Below are positions 1-64,000 of a stretch of 64,000 nt of DNA, one piece after another. The number at the start of each line of letters is the position of its first letter. Position 1 is the stretch's first letter. Location of the stretch: positions 17,244,534-17,308,533 of the forward strand of contig OX387193.1 in NCBI GenBank assembly GCA_947561395.2. Reading direction: 5' to 3'. Origin of the DNA: Buxus sempervirens (taxonomy: Eukaryota > Streptophyta > Magnoliopsida > Buxales > Buxaceae). The translations under genes and the position numbers were made by a program. The notes beneath the pieces are model-generated. The model had not been told where the DNA came from. It searched no databases and saw nothing but the letters and a program-made list of their open reading frames with translations.

Positions 1-1099
1 CTTGTATTTTTTAAAAACCCAAAAATGCCCTTTACCTTGGACCCAGATTAATGAGCCAGTCTCCCCTGGTAAATGTCTTGCTTTTTTTCTCTGTGATGCA
101 TGTATATTCTCTGACTTTTGCTGCTGGATGGGTGGCCTTTCCAAACCGAACCACATAAACCAACATGGGACTGGGACCCCCCGTCCAACTTGATTTCCAG
201 TGGGCCTTCCAACGGGGCCCACCAAGCCCAATAAACACAATGGAATGTATGCATGTAACTTAATCAAGATAAGTAAAATTAATTGATTAAACCGGGCGGG
301 CCAAACCTAATGCGGCCCACCCGAACTTGTTAGTGAATTGATGTATGAAATGTGTGGTTTGGCCGAGACCAAGGGCGAGGGCCTACCGGGCCCGCCAAAG
401 CCCACCAACCGAACCAAGGAAGGGTGCAAACCCTAACTTCCCGTAACTTGGGCTTTCAAGCCCTAATCAGGGCTGCGGGCCCCAAGCCCAGTGTCCAACC
501 CATTTTTGGAAACTTAAAAGGATAAATCCACTAAATTACTTGGCTACCATGTGGGCCCACCTAAGGGGCCCACAAACCAATCCGGCCCACCCTTACATGA
601 AAACCACTTAAAACCAATTTGAAACCAAAAGTAAAAGTCAATGGAACTAACCAAAGCCCAAAGGGCCTCTCAGGCTAGACTGAGGCCCACAAGGGTACAT
701 GGGCTTGGCTAAGCCCACCAAGGACACAGTGGGCCTTCCAATGGGGTCCACCCAACCAGACTCAGATTACCTAATTAATCAAGATAAAAGCAATTAAAGG
801 GACCCACACCACTCAGGTGGTCCCGCCCGACTTAACCAAGCTGCATGTCGGATTAGGAATTGGGTGAGACCAAAGTAAGCTAACTCAAACCAGGATAAAC
901 CTAAGGGACCCGTCACCCGATGGGGTGGACCAGGGTGTCTACGGACTTCCCTGGACCACAACCGAGACCCTACTTAGAATCTAAAAAGCCGCAGACCCAA
1001 GCCTTAATAGACAAGATTAGGCACCCAGGTGTCCGCCTGCACCCCATCATGCGGTGGCAACTTCGAATTTTCCCGTGCCGCGTTTCCGACGTGTGCACA
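1..1099 (+). mobile_element. S-family solo LTR, copy S1 (3' part only)
   Basis: This is the 3' third of an LTR whose start lies left of the window. It matches the ends of S2, S3 and S4 in blocks such as the GGGTGTCTACGGACTTCCC segment, the GGCACCCAGGTGTCCGCCTGC segment and the terminal GTGCCGCGTTTCC...GTGCACA. It ends in CA at 1099, directly before element A gag coding sequence (GGTAC, 1100-1104, is the expected target duplication; its partner is off-window). It resembles S3 most closely. No coding capacity is seen. The ORF that appears to run through it into gag is a chance fusion. Confidence 0.8.
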
Positions 1100-1629
1100 G
1101 GTACCACCTTTGATGACTTGTGTATATACCCAGATGTCTGCCTACCGGCAAAGTTCAAGTGCCCAGACTTTGACGAATACAATGGCACGGGGTGCCCAAT
1201 GAGCCACCTGAAGTTATACTGCGGGGCTTTGTGCCAGTTCGGCCGGGATGACGACATTCTGATCCAGTTGTTCCAAAGAAATCTGACGGGAGCAGCTCTG
1301 AGGTGGTTCGCCATGGTGGACCATGGAAGGATAAGAAGGTGGAAGGACTTGACCGATGCTTTTCTGGACCAGTACAAATTTAACTCGGAGATCGTGCCAG
1401 ATCGGTACGACATGATGAGGATGGGTAAGGGAAAAGAGGAAACTATGCGGCAATATGCCAAAAGGTGGAGAGAGGCTGCCTCCCAAGTTAGGCCGCCTAT
1501 ACTGGAGCCTAAGATGATCTCAACGTTCATAAGCACACTGGGGCAGCCCTTCTACAATCATTTGGTGGGTCAGATGACCACCAATTTTGCAGCCTTGGTA
1601 CAGGTAACTGACCGGATCGAGGAAGGGGT
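1100..1629 (+). pseudogene. Element A gag, core domain fragment (Ty3/gypsy, Tat/Ogre type)
   Basis: This stretch encodes the Retrotrans_gag core: DLCIYPDVCLPAKFKCPDF, then GCPMSHLKLYCGALCQFG, an ALRWFAMVDHG segment, FLDQYKFNSEIVPDRYDMMRM, EETMRQYAKRWREAASQV and the ISTLGQPFYNHLVGQ segment. Gag forms the particle that packages the retrotransposon RNA. The frame is open for about 176 codons and then broken by the U1 insertion at 1630. The N-terminal part of gag was displaced left of the window by S1. The same domain in element B (26450-26960) is clearly homologous but diverged, so A and B are separate subfamilies. It is non-functional because it is split. Confidence 0.9.
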
Positions 1630-4600
1630 TGTAACGCCCCGAACCCGGGTCAGTGCAAACCGGCACCCAACCCGAACCCGGTTCGCTACTGTAACAACCC
1701 AAGTCCGATTCAACAATCAAACTCGAGATGTTACCATGAAGCTGGGGTCAGATACATACCAAGATTCACAATAATCTTAAAATTTATAAATCAATTACAT
1801 CAGAGTTAGGGTGGCCAAATAAAATAAACAATTCTTTAATCAATATATTCAATTCAATTTACAATTAAGTTTATCTAATCAACATGTGACATTAATACCA
1901 ATTATAATTCTACCCATCAATTAAAACCCCATCTTCGCGATCTCTCCAAGCAACCTGAAAAATATAGGGGAAAACGGAGTGAGATTTACATCTCAGCAAG
2001 TAGCAGGTGCATGCAATTTGAAACAGTCCAATATAAGCAAATAGTCATGAGGTATTCGATTAATCAACGATAAGACGAGAAATCCAAGTTATTCATGGCA
2101 ATTCCAAATAAAGCGATAAAACAGACGATTATGTATAGATACCAGTAGCTTGATGTTAACGGGGTAAAACCGACAAAACGACAAAACACGTGCCATTGCA
2201 GGACTCACAAAGATGATAAGTATTTGAGATGACACTCAACTAAATGCTGTTCCACCGTGCGGCTTAGGGGCAGTGCTACTTGATGATACTCAAGCCCCAT
2301 GCAGCGCAGCTTAGGCAAGAGCCGTAGTCACCGACTTATTGCGCACGAACCCCGCAGAGTTGGACGTACCACCAGCATGCAGCACCAGAATCAATACATG
2401 GAGTGTGGTCGCTTATCCACATGTACAGGGAATCACCAGCGGCTCACCGGGGTGTCCCTCCAGACATAGGACCCTCCCAGAGCAAACTAACTTGCAAAGG
2501 GAAGCGCGCTCGCAATATAGGAGTAAATCAACCCAAACTAAATACCACTTAGCTAACCAGCCAAAACTATGGATCCATATACAGCTAAGCCCACTGACAC
2601 AAACCACGATAAAACCACATACGGGAGGACACGCTAATGTAGGAGGCATACACACTTTTACCCGTAAAGGATTACACATCTCTACACAGAGGATTACCCA
2701 TCTCTGCCGTAAAAGATAGTATCAACTCTACCACAGAAGCCGTATCACCCAACCGTAAAATTAAAGAGAACAACATCATACCACATACCAATCCATACCA
2801 AAGTATTCCATTCCATGTGAAATCCATGATTCAATCATAACAAATCCAATTATAGGCATTTTCAGAATAACATATGCAATTCTTCCAATTATATTCAAAA
2901 TAAAACTCAAGTATCATAAATCCGATAAAATCTGAGTTTAAGCAATTCCAGTAGCCAATATTCTTATATAAAGCTCAAATAAAAGTAAATCAAATCATGC
3001 TTGATCTTTTCCTTCTTAATCCCTTTATTAGAATCCAATTTCCTACCTTAGCACCTAAGCTAGTTTTTATTTGAATTTTCTGTATTTCATTTTTCCAGCA
3101 TGTTCTACAGACCTGGAATGAAGTTTAAAAGATGTTTGTAAGCTATAAATTTCAGTAGTATTATTTCTAACAATATCCATACCCTTTGACTCTTTTATAA
3201 ACAATCCTTTCATTATAACCTTCAATTTATTGCTTATTCTTTCCCAATTAATTTTATAATTTTTATAGCTTAATTAGGTCCTTATAAAGATGCTAACATG
3301 CTTAACTAATCATAAGAATTATTGGGTATTTATTCGAATTACAAAATCTCCAAAATCTACAAATTCTACATAGAGCGCCTACCTCTACAGGGCTGGGCGA
3401 TCCTAGGCGATCCTAGGCGCTCGTGCAATTTTTAACAGAATTTTCCAGATTTTCCAATTTCGGATTCCTATGCTTTTGCTTTATGTTTTCTTGGTCTAAA
3501 TTAATCTAATAACATTCTAAAACATTCCTAAAGCCTTCTAGATCAATTCTTATTAATTAAATACCATCCTATAATTTATTTCATAATCAAACCAAGTTTC
3601 TTCCTTACTTTAGCAAATTCTTCAAGAACACCAAACCCTAAAATATAAACAATTTGATTCCATGTAAATACTGTTTCGACTAATCCATTCAACCATATGA
3701 AATCACAGAAAACCAAATCATGCAATTCCTCACGTTTTCCAAGGGTTACTACTTGCCTTATACGCTAAATCCTTCTTCCATTGCACCTTCTAATTCTGGA
3801 CCAGAATGTTGCTCCCAATCGCACCAAGCTAGACCCTTCCAATTCAAATCTCCACCGTTCACATTGTAGTTCCATCAGTCACGAACAAAACCTCCAAATT
3901 TGAAGGCGATCCACCGTGCGGATTTTCCCCGATCGCATTTCGATGGTGGCTGGTCAGACACCTCCATTAGAGACCTCCTTCCTTTCTCTCCCTCCTTTCT
4001 CTCCATAAGAAACCCACGAAAATCCCCTCTCTTCTAACCTTAGTCTCCTATTTATACTAGGCTTTAGAAATCCTAAACAAACCCTAATTGGTTAACTTAA
4101 TTTGGGCTAACCCAACCATGGTCTAGCTAATGTCTAATCCTTTCTAATTTAATTCCTACTTTTTCTCCACATTCTATTTTCTACTTAAACAATACTAATT
4201 AAGTTTCTTATTATCTAAACTCATGAAAATAACCTATTTTCGTGCAAAATATTTAATTAAACATTTCTATCACTTAAAACCTTATTTTCTCCAAATTAAG
4301 ACGTGAAATCTCCTAATTACCCTTTTTCCCACTTTTAGGCTTTTATTAATTTCTTTTAATTTCTAACTTGTCAAAATAATTTGTTTTCTTCTATTTTCTA
4401 ATTCTAATTATTATTTGATGATCTATTTACTAATTACCCTTTTCTGAAAATTACCAAAATACCCTTTTTATTCTTTTAGGCTAATTTCATTAAAATTCTT
4501 TCTTTATCTTTAACTTAGAACTTAGTTGAATTAATTATCCTCTAAATCTTCACTTTTTATTTTAACTAGAACTTAACTCATATTTTCTTTTATTTATTAT

Positions 4601-4636
4601 TTATTTATTTATTAGGTGAAAAATCGGGGTTTTACA
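1630..4636 (+). mobile_element. U-family solo LTR-like element U1 (TGTAACGCCCC...GGGGTTTTACA)
   Basis: A 3007-bp insertion inside gag starts with TGTAACGCCCCG and ends with ATCGGGGTTTTACA, the TG...CA ends of an LTR. It is flanked by perfect 5-bp duplications GGGGT (1625-1629 and 4637-4641). Removing it restores the gag reading seen in element B. The inside is AT-rich with no convincing ORF and no PBS or polypurine tract, so a solo LTR or a non-autonomous element are both possible. A short GC-rich patch (about 3375-3425, GGCGATCCTAGGCGATCCTAG) holds tandem GGCGATCCTA units. Both ends match U2 at 54860-57064, as does an internal block GTGAGAT..ATCTCA..GAGTAGCA. Confidence 0.85.
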
Positions 4637-4641
4637 GGGGT

Positions 4642-5844
4642 CAGGTCAGGATAACTCATTGACTACTCTACTTTGGCCGGGCAATCAGATTCCTCCGCTT
4701 CCCTGGCACAGAAGAAGGGAACTGGGTTCAGAAGAACCAGGCAAGAAAAGAAGGAGAAGTAAACTTGGTACAGGCTCCTCCTAAGAAACCGCTCCACGTC
4801 AATATTTCTACACCCTAGCAAGCCCAACAGTCATATCAAACCCCTCTCAATGTCAATTTCTCCCCCTCCGTGCCTGCAAATTAGAGGAGGGCTTTTACCA
4901 AGGAAGAGAGGGATGCCTGGATGGCAGCAAGGAGGAGCAGAGTTTTTACTCCTCTCCCTGTATCTCTTTCCCAACTATTGCCAACCCTGCTAAAAGGGGA
5001 GTATGTAACCTTGAAGGAGCCTAGCCCAAATGCCTCGAAGGGGAGGAATTTTGATCCAGCAGTCACTTGTAACTTTCACATGGGTGCACCAGGGCACTCT
5101 AACGACAATTGTTGGGTCCTGAAGCATGCGGTGCAGGATCTGCTAGATCAGAAAGCCCTGGTCTTTAATACTGCTACACCTACTCCGTTAGAAAATGATA
5201 TTGGGCAAAACCCTCTGCCTTATCACAATGGGGCAAGCCCGTCCAACTCCATCATTGCCATATCCGCCACGAGAAGGGCCTTTGACCCATCTCAATTGAT
5301 AGCTCCCGTAGGGACCTCGGTCAAGGTTCGTTTCTTCCAAGAAAAAGGAGAGGATGAAATTAATGTCATCTCTCAGAGAAATGATCATGCTGCTGAGGAT
5401 ATTAGCTCCTCCTTGAACAGGGTCTCCTTTTTCATGCCCAGATAAACACTACAAGGCCTCCATTGGTCTTTAATTGCGGTTCACGCACCTGCTCTCCAGC
5501 CAAACCATCTAGAAATCCTTTAGTCGTCAACATAGACCCCACTGCTGCATCCATCACCTCTTCTGTTCCAACTGCTACATCCCGATCCAAGCTCCAACCC
5601 TTGGTTGTAAATGTTCCGTAGGTCCACAATGTTCAAAAACTGGCCCATACATCCCAAACCAAACTCCAGCCATTGGTAATCAATGTCCCTAAATTGGCCT
5701 ATTCTGAGGCAGCTGTACCATGGAATTACAGCGAGGGGGTCACGGCTACGGTTCTAATGGTCAGGAACCAAAACCAGGAGGAGGTGAACCTCATGACGAG
5801 GTCGGGGAGATGTGCAGGAGGAGAAGAGAAAGAAAAAGAAACAG

Positions 5845-5893
<49 letters not shown>

Positions 5894-7629
5894 AAATAGA
5901 AGAAAAAATAAAAATGAAGGGAAAAACCAAAGTACTAGAAGACACCACCCAGGGTGCAAAAAATGAGGCACCAGACCTCATCAAAATAATAAAGAAAAGT
6001 GAATTCAATCTTGTCGATCAGCTAAACAAGGTCTCGGCCCAAATTTCAATACTGGGCCTTTTGCTGAATTTAGAAAAGCACAGGAACGCATTATTAAGGG
6101 TGCTTCAGAGTGCACATGTGTCTCAAACTATTGATCCGGACCAACTAGGCAAAATGGTTGATCAAATTTTATCACATAATGTGATAAGTTTTTCTGAAGG
6201 TGAAATAAGCCCAAGTGGATGTTACCATGTTAACCCTTTGCACATCACAGTGCTTTGTAAGGGCAGCATGGTGGCACGGGTTTTAATTGACAATGGGTCA
6301 GCTTTAAATGTCTGCCCATTAATCACTTTTGCCAAACTTGCTCTGGATCAATCCAAGATCAAGCAGAACGGGAGGATTGTAAGGGCTTTTGACAACTCTA
6401 AGACACACTCCCTAGGGGAGATTGAACTGCTGGTCACAATTGGACCGAATATCTTCAACATCACATTTGAAGTGACGGATATCCCCGCAGCCTTCAATCT
6501 GCTCCTAGGGAGACCGTGGATACACTCGGCTAAGAAATACCATCCACGCTTCACTAAAAAGTGAAGTACATAAGAGGACAGAGGGTGATAACTGTCCTAG
6601 CTGAGAATTTGGTACCTCTCATGGTGTCACCTGATGTACCCTTTATCAATGTGGATCTAACTGTCGACAAGATTGCTTTCCACTCGTTTCAATTTGAAAC
6701 AGTCAATTTCATACCTAGGGGGTGTGAGAAAAAAGAAGAGAAAGGGATTATTACTGAGAAGATGGTGAAGAGAGTGATGGAAAAATACCACTTTCACCCA
6801 GGAAAAGGTCTGGGGATTAATTTGCAGGGGATGTTGGAGCCAATAAAGGCAAAGAAGCTAGTCCCTAAAGTAGGGTTGGGATTTAAACCTAGAGGATGGA
6901 TAAAGCAAAAGCAGGAAGAAGGAGAGAAGAGAAGTAAAGGAAAAATCCCTCATTTAAGGGAAAATTTTCCTAAACCCTCATACACAATCCAAATGTCTCA
7001 TCCTATGGATCTGTCCAAGCCTCCGTACCGAAATATCAACCCCTTCCAAAGGCCATCTGTTCCAACCCTGCAACCCCATAACCCACTTTCTACACTTGAA
7101 ACAGTGGGCGGGCCTGGGCCATAACCAGAGCAACAGGTGGACTTCTCCGAAGATGTCAGGGCTTTCTTCGCCGTGACTGAAGACAAAAGAACTGGTGATG
7201 ATAAGGAGCTGCCGTTCATTGATTGGGCAGCGGTAAAGATTCCGGAGGAGGTCATATCTGGACTGGGCCCCGTAGCAGAAAATGGCAGTACAACTCACCT
7301 GGTGATGATGGCATCGGATTCTAGGCTTGAGGAGCAGGCTTGCACAATTTCCCCTGCTCCTGAAAAACTTTTTTTAAATAATTGGAAGGAAACTCCCCTT
7401 AACTTTGAAGCAACGTTTGATTGGAATACAGACGCGGCTTCCAAAAAAAACTCCATTAGTGGATTGCCATTTCCCTGAAGGTTTTAATGAGCCTTCGTTT
7501 TCAAGGAAAGTTTTTGCAGAAGGCTCACAAAAAACCCAAAAAGATTTTTCTATTTTTTCTAGGAAATTTAACTTTTTCAAAAAAGTCCAAACCACTTATG
7601 AACCATATAAGCAAACAGAATTAGACCAG
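4642..7629 (+). pseudogene. Element A gag C-terminus, protease and G-patch region
   Basis: This continues the gag interrupted at 1629. In order it has a variant zinc knuckle (C-x2-H-x5-H-x4-C, 5068-5112, with the CHHC pattern usual for these elements), a proline-rich linker, an acidic/basic low-complexity stretch with a (GA)n tract (5851-5888), and an aspartic protease with the active-site triplet D-N-G at 6289-6297 followed by S. After a one-base frameshift near 6535 comes a G-patch-like motif (FHPGKGLGINLQG, about 6795-6833). The protease would cut the polyprotein. Damage compared with element B includes the frameshift near 6535, a stop in place of a Gln codon near 7122, and loss of one C before the A-run at 7443-7450. 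The final part (7443-7629) is in the pol frame and reads on to the S2 insertion. Confidence 0.85.
5851..5888 (+). repeat. (GA)n microsatellite in element A gag linker
   Basis: About 19 GA units lie inside the Lys/Glu-rich linker before the protease. The matching linker in element B (about 28165-28235) is also purine-rich and encodes K/E/R-rich protein but has no pure GA run, so the microsatellite expanded in this copy. Confidence 0.95.
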
Positions 7630-8016
7630 TGTAAGCACCTCATTTTTGCGCTTCCAAAAAGCCAGAAATGCAGAACCCGGTTAAAAAGTCAAACCCTGAG
7701 GGGTGGAAAGTTGACCTTTTAATCGAATAAAACTTGGCCGCATTACTGTATCTCAATGGATAGAGCATCTCGACATGGTTCCAACGCTACTGGGTTTGCT
7801 GGAATCGGAATCCTGATGAAGGTTCTATGGAGGGTCAAACTTAAGGAAAAGCCAAGGGTTGACTTTTCCTTGATTTCCGTGCCAAGTGCTTAGCCCCATG
7901 TCATTAAATAAAGGGCTCCGATACGAGTTCAACGCAATTAAGTTTGCTCAAATCAGAGTTCAGATGAGTGAGATATGAGCTGTCAAAGTTCCCAGGCAGC
8001 AAAGCCGGAAACTGCA

Positions 8017-8044
8017 CACGTGGCACAAGAACTGCGTACGTGGC
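8017..8044 (+). promoter_or_regulatory. G-box pair in S2 U3
   Basis: CACGTGGC at 8017-8024 and TACGTGGC at 8037-8044 lie 20 bp apart. ACGTG cores of this kind are bound by plant bZIP/bHLH factors. The same pair appears at the same relative place in S3 (11997-12004, 12016-12023) and S4 (33648-33653, 33666-33673). Conservation across copies supports a promoter role; binding itself is inferred. Confidence 0.55.
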
Positions 8045-8169
8045 GACCAACGCAACAAAATATCTCAGGGACTAAATCTTAAATATAAAAATTTCGTACG
8101 GGCGATCCGTAGATATCCAAAAGTGTCGAATCGGTCAAGTCGAAGGGCAATTTTGTAATTTTCCAAATC

Positions 8170-8395
8170 GTATCCGGTCATATATGCCGGATACACTGCC
8201 TATCCTTCATATCTGGATTGGGAGGCCGGACACATAAAGATATTCGCGTGAGATTCGCGCCACTTGGCCGACAAATTCGCGGCGGCATTAAATTTTGAAA
8301 TGATTAAGTTATGTATCCGGCCTGAGTTGCCGGATACAAAGGATGGCTAGTGTATCCGGCCTGAGTTGCTGGATACATTATGTTTTCTATAAATA
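8170..8395 (+). promoter_or_regulatory. 39-bp-period TATCCGG palindromes and TATA box of S2
   Basis: Imperfect palindromes of the form TATCCGG-N(8-10)-CCGGATA start at 8170, 8209, 8313 and 8352; the spacing inside each pair is exactly 39 bp. The TATA box (TATAAATA, 8388-8395) follows 10 bp after the last unit. This is the likely core promoter of the LTR. The motif closely resembles the arrays in element A. Confidence 0.65.
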
Positions 8396-9412
8396 GGAAA
8401 CAGCAGCCTGATTTCCGGGGTTGGCTTCTTTTTGGGCTTTTCTCCTGCTCTCTTCTCTCACCCCCACACCCCGAATACCACCTCTTTCAACCCCTTTTGC
8501 CCTATATCACTACCCAACCCCACTTCCAGCTGCTCCCATCCCTTCTTCCTCTTTGTTTACACCTCAACCGAAGGTGGTAGCTGCTGCTGTGTGCTAGAAG
8601 GAAGGCCTCCAGCTGCTGTTCTTCCTCCGGGAGGTGTCTCCACCCCACTCCAGAGCACAAGAACCTTCAGGTAAGGTTCCTCATCATATTGTATCCATCA
8701 TATATTAAATTTAGATTTTTCTGTGAAGTTTTGTTAAGTTGGTCATCTCCCCTTGCATGAGTCTGTTTTGGGCTTTGTCTTGCATGTGATTTTTCTTGTT
8801 TCTTGGGTAACATGGAGGTCTCTAAAGGTGAGAGAGACCTCATGCACAACCTCATAGAAATATGGTAGCGCCAGCCACACCATTGGAGGCCAACAAGATT
8901 GCTGTTTTGAGAATCCTTGGGGATTCAGTAGGGAGGAGTTTGTTCCCCCGTAATTCATCTCATGTATCCCTATGTAAGCCCCCCTCTCTCCCCCTTCTTT
9001 AATTTTTCGTGGGCTAAGGCATGAGGTCAAGGTTAAGGAGGTCATGATAAAAGCCACATGCGGCAAAGGCTAGTGTTTCATATAGCCTGATTGTCTCTCT
9101 ATGTTTGCATGAACTCCCCATTATGTAAAGCATCCATGCTATCACTTTTAGGACCATGTGAATACCTGTACACTTGAGCACTCACCCACTGGTGCTACCT
9201 TTACTTGTTGATTTATATGATTTTTGTGCTCCATGAGACCGGTCCAAGTTGGTTGAGTTGCTGTTGATGGAATGAGTTGCATGAGGAGACCAAGAGGGGG
9301 GCTCTCCCTCTTCTCTGTGCCACTGTGGGCTCACACAGGAGCCCACACAACACCTAGGAACCCCCTGGAAACACCCCGAATGGCAAAAGTCCCAAAAAGG
9401 GCCATTCCAGGG

Positions 9413-9560
9413 TGATCCGGCAACTCAGGCCGGATCACCTGTGGGCTAAGTGTATCCAGCCACAGAGGCCGGATCACCTACGGCCCCTGTGTATCCGGCC
9501 ACTCAGGCCGGATCACTTGCAGACCCTGTATATCCGGCCTGAGTTGCCGGATACACACCA
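9413..9560 (+). repeat. Second 39-bp-period palindrome array in S2
   Basis: Four units have ATCC at 9415, 9454, 9493 and 9532, exactly 39 bp apart. Each contains ATCCGGC...GCCGGAT arms around a CTCAG or CTGAG spacer. It lies about 1.8 kb into the LTR, where S3 and S4 carry arrays of other GC-rich palindromes. Confidence 0.8.
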
Positions 9561-10577
9561 AAGAGTGTTTTTTTTGTACCTTATGATGCCTTGCCGAATT
9601 CTGGGACGCTTTGAACCAAACCATTTGAACCGATAGGGTTTTCGGGCCACCCGGAAACCCAATATGGGACTTGGACCACCGGTCCAAACTTGGCACACCC
9701 GTGGGCCTTCCAACGGGGCCCACTAAGCCCAATGAACCCAAAAGCATGTAATTAAACAAACTAAGCAAAAGTGAACCAATTGAATCGGGCGGGCCAAACC
9801 CAATGCGGCCCACCCGAACCTTGCTATATGTGAATTAATGCATAAACTGCTTGGTTTGGCCGAGACCAAGGGCTAGGGCCTGTCGGGCCTGCCAAAGCCC
9901 GCTAACCAAACCAAGTTAGGGCGCAAGCCCTAAACTCCAAGGAACTGGGCTTTCAAGCCCAAAGTTTGGATCACGGGCCCCAAGCCCAGTGACCAGCCCA
10001 CTTTGGCAAAATTAAATAAGATAAACTAAACTTACTTGGCCACCATGTGGGCCCACCTTCTGCATGAAAGTAACTTAATAATCAAACTTGAACCCCAATA
10101 TAAAACCAACTCATTCTCCAAAGCCCAAAGGACCTCCTAGGGCTAGACAGAGGCCCACCAAGGCACATGGGCTTACCCAAGCCCACCAAGGGCACCGTGG
10201 GCCTTCCAACGGGGCCCACCCAAACAGACCCAGATCACTTAAGCTAAGCAAAGATAAAATCAACTAAAGGGACCCACACCACTCAGGTGGTCCCGACAAG
10301 ACTCAACTAGATGGCATGCTGGATTAGGAATCGGGTGAAGACCAAATAATAATGCTGACTCAAACCAGGGAACCCACGGGACCCGTCATCCGACGGGGTG
10401 GATTGGGGTGTCTACGGACTTCCCCAGCCCGCAACCGAGAACCAAACTCCGAATCTCAAGCCGCAGACCAAGAGCCCTAAATAGACAAGATTAGGCACCC
10501 AGTTGTCCACCTGCACCCCATCAGGCGGTGGCGACTCCGAATCACCCGTGCCGCGTTTCCCACGCGCGTACAACCAG

Positions 10578-11459
10578 GTTGAATATGACTTCGACCTTGA
10601 GCTGGACTTTGACCTCATGGGCATCGAAGAAGAGACCGAGGTCGAAGAAGAAGACCTTCCAAAAGAAATTGAATATCAATTGGAACGTCATGAAAAAGGG
10701 GTCCAACCTAATATTAAGGAGACCACCTCAATAAATCTTGGGACCAAAGATGACCCAAAAATAGTGAAAATCGGGGCATGCCTATCTGATGTGCAGCATG
10801 ATGAAATGTCACGGTTCTTGGTCGTATCGGGACATGCCAGGGTTGGACACTGACATGGTGGTGCACAAGTTACCAATTTTTCCAGGCGTCAAGCCAATTA
10901 AGCAGAAACTGAGAAGATTGAAACCTGAATGGAACCTGAAGGTCAAGGACGAAGTGGTCAAGCAATTCCAAGCAGGATTTTTGGCTGTCTCCACATACCC
11001 CGAGTGGCTCGCAAATATAGTGCCAGTACCAAAGAAGGACGGGAAAGTCAGGATATGTGTGGACTACAGAGACCTGAACAAGGCAAGCCCAAAGGATGAT
11101 TTTCCGCTTCCACACATTGACATCTTGGTGGACAACACTGCTGTACATAGCATGTTCTCATTTATGGACGGCTTCTCTGGGTACAATCAGATCAAGATGG
11201 CTAAAGAAGATCAAGAGAAAACAGCGTTCATCACACCGTGGGGCACCTTCCACTATACAGTCATGCCATTTGGGCTCAAGAATGCCGGGGCAACATACCA
11301 ACGGGCCATGACGGCACTATTTCATGACATGATCCACAAGGAGATGGAGGTCTATGTGGACGATATGATTGCCAAATCATGTGAAGAAGAGGACCACTTG
11401 ATCAATCTGAAGAAAGTGTTTGATCGACTCAGGAACTACAATCTACGGCTTAACCCAGC
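10578..11459 (+). pseudogene. Element A pol: linker and reverse transcriptase core
   Basis: This begins with an acidic linker (EYDFDLELDFDLMG) and reaches the RT palm: KKDGKVRICVDYRDLNKASP, FPLPHID, FSFMDGFSGYNQI, TAFITPWGTFHYTVMPFGLKNAGATYQR and the catalytic YVDDMIAKS at about 11353-11379. RT copies the element RNA into DNA. A 26-bp deletion near 10821, compared with element B, shifts the frame and removes the YDDVFAW segment, so the gene is dead. The domain is cut by S3 at 11460 and continues at 14762. Confidence 0.92.
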
Positions 11460-13404
11460 TGTAAGCACCTCATTTTTGCGCTCCCAGAAAAGCCGGAAAT
11501 GCAAACCCTAGACAAAAAGTCAAACCCTGAGAGGTCAAAAGTTGAATTTTTGATCAATTGAAAGTTTGCCACCTTGCTTTATGTCATTGGATAGAGAATC
11601 TCAACACGGTTCCAACGCAACTGAGTTTGCAGGAATCGGAGTCCTGATGAGGGTTCTGCAGGCTGGTCAAACTTAAGGGGAGCCGAAAGTTGACTTTCTA
11701 CTAAAATCTGATCCAGATGCTTACCCTTATGTCATTGGATAGAGAATCTTGACATGGTTCCAACGCAACTGAGTTTGCAGGAATCGGAGTCCGGATGAAG
11801 GTTCTGCAGGCCGGTCAAACTTGAGGGGAGCCAAAAGTTGACTTTATGCTAAAATCCGATCCAGATGCTTACCCTTATGTCATTGGATAGAAAATCCCGA
11901 CACGGTTCTAACGCAAATGAGTTTGCCCATATCGGAGTCCGGATGGAGAAAATATGAGCTGACAAAGTTTTCGAGTAGCAAAACCAGCAAACTGCACACG
12001 TGGCAAAAAGCTGCACACGTGGCGAGTTGGGCAGAAAAATATCTCGGGGATCAAATCCATAAATATCCAAACGTACGAAATATCCCAGGGACTAAATCTG
12101 TAAAATTCCAAGAATATCAGATTAAACCAAAAATAACCAGGGACTAAATTCGAAAAAGTCAGATTTTCCGACCATCGAGCGGCGGCATTAAATGTTTTTT
12201 CAATCATGATGCCACTCGCGTGAATGGGGCAAGCGCAAAACGCGCTGGGTGCCAACCCGGCGGACCCCTTTTTTCCTCGTCTATAAAAGTCGCGCGAGAC
12301 TTTATTGCACGGGGATGGCTCTCCTTTGGTTGGGAAATTCTTCAGTCGAAAAGTTTTCTTGGTCGAGGGTTTTTCTCTTGGTTGGTTCCCTTGGGATCAC
12401 TGGACTGACTCCCTTTTCCCCTGCCTTCCTTCACCCAAACACCCGACCTTGCCTTCCGAACTCCCTCTCTTCTTCTTCTTCTTCTTCTTCACTCTTATAC
12501 CAAAAGCTGGAGGAGCCACTTGCCGTAGCTGTTGGAGAAGAAGCTCATCGCTGGTGTGTTCGCCTCAAGGAGGTCACACACTTCCACAAAAGGGATAAGA
12601 ACTCTCAGGTATTGTTCCTCACCCAGTTTCACTTTACATATATGAAAGTGGGAGTTGTATGAGCAGATTATTGGGTTTGTCTTCGTTCTCCTAGATATAA
12701 CATGCACTTCCCTCTATTTTGATAACATGGAAGTCTCCGAGGGTAAGGGAGACCCCATGAGACCCCCATGAGAAGAGGGGAAGCTTGCCATCCCACCTTC
12801 GGCCACCGTTTGGAGGGTTTCTATTTGTGGATCATTCAATAAAGGGAGCCTGTTCCCTCGCTTCGAACATGTCCTGTGTACCCCTGTAAACCCCCCCTCT
12901 CTCTCCTTTCGCTGAAGGTTTATTGATGCGAATGCGGAGGTTAGGTTTGGTTGCGGTTGGGGTGCCATGGAGATGCAAGCTTAGACATGTTGCCGTGTTT
13001 TTTTCTTCTGGCATGACTGTTTTTTTTTTCTTTCTACTGGTGCTTTTCTTTTTCTTTTTTTTGTTTCTTCTCCTTTGTTTGCAAGTGTTATAAGGTAGGG
13101 TTAAATGCATGTTTAGATTTAAGTCCGGTTCCCATTCTTATGCATGTAACCTCTCTGTTTTGTCTCCTGTTTATTTGGTTACTATCGTAGGAGTCAATCA
13201 TGCCCCCATCCCCCTTCCTCGTTTGCTGTTGGAAGTGTCAACCATGCTTCTGTAAAGTTAGATTAATTTTGAAGTAGGTTAGAATAGTTTCAAAGCATGT
13301 TTAAGTGTCTTCTGGGGATGCTAGAAGCACCTGGGAGGTGTTACAGAGACTGGAAATCAAGCCAATCTCTGGGAAAAGAAAGAAAACAGAGAAGCAAGGT
13401 GTCC

Positions 13405-13572
13405 GCTGAGCTTGCGCTCAAAGCCTTTGCTCACGCCTAGCGCGCCTACCTCGCGCGAGGCGCTTTTCGCTCGCGCGAGGCTCGCGCTCAGCGCGCACGA
13501 GCAAGGGCCTTTTGTTGATGGCCGGTTCCGCTAGGCTCGCGCTGACCTCGTGCCTAGCGCCTGAGGTCAGCG
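13405..13572 (+). repeat. GC-rich palindromic island in S3
   Basis: This is a dense run of GCGC, CTCGCGCGAG and GCGCGAGGC motifs on both strands, for example CTCGCGCGAGG and CGCTCGCGCGAGGCTCGCGC. It lies about 1.95 kb into the LTR, where S2 has TATCCGG arrays and S4 has GTGAGCGCC arrays. I see no fixed period. Confidence 0.7.
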
Positions 13573-13629
13573 CACCCTCTTAAAAATGCCAAATTGCTTA
13601 TATTTTTTGAAAACCCGAAAATGCCCTTT

Positions 13630-13770
13630 ACCATACTGCGGGGGGCTTCGCCCCCCGCACCCTCCAACCCCTTTGTTCACCACACATCCAACTAGTTCCT
13701 TGGTGCGGGGAGAGACATTGCCCCGTGGGCTCCACTTCGCTCCGCCCACAGGGGCCCCAAGTCCCTCCCC
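13630..13770 (+). repeat. Copy-specific insert with perfect GC hairpin in S3
   Basis: About 137 bp here are absent from the matching place in S1 (between TTTACC and CTTGGACCC). It opens with a perfect inverted repeat, GCGGGGGGC-TTC-GCCCCCCGC at 13637-13657, and a second complementary pair (CCCGTGGGC...GCCCACAGG) follows. It could be a small mobile or foldback sequence. No target duplication was established. Confidence 0.6.
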
Positions 13771-14761
13771 TTGGACCCAGATTAGTGAGCCAGTCTCCCC
13801 TAGTAAATGTCTTTCTTTTTTTATATATTCTCTGTGATGCATGTATATTCTCTGTGACTTTTGCTGCTGGATGTAGGTGGCATTTCCAAATTGAACCAAA
13901 TAAACACAATGGAATGTGTGCATGTAACTTAATCAAGATAAGTAAAATTAACTGATTAAACCGGGCGGGCCAAACCTAATGCGGCTCACCCGAACTTGTT
14001 AGTGAATTGATGTATGAAATGTGTGGTTTAGCCGAGACTAAGGACAAGGGCCTACCGGGCCCGCCAAAGCCCACCCACCGAACCAAGGAAGGGTGCAAAC
14101 CCTAACTTCCCGTAACTTGGGCTTTCAAGCCCTAATCAGGACTACGGGCCCTAAGCCCAATGTCCAACCCATTTTCTGGAAACTTAAAAATATAAAATCC
14201 AATAAATTACTTGGCTACCATATGGGCCCACAAACCAATCCGGCCCACCTTTTCATGAAAACCACTTAAATCCAATCTGAAACCAAAAGTAAAATCAATT
14301 GAACTGACCAAAGCCCAAAGGGCCTCTCAGGCTAGACTGAGGCCCACAAGGGTACATGGGCTTGACTAAGCCCACCAAGGACACCGTGGGCCTTCCAACG
14401 GGGCCCACCCAACCAGACTCGGATTACCTAATTAACCAAGATAAAAGCAATAAAAGGGACCCACACCACTCAAGTGGTCCTACCAGACTTAACCAGTTTG
14501 CATGCCGACTCAGGAATCAGGTGAGAAAATAAGTGAGCTGACTCAAAACAGGATAAACCTAAGGGACCCATCACCTAATGGGGTGGACAGGGGTGTCTAC
14601 GGACTTCCCCGAACCACAACCGAGACCCTACTTAGAATCTCAAAGCAGCAAACCAAAGCCCTAGTAGACAAGATTAGGCACCCAGGTGTCCGCCTGCACC
14701 CCATCAGGCGGTGGCGACTCCAAATTTTCCCGTGCCGCGTTTTCGACACGCGCACACCGGC

Positions 14762-17254
14762 TAAATGCGTCTTTGGGGCTACATCAGGGAAGTTGCTGGG
14801 ATTTATAGTGAGCAGAAGAGGGATTGAGATCGACCCAGCTAAAGCCAAGGCCATAATTAAAATGCCATCGCCCAGAACAGAGAAGGAGATTCGTGGTTTT
14901 CTTGGAAGAATTCAATATATAAGCCGGTTCATAGCACAACTCACTGCTATCTGTGAACCAATTTTCAAGCTTCTAAGGAAGGATAACCCGACGGTTTGGA
15001 ATGAGGATTGCCAACAGGCCTTTGATACAATAAAGGAGTATTTACTGAATCCATCTGTGCTAGTGCCACAAACCCCAGGAAGACCACTGATCCTGTACTT
15101 GTCAGTGTTGGAAACATCGATGGGATGTGTTTTGGGGCAGCATGATGAGATTGGTAGAAAGGAAAGGGCAATATACTATCTGAGTAAAAAATTCACAGAA
15201 TATGAAGCCAAATACTCACCATTGGAAAAGACCTATTGTGCTCTAGTGTGGGTAACTCAGAGACTGAGGCATTACTTCCTTAGTCACTCTACATTATCGA
15301 TATCCCGAATAGATCCTTTGAAGTATTTATTTGAGAAACCGGCACTAACTGGCAGAACAGCAAAGTGGCAGCTGTTACTATCCGAGTTTGAGCTCACGTA
15401 AATCACTCAGAAGGCGATTAAGGGTTAAGCCATTGCCGATCACCTGGCTGCACATCCTCTACCAGAATACTAACCTTTGAAGACCAACTTTCCTGATGAG
15501 GCAATTTTCTTTACTGAAGAAGAGGAAAGTGAAAGCTCTTGGCAGATGTTCTTCGACGAGGCCGCCAACATGAATGGAAATGGAATATGGGCAGTCTTGG
15601 TCAAACCAGATGATTCACACATCCCGATCACAGTGAAGTTGAGATTCCAGTGCACCAATAATATTACAGAGTATGAAGCATGCATAATTGGGTTGCAAGC
15701 CGCCATAGATCATGAAGTGGAGGAACTTGATGTATACGGAGACTCAAGTCTTATCATCTTCCAAACAACTAGTGAATGGAAAACCAAGGATCACAAATTG
15801 ATCCCCTATCATCAGTATTTGGAAGAAATAAGCACTAAATTTATTCGAATTTCCTTCAACTATATGCCAAGGGCCAAGAATCAGTTCGCGGATGCTCTAG
15901 CAACATTGGCTTCAATGGTCAGCATGCCAGAAGGAGTAGACATCAAACCACTGGAAATTGAGGTCAGAGATGAACCGGCTTATTGTCTTATTCTAGAGGG
16001 AGCACCGGAAGAGGAAGCACCATGGTTTCAAGACATCAAAAATTTCTTGAACGATCGGAGTTTGCCAGAAAATGCCACTTCTACTGAGAAAAGGACAATA
16101 CAGAGATTAGCTAGTCAATTCCTACTAAGTGGTGGACATTTGTACAAAAGATCACATAATGACATTCTGCTTAGGTGTGTTGCTAAGGCTAAGTCCACAA
16201 GGTTGATTGAAACTGTACATGGAGGAGTCTATGGACCCCATATGAAGGGACACATGCTTGCAAAGAAGATTCTGAGGTTGGGATACTATTGGTTGACGAT
16301 GGAGCACGATTGCTGTGTACATGTCAAGAGATTTCATCAATATCAAATATATGCAGATAACAAGCATGCACCCCTCAGTGAGTTGCATAACATGACATCA
16401 CCATGGCCCTTCTCCATGTGGGGCATAGATGTCATTGGCATGATTTCCCTAAGGCATCGAACGGGCACAGATTTATCCTGGTAGCGATCGATTATTTCAC
16501 TAAGTGGGTAGAAGCAGCCTCGTATGCAAATATCACAAGTAGCCATGTTCTTAAGTTTTTTAAGCACAATATCATTTGTCGCTATGGACTGCCAAGTGCC
16601 ATAATATCAGACAATGCTTCAAATATTAAAAACAAGGACATGAAGAAGATGTGTAAGCAATTCCAGATTACCCATCACAAGTCCGCTCCATACAGGCCAA
16701 AGATGAATGGGGTAGTAGAAGCAGAAAATAAAAATATAGAGAAAATCATTCAGAAGATGGTAGTAAGTTCCAAGGATTGGCATGAAATGCTACCACTTGC
16801 TCTACATGCCTACAGAACCTCAATCCGGACTTCAACTGGGGCAACCCTGTATTCCCTAATCTATGAGATGGAAGCAGTTTTGCCAGTAGAGGTAGAAATC
16901 CCATCACTAAGAGTGCTCCTGGAAGCTGAATGGATACAGTCAAGACATGATCAACTCAACCTGATAGAAGAAAAGCGCTTGAAGTCGCTTTGTCATGGGC
17001 AATTGTACCAGAAGAGAATGGCCCGAGCTTACAATAAGAAGGTAAAACCCAGAACTTTTTAAGAAGGAAACTTGGTACTAAAGAAAAGCTTACCATTTTT
17101 GGAAGATCCTCGTGGGAAGTTCAAGCCAAATTGGGAAGGGCCTTATGTCGTCAAAAAGGTCTTGTCAGAGGGTGCACTCATCTTGACAGAAATGGATGGA
17201 AAAGATTTTCCTGAGCCAGTTAACTCTAATGAGGTAAAAAGGTATTTTCCTTGA
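14762..17254 (+). pseudogene. Element A pol: RT end, RNase H, archaeal-type RNase H, integrase
   Basis: This resumes RT at KCVFGATSGKLLGFIVSRRG and passes through RNase H (ILYLSVLETSMGCVLGQHD, YYLSKKFTEYEAKYSPLEK), a second RNase H typical of the Tat/Ogre lineage (QMFFDEAANMNGNG, about 15542-15583; YGDSSLIIFQ; AKNQFADALATLASM), and an integrase with DDE core pieces D-VIGMI, SDNASN and MNGVVEAENKN, ending PVNSNEVKRYFP. Breaks compared with element B are TAA codons at about 15399, 15424 and 15470, a one-base deletion near 16445 inside the integrase, and another TAA near 17060. A stop-rich copy fits an old insertion. Confidence 0.93.
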
Positions 17255-18188
17255 TCGAATATTACTAGGAAATAATCCGAGGCCATTTTTCTTTATTTCC
17301 CTCAAATTTTAATCCCTAGTCTAGCCAAGTCGAGCCGGTTCGTTTCTTTGATAAACCTAAACTGGACTTACAGTCTTATACTGGGGCAAAAATAAAGGAA
17401 AAAGAAAAAAAAAGAGAAAGAGCAAAGAAAAGTGGCAAATGAAAGCCAAAGTGTGAAAAGAATGTGATTTGGGGAAAAAGGGTCAAATTCATCATGACTA
17501 TAAGTCTGGTTGACCTATTTTCACATTTGAAAATTTTTGAGCCATTAATACCTTTTCTTTCATAAACCGAGCCTAGCCTTTGTTTCGTCCTATTTTTAAG
17601 CCCTCGGTGATCTTAGTTTGTTCATTCAAATTTCAGAGTAAGATTGGTGATGACGGAATACAAAAGCCGGTCCTAGTGAAAACCGTAACTGACGCTAGGG
17701 GCAACATTAGCAAAAAGAAAAAAATCAGAGGTTGAGTTGATCATGGAGCCCAAGCTTGAAGTAAAATCAGCATGATTATTGAGACTGAGCAGATTGGGGA
17801 TAACGGGGTCAAATATGGAAGAAAAACCATTTGGGGATGACTCTAGAGGTCCTAAAAGAGATAGATTTGATCCCTCCTTATTGTTTGGATTACCCTTTTC
17901 ATTATTCAACCTGGTTTTAATTCCTTTAATTATGTGTGATTAAGTATATGGACCAAATTTCAAAAAGAAAAAATAATAAAAAATAAAAAGAAAAAAAACT
18001 ATACTTTGGCCAGTGATGATAAATCAAATACTTTTCATAAAACCTTTGTTTTTACAAGCATTTGAGCATTCTGAAGCCAATAACATAAAAAAAACTTATT
18101 TTTGAATTAAATCCTTTGTCTTTCCACTATTGGAGTTTGCTTTCGCATAAAGGTATAAAAAAAACTAAAAGTGCAAGAAAAAAGAAGG
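17255..18188. other. Conserved non-coding spacer between pol and aORF1, element A
   Basis: There is no gene here. The stretch matches element B 36391-37327 over most of its length, including AAACCTAAACTGGACTTACA, CTTATACTGGGGCAA and TTGGATTACCCTTTTCATTA. It lies between two convergent coding regions, so 3' ends or poly(A) signals for both transcripts are expected here. It has A-rich tracts near 17395-17415 and 17962-17998. Confidence 0.6.
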
Positions 18189-19891
18189 CTAGTCTCTATC
18201 CCCTAGCCGCTCCTCAAGCTCCCGAATCCAAGCGGCCTGAGCTGCAATAATCCCAGAAGCCCCCTCTGCAGCAGGATCACTCAAGAAGGAAATGACCTCA
18301 TCTAAAAGGGTCTGTCTAATCCGCATGCTCCTAAGGCTGGCTAAAGCATCCTGGTACTTCTGCCGTATCATTCGAACCTCAAAGTGGCGAGCCTGCCTCT
18401 ACTCCTCCAGTTTCTCATCCATAGCTGTGCGGCGAGATATCTGCTCCTCAAGCTGCCTCTCCAGATAAACACCTCGTATCCTAAGCTCCTGGGCCTCTCG
18501 TACCCATATCTGCTGAAGTCGTTCATGAGAGGCTCTCTCAGACTCCAAGATGTCTTCATAAGTTGGAGCCAAAACTGCAAGAGGATCCTCGGGTACTGGG
18601 GCCTGACTCTGGATATGCTCCTTGATCTAGAAGAAGTAGTCCTTCACATGGGACTCTGAGAAGACTGGGCTCCGCATGAAACAAACATAAGACCACTCCC
18701 TCATCAACCAAGCATTTAGCTTCATGGTGGTTTGTGAAAGTGGCCCAAGGTAGTCCTCGTATCCACTTGGGATTATAATCCCCTGAGTCGCTCTGAACTG
18801 TCGAAGAACTCACAAGGGGAGGTAAAGTACAGCATGTCTCAGGCCAGCCAGAACCAAAAAGTTGTTGTCTCTAAAGCTGATCACGGTCTCTATATTGGGT
18901 TGATAAGTACCAGGCCACCTCACCTGATCATCCTGGAGTGTAGCCAAGAAAGTAAACCAACCCTGTTTACCTCCTGAGATGTCAGGACACCCCCGGTTGC
19001 TCATCAAGATTGGAACCTTCATGCTTGGAAAGAAGTGTCGATTGATCTCCTCAATTTGACTCAGGTAGTCAAGTAACCAAAGCTGCAAAAGAGGATAGAT
19101 ATTTCAATATATTGTAAAGGAAAAAAGCAAAAGAAAAAAGCAAAAAAAAAAAAAGAAAAGAAAAAGAAAAAGGGGAATTTTACTTGCAGGATAGGGGCAC
19201 ATGACAGGAAGCGTTTCTTCTTCCTGTGATAACAGTCAGTCAATGCCTGGTACATTCCTGCCAAAATCATAGGGGTCAATCTCTCCTGCTCCCTAGCCTG
19301 GCATACAACCGAGATAAGGGCCAAGTCGACTTCATCGTCATCCCGTAGAAAAAGCAGTTGGTTAATCACTACCAGGGTTAGGGCATTGAACCTAGCTTCC
19401 TTGTTTTCCCCCCTCAAGAGTTTCTCAGTCAAAAAAGACTTGGATAAAGTCAAAAGGGTGTAGGAATCCCCTAAATCCTTCTTCCCTATACCCAAAAAGG
19501 TAGAAGCCTCTTTCTTGTAGCTAGGCTTAAGGGGTGGGTTCACTACCTTCTATGCAAACCTCAAACCCAAGATGGTTTCAACCTCTTCAATGGTTGGGGT
19601 CATCTCATTGTCTCCAAAACGAAAAAGGTTCAAATCAGGTACCCAGTGGCCTATCATGGCTTCAATAATCTCCCACTTAAAAGGTATTTTGGGGATAAGT
19701 AGGACATGACCTAAATGGGTGGAATCCCATTTCCTCTCTTTATCAAGGGTCATAGAATTAACCCACCTAGTGTAGAATGAATCTACGGGGTTGTACCTAG
19801 TGAGATTAGGGGGTTTTACTCTAAAAGGTTGTTTTGCAGGGGAAGCTGTGTTGACAGACAATAGTGGGGCAGAAGATGATTCGGAAGCCAT
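18189..19891 (-). pseudogene. Element A antisense gene 1 (aORF1), plant-mobile-domain-like
   Basis: The gene is on the strand opposite gag-pol. Exon 1 (19891 down to 19184) has PPNLTRYNPVDSFYTRWVN, FKWEIIEAMIGHWVP and EMTPTIEEVETILGLRF, which resembles the plant mobile domain (PMD) family. An intron (19183 down to 19083, 101 bp, GT...AG with a polypyrimidine tract) separates it from exon 2, which ends in a charged coiled-coil-like region (LEERLGDRD at the C-terminus). The start MASESSS is chosen because element B has MASPTPLS at the same place. Stops interrupt it near 19553 (after GLRFA), 18810, 18630 and 18400, so it is a pseudogene. Extra antisense ORFs are known in Tat-lineage elements; the function is unknown. 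Confidence 0.75.
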
Positions 19892-20001
19892 TGGAAATGG
19901 TTGGAGTTTGCTAAAAATCAATGGGAGGAAGAAAAAGGCGAACAAGGTGTTTTCTAAACTCAAAAAGTCGTCAAAATGATGCAAATCCCGAGGCTAATTG
20001 C

Positions 20002-20165
20002 ATTTATAGCATGTTTTAATGTATCTGATATATCAGATCGGATACAAGAGACTCTGTTCATATCCGATGAAAAATGCCAGATACAAAATAAAGTGTTTAT
20101 ATCCGACATTTCTCGTCGAATACAAAAACATGTTAATGTATCCGATCTGATATATCAGATACAAG
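20002..20165 (-). promoter_or_regulatory. Probable promoter of element A aORF1: TATA box plus four 39-bp palindrome units
   Basis: Reading toward aORF1, palindromes of the TATCCGA...TCGGATA type occupy units that start on the plus strand at 20021, 20060, 20099 and 20138, exactly 39 bp apart. Next comes TATAAAT (minus strand, 20008-20002), about 110 bp before the conserved ATG at 19891. The layout matches element B 39213-39378, although the motif and period differ. Confidence 0.6.
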
Positions 20166-20367
20166 GAAAAAAGCAAAAAAAAAAAAAGAAAAGGAAGAAA
20201 AATCCGAATTTTTTACCTGTTTCACCTATATACAAGTTTAAATTGCATAAAGATGAGAAGAAAAAGAAAGCAGAACAAGAGAGAATGAATAAAAAGTTTT
20301 TTTTTCATATATATGCAAGCCTCATTTGTACAAAGGATGACATAAATACATAAAAATCCTAATCTAC

Positions 20368-21501
20368 TGCTCCTGTGCAGGATCATTCCCGCGTCCTCTG
20401 CCACGTGCCCCCCTGCGGCCTCTACCTCGAGATGGTCGACGCCCTACCTCGAGATGGTCGATGCCTCAAGACACGGGAAATGATACGCTCGACAAGGTAG
20501 CATGGTCTCCAGCCTAGATAGGACTGAATCTGATACTCAAGGCAGTAGGCCGAATTGTCAGGGAGCGGACCCGTAGGAACAGAATCAGATGAAGAAGCCT
20601 CTGGCTCGGCAGGAGCAGGCTTGGCTGGCAGGATAGCCGCCTTAGGCTTAACTGGATCCTCGACCGTAGGAGTCTCGACTCCCGCAACACCAGAAGTCTC
20701 GGCAGCAGCAGCAGAAGGACCAGGAACAGAAACAGCTGGATTAAAGGAAAAGGAAGTCAGAAGTTGAGATACCATAACCAACCAAGGAAATAAGGCTAAA
20801 ACAAGCTTACCATGGATGTCTGCAACAGGAACTAGGGGATCCAGAATAATCGCAGAAGGAGATACAACCGGGACAGCGGCCGGGATGTCCTTAGACTCAG
20901 GAGCCACCACAGGAGACGAGGTGCTGGCAAAATCCACAGGAGCAGGAGCCACCACAGGAGATAAGGTGCTGGCAGGATCTACAGGAGCAACAACAGCGAC
21001 CGGGTCAAGAACAAGAGATCCAACAGGGTCAGGAATAGCGACCGGGGCGTCCTCGGGATCAGCAGCCCGGACAGGAGATGGACCAGGAATAGGAAGGTCT
21101 GGCCCAACTGAGACATCATGATCGGGGACCGGATCTTGTAAAAATCAAACGGTTCATATCATAACAGCAGGGAAACATAGAAATGAAAGGAATGGAGTTG
21201 TGAAGAACTAAATACTTGTCTAGCCCTAAGCTCAGCAACCAAAGCCTCCAGCTCTCTGATCCAGGCATCTCTCTGGGCCACGGTTGCATCATGCTCAGCA
21301 ATCATATCATCGACTGCAGCCCGCTAGCTTTGAAACTAATCCCGCAAAGCATTCAGCTCATCTACCTGCCAATAAAAACGGGATTAGAATCATAAATGTA
21401 AAATCAAAGAAAATGAGATAGGAGAAGGTAACTTACAATGTCGTCGTGTACTCAGATGTAGATCCCACAAATCTCTGTCACTCCAGCACGAGTGGGTCGA
21501 T
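20368..21501 (-). pseudogene. Element A antisense gene 2 (aORF2), C-terminal part
   Basis: This is the downstream end of the second antisense gene, cut from its N-terminal half (49334-51107) by element B. At the cut it encodes the TRAGVTEICG segment, matching VRGGVTEIGG in the B copy. A coiled-coil-like exon (about 21360-21170, including AVDDMIAEHDATVAQRDAWI) and a low-complexity Ala/Pro/Val/Glu exon follow. The tail has a short basic R/G-rich end (RGARGRGRGNDPAQEQ). A 22-bp unit encoding part of the tail is duplicated (about 20424-20466). Stops and frame changes make it non-functional. The RG-rich tail, as in B, might contact nucleic acid; that is inference. Confidence 0.65.
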
Positions 21502-21506
21502 CCATC
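21502..21506. repeat. Left target-site duplication of element B (CCATC)
   Basis: CCATC directly before the TG of the LTR is repeated exactly at 49329-49333 after the terminal CA. Both flanks, when joined, restore one exon of element A aORF2. This is a standard 5-bp integrase footprint and fixes the outer limits of element B. Confidence 0.93.
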
Positions 21507-23318
21507 TGTAGACACCCCAAATTGCACTACAAAATGAGAAAATAATAAAAACATGTAATTTAAGCTTAAAACAGGTCAAAAATGCATAAAAATTGACTAA
21601 GCAGACTTTGCCCGTATTTCCTTCACGGGCCCGTCTCGCCCGAAAATTCTCTACGGTCAGGCACGCCCGTGGAAACTATACGATCACCATTTGACCGTAG
21701 TGCATTTACGGTCACTAAAGACACGTGCGAGTTTTGTCCTTCTCTCGGTTTTCGAGCTTTATCTTTAGTCCAATATATCTTTAAATGAGCGAATTACGTA
21801 TTTTATTCGCTAAAGCCACCTTGGTTGGCTATGGATGGGCATTATCTCCAATTTTCACTCTATCCTGAGGATCAGGATATATCCTTCTGGACCAGCCTTG
21901 CCCCTGTGCTTGCCTATAAATAGAGGTGAGATTCTTAAGCTAAGGGCCACGAAAATTTGAAGTCCAAGGAATTCTAAGAAGCTCCAAGAGAAGAGAAGAA
22001 CTCCTGCTGCCTGCCTGCTCAATCCAGGTAAGTCCCCTATCCCTTTTTATTTTCTGTCTTCAATTCTAGATGTAATAGGATCATCTCTATTGCTGTAGAA
22101 TAAGGCCATATCTGTTTTTGTATTCCTAAACTTGTCTCTAAGTACCTCAAGAGTCTCTCTAGCCGTAAAACGTGAAGAGAGAACTAGGGGAAAGGGGAAC
22201 AGGTGGATCCCTAGAATAGAACCCCATAATCTGTTTTTTTTTTATATAGAATAAGGCCTGTGATTGTGTTTGTATACCCAAACCTATCTTCAAGTACCTC
22301 AAGAGTCTCTCTAGCCGTAAAACGTGAAGAGAGAACTAGGGGAAAAGAGAATAGGTGGATCCGTAGGGTAGACCCCCATGTGCTCTAATCTGTGAGATGT
22401 GGCTGCTTTGAATATCCTGATCATGTTTTAATGCTTTTTATGATATATCTGAATGAATTACATGAATCTAGGATGTTTATAGCATGAGATCCCCACTTTT
22501 TGATAAATTTGGATTTTTCACATATTTGCACCTACAGCACTGTTTTCGTGATTTTTGTGGTTTTAGGCTAAGATCTTGGATTTATCATGATCAATATAGT
22601 AGATCTAGATCCAGAAGCCTGAAAGTAAATTCTAGGGTTTCATGATGTGGTTTTTTAAATCGTTTTTCACTTTTGAGAGAAGACCCTACGGTCTAAATTC
22701 TCCCTTTTTGGTGTTTTTCATCAACGTGGGTATTTTTGGTTTTTATTTTCTGATTTAATGTGAAATTTGAGCTTTATCTATGTCCTGGACTATTCAAGTT
22801 CAATTTTGAAATATTTTATAAAAATCATATTTTTCCAGATTTCTAGAATTTTGACTTGAAGCCAGATTTTTGGATTTTTCACTTTAAATTGATTTTATTT
22901 GATTTTATCTCAATTTTGTTTTGATCATGAAACCCTAGGAATGGTATGATCATATTTGATAGTTCTGGATCAATCAGAATATTTATATGAAAAACCATAT
23001 ATTTTGCCTTTTTTGTGATTTTTGTGATTTTTATAGCAAGCTTTTTTCCTTTATTTTAAACATGAACAATGCTTGGCAACCACCTTGCGTGGATGAATAG
23101 GGGTGCCTAACACCTTCCCTTGTTCATAACCTAATCCCCTTACCCATCTCTGGTTGTTTTTAAATGAGGGTTATTTTTACCCTAAAAATTGCCTTTTGTG
23201 CTTATTTAATATTTTGGTGTCCATTCACACCTAAATTGAATGGTGGCGACTCTTTGTTTTATTTGATCCCACGTGATGATGGGAGGAAGTCATTAGATTG
23301 ATTTTCCCATGTCTCACA
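21507..23318 (+). repeat. Element B 5' LTR (LTR1)
   Basis: It starts TGTAGACACCCC and ends CATGTCTCACA. It contains a four-unit palindrome array at 21625-21725, a TATA box TATAAATA at 21915-21922 (U3/R boundary shortly after), two ~180-bp related blocks with TAGCCGTAAAACGTGAAGAG at about 22160 and 22313, and an internal TGGCGACTC at 23244-23252 that resembles the real PBS just outside the LTR. Confidence 0.92.
21625..21725 (+). promoter_or_regulatory. 28-bp-period palindrome array in element B LTR
   Basis: Units start at 21625 (ACGGGC), 21653 (ACGGTC), 21680 (ACGATC) and 21708 (ACGGTC), with steps of 28, 27 and 28 bp. Most carry an opposing GCCCGT or GACCGT arm. It lies about 200 bp upstream of the LTR TATA box. 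The copy in LTR2 is at about 44257-44357. Confidence 0.7.
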
Positions 23319-23320
23319 AC

Positions 23321-23338
23321 TGGCGACTCTGCTGGGGA
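23321..23338 (+). promoter_or_regulatory. Primer binding site of element B
   Basis: TGGCGACTCTGCTGGGGA starts two bases after the 5' LTR. A PBS of this kind, complementary to a tRNA-Arg 3' end, has been described for Ogre elements; the tRNA assignment is from memory and was not checked. The duplicated leader after LTR2 carries the same site with one change (CTCTACTGG, 45953-45970). Confidence 0.75.
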
Positions 23339-24793
23339 CTAGAGATTTAAGCCTTTTGGTGTTTTAGTTCATGTTTTTGATATTTTCTGATTTGCTTGCT
23401 ATTTTGTGTTCTTAAGCATGTTGAGTATGTTTTAAATCTGAATTATTGCTTAAGAATTCATGGAGGTAGAAACATACTTAATTTTGATTTATAGGAGTGT
23501 TTCTACAAACATGCTAGGGGAGGTTCGTTTTGCTGAACCATGCTTATTTTTGCTATATTTTTATAATAGCATGTTTTAATTTTCAGCATGATCTCCATGA
23601 TGATTTTGGGTGTATAACATGATCATATGTTTGCATGATAGATGATTTTTTTTATGAGCATGTTTTAGGTGCTATAGGATTGCTTTATTTACTTGTTTAT
23701 TTTAAACATGATTTCCTATTATGCCTTGGTTTGTTTATGCATGGCTGCGAAAAGAGTGGCAAGGGTTTGGGACGTTGTGAATGCACCCAATTTTTACAAT
23801 GCACTATGCACATTTATTTTTTTTACACAGCCTACCCTTAACCTATAGGAAGTTGAACCCGAATGTGTGTAGCTTGGCGCAACGAGGTCGATACTTCGGA
23901 AAGGGAAAGTGAAAACATTCACCTTAGAACTTTGAGCTAATGATGTGATGATAATGTGGATCTGGGATTCTGGTCATCACTAGGCTTGAGTGCTAAGTTG
24001 CTATTAAGCCAAAATTCAAAACCCCTACGCTTGAAGGTGGAGTTACACGTTTTTGGCTAAAGTATACAATTACGTAGGGATATAGGTTTGTATGATTGTG
24101 GGAAGGCCGTGTGCATGGCTTACAAACCAGGGCATAATGCGGATGTCATATTGAAGGTAAACAAGGTAACAAGGTAATCCTATTGCTTTGCATTATTATC
24201 ATGTCATAGGGGTGTCATGGTGCTCATTGGTTGGGGACAAAATTGGTCCCAAATATGTCTGTTCTTAAGCATGGTGTAGCCCATTGGAAGAGTCTCCAAC
24301 TCTGTTTAGAATCAATCCTACCCAAGGTTTGCACAAGAGGTAACAAAAGGGTACCAAATTATGAGTATCGTGTCAATTTGGAGGGTACATGTGTTTTAGC
24401 AAAAAGGTCAAAGTCCACTTTAGGACAGTTTAGAAGCTCTGCAATGGGTGAACCGTATGTTTGGATGAGCAATCAAAGTGATCAAACCATGTAAAAACGG
24501 AAAAAACATAAAAGAGCTCCGTAAAACCGCATTTAGTACACGGGCTGGGCTCGCCCATATTGGTTATACGGGCTAGGCTCGCCCGTGTTGGTCATACGGT
24601 CACGGCTTGCTCGTAATATGAACACGGGCAAGGCTGGACCGTGGTGAATATACGGTTTTCTCGGAGGATTCAACTTTAATCAGTTTTTCTTACTAAAATC
24701 TTCCTTTAACCCTTAAATAATAATAAAGGGAAACAAGTTTGAATAAAATGCTTCAAAAAAATAAAAATAAAAAATAATTGAATAAAAAAAATG
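23339..24793 (+). other. Element B leader, upstream part
   Basis: This is untranslated leader with no convincing gene; short ORFs such as 23635-23841 and 24231-24494 have no recognisable domain. It holds a five-start 28-bp palindrome array at 24540-24657. The same leader is repeated almost unchanged at 45951-47440, including those short ORFs, which shows recent duplication rather than coding selection. Confidence 0.7.
24540..24657 (+). repeat. 28-bp-period palindrome array in element B leader
   Basis: ACGGGC or ACGGTC starts occur at 24540, 24568, 24596, 24624 and 24652, each exactly 28 bp apart. Units carry GCCC(G/A)T, CTCGTA or GACCGT as the opposing arm, for example ACGGGCTAGGCTCGCCCGT. 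The copy after LTR2 is at about 47171-47290. Confidence 0.85.
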
Positions 24794-25815
24794 TGAGAGA
24801 AAGGTTCCTTGGGCTTCTGAAAGCCTTTGAATTTCAGACTTTTTCAAAACTCCTGGGCCTCTAAAAGCTTTTGAATTTCAGATTTTTCAAAAATCCTTGG
24901 GCCTCTGAAAGCCTTTGAATTTCAGACTTTTTATCAAAAAATCCTTGGGCCTCTGAAAGCCTTTGAATTTCAGACTTTTTTCTTTTGGGCCTCTGAAAGC
25001 CTTTGAATTTCAGATCTTTTGGGCCTCTGAAAGCCTTTGAATTTCAGACCTTTTTCTTTTGGGCCTCTGAAAGCCTTTGAATTTCAGATCTTTTGGGCCT
25101 CTGAAAGCCTTTGAATTTCAGACCTTTTTCTTTTGGGCCTCTGAAAGCCTTTGAATTTCAAATCTTTGGGCCTCTGAAAGCCTTTGAATTTCAGACCTTT
25201 TTCTTTTGGGCCTCTGAAAGCCTTTGAATTTCAGACCTTTTTCTTTTGGGCCTCTGAAAGCCTTTGAATTTCAGACCTTTTTCTTTTGGGCCTCTGAAAG
25301 CCTTTGAATTTCAGATCTTTTGGGCCTCTGAAAGCCTTTGAATTTCAGACCTTTTTCTTTTGGGCCTCTGAAAGCCTTTGAATTTCAGACCTTTTTCTTT
25401 TGGGCCTCTGAAAGCCTTTGAATTTCAGACCTTTTTCTTTTGGGCCTCTGAAAGCCTTTGAATTTCAGATCTTTTGGGCCTCTGAAAGCCTTTGAATTTC
25501 ATACCTTTTTCTTTTGGGCCTCTGAAAGCCTTTGAATTTCAGACCTTTTTTTGGGCCTCTGAAAGCCTTTGAATTTCAGATCTTTGGGCCTCTGAAAGCC
25601 TTTGAATTTCAGACTTTTTCTCAAAAACTCTTTGGGCCTCTGAAAGCCTTTGAATTTCAGACTTTTATCAAAAACCCTCGGGCCTCTGAAAGCCTTTGAA
25701 TTTCAGACCTTTTCCAAAAGTATCCTTGGGCCTCTGAAAGCCTTTGAATTTCAGACCTTTTTCAAAAAACCCCCCGGGCCTCTGAAGGCCTTTGAATTTC
25801 AGATCTTTCTCTCTT
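24794..25815 (+). repeat. Leader tandem repeat, about 25 units of 34-48 bp
   Basis: The core GGGCCTCTGAAAGCC followed by TTTGAATTTCAG is repeated about 25 times with variable T-rich spacers (CTTTTT, TCAAAAAATCC, ATCTTTT). Each unit contains CTGAAA...TTTCAG, a 6-bp inverted repeat around 9 bases, so the RNA could form a row of small hairpins. The duplicated leader (47441-47699) keeps only six units and includes one unit variant not found at the same place here. Confidence 0.93.
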
Positions 25816-26056
25816 TTTTGTGGGACCTGTTGGAAGCCCTAGAATATTCCAACAATTCAATTCAAAAAAAAACAAAAAAAAAAGAAGCAAATAAAGAAAA
25901 AAATCCAAACTCGTGTTCACCCAGCTTGCACATAGGCATTTATAGGCATGTGAATGAGATTAATTGGGCACTGATTTTTTTCTTTCTTTATTTTTTTTGC
26001 CAGGTACCAATACACTTGCAATCATAGCTCCTGTAACCAGATCAAGAGCTTGCGCC
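25816..26056 (+). other. Leader end with possible splice acceptor before gag
   Basis: A pyrimidine-rich run ending TTTTTTTTGCCAG at about 26003 looks like a 3' splice site about 53 bp upstream of the first plausible gag ATG (26057). A spliced leader would remove the hairpin repeats from gag mRNA. No donor was identified, so this is a suggestion only. Confidence 0.35.
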
Positions 26057-29000
26057 ATGAATCCCATTGAAGACGAAGCTAATGTTCCTCACCCAGATAT
26101 CGTCTTGTTACAAGAGCAAGTGGCAGGACTAGCCCGAATGCTAGAGAACATACTGTCAGTACAAGCTCAACAAGTGCAGGCCCAACAAATGCAGGCCCAG
26201 AACCAAGCATCCACTTCCAACCCTGCACCTCCACCCCAAATCAATATTCCACCCCCAGTGCAACCAATTCCTGAACCCATCCATGAAACCACTTATGAAC
26301 CTATGGTGACCAAGGATGAAACAGTTGAATCAAAAAAGGCTAAGGAAAAGGAAAAAATGAGGGAAGAAATGGAAAAGAAGTTCATGCAAAGACTGGAAAT
26401 GATCCATGATGAACTAAGGGAAGTAAAAGGGGTAAACAACTTTGGGGGCACCAATTTTGAAGACCTGTGCCTATACCCCAATGTTAACCTGCCGGCTAAG
26501 TTTAAGTGCCCAGACTTGGACAAGTATGATGGCACTGGTTGCCCCATGAGCCACCTAAAGTTATATTGCGGTGCCCTATGCCAGTTCGGGCAGGATGAGG
26601 GTATCTTGATCCAACTTTTCCAAATGAGCCTGACTGGAACCGCATTAAGATGGTTCGCTACTCTGGACCATGGAAAGGTCAAAAGATGAAAGGACCTAGC
26701 CGATGCCTTCCTGGATCAATACCGGTTCAATTCAGAGATAGTGCCAGACAGGTACGACGTCATGAGAATGAGCAAAGGAAGGGATGAGACTGTAAGGCAA
26801 TATGCCAAGAGGTGGAGGGAGACGGCCTCCCAGGTCAGGCCACCCATGCTAGAACAGGAAATGATTTCTACTTTCATCAGCACTTTGGGTCAACCATTCT
26901 ACAGCCACCTGGTGGGTCAGACCACCACTAATTTTGCTGCCTTGGTTCAAGTGGCTGACCGAATAGAAGACGGGATCAGGTCAGGTAAGATAATTGACCA
27001 CTCTGCCATGGTTAATCAACAAGACCCTAATCTGAAGAAAGGAAGCGGGATAAAGAAGAATGGGAACAAGAAGGAGGGTGAGGTAAATATGGTACAGCCA
27101 CCATCTGGCCCTAACAAGCCCATACAAATCAACGTACCAGCTCATTTTCCTACTCCACCTGCTCCATCTACCCCAGCCCCCATGAGGGTTAATGTTCCAG
27201 CAGCACCTTCAGACCAAAAAAGGGTTTTTACTAAGGAGGAAAAGGATGCCTATTTTGCAGCAAGGAGAAATAGGGTTTTTACCCCTATTCCCATGACTCC
27301 TTCTCAGTTGCTGCCCACTCTATTGAAAGCAGGGTATGTCATCTTAAGAGAACCTAATCCGAATGCATCCAAGGGGAGAAATTTTGACCCTTCCACCACT
27401 TGTGATTACCATATGGGAGCACCTGGGCACCCTACTGACAAGTGCTGGCCTTTGAAACATGCCATTCAGGATTTACTGGACCAGAATACCCTGTCTTTCA
27501 ATACAGGGGCTCCCAATCCTCCAAGAACCGATAATGGACAAAACCCACTGCCCCATCATCACGGGGCGGGCCCATCTAATGTCATAGGAGTCATCTCTTC
27601 TAACAAAATAACCTTTGACCCATCTCAATTAATTGCTCCCATAGGGACAACGGTCAAAGTATATTTTGACAGGAGAAATAAAGACAAAGAAGTAAATGTG
27701 ATTTCAAAGGGGGGTGATAGTGCTGCAAAGAACATTAGCTCATCTTTGGACCGGGTCTCATCCCTCATGGCCCAAATGAACATCGCCAAGCCACCTTTGG
27801 TCATTAATTACAATCCATCCACTTTTACTCCACCCATTCAAGCTAAACCACCATTAGTCATAAACTGTGACCCCCTTAGTGCATCAGTCACTTCTACAAC
27901 CCCTCAATCAAAACAACTTCCACCTTTGGTTGTTAATGTTCCTCCATCAAAACAACTTCCACCTCTGGTTATTAATGTTCCATTTACCCAGACCTCCGCA
28001 TCCAAGTCCAAACTTCCTCCATTAGTGGTAAATGTCCCTAAGCCTTCCTACTCTGAATCGGCTGTACCATGGAACTATAGCGAAGCTTTTACCACTACAT
28101 GCCCTGCAGCTGAAAGCAAGGAAGAAGTAAACCTCATGATGAGGTCAGGAAAATGTGTAGGGGTTGAAGAAAAACGAAAAGAGACAGAGAAAGAAAAGAG
28201 AGAAGAAGAAAAAAATAAAGGCAAGGCCAAGGTAGGGGAAGAGGCCCCTCAGGTAATTGACAGCGAGGCTGCTGACCTTATCAAGCTCATAAAAAAGAGT
28301 GAGTTCAATGTTGTCGAGCAGTTGATTAAAGTCCCTGCCCAGATCTCAATTCTGGGATTATTGTTAAATTCTGAAAAACATAGGGACTCCTTGTTAAGGA
28401 TACTCTAGGGGGCCCATGTGCCTAAAAATATTGAACCAGACCAACTAGGCCAGATGGTTGGTCAAATTTTATCCCACAATGTGATAACTTTTTCTGAGAC
28501 TGAAATCAGTCCAGCAGGGTACCATCATGTAGACCCATTGCACATAGCTGCACTCAGTAAGGGTTGCATGATAGACCGGGTTTTAATCGATAATGGGTCG
28601 GCTCTCAATGTCTGCCCATTGATAACCTTTGTTAAGCTCAATTTGGAGCAAAACAAAATAAAACAAAATGGAAGAATCATAAGAGCCTTTGATAGCTCTA
28701 AAACACACTCCCTAGGGGAGGTTGAACTGCCGGTCACAATTGGACCGTATATTTTTAACATCACATTTGAGGTGATGGATATACCTGCGGCCTTAAACCT
28801 ACTCCTAGGAAGGCCGTGGATTCATTCAGCTAAGGCTATACCATCTACCCTCCACCAAAGAGTTAAATATATTAGAGGGCAAAAGGTGATTACTGTCCTA
28901 GCTGAGAATTTGGATCCTCCCATGTGGTCCCCTGATGTACCCTGTATAAACATGGAAATGACTGCAGACAAGTTGACATTTCATTCTTTTCAATTTGAAG

Positions 29001-29734
29001 CTGTGAATTATATACCTGGGGGGTATCAGGAAAAAGAAGGAAAGTTAACCTGCGCTGAGAAAATGGTCAAGAATGTGCTGGAAAAGTACAACTTTCACCC
29101 TGGAAAAGGTCTGGGGGTTAATCTACAAGGAAGGATAGAACCAGTACAGATCAAGAAGATGGTTCACAGAGCAGGGTTGGGGTCCAAGCCAAGGAAATGG
29201 AGAAGACAGGGGCAGATAGAAACCATGAAATTCCCTCATATCAGGGAAACTTTTCCAAAGCTTTCTCACATGATTCAACTGTCTCCTCCTGAGGATCAGT
29301 CCAAACCTCCATACTACAATATAAATCCATTCCAAAAACCTAAATCCTCAACCGTACAACCATATGTTCCACCTCCACCTCCACAAGCATCGGGTGGGCC
29401 TGGGCCACAGGCAGAGCAAGAGCAGGACTTTTCAGAGGACATTGGAGCATTCTTTGCCATGACAGAAGGCAAACAAGAAGAAGTAGCAGAGGAGCTACCC
29501 TTTATTGATTGGGCTGCAGTAGAAGTCCCATCTGGGACCAGCCCTACAAGAGAAGCAGGCGACGCAACTCACCCAGTACTGGTGATTTCTAATGCAGACC
29601 CTGAGCTTGAGGAGCAGGCTTGTATCCCTGCCCCAGATTCTTATATTCTGAATAATTGGGAGGAAATTCCCCTTACTTTTGAAGCCGCGTTTGTTTGGCA
29701 AACAGACATGGCTTCCCAAAAAAAACTCCATTAG
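26057..29734 (+). pseudogene. Element B gag-pro polyprotein (two internal stops)
   Basis: Start ATG 26057 (MNPIEDEA) is chosen because upstream codons belong to the leader. Order: coiled-coil/Gln-rich N-terminus, Retrotrans_gag core (26450-26960), a Pro-rich linker, zinc-knuckle variant C-x2-H-x5-H-x4-C (27401-27445), repeated PPLVVNVP segments, a K/E-rich linker, aspartic protease with D-N-G at 28589-28597, and a G-patch-like motif (FHPGKGLGVNLQG, about 29093-29131). The zero frame ends at TAG 29732-29734. TGA at 26687-26689 replaces a Trp codon that A retains, and TAG at 28406-28408 replaces a Gln codon, so the polyprotein cannot be made whole. Confidence 0.9.
29718..29734 (+). promoter_or_regulatory. 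Probable -1 ribosomal frameshift site, gag-pro to pol
   Basis: The zero frame reads CAA AAA AAA CTC CAT TAG. The run of eight A residues (29718-29725) gives a classic A_AAA_AAA slippery heptamer. Slipping back one base leads into ACT CCA TTA GTG, which is the frame used by pol in element A (KKTPLVDCHFPEGFNEP). The stop lies seven bases after the A-run. Element A has the same A-run (7443-7450) but lost one C before it. Confidence 0.6.
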
Positions 29735-31087
29735 TGGAATGCCCTTTCCCTGAAGGTTTTAATGAGCCTTCGTCTTTAGGGAAAGATTTTGTAGAAGGCT
29801 CTCAAAAAACACAAAAAGATTTTCCACTTATGAACCATATAAGCAAACGGAATTGGATCAGGATGAGTATGACTTCGACCTTGAGCTCGACTTTGACCTA
29901 ATGGGGGTTGAGGAAGAGACCGAGGACGAATAAGACGACGTTCCAAAAGAAATCACATATCAATTAGAGCGTCATGAAAAGGGGGTCCAACCCAATATTG
30001 AAGAGACCATATCAATAAACCTAGGGACCGAAGATGACCCAAAAATAGTGAAGATTGGGGTATGTCTATCTGAGGTACAGCGGGAAGAAATGATACGATT
30101 CTTGGCTAATTATGATGATGTATTTGCATGGTCGTATGGGGATATGCCTGGACTAGACACAGACATGGTTGTACATAGGCTACCAATTCTGCCAGATGCT
30201 AAGCCAGTTAAACAGAAACTGAGAAGGTTAAAACCAGAATGGACTTTAAAGGTCAAAGATGAAGTGGTTAAGCAGTTCCAAGCAGGATTCTTGGCGGTTT
30301 CCACATACCCTGAATGGCTTGCAAATATAGTACCAGTGCCAAAGAAGGATGGAAAGGTCAGAATGTGCGTAGATTGTAGAGATTTGAATAAGGCAAGTCC
30401 AAAGGATGATTTTCCACTTCCACACATAGACATATTGGTGGATAACACCGCTGTACATAGCTTGTTCTCATTCATGGACGGCTTTTCTGGTTATAATCAG
30501 ATCAAGATGGCAAAGGAGGATCAAGAGAAAACGGCTTTCATTACACCTTGGGGTACCTTCCACTACACTGTCATGCCATTTGGGCTTAAGAACGCTGGGG
30601 CAACCTACCAAAGGGCCATGACAGCCTTATTCCATGATATGATCTATAAGGAGATGGAGGTCTATGTGGATGATATGATAGCCAAATCATATGAAGAAGA
30701 AGACCACCTGATCAACTTGAAGAAGGTGTTTGACCGGCTCAGAAGATACAGTCTAAGGCTTAACCCTACAAAATGCGTCTTTGGAGCTATATCAGGAAAA
30801 TTGTTGGGCTTTATAGTAAGCAGAAGGGGAATTGAGATTGACCCAGCCAAAGCAAAAGCAATCATTGAAATGCCATCACCTAAAACGGAGAAGGAAGTTT
30901 GTTGTTTTCTTGGAAGAATTCAGTACATAAGCCGGTTCATAGCATAGCTTACTGCTATCTGTGAACCGATTTTCAAGCTTCTGAGAAAGAATAACCCGAC
31001 GGTCTGGAATGACGATTGCCAGGAAGCCTTTGACACAATAAAGGAGTATTTATTGAACCCACCTGTGCTAGTGCCACCAACTCCAGG
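29735..31087 (+). pseudogene. Element B pol, N-terminal linker and reverse transcriptase
   Basis: The acidic linker (DEYDFDLELDFDLMG) is followed by RT: VFAWSYGDMPGLD, KKDGKVRMCVDCRDLNKASP, FSFMDGFSGYNQI, MPFGLKNAGATYQRAMTALF, catalytic YVDDMIAKSYEEEDHL (about 30660-30700) and KCVFGAISGKLLGFIVSRRG. Damage: a 43-bp segment present in A (after GATTTT, A about 7549-7591) is missing near 29823, which shifts the frame; TAA at 29931-29933 stands where A has Glu; TAG at 30945-30947 stands where A has Gln. S4 then splits the gene at 31088. Confidence 0.9.
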
Positions 31088-34000
31088 TGTGCACGCATGG
31101 GAAACGCGGCACGGGGTAAATCGGAGTCGCCACCGCCTGATGGGGTGTAGGCGGACACCTGGGTGCCTAATCTTGTCTATTAGGGCTTTTGGTCTGCGGC
31201 TTTGAGATTCTAAGTAGGGTCTCGGTTGTGGTCCGGGGAAGTCCGTAGACACCCCGGTCCACCCCGTCGGGTGACGGGTCCCTTAGGTGTATCCTGGTTT
31301 GAGTCAGTTTATTTTGGTCTCACCTGATTCCTAATCCGATATGCAGTTTGGTTAAGTCTGGCGGGACCACCTGAGTGGTGTGGGTCCCTTTAATTGCTTT
31401 TATCTTGATTACTTAGGTGATCTGAGTCTGGTTGGGTGGGCCCCGTTGGAAGGCCCACGGTATCCTTGGTGGGCTTAGTCAAGCCCGTGTGCCCTTGTGG
31501 GCCTTGGCCTATCCTAGGAGGCCCTTTGGGCTTTGGTTGGTGCATTGATTTTACTTTAGATTCAGATTTGAAGATTAAGTGTTTTTCATGCACAAGTGGG
31601 CCGGACTGGTTTGTGGGCCCCTTAGGTGGGCCCACGTGGTGGCCAAGTATTTTTTATTGGATTTATCTTTTTAATTTTGCCAAAGTGGTTTGGACACTGG
31701 GCTTGGGGCCCGCAGTCCAAATCTGGGCTTGTAAGCCCAAGTTACCAGAAGTTAGGGTTTGCACCCTTCCTTGGTTCGGTTGGTGGGCTTTGGCGAGCCC
31801 GGTAGGCCAAACCACGCCAATCCATGCATCAATTTCACATAACAAGGCTCGGGTGGGCCGCATTGGGTTTGGCCCGCCCGGTTCAAATTGTTCGTTTTTA
31901 CTTAAGTTATTTAATGGCATGCTTTGGTGCTTATTGGGCTGGGTGGGCCCCGTTGGAAGGCCCACTGGAAATCGAGTTGGACCGGGGGTCCAAGTCCCAC
32001 GTTGGGTTCCCGGGTGACCCAGAAACCCTATTGGTTTATCCGGTTCGGTTCGGAAATGGCATTCATATCTAGCAATAATCACAGAAAAAAAAAACACACA
32101 AGATGGACACTCTGTCAGAAAAAAAACTGGCTCATTGTGCTGGCTCATTTTGGGAATTTTCAAAAAAAATAACAATTCGGCCTGTTTTGGACCTGGCGCT
32201 CACTTCCTGAAGTGAGCGCCAGATGGGCGCCAGAATTTGGTAAAATTTTGACCTAGCGCTCACCCGATACTAAGTGAGCACGAGCTGGGCAGGAGGTGAG
32301 CGCGAGATGGGCGTGAGATGGGCGCCAGAATTTGTGCATGGTTTTAAGTGGGCGCCAAGTGGGCGCCAGCTCGGCGGGAAGTGAGATGAAAGGGGCGCCC
32401 ACTTCCTAAGTGAGCGCCAAGTGGGCGGCAGCTCACTGCGATTTTCAACTCTCTGTTTTTTTGAGATCTCCAACTCTGGCCGATTTTTTCCGGTCTGTAA
32501 CTGTTCCACTAGCCTCCTAACATGCCCAGAACACCTCCCAACTAATTTTGGATTTAATCTAAACGCATTTTATTTCAAGTTTTGAAAACTCAGAAAACTC
32601 ACAATGCAACCATGCATTCAAATAATATGCCCAGGACACTTCCCTGGGCTTCGACCACTCCCCAGAAGGCACTCACACTTGTATTCAAATTAACTAAAAT
32701 ACTTCATCCCACAACTCCCAATCTCTTTAAAAGGAAAAGAAACCAAACCCAATAAAAAACAAACAGCTACAGATGCATTAACAGCTTATAAAAAAGGGGG
32801 GGTGATGGGAGCGTGCTCAAGGGTGCACAAACAGCAAATAGCATGTTAGCAAGTCCAGCACAACAAAAACAAAGAAAACAACATGCAGACATTACATGCA
32901 CTTTCATCCACAGACTGGTCCTTCAAGCAGGCATACTAACATCCGAAGAAGGGAATGAGGAGGGGGGTTTACAGGGATACAATGGATGAAGGGAACTGGG
33001 GAACATGCTCCCTTTTCGGCTCGAGCAACACACGCATCTACCTCTTCCTTACTTGGTGGTCTTCATCAGAGGGAGGTGAAAAGAAAGAAAAAAAATGGCA
33101 AGCTTTGCAGTGGTCCTATACCACCGAATAAGACCGGCTTACGAAAAAACATGCATACTCATATATGTATAACCCAATGTAACAGGGATGTTTACCTGGT
33201 GGTTCTTGAGTTCTGGAGCAGAGTGGGGGAGCCTCCTCGAAGGCGGACAGCAGCTGGAGCCTCCTCTTTACAGCACCGACAGTAGCAAGCCTCCACTGGT
33301 TTAGGTTGAGCAAAAAACCTTTCGAACCCTCCCAAAAATCCCAACACTTAGCTTTTTTTTCGAAAAATCTTCCAACCCCCTTGCGCGAGATTTCGCGCGG
33401 CTTATATAAGGGAAAAACAAAGGGGGCGCCCACTTGCTTGCCACGTCCGCGCGAGCGGCATAATGATGAAAATCATTTAATGCCGCCGCTCGCCGGTCGT
33501 AAAAATCTAAAAAATTCGGATTTAACCCCTGGCAATTTTTGGTTTAATCCGATATTCTCGGATTTTTACAGATTTAGTCCCTGGGATATTTCTAATGTTT
33601 GGATATTTACGAATTTGATCCCCGAGATATTTTCCTGCGCAACTAACCACGTGTGCAGCTTTTTGCCACGTGCGCAGATTGCCGGTTTTGCTGCTTGAGA
33701 ATTTTGTCAGCTCATATTTTCCTCATCCGGACTCCGATCTGGGCAAACTTAGTTTCATTAGAATCGTATCGGAGCCCTCCATCCCATGACCTAGGGGTAG
33801 GCCTCCGGATCGGATTTTAGCAGAAAGTCAACTTTTGGCTCTGCTCAAGTTTGACTCCCCGCAGAACCTTCATCCGGACCCCGATTCCTACAAACTCAGT
33901 TGCGTTGGAACCGTGTCGAGATTCTCTATCCAATGACCTAGAGGTAGGCCTCTGGATCGGATTTTAGCAGAAAGTCAACTTTTGGCTTCGCCCAAGTTTG

Positions 34001-34209
34001 ACCGCCCGCAGAACCTTCATCCGGACCCTGATTCCTGCAAACTCAATTGCGTTGGAACCGTGTTGAGATTCTCTATCCAATGACATAAAGCGAGGTGGCC
34101 AATTTTCACTTGATCAAAAAGTCAACTTTTCACCCCTTAGGGTTTGACTTTCTGTCCAGGGTTTGCATTTTTTGGTTTTTTCGGGGAGCGCAAAAATGAG
34201 GTGCTTACA
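31088..34209 (-). mobile_element. S-family solo LTR, copy S4 (minus strand)
   Basis: A 3122-bp insertion reads on the minus strand from TGTAAGCACCTC (34209) to GCGTGCACA (31088). It splits element B pol between PPTPG and GRPLILYLSVLET. The 5' flank CCAGG (31083-31087) recurs at 34213-34217, three bases beyond the terminal CA, so the target duplication is shifted or imperfect. It has the repeated GGTTCCAACGCAA block, the G-box pair (33648-33673), a TATA box (minus, 33401-33408) and a palindromic island (32193-32440). No coding domains are seen. Confidence 0.87.
32193..32440. repeat. GTGAGCGCC palindromic island in S4
   Basis: It opens with a perfect 30-bp palindrome with 14-bp arms CTGGCGCTCACTTC/GAAGTGAGCGCCAG around CT (32193-32222). 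Repeated GTGAGCGCC, GATGGGCGCCAG and AAGTGGGCGCC units on both strands follow. It lies at the relative position that holds TATCCGG arrays in S2 and GCGCGAGG motifs in S3. Confidence 0.85.
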
Positions 34210-36390
34210 CCACCAGGGAGACCATTGATCTTATACCTGTCAGTTTTGGAGACATCAATGGGATGTGTTTTGGGACAGCATGACGATACAGGCAGAAAGG
34301 AAAGGGCGATTTACTACCTAAGCAAGAAGTTTACAGAATATGAAGCAAAGTATTCCCCTTTGGAAAAGACATGTTGTGCTTTAGTGTGGGCAACTCAGAG
34401 ACTAAGGCACTATTTCCTTAGTCACGCCACATTATTGTTATCCCGAATGGACCCTTTGAAGTATTTATTTGAAAAACCGGCTTTAACTGGCAGAACAGCA
34501 AAGTGGCAGTTGTTGCTCTCTGAATTTGACCTCACATATATCACACAGAAGGCCATTAAGGGTCAAGCCATTGCAGATCACTTAGCTGCACACCCATTAC
34601 CAGAATACCAACCCTTAAAGACCAACTTCCCTGATGAGGCAATCCTGTTTGCTGAAGAGGAAGAAGGTGAAAGCTCATGGCAAATGTTTTTCGATGGGGC
34701 CGCCAATATGAATGGAAATGGAATAGGGGCTGTTCTGATCAAGCCAGATGGGGCACATATCCCAATCGTAGTAAAGCTAAGGTTCCAATGCACAAACAAT
34801 ATAGCAGAATATGAAGCATGCATAATTGGGTTGCAAGCGGCTTTAGACCATGAAGTAGAGGAACTTGACGTATATGGAGATTCGAGTCTTATCATCTTCC
34901 AAACAACCGGTGAATGGAAAACCAAGGATCACAAATTGATCCCCTATCACCAGTATTTGGAAGAAATAAGCACCAAGTTTACTCGAATTTCCTTCAATTA
35001 TATGCCAAGGGCCAAAAATCAGTTTGCGGATGCTCTAACAACACTGGCTTCAATGGTCAGTATGCCAGAAGGTGTTGATATTAGACCACTGGAAATTGAA
35101 GTCAGAGATGAGCCAGCCTATTGCCTTATTCTAGAAGAAACCCCAGAAGAAGTACCATGGTTTCAAGACATTAAGAACTTCCTAAATGATCGGAGTCTGC
35201 CAGAAAATGTCACCTCTACAGAGAAAAGAACAATACAAAGGTTGGCAGGACAGTTCTTATTAAGTGGTGGGCAGTTATACAAAAGATCACATAACAATAT
35301 CCTACTTAGATGTGTTGCCAAGACCGAATCAGAAAGGCTAATTGATATGGTACATGGAGGAGTTTGTGGACCCCATATGAACGGGCACATGCTTGCTAAG
35401 ACAATTCTGCGATTGGGATATTACTGGTCGACTATGGAACACGATTGCTATATACACGTCAAAAGGTGTCATTTATGCCAAGTATACGCGGATAACAAGA
35501 ATGCACCCCCAAGTGAATTACACAGCATGACATCCCCGTGGCCCTTCTCCATGTGGGGTATGGATGTCATTGGAATGATCTATCCGAAGGCATCAAATGG
35601 ACATAGATTTATACTCGTAGCAATCGATTATTTTACCAAGTGGGTAGAAGCGGTTTCTTATGCAAACATTAGGAGTAGCCATGTTCTTAAGTTTTTGAAG
35701 CACAACATCATTTGTCGCTACGGTTTGCCAAGTGCCATAGTAACAGACAATGCTTCAAACCTTAAGAACAAAGACATGAGGAAGATGTGTGAACAATTTC
35801 AGATTACTCATCATAAGTCATCTCCTTATAGACCAAAGATGAATGGGGCAGTAGAAGCAGCAAATAAGAATATAAAGAAGATTATTCAAAAGATGGTAGT
35901 AAGTTTCAAAGATTGGCATGAAATGCTGCCACTGGCCCTACATGCTTACAGAACCTCGATTCGGACTTCTACAGGGGCAACCCCATATTCCCTAGTCTAT
36001 GGAATGGAAGCAGTGTTACCAGTGGAAGTGGAAATACCTTCACTAAGGGTGCTAATGGAAGCTGAATGGATACAGTCTAGGCATGATCAACTCAATTTAA
36101 TAGAAGAAAAGCGTTTGAAGGCACTTAGTCATGGCCAATTGTATCGGAAGAGGATGGCCAGGGCTTACAATAAGAAGGTAAAGCCCAGAACTTTCCAAGA
36201 AGGAAATTTGGTATTGAAGAAACTTTTACCCTTTTTGGAAGACCCTCGTGGAAAATTCAAGCCAAATTGGGAAGGGCCTTATGTGGTTAAGAAGGTCCTA
36301 TCAGGGGGAGCTCTCATCTTAACAGAGATGGATGGGAAAGATTTTCCTGAGCCAATTAACTCTGATGCAGTAAAAAGATATTTTCCTTGA
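34210..36390 (+). CDS. Element B pol, RNase H, archaeal-type RNase H and integrase (open fragment)
   Basis: The frame is open for more than 720 codons after S4. Domains: first RNase H (LYLSVLETSMGCVLGQHDD, YYLSKKFTEYEAKYSPLEK); second RNase H (QMFFDGAANMNGNGIGAVL, AEYEACIIGLQAALD, YGDSSLIIFQ, AKNQFADAL); integrase zinc-binding region (HMNGHMLAKTILRLGYYWST, then CHLCQ); integrase core with D in WGMDVIGMI, D in TDNASN and E in MNGAVEAANKN; and a C-terminal GKFKPNWEGPYVV module. The second RNase H marks the Tat/Ogre lineage. Integrase inserts the DNA copy and RNase H removes the RNA template. It is intact as sequence but cut off from its own start by S4, so it is a gene fragment. Confidence 0.93.
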   Translation, partial: PPGRPLILYLSVLETSMGCVLGQHDDTGRKERAIYYLSKKFTEYEAKYSPLEKTCCALVWATQRLRHYFLSHATLLLSRMDPLKYLFEKPALTGRTAKWQLLLSEFDLTYITQKAIKGQAIADHLAAHPLPEYQPLKTNFPDEAILFAEEEEGESSWQMFFDGAANMNGNGIGAVLIKPDGAHIPIVVKLRFQCTNNIAEYEACIIGLQAALDHEVEELDVYGDSSLIIFQTTGEWKTKDHKLIPYHQYLEEISTKFTRISFNYMPRAKNQFADALTTLASMVSMPEGVDIRPLEIEVRDEPAYCLILEETPEEVPWFQDIKNFLNDRSLPENVTSTEKRTIQRLAGQFLLSGGQLYKRSHNNILLRCVAKTESERLIDMVHGGVCGPHMNGHMLAKTILRLGYYWSTMEHDCYIHVKRCHLCQVYADNKNAPPSELHSMTSPWPFSMWGMDVIGMIYPKASNGHRFILVAIDYFTKWVEAVSYANIRSSHVLKFLKHNIICRYGLPSAIVTDNASNLKNKDMRKMCEQFQITHHKSSPYRPKMNGAVEAANKNIKKIIQKMVVSFKDWHEMLPLALHAYRTSIRTSTGATPYSLVYGMEAVLPVEVEIPSLRVLMEAEWIQSRHDQLNLIEEKRLKALSHGQLYRKRMARAYNKKVKPRTFQEGNLVLKKLLPFLEDPRGKFKPNWEGPYVVKKVLSGGALILTEMDGKDFPEPINSDAVKRYFP

Positions 36391-37327
36391 ATGAATATTA
36401 CTAGGAAGTGATCTGAGGCCATCTTTCCTTATATCCCAAAATTTGCATCCCTAGTCAAGTCAATTTGAGCCTGTTCGTCTTCTTTTGTTAAACCTAAACT
36501 GGACTTACAGTCTTATACTGGGGCAAGGCCAATAAGGGCAAAGCCAATAGGGGCAAAAAGAAAAAAAATAAGAAAAAAAGAGAGAAGAAAAAAAATAGGG
36601 GCAAAAGAAAGCCAAATAAAAAAGAAGGGGAATGGGATTGAATTCACCATGGCTGTAAGTCCGATTGACCCATTTTTTATACTTAGAAAATTTTGAGCCT
36701 TTAATACCTCTTCTTTCATAAACCGAGCTTAGCCTTTGTTTCGTCCTATTATTAAGCCCTCAGTGATTTTAGTATATTCATTCAACTTTCAGAGTAAGAT
36801 TGGTGATGACAGAATGCAGAAGCCAACCCTAGTGAAAACCGTAATTGGCGCTAGGGGGAAAAGGGGCAAGAGAAAAAAAAAAGAAAAGAAAAAGAATCAA
36901 GGGTTGAGTTGATCATGTGGTCTAAGTTTCAAATCAGCATGAGCACTAGAAACTGAACAGATTAGCAAGGTCAGTCATGAAGGAAATGCCATTTGGGGAT
37001 GACTCTAAAGGTCACATGGTAGACAGATTTGGTCTCTCCCTATTGCTTGGATTACCCTTTTCATTATTCAACCTAATTTTAATTCCTTTAATTATATGTG
37101 ATTAAGTATTTTGGATCAGCTTTTAAAAAAAAAACTATACTTTGGCCAGTGATGAGAAATCAAATACTTTTTCAATAAACTTCTGTTTTTATAAGCATCT
37201 GAGAATTCTAAGGCCAATAATATAAAACCTATTTTTGAATTAAATCTATTGTCTTTCCACTAATGGAGTTTGCTTTTGTATAAAAGTATGAAAAAAAAAA
37301 GATAAAAGATACAAAAGATAAATGAAT
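36391..37327. other. Conserved non-coding spacer between pol and aORF1, element B
   Basis: No gene is seen. It aligns with element A 17255-18188 through blocks such as AAACCTAAACTGGACTTACA, AACCGAGC.TAGCCTTTGTTTC, TTGGATTACCCTTTTCATTA and CTATACTTTGGCCAGTGATGA. Both convergent transcripts should end in or near it. A-rich tracts differ between the copies while the blocks are kept. Confidence 0.6.
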
Positions 37328-39121
37328 CTAATCCCTACTCCCTAACTGCTCCTCAAGCTCCCTATTCCTAGCTGCCTGAGTTGCAATGATTCCAGAAGCT
37401 CCTTCTGCATCAGGATCACTCAAAAAGGAGATGATCTCATCTGAAAGAGAATGCTTGATCTTCAACGCCCTAAGGTCAACCAGGGAATCCTGATATTTCT
37501 TCCGCATCACGCGGACTTCAAAGCGACGCGCCTGTCGTTGTTCTTCAAGTTTCTTTTCCAGGGCAAGGTGGCAAGACTTCTGCTCTTCAAGTTGTCTCTC
37601 CAGATTAATACCCTTTATCCTGAGCTCTTGTGCTTCTCGCACCCAAATTTGTTGAAGCCGCTTGTGGGTTGCCCTTTTAGACTCCAGGATGTCCTCATAA
37701 GTAGGGGGAAGAACTGCAGGAGGATCCTCTGGTACTGGGGCATGACTCTGCACCTGCTCTTTGATCCAGAATTGATAATCCTTCACATGGGACTCTGAAA
37801 AGACAGAACCCCGCAGAAAACGGACGTAGGACCACTCTTTCATTAATTGAGCATTTAGCCCCATGGTGGCTGGTGTAAGTGGCCCTAAAAGCTTCTCATA
37901 TCCAGTAGGGATCATAATTCCCTGGATCGCTCTAAACTGCCGAAGAACCCTCAATGGAAGATAGAGAACAGCAGATTTCAAGCCTGCTAGGACCAGAAAG
38001 TTTTTATCTCTAAAGCTGATCACTGTCTCTGGAGTGGGCTGATAAGTGCCAGGCCATCCCACTTGATCATCCTGGAGAGTACCCAAGAAAGTGAACCAGC
38101 CTTGCTTGCCACCTTGGATGTTAGGACATCCCCTATTGCTCATCAAAACAGGAACTTTCAATCTTGGAAAGAAGCGGCGAGTTATTTCTTCAACCTGGCT
38201 AAGGTGGTCAAGCAACCAAAGCTGCAGAAAAAGGGAGTATTTCAATTTATTTCCAAAAAGAAAACAAAAAAAAGAGAGAGAAAAAAAAAGGAAAAGAAAA
38301 AAAGAGGAGAAAGAAAAAGAAAAAGAGAAGAAGAAAAAAAAAGAAAAAGAAAAAGAGAAGAAGAAAAAAAAAGGAAAGAAAAAAAAAGAAGAAGAAAAAA
38401 AATTATTATTAAATAGTTTTACCTGTAGGATAGGGGCGCAGGCAAGGAAGCGTTTCTTCTTCCTGAAATAGCAGTTAGTCAGGGCCTGGTATATCTCTGC
38501 TAAGATCATAGGGGCCAACCTCTCGCGTTCCCTAACCTGGCAGATAACTGAGATGAGAACCAAGTCAACCTGGTCATCACCCCGTGGAAAAAGCAGCTGA
38601 TTGACCACTACCAAAGTCAAAGCATTAAACCTGGCATCCTTGTCTTCACTCCTCAAAAGCTTTTCAGTCAGAAAGGTCTTGGACAAGGTCAATAGTGCAT
38701 CAGAATTTCCTAGGTCCTTCTTCCCTATACTCAAGAAAGTGGAAGCCTCTTTTTTATAACTAAGCTTTAGGGGTGGGTTCACAACTTTTTCAGAAAATCT
38801 TAGGCCAAGGATGGTTTCAATTTCTTCTATGGTAGGAGTCATCTCTTTATCATCAAACCGAAAAAGGTTCAGTTAAGGTACCCAGTGTCCAATCAAAGCT
38901 TCAATAATTTCCCACTTAAAGGGAATTTTAGGGAGGTGTAGGATATGCCCTAAGTGGATGGAACCCCAGCGAATCTCCTCATCAAGGGTCATGGAGTTAA
39001 CCCATCTATCATAGAAGGAGTCCACAACATTATACCTGGTGAGATTTAGAGGTTTTGATCTAACATGCTGTCTCGCAGGAGGAGATTCAATGGCAGGAGA
39101 AAGCGGCGTAGGGGAAGCCAT
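37328..39121 (-). pseudogene. Element B antisense gene 1 (aORF1), plant-mobile-domain-like, one intron
   Basis: It reads opposite to gag-pol. Exon 1 runs 39121 to 38423 (MASPTPLS; LNLTRYNVVDSFYDRWVN; FKWEIIEALIGHWVP; MTPTIEEIETILGLRF; LVVVNQLLF). The intron is 38422 to 38222 (201 bp, CAG|GTAAAA...CTGCAG, almost pure pyrimidine on this strand). Exon 2 runs 38221 to 37328 and includes GCPNIQGGKQGWFTFLGTLQ, SFRDKNFLVLAGLKSAVLYL, then a long coiled coil (AQELRIKGINLERQLEEQ) to LEEQLGSRD. PMD proteins are plant proteins often found in transposons; their biochemical role is unclear. One stop (TAA, 38875-38873) interrupts exon 1 where A has Asp. The upstream in-frame ATG at 39178 is an alternative start. 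Confidence 0.75.
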
Positions 39122-39212
39122 GGAAGCGCTAAAGAAGCCAAGGAAAGCGAGAAAAGACGTGCTCAGGGAGTTTTCCAACTAGTAAAAGTGTTACAATGAC
39201 GTTCCCTATGAG

Positions 39213-39378
39213 TTTATATAGAAAAAATCATAAGGCAGTAAATTCCGTAATTATACTACGGGCAAAGCTCGCCCGTATAGGAACTACGGACACCCCTGAC
39301 CGTGAAAACTTCACGGGCAGAGTGCGCCCGTAGTAATTTTACGGTCACGGCTTGCTCGTAGTCTAAGTACGGTTACTT
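39213..39378 (-). promoter_or_regulatory. Probable promoter of element B aORF1: TATA box plus 28-bp palindrome array
   Basis: On the minus strand, TATATAAA (39220-39213) lies about 92 bp before the conserved ATG at 39121. Just upstream is an array with plus-strand unit starts at 39258, 39286, 39313, 39341 and 39369 (steps 28, 27, 28, 28), for example ACGGGCAAAGCTCGCCCGT. The arrangement matches element A 20002-20165. Stretch 39379-39593 holds no other gene. Confidence 0.62.
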
Positions 39379-39593
39379 CCGAAAAATGCAAAAAAATTGG
39401 GCAGTTTTAATTTCTTTGTTTTCCTAAGCTTCACCTGTTCCTGTTTTAACATTCATCATGTAATAAAAACTGAAAAGAAAGAAGAAAAGTACACAAATGA
39501 ACACAAATCAAACTTCTTTTATATATATATGAGAATGTTTATATGACTGTCATCAAAAATACAAATGTACATAAGAGAATCCTAATCTATTGT

Positions 39594-42434
39594 CTACGCA
39601 GGTCCACCCCTACGGCCACGGCCTCGACCACGGCCTGAAGATCGCCTGCACTCAAAGACATGCCGCACAATATTGCGGGCTGTGCTACGAGTCATCCTGC
39701 TCAAAACAGACTGAATATCATACCACATATATAAAGGCACAAGGCCAGCAGTGGGATGATCAGGAGGGACGTACCCTGAAGTATCCACATATCCCGTAGA
39801 CTCGGGATCAGAATCAGTACGGGAAGAATCCGCTGAAGGATCAGCAGCAGCCGGCGTCTCCTCTACAGCCTCCATAGCAGGACCAGCAGGAGCAGATGCC
39901 CCAGGTACATCAGCATCAGGACCAGGCTCTACATGATCAACTGTAGCCTCCTCCATCACCACAGCCTCCACGGTAGGCTCTACCACAGCGGCGTCCATAG
40001 CCGAATCCATATCTACATCAGCAGATGCATCAGAAGCAGTCTCAGCTACTGGGGCAGACTCTGGCACATCCTCAGCAGCAGGTACAATATCAGCCTCGAC
40101 CTCGAGCTCTGCTGCAGGAACCTCTACTGGACTGGGAGACGTCACGAACTCCACCCGTGCCACAGAAAATACCTCATCTCGAAAATGCATGGGCACAGGT
40201 GAAGCAGGTGAAGAAGGGCCGGATGTATCCTCCTAAAACTAAGAGAAGGAATTTCAGTCAGAACAGGACAAACAAATACAAGAATAGGAATGGAAATAAA
40301 AGAAAAAAATTAACCTGAGTATAAGATGGACCCGCCTGGTCCTGTGCATCAGATGGACCCTCCTGGCCTTGTGCTCTAGCTAGCTGCCCCCGGAGGTCTG
40401 AAATGGTAACATAGAGGGCATCCCGCTCGACGATCGCAGCATCTCGCTGGTGCTCCAAATCAGCATATCGAGACCGGATCTCTACCAACTGAGCCTCCTG
40501 AAAGAAAAAAGAAAGGGTCAGAAAATGTCAAGAACAAATGAAAATAGAAAGGTGAAAAGGAATAAGGCATACCTTAGTGTCATAGGCCCTAATCACTACC
40601 CCTCCAATCTCAGTGACTCCGCCACGGACAGGCATAGGTGGCATGAGGCACCCAACAGAAGCTCGCCTGAACCAGGCATCATAGTCACCCTCCTCCAATA
40701 ATGTCTCTGCCTCAGTCCAATCCAGGAACTGGGCAGGATCGACAGGCATAGGAGGGTAGGAAGGAGTAGTATCTGGCGGGATGGCAGGAATCCGCGGCTC
40801 TCCCACATGCTGAAAGAAGAAGCGCTCGCTGCAGTACCAGATGCTGCCCAGCTGACCAATAAAGAACTGGTATCTCTGTCGTCTCTGGTCAGGGACGAAA
40901 GCATCATCTCTGGCTGCATGCAGGGCCAGCACCTCATGAATGTCCTCCATCCTGGGGACAAATAGCTGACAAACAGAACAGGACATCAGATATGTGATTC
41001 AGAAAGAAAAGAAAAGAAGGAAGTAGAGGAATTAAAGAAGATTACCTCAGACCGGTATAGCCTGTCCAAGTGGGCCCGGGCGGACCTGGGACGACTCTTT
41101 TCAGAGTCGTGCTCTACATGACACCATCTACGTGCCATGGGATACGTCTCCTCAGACATCGTAGAGGTAGGACGGAAATAGGGTATATAAACCCTAGCAA
41201 AAAACTGAAAAAAAAAAAGAAAAGATCAGAAGAATAGAAAATGAGAAAAAAGAAAGAGAAATAAATATTTCACCTGCAAAAAGGGCCAGAAGAATCTGCA
41301 TCCAACTCCAGCTCCTCTGGAAGTAGAGAGGCCGCTCACTGATCGGCGAAGGCCGGCCAAAATAGTACCAAAAATGAGCGGGCCCCAGGCGTACCTCCTC
41401 GCTCGATGAAGATCTCCCAGTAAGCTCAGGAAATGAGGACTAACTGAAGTCGTGTCCTCTGGGAAGAAGCAGGATCCCATCATATACAGAAAAGAAACCG
41501 GAAGGCGAACGGGAAAACATGATCACCAGAAGCAAGCTGGCCAAACTGCCTCCTCCTGAAGGTCTCTCTCAACCATGTCAGAGACAATCTAGCTCTCCTC
41601 CGATCCCATGCCTCAGGAGGCAGCACGATATATCCAAGATAAGCTGCAACCTCATCAGCCTCTGGCATCGCCATCTCAGGAATAACATCACCAATCATCC
41701 TAATCCCGGTGATGAGCGTGAAATCAGAAGGCCGGATCCCAATCTCAATATCTGGGAAGTGGAAGCTCAAAGTCTCCGGGAAGAATCTCTCGAGCAATGC
41801 AGCAATGAGGGCTCGATCCAAGCGAACGTCCGGGATGGTGATAAACATACCAAAACCATACAAGCCTAGCTCCGGACGGTAGGCCGAACTGCAAGCTCCC
41901 AAAAATCTAGTGAAGCTAACCCAGCTCCCTCTATAGTGGGACATAGCAAACTCCAAGGGGATATCCGCCCTAATACACGCTGAGGGATGAGTCCTCAAGC
42001 CATGCAAAAGATCGGTATCCCTAATCTGGGCAGCCACCTCCTCAGGGATCTCAACCCTGGTCCTGGCCTCATCTCTACCACGGCCCCCTCTGCGGCCTCC
42101 TCTACGGCCCTCATCATGGCCTCCATCTCGGCCTCCACCTCTGCGCCTGCTATGGCTCCTATCTCTTCCCGAAGCCTCAACAGCCGGCTAAAAAGAAAAT
42201 AATTGAAAGAAGGAAAAGATCAAGAGGAGATATTTTGAGAATATTGAATTTAGAAGAGTTAGAATATACCTCTGGGGTCGCCTCACGCGAATCCCTAGAA
42301 GGGAGATCAGGGACATCAGAATCTGAATCCCTCTCGGCCCTCGAAGACGAGACCACATCAGCAGGATCACGCCTAACCCTCGAAGAGGAAGGCTCATCCG
42401 CAGGATCCCTGGAAGCTGATCGAAGGCGGGCCAT
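39594..42434 (-). CDS. Element B antisense gene 2 (aORF2), PMD-like, six exons
   Basis: The model runs on the minus strand: exon 1 42434-42270, exon 2 42187-41274, exon 3 41204-41046, exon 4 40965-40573, exon 5 40497-40315, exon 6 40232-39594. All introns are GT...AG and each junction keeps frame. Exon 1 is acidic/Ser-rich. Exon 2 opens with an R/G-rich stretch (RRGGRRGGRGRDEA) and carries the PMD-like core (GSWVSFTRFLG; YGFGMFITIPDVRLDRALI; FPDIEIGIRPSDFTLITGI). Exon 4 has QRYQFFIGQLGSIWYCSERF and GDYDAWFRRASVGCLM. Exon 5 is coiled-coil-like. Exon 6 is Ala/Glu/Val-rich and ends GRGRGRGRRGGPA. One apparent frameshift lies near 41490 in exon 2; otherwise it is open. The function is unknown. 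The element A copy has the same order. Confidence 0.72.
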
Positions 42435-44122
42435 CTATGGTTCAAAACAGGGAGTTGGTTAATTATTCTTGTTAAAATTTTTAATTGCTTTATTTTAACC
42501 AAGTTTAATTGATTAGCAGGAAAAAGAAAAATGGAGAATGGAAGAAAGTGCCTCAGAAACTCTCGATCAAATCAAGAATTAACTGAAGGAGTTTATATTT
42601 TTCTAAAAATATTTTGTCTGTCTTCGCTTTAAAAATTATATAGAGAAACTGTGTAAGAAGTACATGCTTCTTATAGGTTCTCTTTATATAAAAATAAAAA
42701 AAAATGTGTGTGGATGTTTATTCCTTGGTATGTCCTAAAGATATCTAATCATTTATTTTACTTGGTTTCAGGACAATCAAAGCATGCCAAGATGTTTAAA
42801 TATCATGTGAATCAATGATCGATTCATGCCAAGACATTAAGTATTCCGCTTCAGGGAATAAAATCCAAGTCTAAACAAGTATGGCAGCACCACAGGCCAA
42901 AAGCCAAGATGGAGATATCACAATTGCACTTGAGACTTAAAAATAAGGATGCTCTAGCAGTTAATAGAGTAGCATTCAAGAAGAAGGCTGATCAAATCAG
43001 GCAAAATACAGCAATTCAAAGCTAACATTTCAAGACAGAAAATTGCATGAGACAGCTTCTTACTTCAAAGGAATAAGCAAGTTTCGACCAAATAGAACAG
43101 ATTTCGGTCAAACAAGATGAGCAATACAAACAGGATAATCATGAAGTGTCCAAGGCATTAAACAGTTACAATCTTAATCATATTCAGATGCTCAGAGAAA
43201 ATTGCAAGGAATGGTCGAACAAAAATCATAGATATAATCTGTTAAGGAATGCAAGAAAAATGAAATGATTGTTTCGGCATACCTGTTTATGTGGAAATGA
43301 GCAAAGAAAGGATCGAAATGCTAAGCTCACTCACGGATGATAGCTGATGTTTGGGGATGCTTTGAACGAAATCCCAAGTGACGAGAAGGAGCAGCACTGG
43401 TCTGGAAATGAGGAAGCTTGACTCAAAAATGGTCAAAGCAAGTTTCGGTAGTGGCTCAAAGTGAAGAGGACTCACCGGAGGAGAACAGGAATCACCGGAA
43501 AATGGGAGTAGTCGCCGGAGAACAATGATGGTGGGAGAAGAACAGTAATCACCGGAGGAAGGAGTCGGACTGTTGAAGGGGAAGAGAAAGAACCGTAAGA
43601 GAGAATACGGGCGCAGAGAAATTAGGGCAGAAGTGCGAGCAGAGAAGGAAAAATTCGCATTCGCGGTCTTAAGAAGAGAGTAAAATCCGTAAACTCAGTA
43701 CGGGCATCAGACGCCCGTGAAAGTAATACGGTCCCGATCGCCCGTGAATAATCTACGAGTAACATTGGTCCGTGATACAAATACGGGCGAAGCCAAAAAT
43801 TGCATATTTTATCATTTTCTCCACTTTTTTCAAAAGATTAATGTTTATATTAGTTGTAAGTTGCAAGGATCGCCACCATACCCACTTTTGTTTAAAAATT
43901 TTGTCTCAAATCTCACTTCATAACCCACAAGTGCTCAGTGAGAGGAGAGAGGAGGATTTGGCCCTTAAGCTGAGGGACTTCTTAGCAAATCTTCCACAAT
44001 CAATTCTTTTTTCAAAAATCATCCATTTAATCCTTGCAAAGTGCAATTGATTAGACAAAAATCTCAGAAAGTGCAATTGGTGGGTCTTTTTGCTCTCTGC
44101 TTGTAATTGGTTCCAATTACCA
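42435..44122 (-). other. Region upstream of element B aORF2
   Basis: About 1.7 kb without a convincing ORF lies between the aORF2 start and the polypurine tract. On the minus strand it would be promoter and 5' UTR (a leader intron is possible). It contains repeated CACCGG/CCGGAG motifs (about 43465-43560) resembling those at 51900-52000 in element A, and a palindrome array at 43700-43800. A minus-strand TATATAA lies near 42648. Confidence 0.45.
43700..43800 (-). promoter_or_regulatory. 28-bp-period palindrome array upstream of element B aORF2
   Basis: Unit starts on the plus strand are 43700, 43728, 43755 and 43783 (steps 28, 27, 28). The best unit is ACGGGCATCAGACGCCCGT. It sits in the same place as the 39-bp array at 52120-52185 in element A. 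Confidence 0.65.
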
Positions 44123-44138
44123 GCAAAGAGGGGGCAGC
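44123..44138 (+). promoter_or_regulatory. Polypurine tract of element B
   Basis: CAAAGAGGGGGCAGC lies directly before the TG of LTR2. A purine run here primes plus-strand DNA synthesis in LTR retrotransposons. Element A has GCAAAGATGGGCAGT at the same place (52612-52626). Confidence 0.85.
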
Positions 44139-45950
44139 TGTAGACACCCCAAATTGCACTACAAAATGAGAAAATAATAAAAACATGTAATTTAAGCTTA
44201 AAACAGGTCAAAAATGCATAAAAATTGACTAAGCAGACTTTGCCCGTATTTCCTTCACGGGCCCATCTCGCCCGAAAATTCTCTTCGGTCAGGCGCGCCC
44301 GTGGAAACTATACGGTCACCATTGGACCGTAGTGCATTTACGGTCACTAAAGACACGTGCGAGTTTTGTCCTTCTCTCGGTTTCCGAGCTTTATCTTTAG
44401 TCCAATATATCTTTAAATGAGCGAATTACGTATTTTATTCGCTGAAGCCACCTTGGTTGGCTATGGATGGGCATTATCTCCAATTTTCACTCTATCCTGA
44501 GGATCAGGATATATCCTTCTGGACCAGCCTTGCCCCTGTGCTTGCCTATAAATAGAGGTGAGATTCTTAAGCAAAGGGCCACGAAAATTTGAAGTCCAAG
44601 GAATTCTAAGAAGCTCCAAGAGAAGAGAAGAACTCCTGCTGCCTGCCTGCTCAATCCAGGTAAGTCCCCTATCCCTTTTTATTTTCTGTCTTCAATTCTA
44701 GATGTAATAGGATCATCTCTATTGCTGTAGAATAAGGCCATATCTGTTTTTGTATTCCTAAACTTGTCTCTAAGTACCTCAAGAGTCTCTCTAGCCGTAA
44801 AACGTGAAGAGAGAACTAGGGGAAAGGGGAACAGGTGGATCCCTAGAATAGAACCCCATAATCTGTTTTTTTTTATATAGAATAAGGCTTGTGATTGTGT
44901 TTGTATACCCAAACCTATCTTCAAGTACCTCAAGAGTCTCTCTAGCCATAAAACGTGAAGAGAGAACTAGGGGAAAAGAGAACAGGTGGATCCGTAGGGT
45001 AGACCCCCATGTGCTCTAATCTGTGAGATGTGGCTGCTTTGAATATCCTGATCATGTTTTAATGCTTTTTATGATATATCTGAATGAATTACATGAATCT
45101 ATGATGTTTATAGCATGAGATCCCCACTTTTTGATAAATTTGGATTTTTCACATATTTGCACCTACAGCACTGTTTTCGTGATTTTTGTGGTTTTAGGCT
45201 AAGATCTTGGATTTATCATGATCAATATGGTAGATCTAGATCCAGAAGCCTGAAAGTAAATTCTAGAGTTTCATGATGTGGTTTTTTAAATCGTTTTTCA
45301 CTTTTGAGAGAAGACCCTACGGTCTAAATTCTCCCTTTTTGGTGTTTTTCATCAACGTGGGTATTTTTGGTTTTTATTTTCTGATTTAATGTGAAATTTG
45401 AGCTTTATCTATGTCCTGGACTATTCAAGTTCAATTTTGAAATATTTTATAAAAATCATATTTTTCCAGATTTCTAGAATTTTGACTTGAAGCTAGATTT
45501 TTTGATTTTTCACTTTAAATTGATTTTATTTGATTTTATCTCAATTTTGTTTTGATCATGAAACCCTAGGAATGGTATGATCATATTTGATAGTTCTGGA
45601 TCAATCAGAATATTTATATGAAAAAACCATATATTTTGCCTTTTTTGTGATTTTTGTGATTTTTATAGCAAGCTTTTTTCCTTTATTTTAAACATGAACA
45701 ATGCTTGGCAACCACCTTGCGTGGATGAATAGGGGTGCCTAACACCTTCCCTTGTTCATAACCTAATCCCCTTACCCATCTCTGGTTGTTTTTAAATGAG
45801 GGTTATTTTAACCCTAAAAATTGCCTTTTGTGCTTATTTAATATTTTGGTGTCCATTCACACCTAAATTGAATGGTGGCGACTCTTTGTTTTATTTGATC
45901 CCACGTGATGATGGGAGGAAGTCATTAAATTGATTTTCCCATGTCTCACA
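44139..45950 (+). repeat. Element B second LTR (LTR2), full length
   Basis: It is 1812 bp, the same length as LTR1, from TGTAGACACCCC to TGTCTCACA, with TATAAATA at about 44547. By eye it differs from LTR1 at about 16-18 places. It follows the polypurine tract, so it is the true 3' LTR of the coding part. It is not followed by the target duplication but by another leader. Confidence 0.92.
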
Positions 45951-47699
45951 ACTGGCGACTCTACTGGGGACTAGAGATTTAAGCCTTTTGGTGTTTTAGT
46001 TCATGTTTTTGATATTTTCTGATTTGCTTGCTATTTTGTGTTCTTAAGCATGTTGAGTATGTTTTAAATCTGAATTATTGCTTAAGAATTCATGGAGGTA
46101 GAAACATACTTAATTTTGATTTATAGGAGTGTTTCTACAAACATGCTAGGGGAGGTTCGTTTTGCTGAACCATGCTTATTTTTGCTATATTTTTATAATA
46201 GCATGTTTTAATTTTCAGCATGATCTCCATGATGATTTTGGGTGTATAACATGATCATATGTTTGCATGATAGATGATTTTTTTTATGAGCATGTTTTAG
46301 GTGCTATAGGATTGCTTTATTTACTTGTTTATTTTAAATATGATTTCCTATTATGCCTTGGTTTGTTTATGCATGGCTGCGAAAAGAGTGGCAAGGGTTT
46401 GGGACGTTGTGAATGCACCCAATTTTTACAATGCACTATGCACATTTATTTTTTTTACACAGCCTACCCTTAACCTATAGGAAGTTGAACCCGAATGTGT
46501 GTAGCTTGGCGCAACGAGGTCGATACTTCGGAAAGCGAAAGTGAAAATATTCACCTTAGAACTTTGAGCTAATGATGTGATGATAATGTGGATCTGGGAT
46601 TCTGGTCATCACTAGGCTTGAGTGCTAAGTTGCTATTAAGCCAAAACCCAAAATCCCTACGCTTGAAGGTGGAGTTACACGTTTTTGGCTAAAGTATACA
46701 ATTACGTAGGGATATAGGTTTGTATGATTGTGGGAAGGCCGTGTGCATGGCTTACAAACCAGGGCATAATGCGGATGCCATATTGAAGGTAAACAAGGTA
46801 ACAAGGTAATCCTATTGCTTTGCATTATTATCATGTCATAGGGGTGTCATGGTGCTCATTGGTTGGGGACAAAATTGGTCCCAAATATGTCTGTTCTTAA
46901 GCATGGTGTAGCCCATTGGAAGAGTCTCCAACTCTGTTTAGAATCAATCCTACCCAAGGTTTTCACAAGAGGTAACAAAAGGGTACCAAAGTATGAGTAT
47001 CGTGTCAATTTGGAGGGTACATGTGTTTTAGCAAAAAGGTCAAAGTCCACTTTAGGACAGTTTAGAAGCTCTGCAATGGGTGAACCGTATGTTTGGATGA
47101 GCAATCAAAGTGATCAAACCATGTAAAAACGGAAAAAAACATAAAAGAGCTCCGTAAAACCGCATTTAGTACACGGGCTGGGCTTGCCCGTATTGGTTAT
47201 ACGGGCTAGGCTCGCCCGTGTTGGTCATACGGTCACGGCTTGCTCGTAATATGAACAGAGGCAAGGCTGGACCGTGGTGAATATACGGTTTTCTCGGAGG
47301 ATTCAACTTTAATCAGTTTTTCTTACTAAAATCTTCCTTTAACCCTTAAATAATAATAAAGGGAAACAAGTTTGAATAAAATGCTTCAAAAAAATAAAAA
47401 TAAAAAATAATTGAATAAAAAAAATGTGAGAGAAAGGTTCCTTGGGCTTCTGAAAGCCTTTGAATTTCAGACTTTTTCAAAACTCCTGGGCCTCTAAAAG
47501 CTTTTGAATTTCAGATTTTTCAAAAATCCTTGAGCCTCTGAAAGCCTTTGAATTTCAGACTTTTTCTCAAAAACTCCTTGGGCCTCTGAAAGCCTTTGAA
47601 TTTCAGACTTTTTATCAAAAAATCCTTGGGCCTCTGAAAGCCTTTGAATTTCAGACTTTTTTCTTTTGGGCCTCTGAAAGCCTTTGAATTTCAGATCTT
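45951..47699 (+). repeat. Duplicated partial leader of element B
   Basis: This nearly repeats 23319-25025: PBS-like site (45953-45970, one change), the same short ORFs, the 28-bp palindrome array (about 47171-47290) and the first six hairpin repeat units. It stops abruptly within a repeat unit at CAGATCTTTT and joins LTR3 sequence. No gag or later coding sequence follows. Confidence 0.9.
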
Positions 47700-49328
47700 T
47701 TGGACCGTAGTGCATTTACGGTCACTAAAGACACGTGCGAGTTTTGTCCTTCTCTCGGTTTCCGAGCTTTATCTTTAGTCCAATATATCTTTAAATGAGC
47801 GAATTACGTATTTTATTCGCTGAAGCCACCTTGGTTGGCTATGGATGGGCATTATCTCCAATTTTCACTCTATCCTGAGGATCAGGATATATCCTTCTGG
47901 ACCAGCCTTGCCCCTGTGCTTGCCTATAAATAGAGATGAGATTCTTAAGCTAAGGGCCACGAAAATTTGAAGTCCAAGGAATTCTAAGAAGCTCCAAGAG
48001 AAGAGAAGAACTCCTGCTGCCTACCTGCTCAATCCAGGTAAGTCCCCTATCCCTTTTTATTTTTTGTCTTCAATTCTAGATGTAATAGGATCATCTCTAT
48101 TGCTGTAGAATAAGGCCATATCTGTTTTTGTATTCCTAAACTTGTCTCTAAGTACCTCAAGAGTCTCTCTAGCCGTAAAACGTGAAGAGAGAACTAGGGG
48201 AAAGGGGAACAGGTGGATCCCTAGAATAGAACCCCATAATCTGTTTTTTTTTATATAGAATAAGGCCTGTGATTGTGTTTGTATACCCAAACCTATCTTC
48301 AAGTACCTCAAGAGTCTCTCTAGCCGTAAAACGTGAAGAGAGAACTAGGGAAAAAGAGAACAAGTGGATCCGTAGGGTAGACCCCCATGTGCTCTAATCT
48401 GTGAGATGTGGCTGCTTTGAATATCCTGATCATGTTTTAATGCTTTTTATGATATATCTGAATGAATTACATGAATCTATGATGTTTATAGCATGAGATC
48501 CCCACTTTTTGATAAATTTGGATTTTTCACATATTTGCACCTACAGCACTGTTTTCGTGATTTTTGTGGTTTTAGGCTAAGATCTTGGATTTATCATGAT
48601 CAATATGGTAGATCTAGATCCAGAAGCCTGAAAGTAAATTCTAGAGTTTCATGATGTGGTTTTTTAAATCGTTTTTCACTTTTGAGAGAAGACCCTACGG
48701 TCTAAATTCTCCCTTTTTGGTGTTTTTCATCAACGTGGGTATTTTTGGTTTTTATTTTCTGATTTAATGTGAAATTTGAGCTTTATCTATGTCCTGGACT
48801 ATTCAAGTTCAATTTTGAAATATTTTATAAAAATCATATTTTTCCAGATTTCTAGAATTTTGACTTGAAGCCAGATTTTTGGATTTTTCACTTTAAATTG
48901 ATTTTATTTGATTTTATCTCAATTTTGTTTTGATCATGAAACCCTAGGAATGGTATGATCATATTTGATAGTTCTGGATCAATCAGAATATTTATATGAA
49001 AAAACCATATATTTTGCCCTTTTTGTGATTTTTGTGATTTTTATAGCAAGCTTTTTTCCTTTATTTTAAACATGAACAATGCTTGGCAACCACCTTGCGT
49101 GGATGAATAGGGGTGCCTAACACCTTCCCTTGTTCATAACCTAATCCCCTTACCCATCTCTGGTTGTTTTTAAATGAGGGTTATTTTTACCCTAAAAATT
49201 GCCTTTTGTGCTTATTTAATATTTTGGTGTCCATTCACACCTAAATTGAATGGTGGCGACTCTTTGTTTTATTTGATCCCACGTGATGATGGGAGGAAGT
49301 CATTAGATTGATTTTCCCATGTTTCACA
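47700..49328 (+). repeat. Element B third LTR (LTR3), 5'-truncated
   Basis: It corresponds to LTR2 from 44332 to the end and lacks the first ~193 bp. It keeps TATAAATA (about 47924) and ends TGTTTCACA at 49328 before the CCATC duplication. It shares several base changes with LTR2 but not LTR1 and others with LTR1 but not LTR2, as expected if all three derive from a tandem arrangement with some exchange. Confidence 0.9.
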
Positions 49329-49333
49329 CCATC

Positions 49334-51107
49334 AGGCACCCAATGGATACCCTCTTGATCCATTCGTCATAATCTCCAGCTACTGTAAGCCCCTCCGCAT
49401 CCTGATACTGATCAAACTGATTAATATCAAACCCAGGAAGGAGCGTGTCGGGACCCACAGGAGGAGGAGGAACTAGGATACGAGGTACGCCTGTGTGCTG
49501 ATAGTACAGGCGCTCTCCTAGATACATCACCCTACCAAGCCTTCCAAGGAAGCACTGGTAGGGCTGGCGTCGAAGGTCTCGGTCAAAAGCGTCCTGTAGT
49601 ATCATCTCACGGGCAACCCCGATATCCACATCATCAAAGCGTGCCAATAGGAGCTGCAAAGAAGAAGAATGAGGTCAAATACAAATAAGGTATAGGAAAA
49701 GAGACAAAAGAAAAGGGGCGAAGATTTTTACATCAGATCGTCGAGCACGGTCCAAATGAACCCAAGCAGTGCTCCTGTCTGTATCTCTATCCATGACAGA
49801 CCACCGTAGGGCAACCGGGAACTCCACAACACTAGGCACGGGGGGACGGGCTGAAGAAAGCCATGTAGGTATACATAAATACCTGGCAAAAGAAAAATCG
49901 ATCAAGGATAAAGAAAATAAAGTTTTGGTGGATAAGACAAAGCAGATGTATTCAGTACCTGCAGGATCTGCCAAAAGAACCAGCAGCTAACTCCATCACC
50001 CCTCGAAGCGGCCAAACCTCGAACCACCCGACATAATCCAGCCAAGATGGTCCCGTATATAAGCCGACCCCATGCTAACTGCCTGGTCTGACGGAAATCT
50101 CTCAAAGCATCCAAAAAGAGAGGACTAACACTGGTCGTGTCCTCCTGAAAAAAACAGCTCCCGAGCATCAACAAGAACACGTGCCGAAAAATAGGAGCAA
50201 AAGCCACGTCCTCCCCGGCAATGGTCGCATGTCTCCCATCGAAGTGCCGAGTAAGGCTCTCTCACAGCCAGCTGATGGAGATACAGCCGCTCCTCCCGTC
50301 CCAAGCATCGTCAGGCCAGTCCTCGTATCCCAAGAGAAGGCCGGTGTCCGCAACTGAGGGCCAATCCAACGCTATAGTCCGCCCCACCAAAGGAATGTCG
50401 GTGATCATGACAAAATCGGAGGGACGGATCCCAAGCTCAATGTCCAAAAGATGAAAGGACTGTGTCTCTGGGAAGTATCACTCCATCATGGAAAAGATAA
50501 GGGGACGGTCGGCTCGGAACGAAGGGATACGGAGAAAATAATCAAGACGGCACCTACTGAACCCACGCCTGAGTGCTGGAGAAAGCGTCTGAGCCAACTA
50601 ACTAAACCTCCCCCAACTGCCTCGTAGATAGGAGGGAGGATATGGGAGTGGAACATCAGCACGGATGCACATGGAGGGGTGGCTATCCAAGCCACTAAGG
50701 AGCTCTGTATCATGAACAAACGCTCTCAACTCCGCGGAGATCCCTAGGCGGAAAGCTGAAGCAATACCCTCCTGACCGGAAGCTCCGGCTCGGCCTCGGC
50801 CCCTTTTTCTGGCTCGGCCTCGGCCCCTCTCTCCAACTTTACCTTGACCTCTCTCTTGGCCTCTACCCCGACCTCAAGCAAGAACAACAACGGGCTAAAA
50901 TTCAAAAGAGAGATGGTAAAAGTTTGTTTAAAGAGAAAGAAGAATTTGAGTCCCTACCTCAACAAAACACTCTCCAGAGCTCTTTCTAGAATCATCTAAT
51001 GGCTCGGATAAGGTGGCACTCTGATCAGAATCGATCCGAGCTCGGGACGAAGAGGGCTGATCAGCTGGATCAACCTCCTCTCGCACGTGAGAATGACCTC
51101 TAGCCAT
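49334..51107 (-). pseudogene. Element A antisense gene 2 (aORF2), N-terminal part
   Basis: It starts at ATG 51107 (MARGHSHVREEVDP). Exon 1 ends near 50958 (GAG|GTAGGG). Exon 2 starts near 50894 and is R/G-rich (GRGRGQERGQG, RKRGRGRAG), then has the PMD-like core (GSWGRFS; FVMITDIPLVGRTI; CFFQEDTTSVSP) to a donor near 49958. A later exon (49656 to 49334) has QPYQCFLGRLGRVMYLGERLYY and GDYDEWIKRVSIGCLM, where element B is inserted. Stops (for example TGA in VVVLA*GRG near 50877 and TAG near 50602) show it is dead. The exon order matches element B aORF2. Confidence 0.72.
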
Positions 51108-52611
51108 CTATATGCAACAGGGAAGTATCTTACTATATTTTGGAGGTTTATCGGGAATTTTAATTCTGTTTCCTATCCTTTGTTTCAGTACAAAATTATC
51201 AAGAATTTTTTTTCTTATTTACTTTTGTTTTCTATTTCAGTCCAAGTGCATAGTCATCAGGAAGTGAAAGACCCAAGTCAAACGCAGAAATTTGCAGGGA
51301 TACATAGCTGGTTTTAGAAATCATCAAGAACTACCAAGTTTGCTAAAATGCATAAAAGGAACTGAAAAGCAGTACCAAATATCAAGGAAAATACAGTGCA
51401 TGATCAGAGTGGAATCATTGAAGCTCATATGGAGAAGGTTGACACAATAGCACAGTCAGAGCTATAAGAAAGGGTCGAGCATACCCAATGTGTGAAGAAA
51501 ATATCAATTTGTGCAAGTAATTGCAGGCAAGAAATGCCATTAGTAAACAAGAAACAGCATGGTGATGAGGAGAAATTCTTCACCACCAGCGATTCAATTC
51601 GAAATGTACTCATACAATTCAGGTGGAAATCATTACTGGCAGGCATTCCAACAATTTCGAAGCATGGGTTTGCAAACATATAGAACCCTCAAGAAGTCAT
51701 CACAGCAAAGGAAAAAAGAAGGCCTACTTACCGATAATGCCGAACAGCAAGAACAGTGCAAGAATGAAAGAAGATTGGGCGACGAGCAGAAGGGGCTACC
51801 TAGGTTGCCGGAACCAAAATGAAGTCACCAGAGCTCGTACAAACGGCGTCAGGCAGTAGGACCACCGGGAATCAGAAGACTTCAGGAAGGAAGGAAGAAA
51901 GTCGAACCAGGACTTGACAATGATCTTTGGATTGTCTGAAGTTAGAGTCGCTGGAATCAAATGAGTCGCCGAAAGTCACAAGAAGCTGCTAGAATCGAAG
52001 AGAATAGTCGGGGAAGATAACCGATGAGGGGGAAGAAAAGGCCTGTATCCGGTCTAAGCAATCGGAGAAGAAGAGAAATGGGAAAGGTCGCGGTCTCGCG
52101 CGACCAAATAAAACTTCATGTATTCGACGAATCATATCGGATACAAATAAAGGTTTTGATATCCGACTAAATATGTCGGATACAAAAGAAAAATAGAAAA
52201 AAAAAGGGAAAAAAGAAAAGAAAAGGGAAAAAAGAGAATGAAAAAGAAGAAAAAAAAAAGAAAAAAAGGAAAAGAAAAGAAAAAAAAAGAAAAAAAAGAA
52301 AAAAAAAGAAAAAAAAGGAAAAAAATGTGTTGGTCCAAAGGAAATATTCAGTCAATTTTTTTAACATGGTTTGATGAAAAATCAGTTTTTTTTTTCAAAA
52401 ATCTTATTTTGGTCTTAAAATCCACTTCATAGCCATGAGAGCTCAGTGGAATTTAAGACGACTTGGAAAAATGCCCCCTTAAAGCAAGGGCTTTTTGGCA
52501 AATCTTCACCCAAAATTATTTTGCAAAATTAAATTGAACCAAGCAAATCATGGTCAAGAAAACGCAATTTAGGTTTGTCTAATCTTTGCAAATCATTGCT
52601 CTACAATTCCT
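51108..52611 (-). other. Region upstream of element A aORF2
   Basis: No gene is seen; short ORFs here have no domains and overlap on both strands. It corresponds to 42435-44122 of element B. It contains a two-unit 39-bp palindrome array (52120-52185) and a long A/G-rich tract (52190-52325), a pyrimidine tract for the antisense transcript. It ends at the polypurine tract of element A. Confidence 0.5.
52120..52185 (-). promoter_or_regulatory. 39-bp-period palindrome units upstream of element A aORF2
   Basis: Two units, GTATTCGACGAATCATATCGG at its left arm (start 52120) and ATATCCGAC...GTCGGATA (start 52159), lie exactly 39 bp apart. They match the motif and period of the other element A arrays. 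On the minus strand they sit ahead of a TTTTATTTGG stretch that could serve as a weak TATA element. Confidence 0.5.
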
Positions 52612-52626
52612 GCAAAGATGGGCAGT
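52612..52626 (+). promoter_or_regulatory. Polypurine tract of element A
   Basis: GCAAAGATGGGCAGT lies directly before the 3' LTR start TGTAGACATCCC. It is the counterpart of 44124-44138 in element B, with two purine-run changes. Confidence 0.75.
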
Positions 52627-52728
52627 TGTAGACATCCCAAATTTCACAGTGAAAATGATGAATAATTGGAAAAAATCATTCTTTCCTTTGTAACCAGCAC
52701 AAAAATTCAAATTTAAACATTCTTTATT

Positions 52729-52835
52729 GTATCCGACACAAGTCATCGGATACAAGCAAGTATTAGTGTATCCGACGACATGTGTCGGATACAAATATGT
52801 TCCCTTATATCCGACCTGAGTTATCGAATACAAGG
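52729..52835 (+). promoter_or_regulatory. 39-bp-period palindrome array in element A LTR
   Basis: Units start at 52729, 52768 and 52807, exactly 39 bp apart: TATCCGACACAAGTCATCGG, TATCCGACGACATGTGTCGG and TATCCGACCTGAGTTATCGA, each continuing ATACAA. The third unit is nearly the S2 motif (TATCCGGCCTGAGTTGCCGG). It lies about 165 bp upstream of the LTR TATA box. Confidence 0.75.
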
Positions 52836-54859
52836 TTTTTGCTCAAAATTAGGGTTTTCCGAAAGTTTTTACTTTTTACCAACATATCCTTTGTTTATGA
52901 AGTGGAAATCTCAAAAATATCCTTAGGGTTTAAGTTGGTGGACTCTAGACATCATTTTGTGTCTAGCATTAGGGCACCCCTTACCCTAGCCTTTGCCTAT
53001 AAATAGGAGGCCCCTCCTTAAGCAAATGGCCATAAGTTGGAGATTGAAGAGCTCCGAGTGAAGAAGGGAACCGCTGCCAGATTGCTCTCAGAAACCCAGG
53101 TAAGCCTGAAACTTCTTTATTTTTCTGTCTTTACATTCTAGGGTTAGATCATTCTTCTACCTTTCTGTAGAATAATGGCCTATTGATTGTGTATGCAACC
53201 CCTTTCCCTACTCAAAGTACCTTGAGACTCCCTCTAGCCGTAAAACGTGAAGAGGGATCTAGGTAAACGAGACTGGGAATTGATCCTTAGTTATAGAACC
53301 CTCTTGATTGGCCTTTTGATTCTATGAAAACCGTTTCATACTCGAAGTACCCCAAGACTATCTCGAAACCGTAAAACGGGGAAAGAGAACTAAGGGAAAC
53401 GAGAATGGAATGGAACCCTAGGTTTTTTTAGAACCCCATTTGATTGATATGCTTTGAATGCTATATGTTGTTATGTATGTGTTTAAAGAGATGATTTTTA
53501 CATATGCACACATAACACCCGTTTTGTCGGAATCGGCTTGTATTTTGGATCTATCGTATTCATTATGATAGATCTAAAATAAATAGCCCCAAGCATTTAT
53601 GGGATATTTCTTAATGATTTCAAACAAGTTTATCTTGAGTATTGAAGACCTCTAGGTCTAACCTCTCGGATTTGGGCATTTTTGCTCCATTTTAGGGTTT
53701 CGGCATTTTCTCTTCGATCGAAGAGAATGCTGAGCCAAATTCGTGCCCTATTTCCTCCTAGAGGTTTTTCAATACTTTTTCAAATGATTTTGATTTTGAT
53801 TTAGATTGCACGAACTCCACACACTCAATCACTGTTTTGGATTGATTTTACTTAAAAATGGCAAAACTAGATAGCATCTGTACCCTAACTTCGGACACTC
53901 ATAACTTCATCACCCGGATGAATTTTGGAGTGATTCCAAAGCCATTGGAAAGGTGAGAAGTCTAGTACATGTCTGTAAAATTTCATTAATTTTTATGAAG
54001 TGGATTTTTGATACCATTCAATCAAAATCGGCAGGTCAGTTCAGGCCAAACTGCTGAACCTGTGACTTTGAATGAGCACCATCTGCTCGTTTTAAATCTG
54101 ATTCAAGTGATTTTGATTTTTGGGTACTTCTTTATGTGTCTAATTTCAAATCCAGTTGGTTTCAGAATTTTTTGATTTCACTTGTGTCTTGGGTGACTGA
54201 TTTACTCAGATCTACTCAACAGCACATTTCTGGGCTAATCTGTGATCCCTGGGGCCTGTTTGGGAGGTCACCCAAGGCACATCCGGATGAAGTTTGGTAT
54301 GGGGCTAGTTTCATTTGAAAGATGGCCCTACAGACTTCATTCATGCAAAAATTCACGAATTTACATGGAGCCAATTTTCCTAAATGAATTTCCAAAATTG
54401 CCCACTTGTTACTTTTACCGATTTCCAACAACATATTTCAAAGGAGAATAACTCTTAAGGTTTTAACTGGATTTAATTGAAAATTTTCATAAGTCTTCTA
54501 TTTATCATAATCTTTCAAATGGATTTCGTTTGATTCAATTTGAACTTGATTTGAATAAGTTATGGTCAAATGGATTTCGTTTGATTCAATTCAAATGGCT
54601 CCATCTTTTACCGAATTTTCCGGATTTGTCTTAACTTGTTTATGTTCAAGTTTTGCTTTGATTTCCATTTAAATGGTGATGTCTCAGAAGTGATACTTCC
54701 ATAAAATAAAGTCTAAGGTTCATTGGACTTCTCATGTGGAGGTATCATACATGTGTTTAGCTCTTTTCAAGCTTTTTGATTATTTTACTCTAGCAAGCCT
54801 TCTTTATTTTGAGCATGAACAACACTTGGCAACCACCTTGTGTGGGTGAATGGGGGTGC

Positions 54860-57064
54860 TGTAACGCCCCGGATCCATGTTGTTCATTAAAGATATAACA
54901 CGTCTCACAGAGAATTATTTAAGGATCTAAATAAATGTGATCGCTGGATAATCACGAAATTAATACCATATCAGAGTGCACAAATAAATTCTTATCTAAG
55001 TTTTCCAACTAGTCTTTAAGTAAAGTCAAACGAATTCACCTCAACTACTTTATTACATTTCCCAAAATCAAATGAATCAAAGTTTAAATCTAAAATAAAC
55101 CTACTAGTCTAGGGATTGTAGTAGTAATCTTCCTCCCTATAGGTGTCAGTCGAATCTACCCCAGTAGGCGCCTCACCACGAATATCTGAAAAACAAGAAC
55201 AACAACAAAGGAGTGAGATACGAATATCTCAACGAGTAGCACATGGATGCAGAAATAGTTAACCACAGTTATAAAGTATGCACCGATAAATAAACAACAC
55301 CAATACATTAATAGAGATAAATACGAGATGAAAATCCAGAAGTCCAATGTTAGATCACATCAAATATCAACCAAAGTACCGATAAAACTACGAAAGGTCA
55401 ATGTCATGACTATTGCTTAAGTTGGTTAATTCACATGCCAAGGAGACACTCCACACCTCCATGTACACAATTCCGGCCTACTCCGGGTATCAGCATTGGC
55501 AACCAGACCTACTCAGGGTATCTGGCTGCTCTACACCGGTCGTGGCAACTCACTAGGCTATGAAATTACTCCAACAAACAATACCATCACATTACTAAGC
55601 TTAACATGGATCCAAGGGAAGCTAAACCCAAAACCGATTAATAACCACATAAAACTCCGCATTTGCAAAACAATAAACCCACGATGATTACCATCCTGTG
55701 TATCCCAATACACTCATCACAAGTTGTTCCAACCAGAACATCAACTCATACAAATTTAGAAGGTATCCCATCCTCTCAACAACAAAACTCATACAGTAAA
55801 ACCCTCTTACTCACACAAAACATTTTAATACTATTCAATCCTTTGATATTGAACAAAACAGATTATACAAATTCAAAATTAGAAAACAGATATAACCAAA
55901 CTAGCTCATTTACTTATAGGATCATGAATAGCAACAACCTACCTATATTCCTTAAATTCACCTTTCAACAGTTTGTAGAAATACTCAAAATATGATTCAA
56001 TACTCTCCCAATTGTTTTGAACGAATGTACTGTTTCTAATATCCTAATCTAGCCTTTGGGTATGAGTTTGTAGTATCAAAGTGTCAAAAATTGGTTAGGA
56101 TTGGCAAAAAACATCTTTCGGCAATTTCCATAGGATGCGTTGACCTCTGGCGCTCGGCGCGAGGTCGGCGTAGACTCAACGCATACAAAATCAGCACTAG
56201 GCACAGACTATAGTTACTAGGCGCGAGACAAGTGCGAACTCAGCAAGAGAAAGAAACACTTCGCGCAAGCTAGGCAATACGAGAAACTACCTTGCGCGCG
56301 ATTGGCGCGAGCTAGGCGCCAACTCTGCGAGAACAAGTAATTTAGCTTGCGCCAACTCTTTCGCTAGGCGCTAGGTAGGCGCCAAGTTGGCGGATCCTAC
56401 CTCCGATATACGACTCTCTGTTAATCTCAGAGCTCAATGACTGGCCAAACTTTTGACCTCTATAACTACTCGTATAGGCTTCTACCATTATCAAAATACC
56501 TTTAAACCTATTTCGGATTTAATCTAACCAACTTTTAAAACACGACTTCTAAACCCATCAAACACACTCACGCTCAAACAGAAGCAACAGAAGATATTCA
56601 GAAACATGCTTTCAGCAAATCACAGAGACCAAAACCAACGACAAAACAAAACAATGCTACTCACCTTATACGCTTCCAAGTCTTGCACAGAAACTCCTTC
56701 AACATCAAAACCAACAGTCGATCGTCACCCAGACCTCCTTCAATTCGAGATAGGTTTTCCTTGAACACCCTGTTTTAAGAACACCTTGATCGGCAGGAAC
56801 ACCCAGTCTTCTTCTCTCCCAAAACCTTAGATCAATAGCCGCAATCGCCTTCAATACAAGGTATGCAAGTATTCCGAAAACCTATGAACCAAATTTTCCT
56901 TAAGTATTTATACCTACCATACTTACATTGCCACTCGACGAGTTTTGAAAATCCTTGATTCCGTACATGCTCTCCCACCGAGGTTCTCTACATATACACA
57001 GCTCATTAAGTTTATTCGCCCAAATAAATAATAAAAATCATGTAGAAAATATCGGGGTTTTACA
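54860..57064 (+). mobile_element. U-family solo LTR-like element U2
   Basis: A 2205-bp insertion runs from TGTAACGCCCCGGA to ATCGGGGTTTTACA, flanked by perfect 5-bp duplications GGTGC (54855-54859 and 57065-57069). Removing it restores the GGGGTGCCTAACACC segment seen in the element B LTR. It shares ends and an internal GAGTGAGAT..TCTCAACGAGTAGCA block with U1. A GC-rich patch of GGCGC/GCGCC motifs lies at about 56140-56395. No coding domain, PBS or polypurine tract is seen. Confidence 0.87.
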
Positions 57065-57283
57065 GGTGCCTAACACCTTCTCCCGTTCATAATCTAATCC
57101 CCTTACCCATCTCTGGATTTTATTTTCAAGTAGGGTTATTCTTACTCTAGATTTGCATTTTTGCTTATTTTGATGATTTTGGTGTCCATTCACACCTAAA
57201 ATTGAATGGTGGCGACTCCTCCCATTTTATTGAACCCGTGTGATGATGAAGGGAATCATCTAGGTGATTTTCCATGTCTCGCA

Positions 57284-57730
57284 GCAGGTAGACGCCGAGC
57301 TCCCTCTTTGTTAAATTTTGTTTTTGCCTTTTTTTTATCTACATTTTTCTTTTTGATTCATTGCTTCTCTTTTCGACTCTGAGAATATTTATTCTCTCTC
57401 CATAAAAACTATTATCATTTTTCATTTGTTACTTGCAAGCTAAATATCTATTATTTATTTTCTTATTTTTCTTTGATCTTGGATAACCATGTCTAAAAAG
57501 TGTTGAGGCGTTAAATTTAGGCCCTTTGATATAAATAGTTGCGCTCTCACCTATTAGCTTAAGTTTTTCGGTGCAACAATTGTTTAACATGGTATAAAAG
57601 CAAGAAGTCTTGTGTTCAAATCCCAACACCCGAGTTTGTCTTGGCATTTATTTGTATTTGGGATGTTCGAACCTTGTGTTTGTCCTCTCCATGTATGTTC
57701 CCATCTGAAGTTGCACTTGCATGGGAGTGT
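57284..57730 (+). other. Flanking DNA with possible Copia/TRIM-like LTR remnant
   Basis: No gene is seen. At 57503-57589 a TGTTGAGG...TTTAACA segment of about 87 bp is followed by TGGTATAAAAGCA, close to the Copia-type PBS TGGTATCAGAGC, and by a TCTTGTGTTCAAATCCC leader-like stretch. A second TGTTGA after GGGAG lies at about 57728. This suggests a small, decayed LTR element, but the two putative LTRs match only weakly. Confidence 0.35.
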
Positions 57731-60160
57731 TGAAATATCATATTTGAGCCCAAATCTAATGTCTCCACAAAAATAACATGTGAAAGAAGATTCGACATAT
57801 CCTGTACCCAAACTCATCTTATGTCGTGTCGATATAGGTACTCTAGGATCATGTAAGTGTCCGCGTAATATAGCTTAAGAAATTCCAATAGGGCAATTAT
57901 GTAGATTGGTATATTTCTTTCACATTTACAAGTTATCAAAGGCCTGACAACTTATACCTTGTTTCCCAGTCAAGCATTCACCCATTTCAGGTTGTCGTAG
58001 CCAGGGAACGGCATCATTTGGTTCTTCATAACCTGAAAATCGTTGTTTGATTGATATCAACAATGCAGCCAATGATGGGGCATGCTAAGCCTATTGCACA
58101 AACTAAGTTAGGTTTCTCCATAGCATGTCCATAGAGATGATGATGATGGATATACTGACGTGAAGCACTTCCATGTCACGAAGATGGGTTTTTTTTACTG
58201 CTTAGGAACCTCAACTCATAGGATTCTGGTTCTGGGGCTGGGTATTTCCTTGAGCAGACACAAGCTCAACAGAAATCACTAGATCTCCCTTTTTTTTTCC
58301 CTCTCAAGCCCAAAACCACAGATATAAGCTACTTATGATTGCTTATATTAAGTACATGATATCTCAAGGGTTTCTTGAAGTTGAAACACAAGTTAGGGAC
58401 ACCCAAAGATGTATTGAGTTATCCCGCATGGGTTGTGTGGGGGCTGATGGACAGCGAGGGAAAGCCTCATCTTGTGAGCTTGCTTTTGGGGTTGAGAGAG
58501 GCCCAAGACCATCCAACGCTAGTTTCAAAGCCAGGTTTCAAACAATTCTTGGCCCAACAGTCCATGGGAGAAATTGGCTATCAATTTTACACTGACCCAA
58601 AGTCTAATGTGTGAGGGGGAGATTGTTAGGTTATTCCACCTTGGTTATGAAAGGGGCCGGTGGTCAAGGTTTTGAGTTTCAGTGCACCTGGGCATGCCGC
58701 CCAGGGCACCAAACGGCATTTCATCGGCACGCTGGTGAAATGCCGACAATTCATAGGAAAACCTTTTTTTCAGTGAATCGAACAAAATTTCGGCGGCACG
58801 CCGAATTTCACCAGAAACATTTCTGGCTGTTTTTTTCAAAGAAAATGCTAGATTTACAACAAGCATCAGTTATATACTTCAAAATTGCACTTAAATTACC
58901 ACAAGTATCAATAATATCCATCAAAACTATGAAAACATAATGTGGCATGTAAATGTAATGATCGGGCGGTCCATCGGGGGGGTGTTGCTGTGTGCGCTGT
59001 GTTTAAACTTTAAATAAAAAATGACAAAGAGGATCCAAATTTTAAATTAAACTGAACTGAATGTAACTAATTGTTGTAACTTGGATGATGCGAGTTTAGT
59101 TGGTAACATCTGAAACTGAAAATATACCTTGTTCTGGTTAAGCACTTCCATTTAGAAACTCTTGATGGTTTTCATATGTTAAAAAATTTATTTAGCCGTG
59201 TCTGATATTGTGCATGCTTTAAAACCACTAGTTCTCAACTAATCTAACTCTTAAATTTGGGTCACTGATGGTATTGAATTCGAGGTAAAGCCACAGTTGT
59301 GAGACCTTTTGGATAAATTCCTTTGTGGCACTTCCACTGTATAATTGAAGTTTCCCTAGAATTTGATGGTGCTGGCATGTAATTTTGAGATCAATTTTTT
59401 ACGGCCCCACAAGATAATTACTTACTGTAAAGGAATAAAGATTTTTCTCGCATTTTGCAACTTTTAGAAAATTTTCTACTGTTCATTCTCAATGAGTGGC
59501 CACATAATATTCATATACTATTATTACACTCTCTCATTGAGGAGTTGAAAGCATTTTTGCTCTCTTTCCATAAGTGGAATGTGGCCATCTCCCAAAACTG
59601 GCGTGGGTGGCATCTGTTTGTCAAGGATGATTTGCTTTGCATCTTTCATTTTGTTTTTTGTGCTTGTGCTGTCATTTTGTTTTTTGTGCTTGTGCTGCCA
59701 TTACTGCTGCACTATTAGGTTTGAAAGTGAAATGTTGGTTGATGGGATGACCATTACGTTGGTTCCCCCTTCCCTTCTCTCCAAGCGGAGGGAAAATATC
59801 TGTTATGTGTTTGTATTGGGGTGGGTCACCCCTGTTTTGTTAGCTCCTGAAAGTTCACTGAAAATATCTGTTATAGTAACTATGAATTAAGATCTGATGC
59901 AATCGCAAGCAATGTTTTGTTGCAAGACAACAGCATTTCCTTATCTCGAGATGTGGCACGACTTGTGCCGCTAATTGAGAAAGGCACCGGGGGACAGGCA
60001 AGGGCCAGGATCAATTGGCACCTACCAATTGTGATTGGACCCAACAACCACTCAAAACGCTTCCTTTCTCTAATAAAATACTTATTTAACCTTATTAAAA
60101 AAAAATCCTTCTATGCATAATCCTTCATTAGTGCTTTAAACATCTTATTTTTACTAGTGG
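57731..60160. other. Flanking DNA, no supported gene
   Basis: I see no gene I can support. An open stretch at 58375-58611 (LGTPKDVLSYPAWVVWGLMD and onward) is followed by TGAGGGGGAGATTGTTAGG, which resembles a Copia polypurine tract and LTR start, so this may be a captured or transposon fragment. Two GC palindromes lie at 58714-58745 and 58785-58808. A tandem of TTTTGTTTTTTGTGCTTGTGCT occurs about 59647-59695. Confidence 0.4.
58714..58808. repeat. Two adjacent palindromes (CGGCATTTCA and AAATTCGGCG types)
   Basis: CGGCATTTCA (58714-58723) and TGAAATGCCG (58736-58745) are perfect 10-bp inverted arms around 12 bases. About 40 bp on, AAATTTCGGCG...CGCCGAATTT (58785-58808) forms a second near-perfect hairpin with a related CGGC/GCCG core. 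Function unknown. Confidence 0.7.
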
Positions 60161-60162
60161 TG

Positions 60163-60715
60163 GAAATGGGTTGGTTGGGCGGGTTGTAAACGGGTTGATT
60201 ACTGAATGAGTTGGGTCGGGTTCAATTTGTTTACTATCGCAAGGAAATTGCCAACCCGGCAATGAACGGGCTGAAGCTACAATCCTTTTTATTTTTTAAT
60301 TAATTCTTTATTTCTATTTAACTTCAATTATGCTTGTATAACCTCTATTAAGATAGTAAAAAGTCTTCATAAATTTTGTAAAAAAAAAACACTTAATAAG
60401 GGTGATTTGTTATATTAGTCCATAAAAATAATTCAATGATTAAGAGTCTCAAAATATTAAATTAATATGCTTAATATGTTAAGTGGACTTGACACCTTAT
60501 ATAATAGAATATAAAAGGGTATAGGAGATAAAAATAGCGGAAAAAAAAAACTTAAAATTTAAACGGGTATCCAACGGGTTTGCAAGTTAGGTTCTGGTTG
60601 ATTCATTTTTAGTTGGGTTGAGAAAGCCTGAACCCCAACCCAACCCAATTAATAAACGAGTCAACCTATAGATTCCGATTAATTGATGGGTTGGTTCAAA
60701 AATTATAAAACTCCC
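60163..60715. repeat. GGGTTGG-rich repeat with inverted-like ends
   Basis: The left end is rich in GGGTTGGTTGGGCGGGTTG and AACGGGTTGATTA. The right part carries the complementary AACCCCAACCCAACCC with TTAATAAACGAGTCAACC, then a GGGTTGGTTC. This layout is typical of decayed non-autonomous DNA transposons in plants. No target duplication or clear ends were found. Confidence 0.4.
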
Positions 60716-60896
60716 CTTTTAACGGGAGAAGTCTTGAAGCATAAGAAGCTATACAAACATATGCTTTAAAAATCTTAGTGAGCTAAAACCAAATCCCTTA
60801 TGTGGAATTTTAAACCAATTTTCAGGAGCCCTAATTAAACTCAACATAACCTTAGAAACAGGTTGGACGTAGGTACCAGGACGGAAAGATGGAATA

Positions 60897-61373
60897 TTGG
60901 GAAAATTAATTTTTAGTGACACTTTTTCAAAATATTTAAGATTCAGTCGTCAAAGTTTTGAGTTTTAACTTTTAATATAACTTTATCAAAATATTTAATT
61001 TTTAGTACCATTTCACTATTATAAATAAATTCTTCCAAAAATACCCTTATACAACTCATTCCGATAACTTGTACAAACAATAAACTAACTTGTACAAGCT
61101 ATTTTAGACTTGTACAAGCTATAAAATGACTTATACAAATCAATAAATTGGCTTGTACAAGTCAATAAAATGACTTGTATCTTAAGTGAGTGACTTGTAC
61201 AAGTCATTTAAATAAGTGATGTAAGGGCATTTGTGGAATAGCTGGTTTGAAATAGTGAAATGGTACTAAAAATTAAATATTTTGATAAAGGTGTATTAAA
61301 AGTTAAAACTCAAAACTTTGACGACTGAATCTTAAATATTTTGAAAAATGTCACTAAAAATTAATTTTCCCAA
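60897..61373. mobile_element. Foldback/MITE-like element with ~124-bp terminal inverted repeats
   Basis: The left arm begins TTGGGAAAATTAATTTTTAG (60897) and the right arm ends CTAAAAATTAATTTTCCCAA (61373). They are nearly perfect reverse complements for about 124 bp, including GATTCAGTCGTCAAAG and GTACCATTTCACTATT. The centre (about 61060-61210) holds several copies of the palindrome ACTTGTACAAGT and variants. There is no coding capacity. No clear target duplication is seen beside the ends, so the superfamily is not assigned. Confidence 0.85.
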
Positions 61374-61550
61374 GAAAAATTTATTAATTAAGCAAGAGGC
61401 TCCTTAGGCTTTAATATTTGTTTAATATTTCTTAGATGGTCTTTAGGGAAAATAAGGCGTCTATTTGTTCACATCACATCTCAAGTTGGCCCCCACCCCA
61501 CTTCAGAAACCCATCTTTAATTTAGTGGAAGAAAAGGTGACGACTTACTC

Positions 61551-61560
61551 TACTATAAAT
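61551..61560 (+). promoter_or_regulatory. TATA box of the expansin-like gene
   Basis: CTATAAATAA lies about 75 bp upstream of the ATG at 61633, a usual distance for a plant core promoter with a short 5' UTR. Confidence 0.6.
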
Positions 61561-61632
61561 AAGCGTTGGGCCTGGTATCTCTCCCCCATCAAACAAATTC
61601 AGTGACTGAGAGTTGCACAGGTTTATTGAAAC

Positions 61633-62547
61633 ATGGGTCTGAAACTCAGTTTTTCTGATGTTCTTGTGTATCTTCTGGTGCTCTTGCCTGCTCTGTGTAG
61701 CTCTCAGGACTTTGAGCACTCGAGAGCAACTTTTTATCGCACCCAAGATGGCTTAGGGACCCCAAGTATGATCTCTATATCTCCCTCAGCATAAACCTCA
61801 GTATCTATGTACCTACTACATATCTCTGTGTGTGTCCATATATATTAATACATGAAGAGTACATATATATACTAATGGTGTAAATGAACCAGGTGGGGCA
61901 TGTGGATATGGTGCATATGGACAACGCATCAACTATGGACATGTTAGCGCTGTGTCGAAGGCGCTGTTCGGATACGGCACTGGCTGTGGTGCCTGCTACC
62001 AGGTGCCGCTCTTCCTCCTCAGAAAGCATCATGCATGTCTGGATTGAAACTAACAAGAATAAAATGATGAAGCTTCAGTCACCTAATTCAAATATTCACT
62101 ATGATCACCAGTGCTTAATTGTTTGTTATGGGTGAATCAGGTTAAGTGCACAATACCAAACTTGTGCACCAACGACGGCGTCGAGATCGTAGTGACTGAC
62201 CATGGAGAAGGACACCATACTGACTTCATCCTCAGTCCCGGGGGATTCGAAACATTGGCGCTGCCTAACAAGGCCTCGGAATTGATGGCTGAAGGTGTAA
62301 TTGACATTGAATATAGGAGGTAATCTGTGAGAGTGAGACTTAATTCTTTTGCATATTTGTGTTTCACTGCTTGCTGCTACCTACTGGCTTAGCCATGGAA
62401 ATAATGGTGTGCAGGATCCCATGCAAATATCCTGGTAAGAACGTTGAACTTAAGATTCACGAACACAGCAACTTTCCAGGGTACTTGGCCATGGTTATAT
62501 TGTTCCAAGGTGGTCAAAAGGACATCCTAGCCTTCGAAATTTGTCAG
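61633..62547 (+). CDS. EXLB: Expansin-like B protein, exons 1-4 (last exon not in window)
   Basis: Four exons join in frame: 61633-61765, 61893-62002, 62141-62319 and 62415-62547, all GT...AG introns, giving 185 codons. Residues 1-25 are a signal peptide (VLVYLLVLLPALCSSQ), so the protein should be secreted to the cell wall. Exons 2-3 carry the double-psi beta-barrel domain: GACGYGAYGQRINYG, GCGACYQVKC, LCTNDGVEIVVTDHGEG and the DFILSPGGFETLA segment. The HFD triplet of true expansins is absent, as is usual in expansin-like proteins. Exon 4 starts the C-terminal carbohydrate-binding-like domain (IPCKYPGKNVELKIHEHSNF, LAFEICQ). Expansin-like B proteins are about 250 residues, so about 65 residues are missing. 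The last exon may lie past 64000 or be lost. Wall-loosening activity is not established for this subfamily. Confidence 0.88.
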
Positions 62548-63917
62548 GTATAGGCTCATATTAATTACTCGTGGAGTTTTATATATATATTTAGAATCGA
62601 TTTCCTCTCAGTCCACATTCCCTTTAGACATGGGTTGATTTTGCGGCAAGCGTCCCACTCTAGCTTTCAAAGTGAACAGCGTTAAGGCTGAAACGGTTCC
62701 TTCTTCTCTCATTAAAAAAATCAATTATTTTCAAAGTCTTCCCGAGTGTTTATTTTGTTCACATGAACTCCCCTCCATTTCTCCTGCAAATCAAACAAGT
62801 CCAAGGCCATTGGAGCTTTAATGAAGAACCTCAACTCTCTCTCCCCCTAATTTCCTTCGTTCGGTTCTATTGTCTCTATCCTGGTCAGAAATGGCGTGTG
62901 ATTCCTCTAAATACTTCCAAACCATGATGGGATTGTCACTGCTCGGAATTCCGGTGGAAATGGCGCTTGAATTCGGACGAGGGAAAGAGATAGGACGCAA
63001 ATGGCGCTTGAATTAGCAACTGAACCCTTCACATCTCTTCGCTAACACACTGCATCTTGGCATCGATTTCGTGTTGCTAACACTCTCTCTCTCCTGAAAA
63101 ACAAAGAAGTTCAGGGCTACTGGAGCTCTAAGGAAGGACCTTAACTCTCTCTCTCTCCATATTCCTCTGTTCCCTATTTTGATCAGAAATGGCATAATTT
63201 AGCAGCAATTAGACGTGACAAAAATCTCACTTCAAAATCTTAACCTGACGCACTCTCCCTCTTCCTCTCCACTGTCCCATAAAACTGAAATTCCTCTAAA
63301 CACTTCCAAAACAAACAACAACGGTGAGATTGTCACTGCTCCGGATTTAGGTGGGGATGGATTTATCCGGATTCAGGTGTGTAGTTCCGGCCAGAGCTCC
63401 TATGTGTGTCGACCGGTGACAAGCTAACGGAGAATTTGAGAGGAATTAATATTAACTAATATCGAATTGGAGTTTGTTCAGATTTGCGATGAAGGGTGCT
63501 TGAATTCTAACGAGGGATTAGAGTTCGAAAAAACACTAGATGAGTCCAGAGTCGTTATGGTTGTGAGAAACATTGTTTTTCTGCGGCCAGGCTAGTATTC
63601 TTCCTCTGTCAAACTCATTTTCCACCCCATTCCCAGACAAATCAGGTTTGCATTCCGTTCAACAGCCTCTGCCGAACTTAGTTTCTGATATTGCCGTAGA
63701 CATGTTATGAACGAAGAGGAAAGGAAGGAAACCTTAAATATTTTTTTATTCACTTGTTGTCAGCGTTATATTATTATTTTGAGTGGAGAAAACGAAATCA
63801 TTCAACGAAACAAGGGTTAGTAACGTGAAACTTAACGGACAAAGAGATAGGACACGTGTTCCAAGATGAGCCTAGATCTGGAAGATAGTCTTAGGAAATT
63901 GGGGAAATTGATTGATA
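62548..63917. other. Intron or 3' flank of the expansin-like gene, with a diverged duplication
   Basis: No exon matching the expected expansin-like C-terminus was found. Two related segments, about 62795-62960 and 63105-63360, share AACTCTCTCTC, TCAGAAATGGC, CCTCTAAA.ACTTCCAAA and GATTGTCACTGCTC. The short ORFs are without domains. Confidence 0.5.
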
Positions 63918-64000
63918 TATTTATGTGTGTGTGTGCACGTGTGCGTGTGTGTGTGTGCGCATGCGTGTGTGTGTGCGTGCATATGTACTTGTGTGTGCAT
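63918..64000 (+). repeat. (GT)n-rich microsatellite at the window end
   Basis: Interrupted TG/GTGTGTGCGTG tract running to the end of the window. Such alternating purine-pyrimidine tracts are common in plant introns and spacers. Confidence 0.9.

What the first reader, a model, noticed from the sequence alone, without database searches (positions are those of the whole stretch)
20021..52835. Element A has arrays at the same sites but with another palindrome and an exact 39-bp period
In A the visible arrays are aORF1 upstream 20021/20060/20099/20138, aORF2 upstream 52120/52159 and LTR 52729/52768/52807. All steps are 39 bp and the motif is TATCCGA...TCGGATA, not ACGGGC...GCCCGT. So motif and period are uniform within an element but differ between related elements. 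That is what co-evolution of an element-specific binding protein with its sites, or gene-conversion-like homogenisation within an element, would produce.
Basis: partly seen in the sequence, partly recalled or inferred. Interest (0 to 1): 0.9.

Follow-up and report, generated by a model that had tools for sequence, protein, structure and literature searches.

The report
Retrotransposon promoters share private palindromes
In a plant genome, related families of a giant jumping gene each carry their own palindromic DNA code word in front of the promoters they use, and the words change together at those places, as expected if a regulator, perhaps made by the jumping gene itself, reads them.

Summary
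Element A (Ty3 Tat-type LTR retrotransposon, split by element B) has GTATCCGA-N9-TCGGATAC palindromes 39 bp apart before antisense genes aORF1 and aORF2 and in the LTR. Genome-wide there are 28,399 exact G-type, 8,452 A-type and 4,387 mixed sites (controls 5, 2, 7). Of 60 sampled 3'-LTR junctions, 31 have arrays in both aORF2 promoter and LTR: 29 share one class, two are ties.
Key test: between alpha and beta families the specificity bases changed together at ten homologous sites (identity 0.17 across families, 0.74-0.77 within), while cores and spacers keep each site's own ancestry (0.59 against 0.35-0.40; 1 of 20,000 shuffles). This speaks against gene conversion and for co-evolution with a sequence-specific trans factor. 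Both antisense genes are under purifying selection. Against: C-type elements without detectable aORFs carry the same motif, so a host factor or hijacking stays possible; delta arrays mix spacings; one beta copy is mixed. Sirevirus palindromes and VANC/VANDAL are precedents. Binding is not shown.

The parts
20021..20162 (-). Element A: array of four 25-bp palindromes (GTATCCGA-type, worn), 39-bp steps, upstream of antisense gene aORF1
20003..20009 (-). Element A: TATA box (CTATAAA on the minus strand) starting 11 bp after the last palindrome
18192..19993 (-). Element A aORF1 (PMD/DUF7745 type), decayed: broken by stops and frame changes, one intron-like gap
20425..21323 (-). Element A aORF2, 3' exons (before the B insertion)
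49330..51107 (-). Element A aORF2, 5' exons (after the B insertion), weak PMD match; decayed
52120..52183 (-). Element A: array of two palindromes upstream of aORF2, 39-bp step
52628..57283 (+). Element A 3' LTR (start TGTAGACATCCC after the polypurine tract; end inferred by homology to the B LTR end)
52729..52831 (+). Element A LTR array: three palindromes, 39-bp steps; TATA box at 52998
21508..49328 (+). Element B inserted in A (CCATC on both sides), LTR-internal-LTR-leader-truncated LTR; first two LTRs 98.9% identical
21608..21720 (+). Element B 5' LTR array, ACGGKC-N7-GMCCGT type
24540..24642 (+). Element B 5' leader array, four sites at 28-bp steps
37331..39178 (-). Element B aORF1 (DUF7745 2e-19, PMD 1.7e-9), one in-frame stop, one intron-like gap
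39258..39359 (-). Element B array upstream of aORF1 (55- and 28-bp steps), TATA-like box 36 bp further on
39597..42434 (-). Element B aORF2, several exons; PMD 1.3e-8 and 3.2e-5 in two exon pieces (just below and below Pfam's cut-off)
43700..43773 (-). Element B array upstream of aORF2 (55-bp step, further half-sites to about 43790)
44238..44358 (+). Element B 3' LTR array
8170..8376 (+). C-type solo LTR (7630-10571, TSD ACCAG): GTATCCGGC-type palindromes, the last two 39 bp apart just before its TATA box at 8388
9411..9555 (+). Same C-type LTR: second array, 39-bp period

Best explanation
The arrays are operator clusters for a sequence-specific, symmetric (probably dimeric) DNA-binding factor that serves the promoters of the element: the LTR, the antisense aORF1 and aORF2 promoters, and a region in the 5' leader. 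The best candidate is a protein made by the element's own antisense genes: aORF2, or an aORF1/aORF2 pair, both with plant-mobile-domain (PMD) similarity. It would bind its arrays and switch on, or keep free of silencing, the element's transcription units, as VANC proteins do for VANDAL transposons. Families diverge when protein and half-site change together, so each family ends with a private code. Shown: position, motif classes, concordance within elements, concerted change of specificity bases at homologous sites, no excess of compensatory arm changes, purifying selection on both aORFs. Inferred: that a protein binds, that it is element-encoded, and that the effect is activation or anti-silencing rather than repression.
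For: (1) In five alpha elements bounded by two LTR arrays 20.1-20.7 kb apart, the listed exact sites fall only at the 5' LTR, the leader (+3.66-3.86 kb), before aORF1 (+14.9-15.6 kb), before aORF2 (+19.5-19.8 kb; an exact site in 3 of 5) and the 3' LTR. (2) The site nearest the antisense TATA box of aORF1 ends 11 bp before it in 7 of 8 alpha/beta copies; in L104 only a worn, overlapping site does. (3) aORF2 promoter and LTR share the majority class in 29 of 31 informative elements, two ties. Where aORF1 promoter and own LTR were both read (3 alpha, 3 beta, 2 delta, B) they agree in 8 of 9; the ninth, L047/L057, is mixed. Of 30 B-like copies, the window's B included, 29 have two or more gamma sites by aORF1, none two or more of another class. 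(4) Concerted change of specificity bases with retained cores and spacers. (5) Exact genome counts: G/G 28,399, A/A 8,452, mixed 4,387 against 15,795 expected if halves were independent. (6) Omega mostly 0.04-0.2 for aORF1 and aORF2. (7) aORF2 diverges more than aORF1 between families, as a specificity factor might.
Against: C-type elements carry GTATCCGG palindromes at 39 bp in their LTR, but two relatives with paired LTRs (L106, L107) show no aORF1 or aORF2 match in the 6.85 kb read up to and into the 3' LTR (best E 0.012). Sireviruses, Ty1/copia elements, carry similar CGG/CCG palindromes (PMC2829016 section 9), so this DNA feature does not need these aORFs. aORF2 does not track motif class cleanly: gamma and delta aORF2 are 53-81% alike with different motifs. 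No known DNA-binding domain appeared among the Pfam hits; PMD hits of aORF2 are below Pfam's cut-off; two pieces had no solved relative. Eight of 60 junctions have no array of two or more sites in the stretches read; three alpha elements (L038, L065, L068) hold a site scored as beta. Beta elements hold 10 G-type and one T-type half-site among 89. The control of the gamma pattern is high (4,769 against 41,332).
Confidence: 0.46

Rival explanations
1. A host transcription factor (for example of a MYB-related kind; GGATA and AACCG resemble MYB-type cores, recalled, from no call) reads the arrays; each retrotransposon family has adopted a different host factor or paralogue and uses it at its promoters.
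For: C-type elements without detectable aORFs use the same GTATCCGG motif; some Sirevirus palindromes look alike, e.g. the Citrus one AATCCGGCTWRCCGGATT (PMC2829016); arrays sit where host activators usually sit.
Against: Does not by itself explain why the related alpha and beta families changed the same bases together at ten homologous sites, nor the number of private classes in one genome.
Confidence: 0.3
2. The palindromes act as RNA or DNA hairpins (small-RNA hotspots, recombination or packaging signals), as discussed for Sirevirus LTR palindromes.
For: Sirevirus LTR palindromes are small-RNA mapping hotspots and evolve fast (PMC5311732 passages); the sites lie within the element's transcribed length, by position.
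Against: Within alpha, 77 single-arm deviations and no both-arm deviation in 148 sites (1.2 expected if independent); beta 60 and 2 in 48 sites (2.2 expected): no excess of compensatory change. One half-site sequence is kept at nearly every site of a family, which structure alone does not ask for.
Confidence: 0.08
3. Gene conversion or array replacement inside an element makes its arrays alike.
For: Would also give uniform motifs within an element; site number varies between copies.
Against: Core and spacer of a site resemble the homologous site of the other family (0.59) more than other sites of the same family (0.35 and 0.40), 1 of 20,000 shuffles; the specificity bases instead cluster by family.
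Confidence: 0.04
4. The arrays are repression or silencing sites (read by the host, or by the aORF product on its own element), and motif change is escape from the repressor.
For: Arabidopsis PMD proteins MAIN and MAIL1 act in transposon silencing (PMC7156037 passages); operator-like 11-bp spacing to the antisense TATA box would also suit a repressor.
Against: Escape should destroy sites one by one rather than rebuild nearly all sites to a new shared palindrome.
Confidence: 0.12

Closest known systems
VANDAL / VANC anti-silencing system of Arabidopsis (PMC5735166; PMC10398659)
   Same: [quoted passage not shown] motifs differ between related families; proposed co-evolution with a fast-changing protein.
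   Different: VANDALs are DNA transposons (Mutator-like, recalled); VANC21's motif YAGTATTAY is not palindromic and motifs are described as accumulating by tandem repeat formation. Here it is an LTR retrotransposon, sites are palindromes near promoters, and homologous sites persist while specificity bases change. Binding is proven for VANC, not here.
Sirevirus repeated-motif boxes (Bousios 2010, PMC2829016)
   Same: Element-specific palindromes, nearly all with a CGG-CCG core, clustered in the LTR upstream of the TATA box and, in env-bearing elements, upstream of the env-like gene.
   Different: Ty1/copia; no antisense PMD genes, antisense promoters or homologous-site test in the parts read. 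This is the nearest DNA-level precedent and lowers novelty.
Retand elements with antisense TRP28 ORFs (Vicient 2025, PMC11963269)
   Same: Ty3, long pol-3'LTR region with conserved antisense ORFs and family-specific tandem repeats; DNA-binding and regulatory role suggested.
   Different: TRP28 (PF04195) was not among the Pfam hits here (PMD and DUF7745 instead); palindromic arrays and co-variation are not described in the parts read.
Tat/Ogre lineage elements with a plant mobile domain ORF (Neumann 2019, PMC6317226)
   Same: Large Ty3 elements in which an extra ORF with PMD is common (57% of Ogre elements in that paper).
   Different: No private promoter code described in the passages read; PMD orientation not stated there.
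MAIN/MAIL1 host PMD proteins and the DOWN promoter motif (PMC7156037, PMC9899485)
   Same: PMD proteins needed for expression of genes sharing a promoter motif.
   Different: The DOWN site given for MORC1 (CATGCAGTTT) is unlike these motifs and not described there as palindromic; direct binding unknown.

Membership tests
Ty3/gypsy Tat (Ogre-like) LTR retrotransposon | Ty3 order RT - RNase H - integrase, with an additional RNase H | tested here: met
   RVT_1, then RT_RNaseH, RVT_3, rve in that order in element B
Ty3/gypsy Tat (Ogre-like) LTR retrotransposon | Long pol-3'LTR region with extra ORF of the PMD family | tested here: met
   aORF1 of B above Pfam's cut-off for DUF7745 and PMD; aORF2 exon pieces match PMD below the cut-off; both antisense
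Ty3/gypsy Tat (Ogre-like) LTR retrotransposon | Placement in the Ogre or Retand clade by RT tree | not tested
   no RT tree was made
Retand with TRP28 | Antisense ORF with Transposase_28 (PF04195) | tested here: not met
   PF04195 not among hits at E<=1 in the 10 aORF pieces scanned
VANC-type anti-silencing system | Family-specific motif clusters in non-coding regions of the element | tested here: met
VANC-type anti-silencing system | VANC-family protein (DUF1985, recalled) encoded by the element | tested here: not met
   DUF1985 not among hits at E<=1 in the 10 pieces scanned
VANC-type anti-silencing system | Protein binds the motif and removes silencing | not testable with these tools
   needs binding and methylation experiments
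Sirevirus RM boxes | Element-specific palindromes with CGG-CCG core upstream of the LTR TATA box and of an accessory gene | tested here: met
   works like it at the DNA level (in alpha, beta and delta the order is CCG-CGG, in gamma CGG-CCG)
Sirevirus RM boxes | Ty1/copia (integrase before RT) | tested here: not met
   integrase after RNase H

The most novel reading that the evidence does not exclude
Each Tat retrotransposon family encodes, on its antisense strand, a PMD-type DNA-binding regulator that reads a private palindromic code at its own promoters, and related families split by changing protein specificity and sites together; aORF-less elements (C-type) hijack the code in trans. This would be a retrotransposon counterpart of VANC and would give the plant mobile domain a DNA-reading function.
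Probability: 0.36. Interest if true: 0.87.

Novelty: new variant of a known kind. Interest (0 to 1): 0.74.

Why it matters
The function of antisense genes in Tat-type retrotransposons is described as unknown (PMC11963269, PMC7264820). Private promoter codes that change in concert give those genes a concrete, testable role and offer a natural series of matched sites and candidate proteins (alpha, beta, gamma, delta) in one genome. It would also bear on how PMD proteins such as MAIN and MAIL1 find genes, on how mobile elements counter silencing without disturbing each other, and on how a regulator can change specificity when ten or more sites must change with it.

Tried and rejected
Gene conversion as the cause of uniformity: disfavoured by homologous-site analysis. 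Hairpin conservation: no excess of compensatory changes. Methylation decay as the cause of the alpha/beta difference: between GGT and GAC one base differs in the deamination direction and the other against it whichever way the change went, so decay alone cannot make both (reasoning). Period as a family constant: rejected for delta. The DOWN site of the MORC1 promoter as the same element: unlike. Homologues of aORF1 in the protein collection: one weak Lycium hit, none with a clean region, so no structure prediction was made. Solved relatives of two aORF pieces: none at E<=1. Literature: among the titles listed I saw no paper on palindromic arrays in PMD-bearing Tat elements, and (retrotransposon, palindromic, Ogre, antisense) found 0 papers; the library holds open-licence papers only, and most listed papers were not opened.

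Weak points kept: family labels alpha/beta were set by the LTR motif; flank clustering without arrays separates gamma, delta, epsilon and L101/L102 at the stricter cut (at the looser cut gamma and delta join) and keeps alpha, beta and zeta as one group of 34, so the alpha/beta split itself rests on the motif. In one search the units came from 27 alpha elements (L085, first listed as alpha, set aside as zeta): 23-27 for LTR sites, 16 for the aORF2 promoter (elements without exactly two chained sites dropped), 2-3 for the aORF1 promoter; beta 4-5 per site. L104 and L105 are beta by A-like aORF1 and aORF1-promoter motif only; their own LTR arrays were not seen. In L028 the gamma sites counted lie over 500 bp apart. 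On checking I lowered the best explanation from 0.50 to 0.46 and raised the host factor from 0.27 to 0.30, because aORF2 does not track motif class as cleanly as I had first written.
Full report
WHAT IS THERE. The window lies in a 676.5-Mb genome (247 contigs) at C19:17244534-17308533. It is a nest of LTR retrotransposons. Element A fills both sides; element B is inserted in A at 21508-49328 with CCATC on both sides and 98.9% identical first two LTRs. B has a Ty3-type pol with two RNase H domains and an integrase after them, and two antisense genes between pol and the 3' LTR. aORF1 matches DUF7745 (2e-19) and PMD (1.7e-9), both above Pfam's cut-off; two exon pieces of aORF2 match PMD (1.3e-8, 34.8 bits against a cut-off of 34.9; 3.2e-5). 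A carries the same two genes, decayed. C-type solo LTRs are inserted in A and in B.

THE OBSERVATION. B has ACGGKC-N7-GMCCGT palindromes at the matching places at 28- or 55-bp steps, plus an array in its 5' leader. Genome counts against reversed-pattern controls: TGTATCCGAN9TCGGATACA up to 2 mismatches 36,380 against 8; AACCGCACN5GTGCGGTT up to 2 mismatches 15,687 against 307; TACGGKCN7GMCCGTA up to 2 mismatches 41,332 against 4,769, a high control; exact TATCCGGN9CCGGATA 28,399 against 5; exact TATCCGAN9TCGGATA 8,452 against 2.

SAMPLE. The polypurine-tract/LTR junction GGGCAGYTGTAGACAYCCC occurs 3,053 times (1,511 forward, 1,542 reverse; controls 0). Of the 100 places listed I dropped six of a seven-member tandem run and fetched windows around the first 60 of the remaining 94, in order along contig 1. 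Classes: alpha GTATCCGG, beta GTATCCGA, gamma TACGGKC, delta AACCGC. With two or more sites on both sides (aORF2 promoter and LTR): 31 of 60 elements. The majority class agrees in 29. Two are ties on the aORF2 side: L038 (one alpha, one beta-scored site; 3 G and 1 A half-sites) and L085, whose GTATCCGGC form (zeta) was not modelled. L065 and L068 have one beta-scored site among four LTR sites. Of the other 29 elements, 18 have arrays in the LTR only, 2 a single LTR site, 1 (L070) the aORF2 promoter only, 8 no array of two or more sites. Flanks without arrays (-300 to +80; 63 sequences with A, B and L103) fall into groups of 34 (alpha, beta, zeta, A, L103), 15 (gamma, B), 6 (delta), 6 and 2 at the stricter cut; at the looser cut gamma and delta join.

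aORF1 PROMOTERS. In nine elements the aORF1 promoter and the own LTR were both read: alpha L055/L036, L056/L040, L062/L038; beta A, L057/L047, L103; delta L058/L043, L059/L049; and B. The class agrees in eight; L057 is mixed (3 A, 4 G half-sites). L104 and L105, A-like by aORF1, have A-type arrays there but their LTR arrays were not seen. Of 30 copies found by B's aORF1 (one is B itself), 29 have two or more gamma sites in the flank read and none has two or more of another class.

ELEMENT MAPS. In five alpha elements bounded by two LTR arrays 20.1-20.7 kb apart, the exact sites listed fall only into clusters at the 5' LTR, the leader (+3.66 to +3.86 kb), before aORF1 (+14.9 to +15.6 kb), before aORF2 (+19.5 to +19.8 kb; an exact site in 3 of 5) and the 3' LTR (names of places by analogy with B and with L055, L056, L062). 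The antisense TATA box of aORF1 begins 11 bp after the nearest palindrome in 7 of 8 alpha/beta copies; in L104 only a worn site overlapping its neighbour ends there. The distance is 36 bp in B; no such box was found in the 2 delta copies. In the LTR the distance to TATAAA is 156 bp in the 11 alpha windows that reach it, 166 bp in L047, and 187-224 bp in three gamma windows.

THE DECIDING TEST. Alpha and beta share ten homologous sites (four before aORF1, two before aORF2, four in the LTR). Specificity positions (8, 9, 17, 18 of the 25-mer): identity 0.17 between homologous sites of the two families, 0.77 and 0.74 among sites within alpha and within beta. In the majority units, base 8 differs in 19 of 20 half-sites; the exception is the right half of the second aORF1 site. 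The 14 outer half-site positions: 0.98 across families. Core plus spacer: 0.59 between homologous sites, 0.35 and 0.40 among sites within a family; random re-pairing of sites reached the observed value in 1 of 20,000 shuffles. Each unit thus keeps its own descent while the read bases change together. Over all half-sites base 8 is G in 290 of 294 for alpha and A in 78 of 89 for beta. Mixed A/G sites are 4,387 genome-wide against 15,795 expected if halves were independent. Arms show no excess of compensatory change. I read this as recognition of two half-sites by a symmetric factor, with selection acting on the sites of an element together.

WHICH FACTOR. Both aORFs are under purifying selection: omega is mostly 0.04-0.2 (full range 0.03-0.41; several pairs saturated at synonymous sites). 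aORF2 diverges more than aORF1 between families. aORF2 groups alpha with beta, which share GTATCCG, but also gamma with delta (53-81%), whose motifs differ, so the correlation with motif is weak. C-type elements use GTATCCGG palindromes at 39 bp, yet L106 and L107, from two elements with LTR pairs 19.75 and 18.35 kb apart, show no aORF match (the stretch read ends before the TATA box, which is seen in the window's C2 copy). Sireviruses too have family-specific CGG/CCG palindromes before the LTR TATA box and before env (PMC2829016 section 9). I put the element-encoded reader at 0.46 and a host factor at 0.30.

LITERATURE SEEN. PMC11963269: abstract, passages, Discussion and part of Results. PMC7264820 passages. 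PMC5735166 passages. PMC10398659 abstract and outline. PMC2829016 passages and section 9. PMC6317226 passages. PMC7156037 passages. PMC9899485 passages (83; one search found none). PMC5311732 passages. Bousios 2016 (Genome Res) is not held and known only through PMC5311732. The parts I read do not describe palindromic arrays in PMD-bearing Tat elements or a homologous-site test.

Noticed in passing
window 7630-10571, 11460-14756, 31088-34209 (minus): Solo LTRs of a C-type family (TGTAAGCACC start) inserted in the pol regions of A and B. C2 has GTATCCGGC palindromes; C3 (13430-13570) and C4 (32190-32470) have GC-rich repeats of other motifs at a comparable place, so motif class seems to differ among C subfamilies too.
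   Followed up: partly
L106, L107: Two C-type relatives with paired LTRs lack detectable aORF1 and aORF2 before the 3' LTR but keep GTATCCGG palindromes in the LTR.
   Followed up: yes
window 24540-24642 and 47173-47275: A fourth array in the B 5' leader, far from the LTR TATA box; alpha elements have a leader array at about +3.7 kb too. Its role is unexplained.
   Followed up: partly
L041, L044, L054, L078, L095, L099: B-like elements with one or no aORF2-promoter site that keep gamma arrays in the LTR. L061 and L060 (upstream of L041 and L044) have no aORF matches at E 1e-3 and a tandem repeat of about 43 bp instead: probably non-autonomous partners.
   Followed up: partly
L052, L053, L066, L074, L086, L096 and L101, L102: Two related families with the same junction but no array of two or more sites in the stretches read.
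   Followed up: no
G000:C1, e.g. 14429515/14429563 and 17307417/17307493/17307521: A further longer palindrome, AACCGCACTTNAAGTGCGGTT, with 28-, 48- and 76-bp steps: probably another motif class.
   Followed up: no
window 47700-49328: B has a third, 5'-truncated LTR after a second leader copy (LTR-internal-LTR-leader-LTR) inside one target duplication.
   Followed up: partly
window 52086-52106; L055 and L062 near -650: A palindromic GTCGCGGTC..CGCGAC stretch lies between the aORF2 array and the aORF2 start, where no TATA box is obvious.
   Followed up: no
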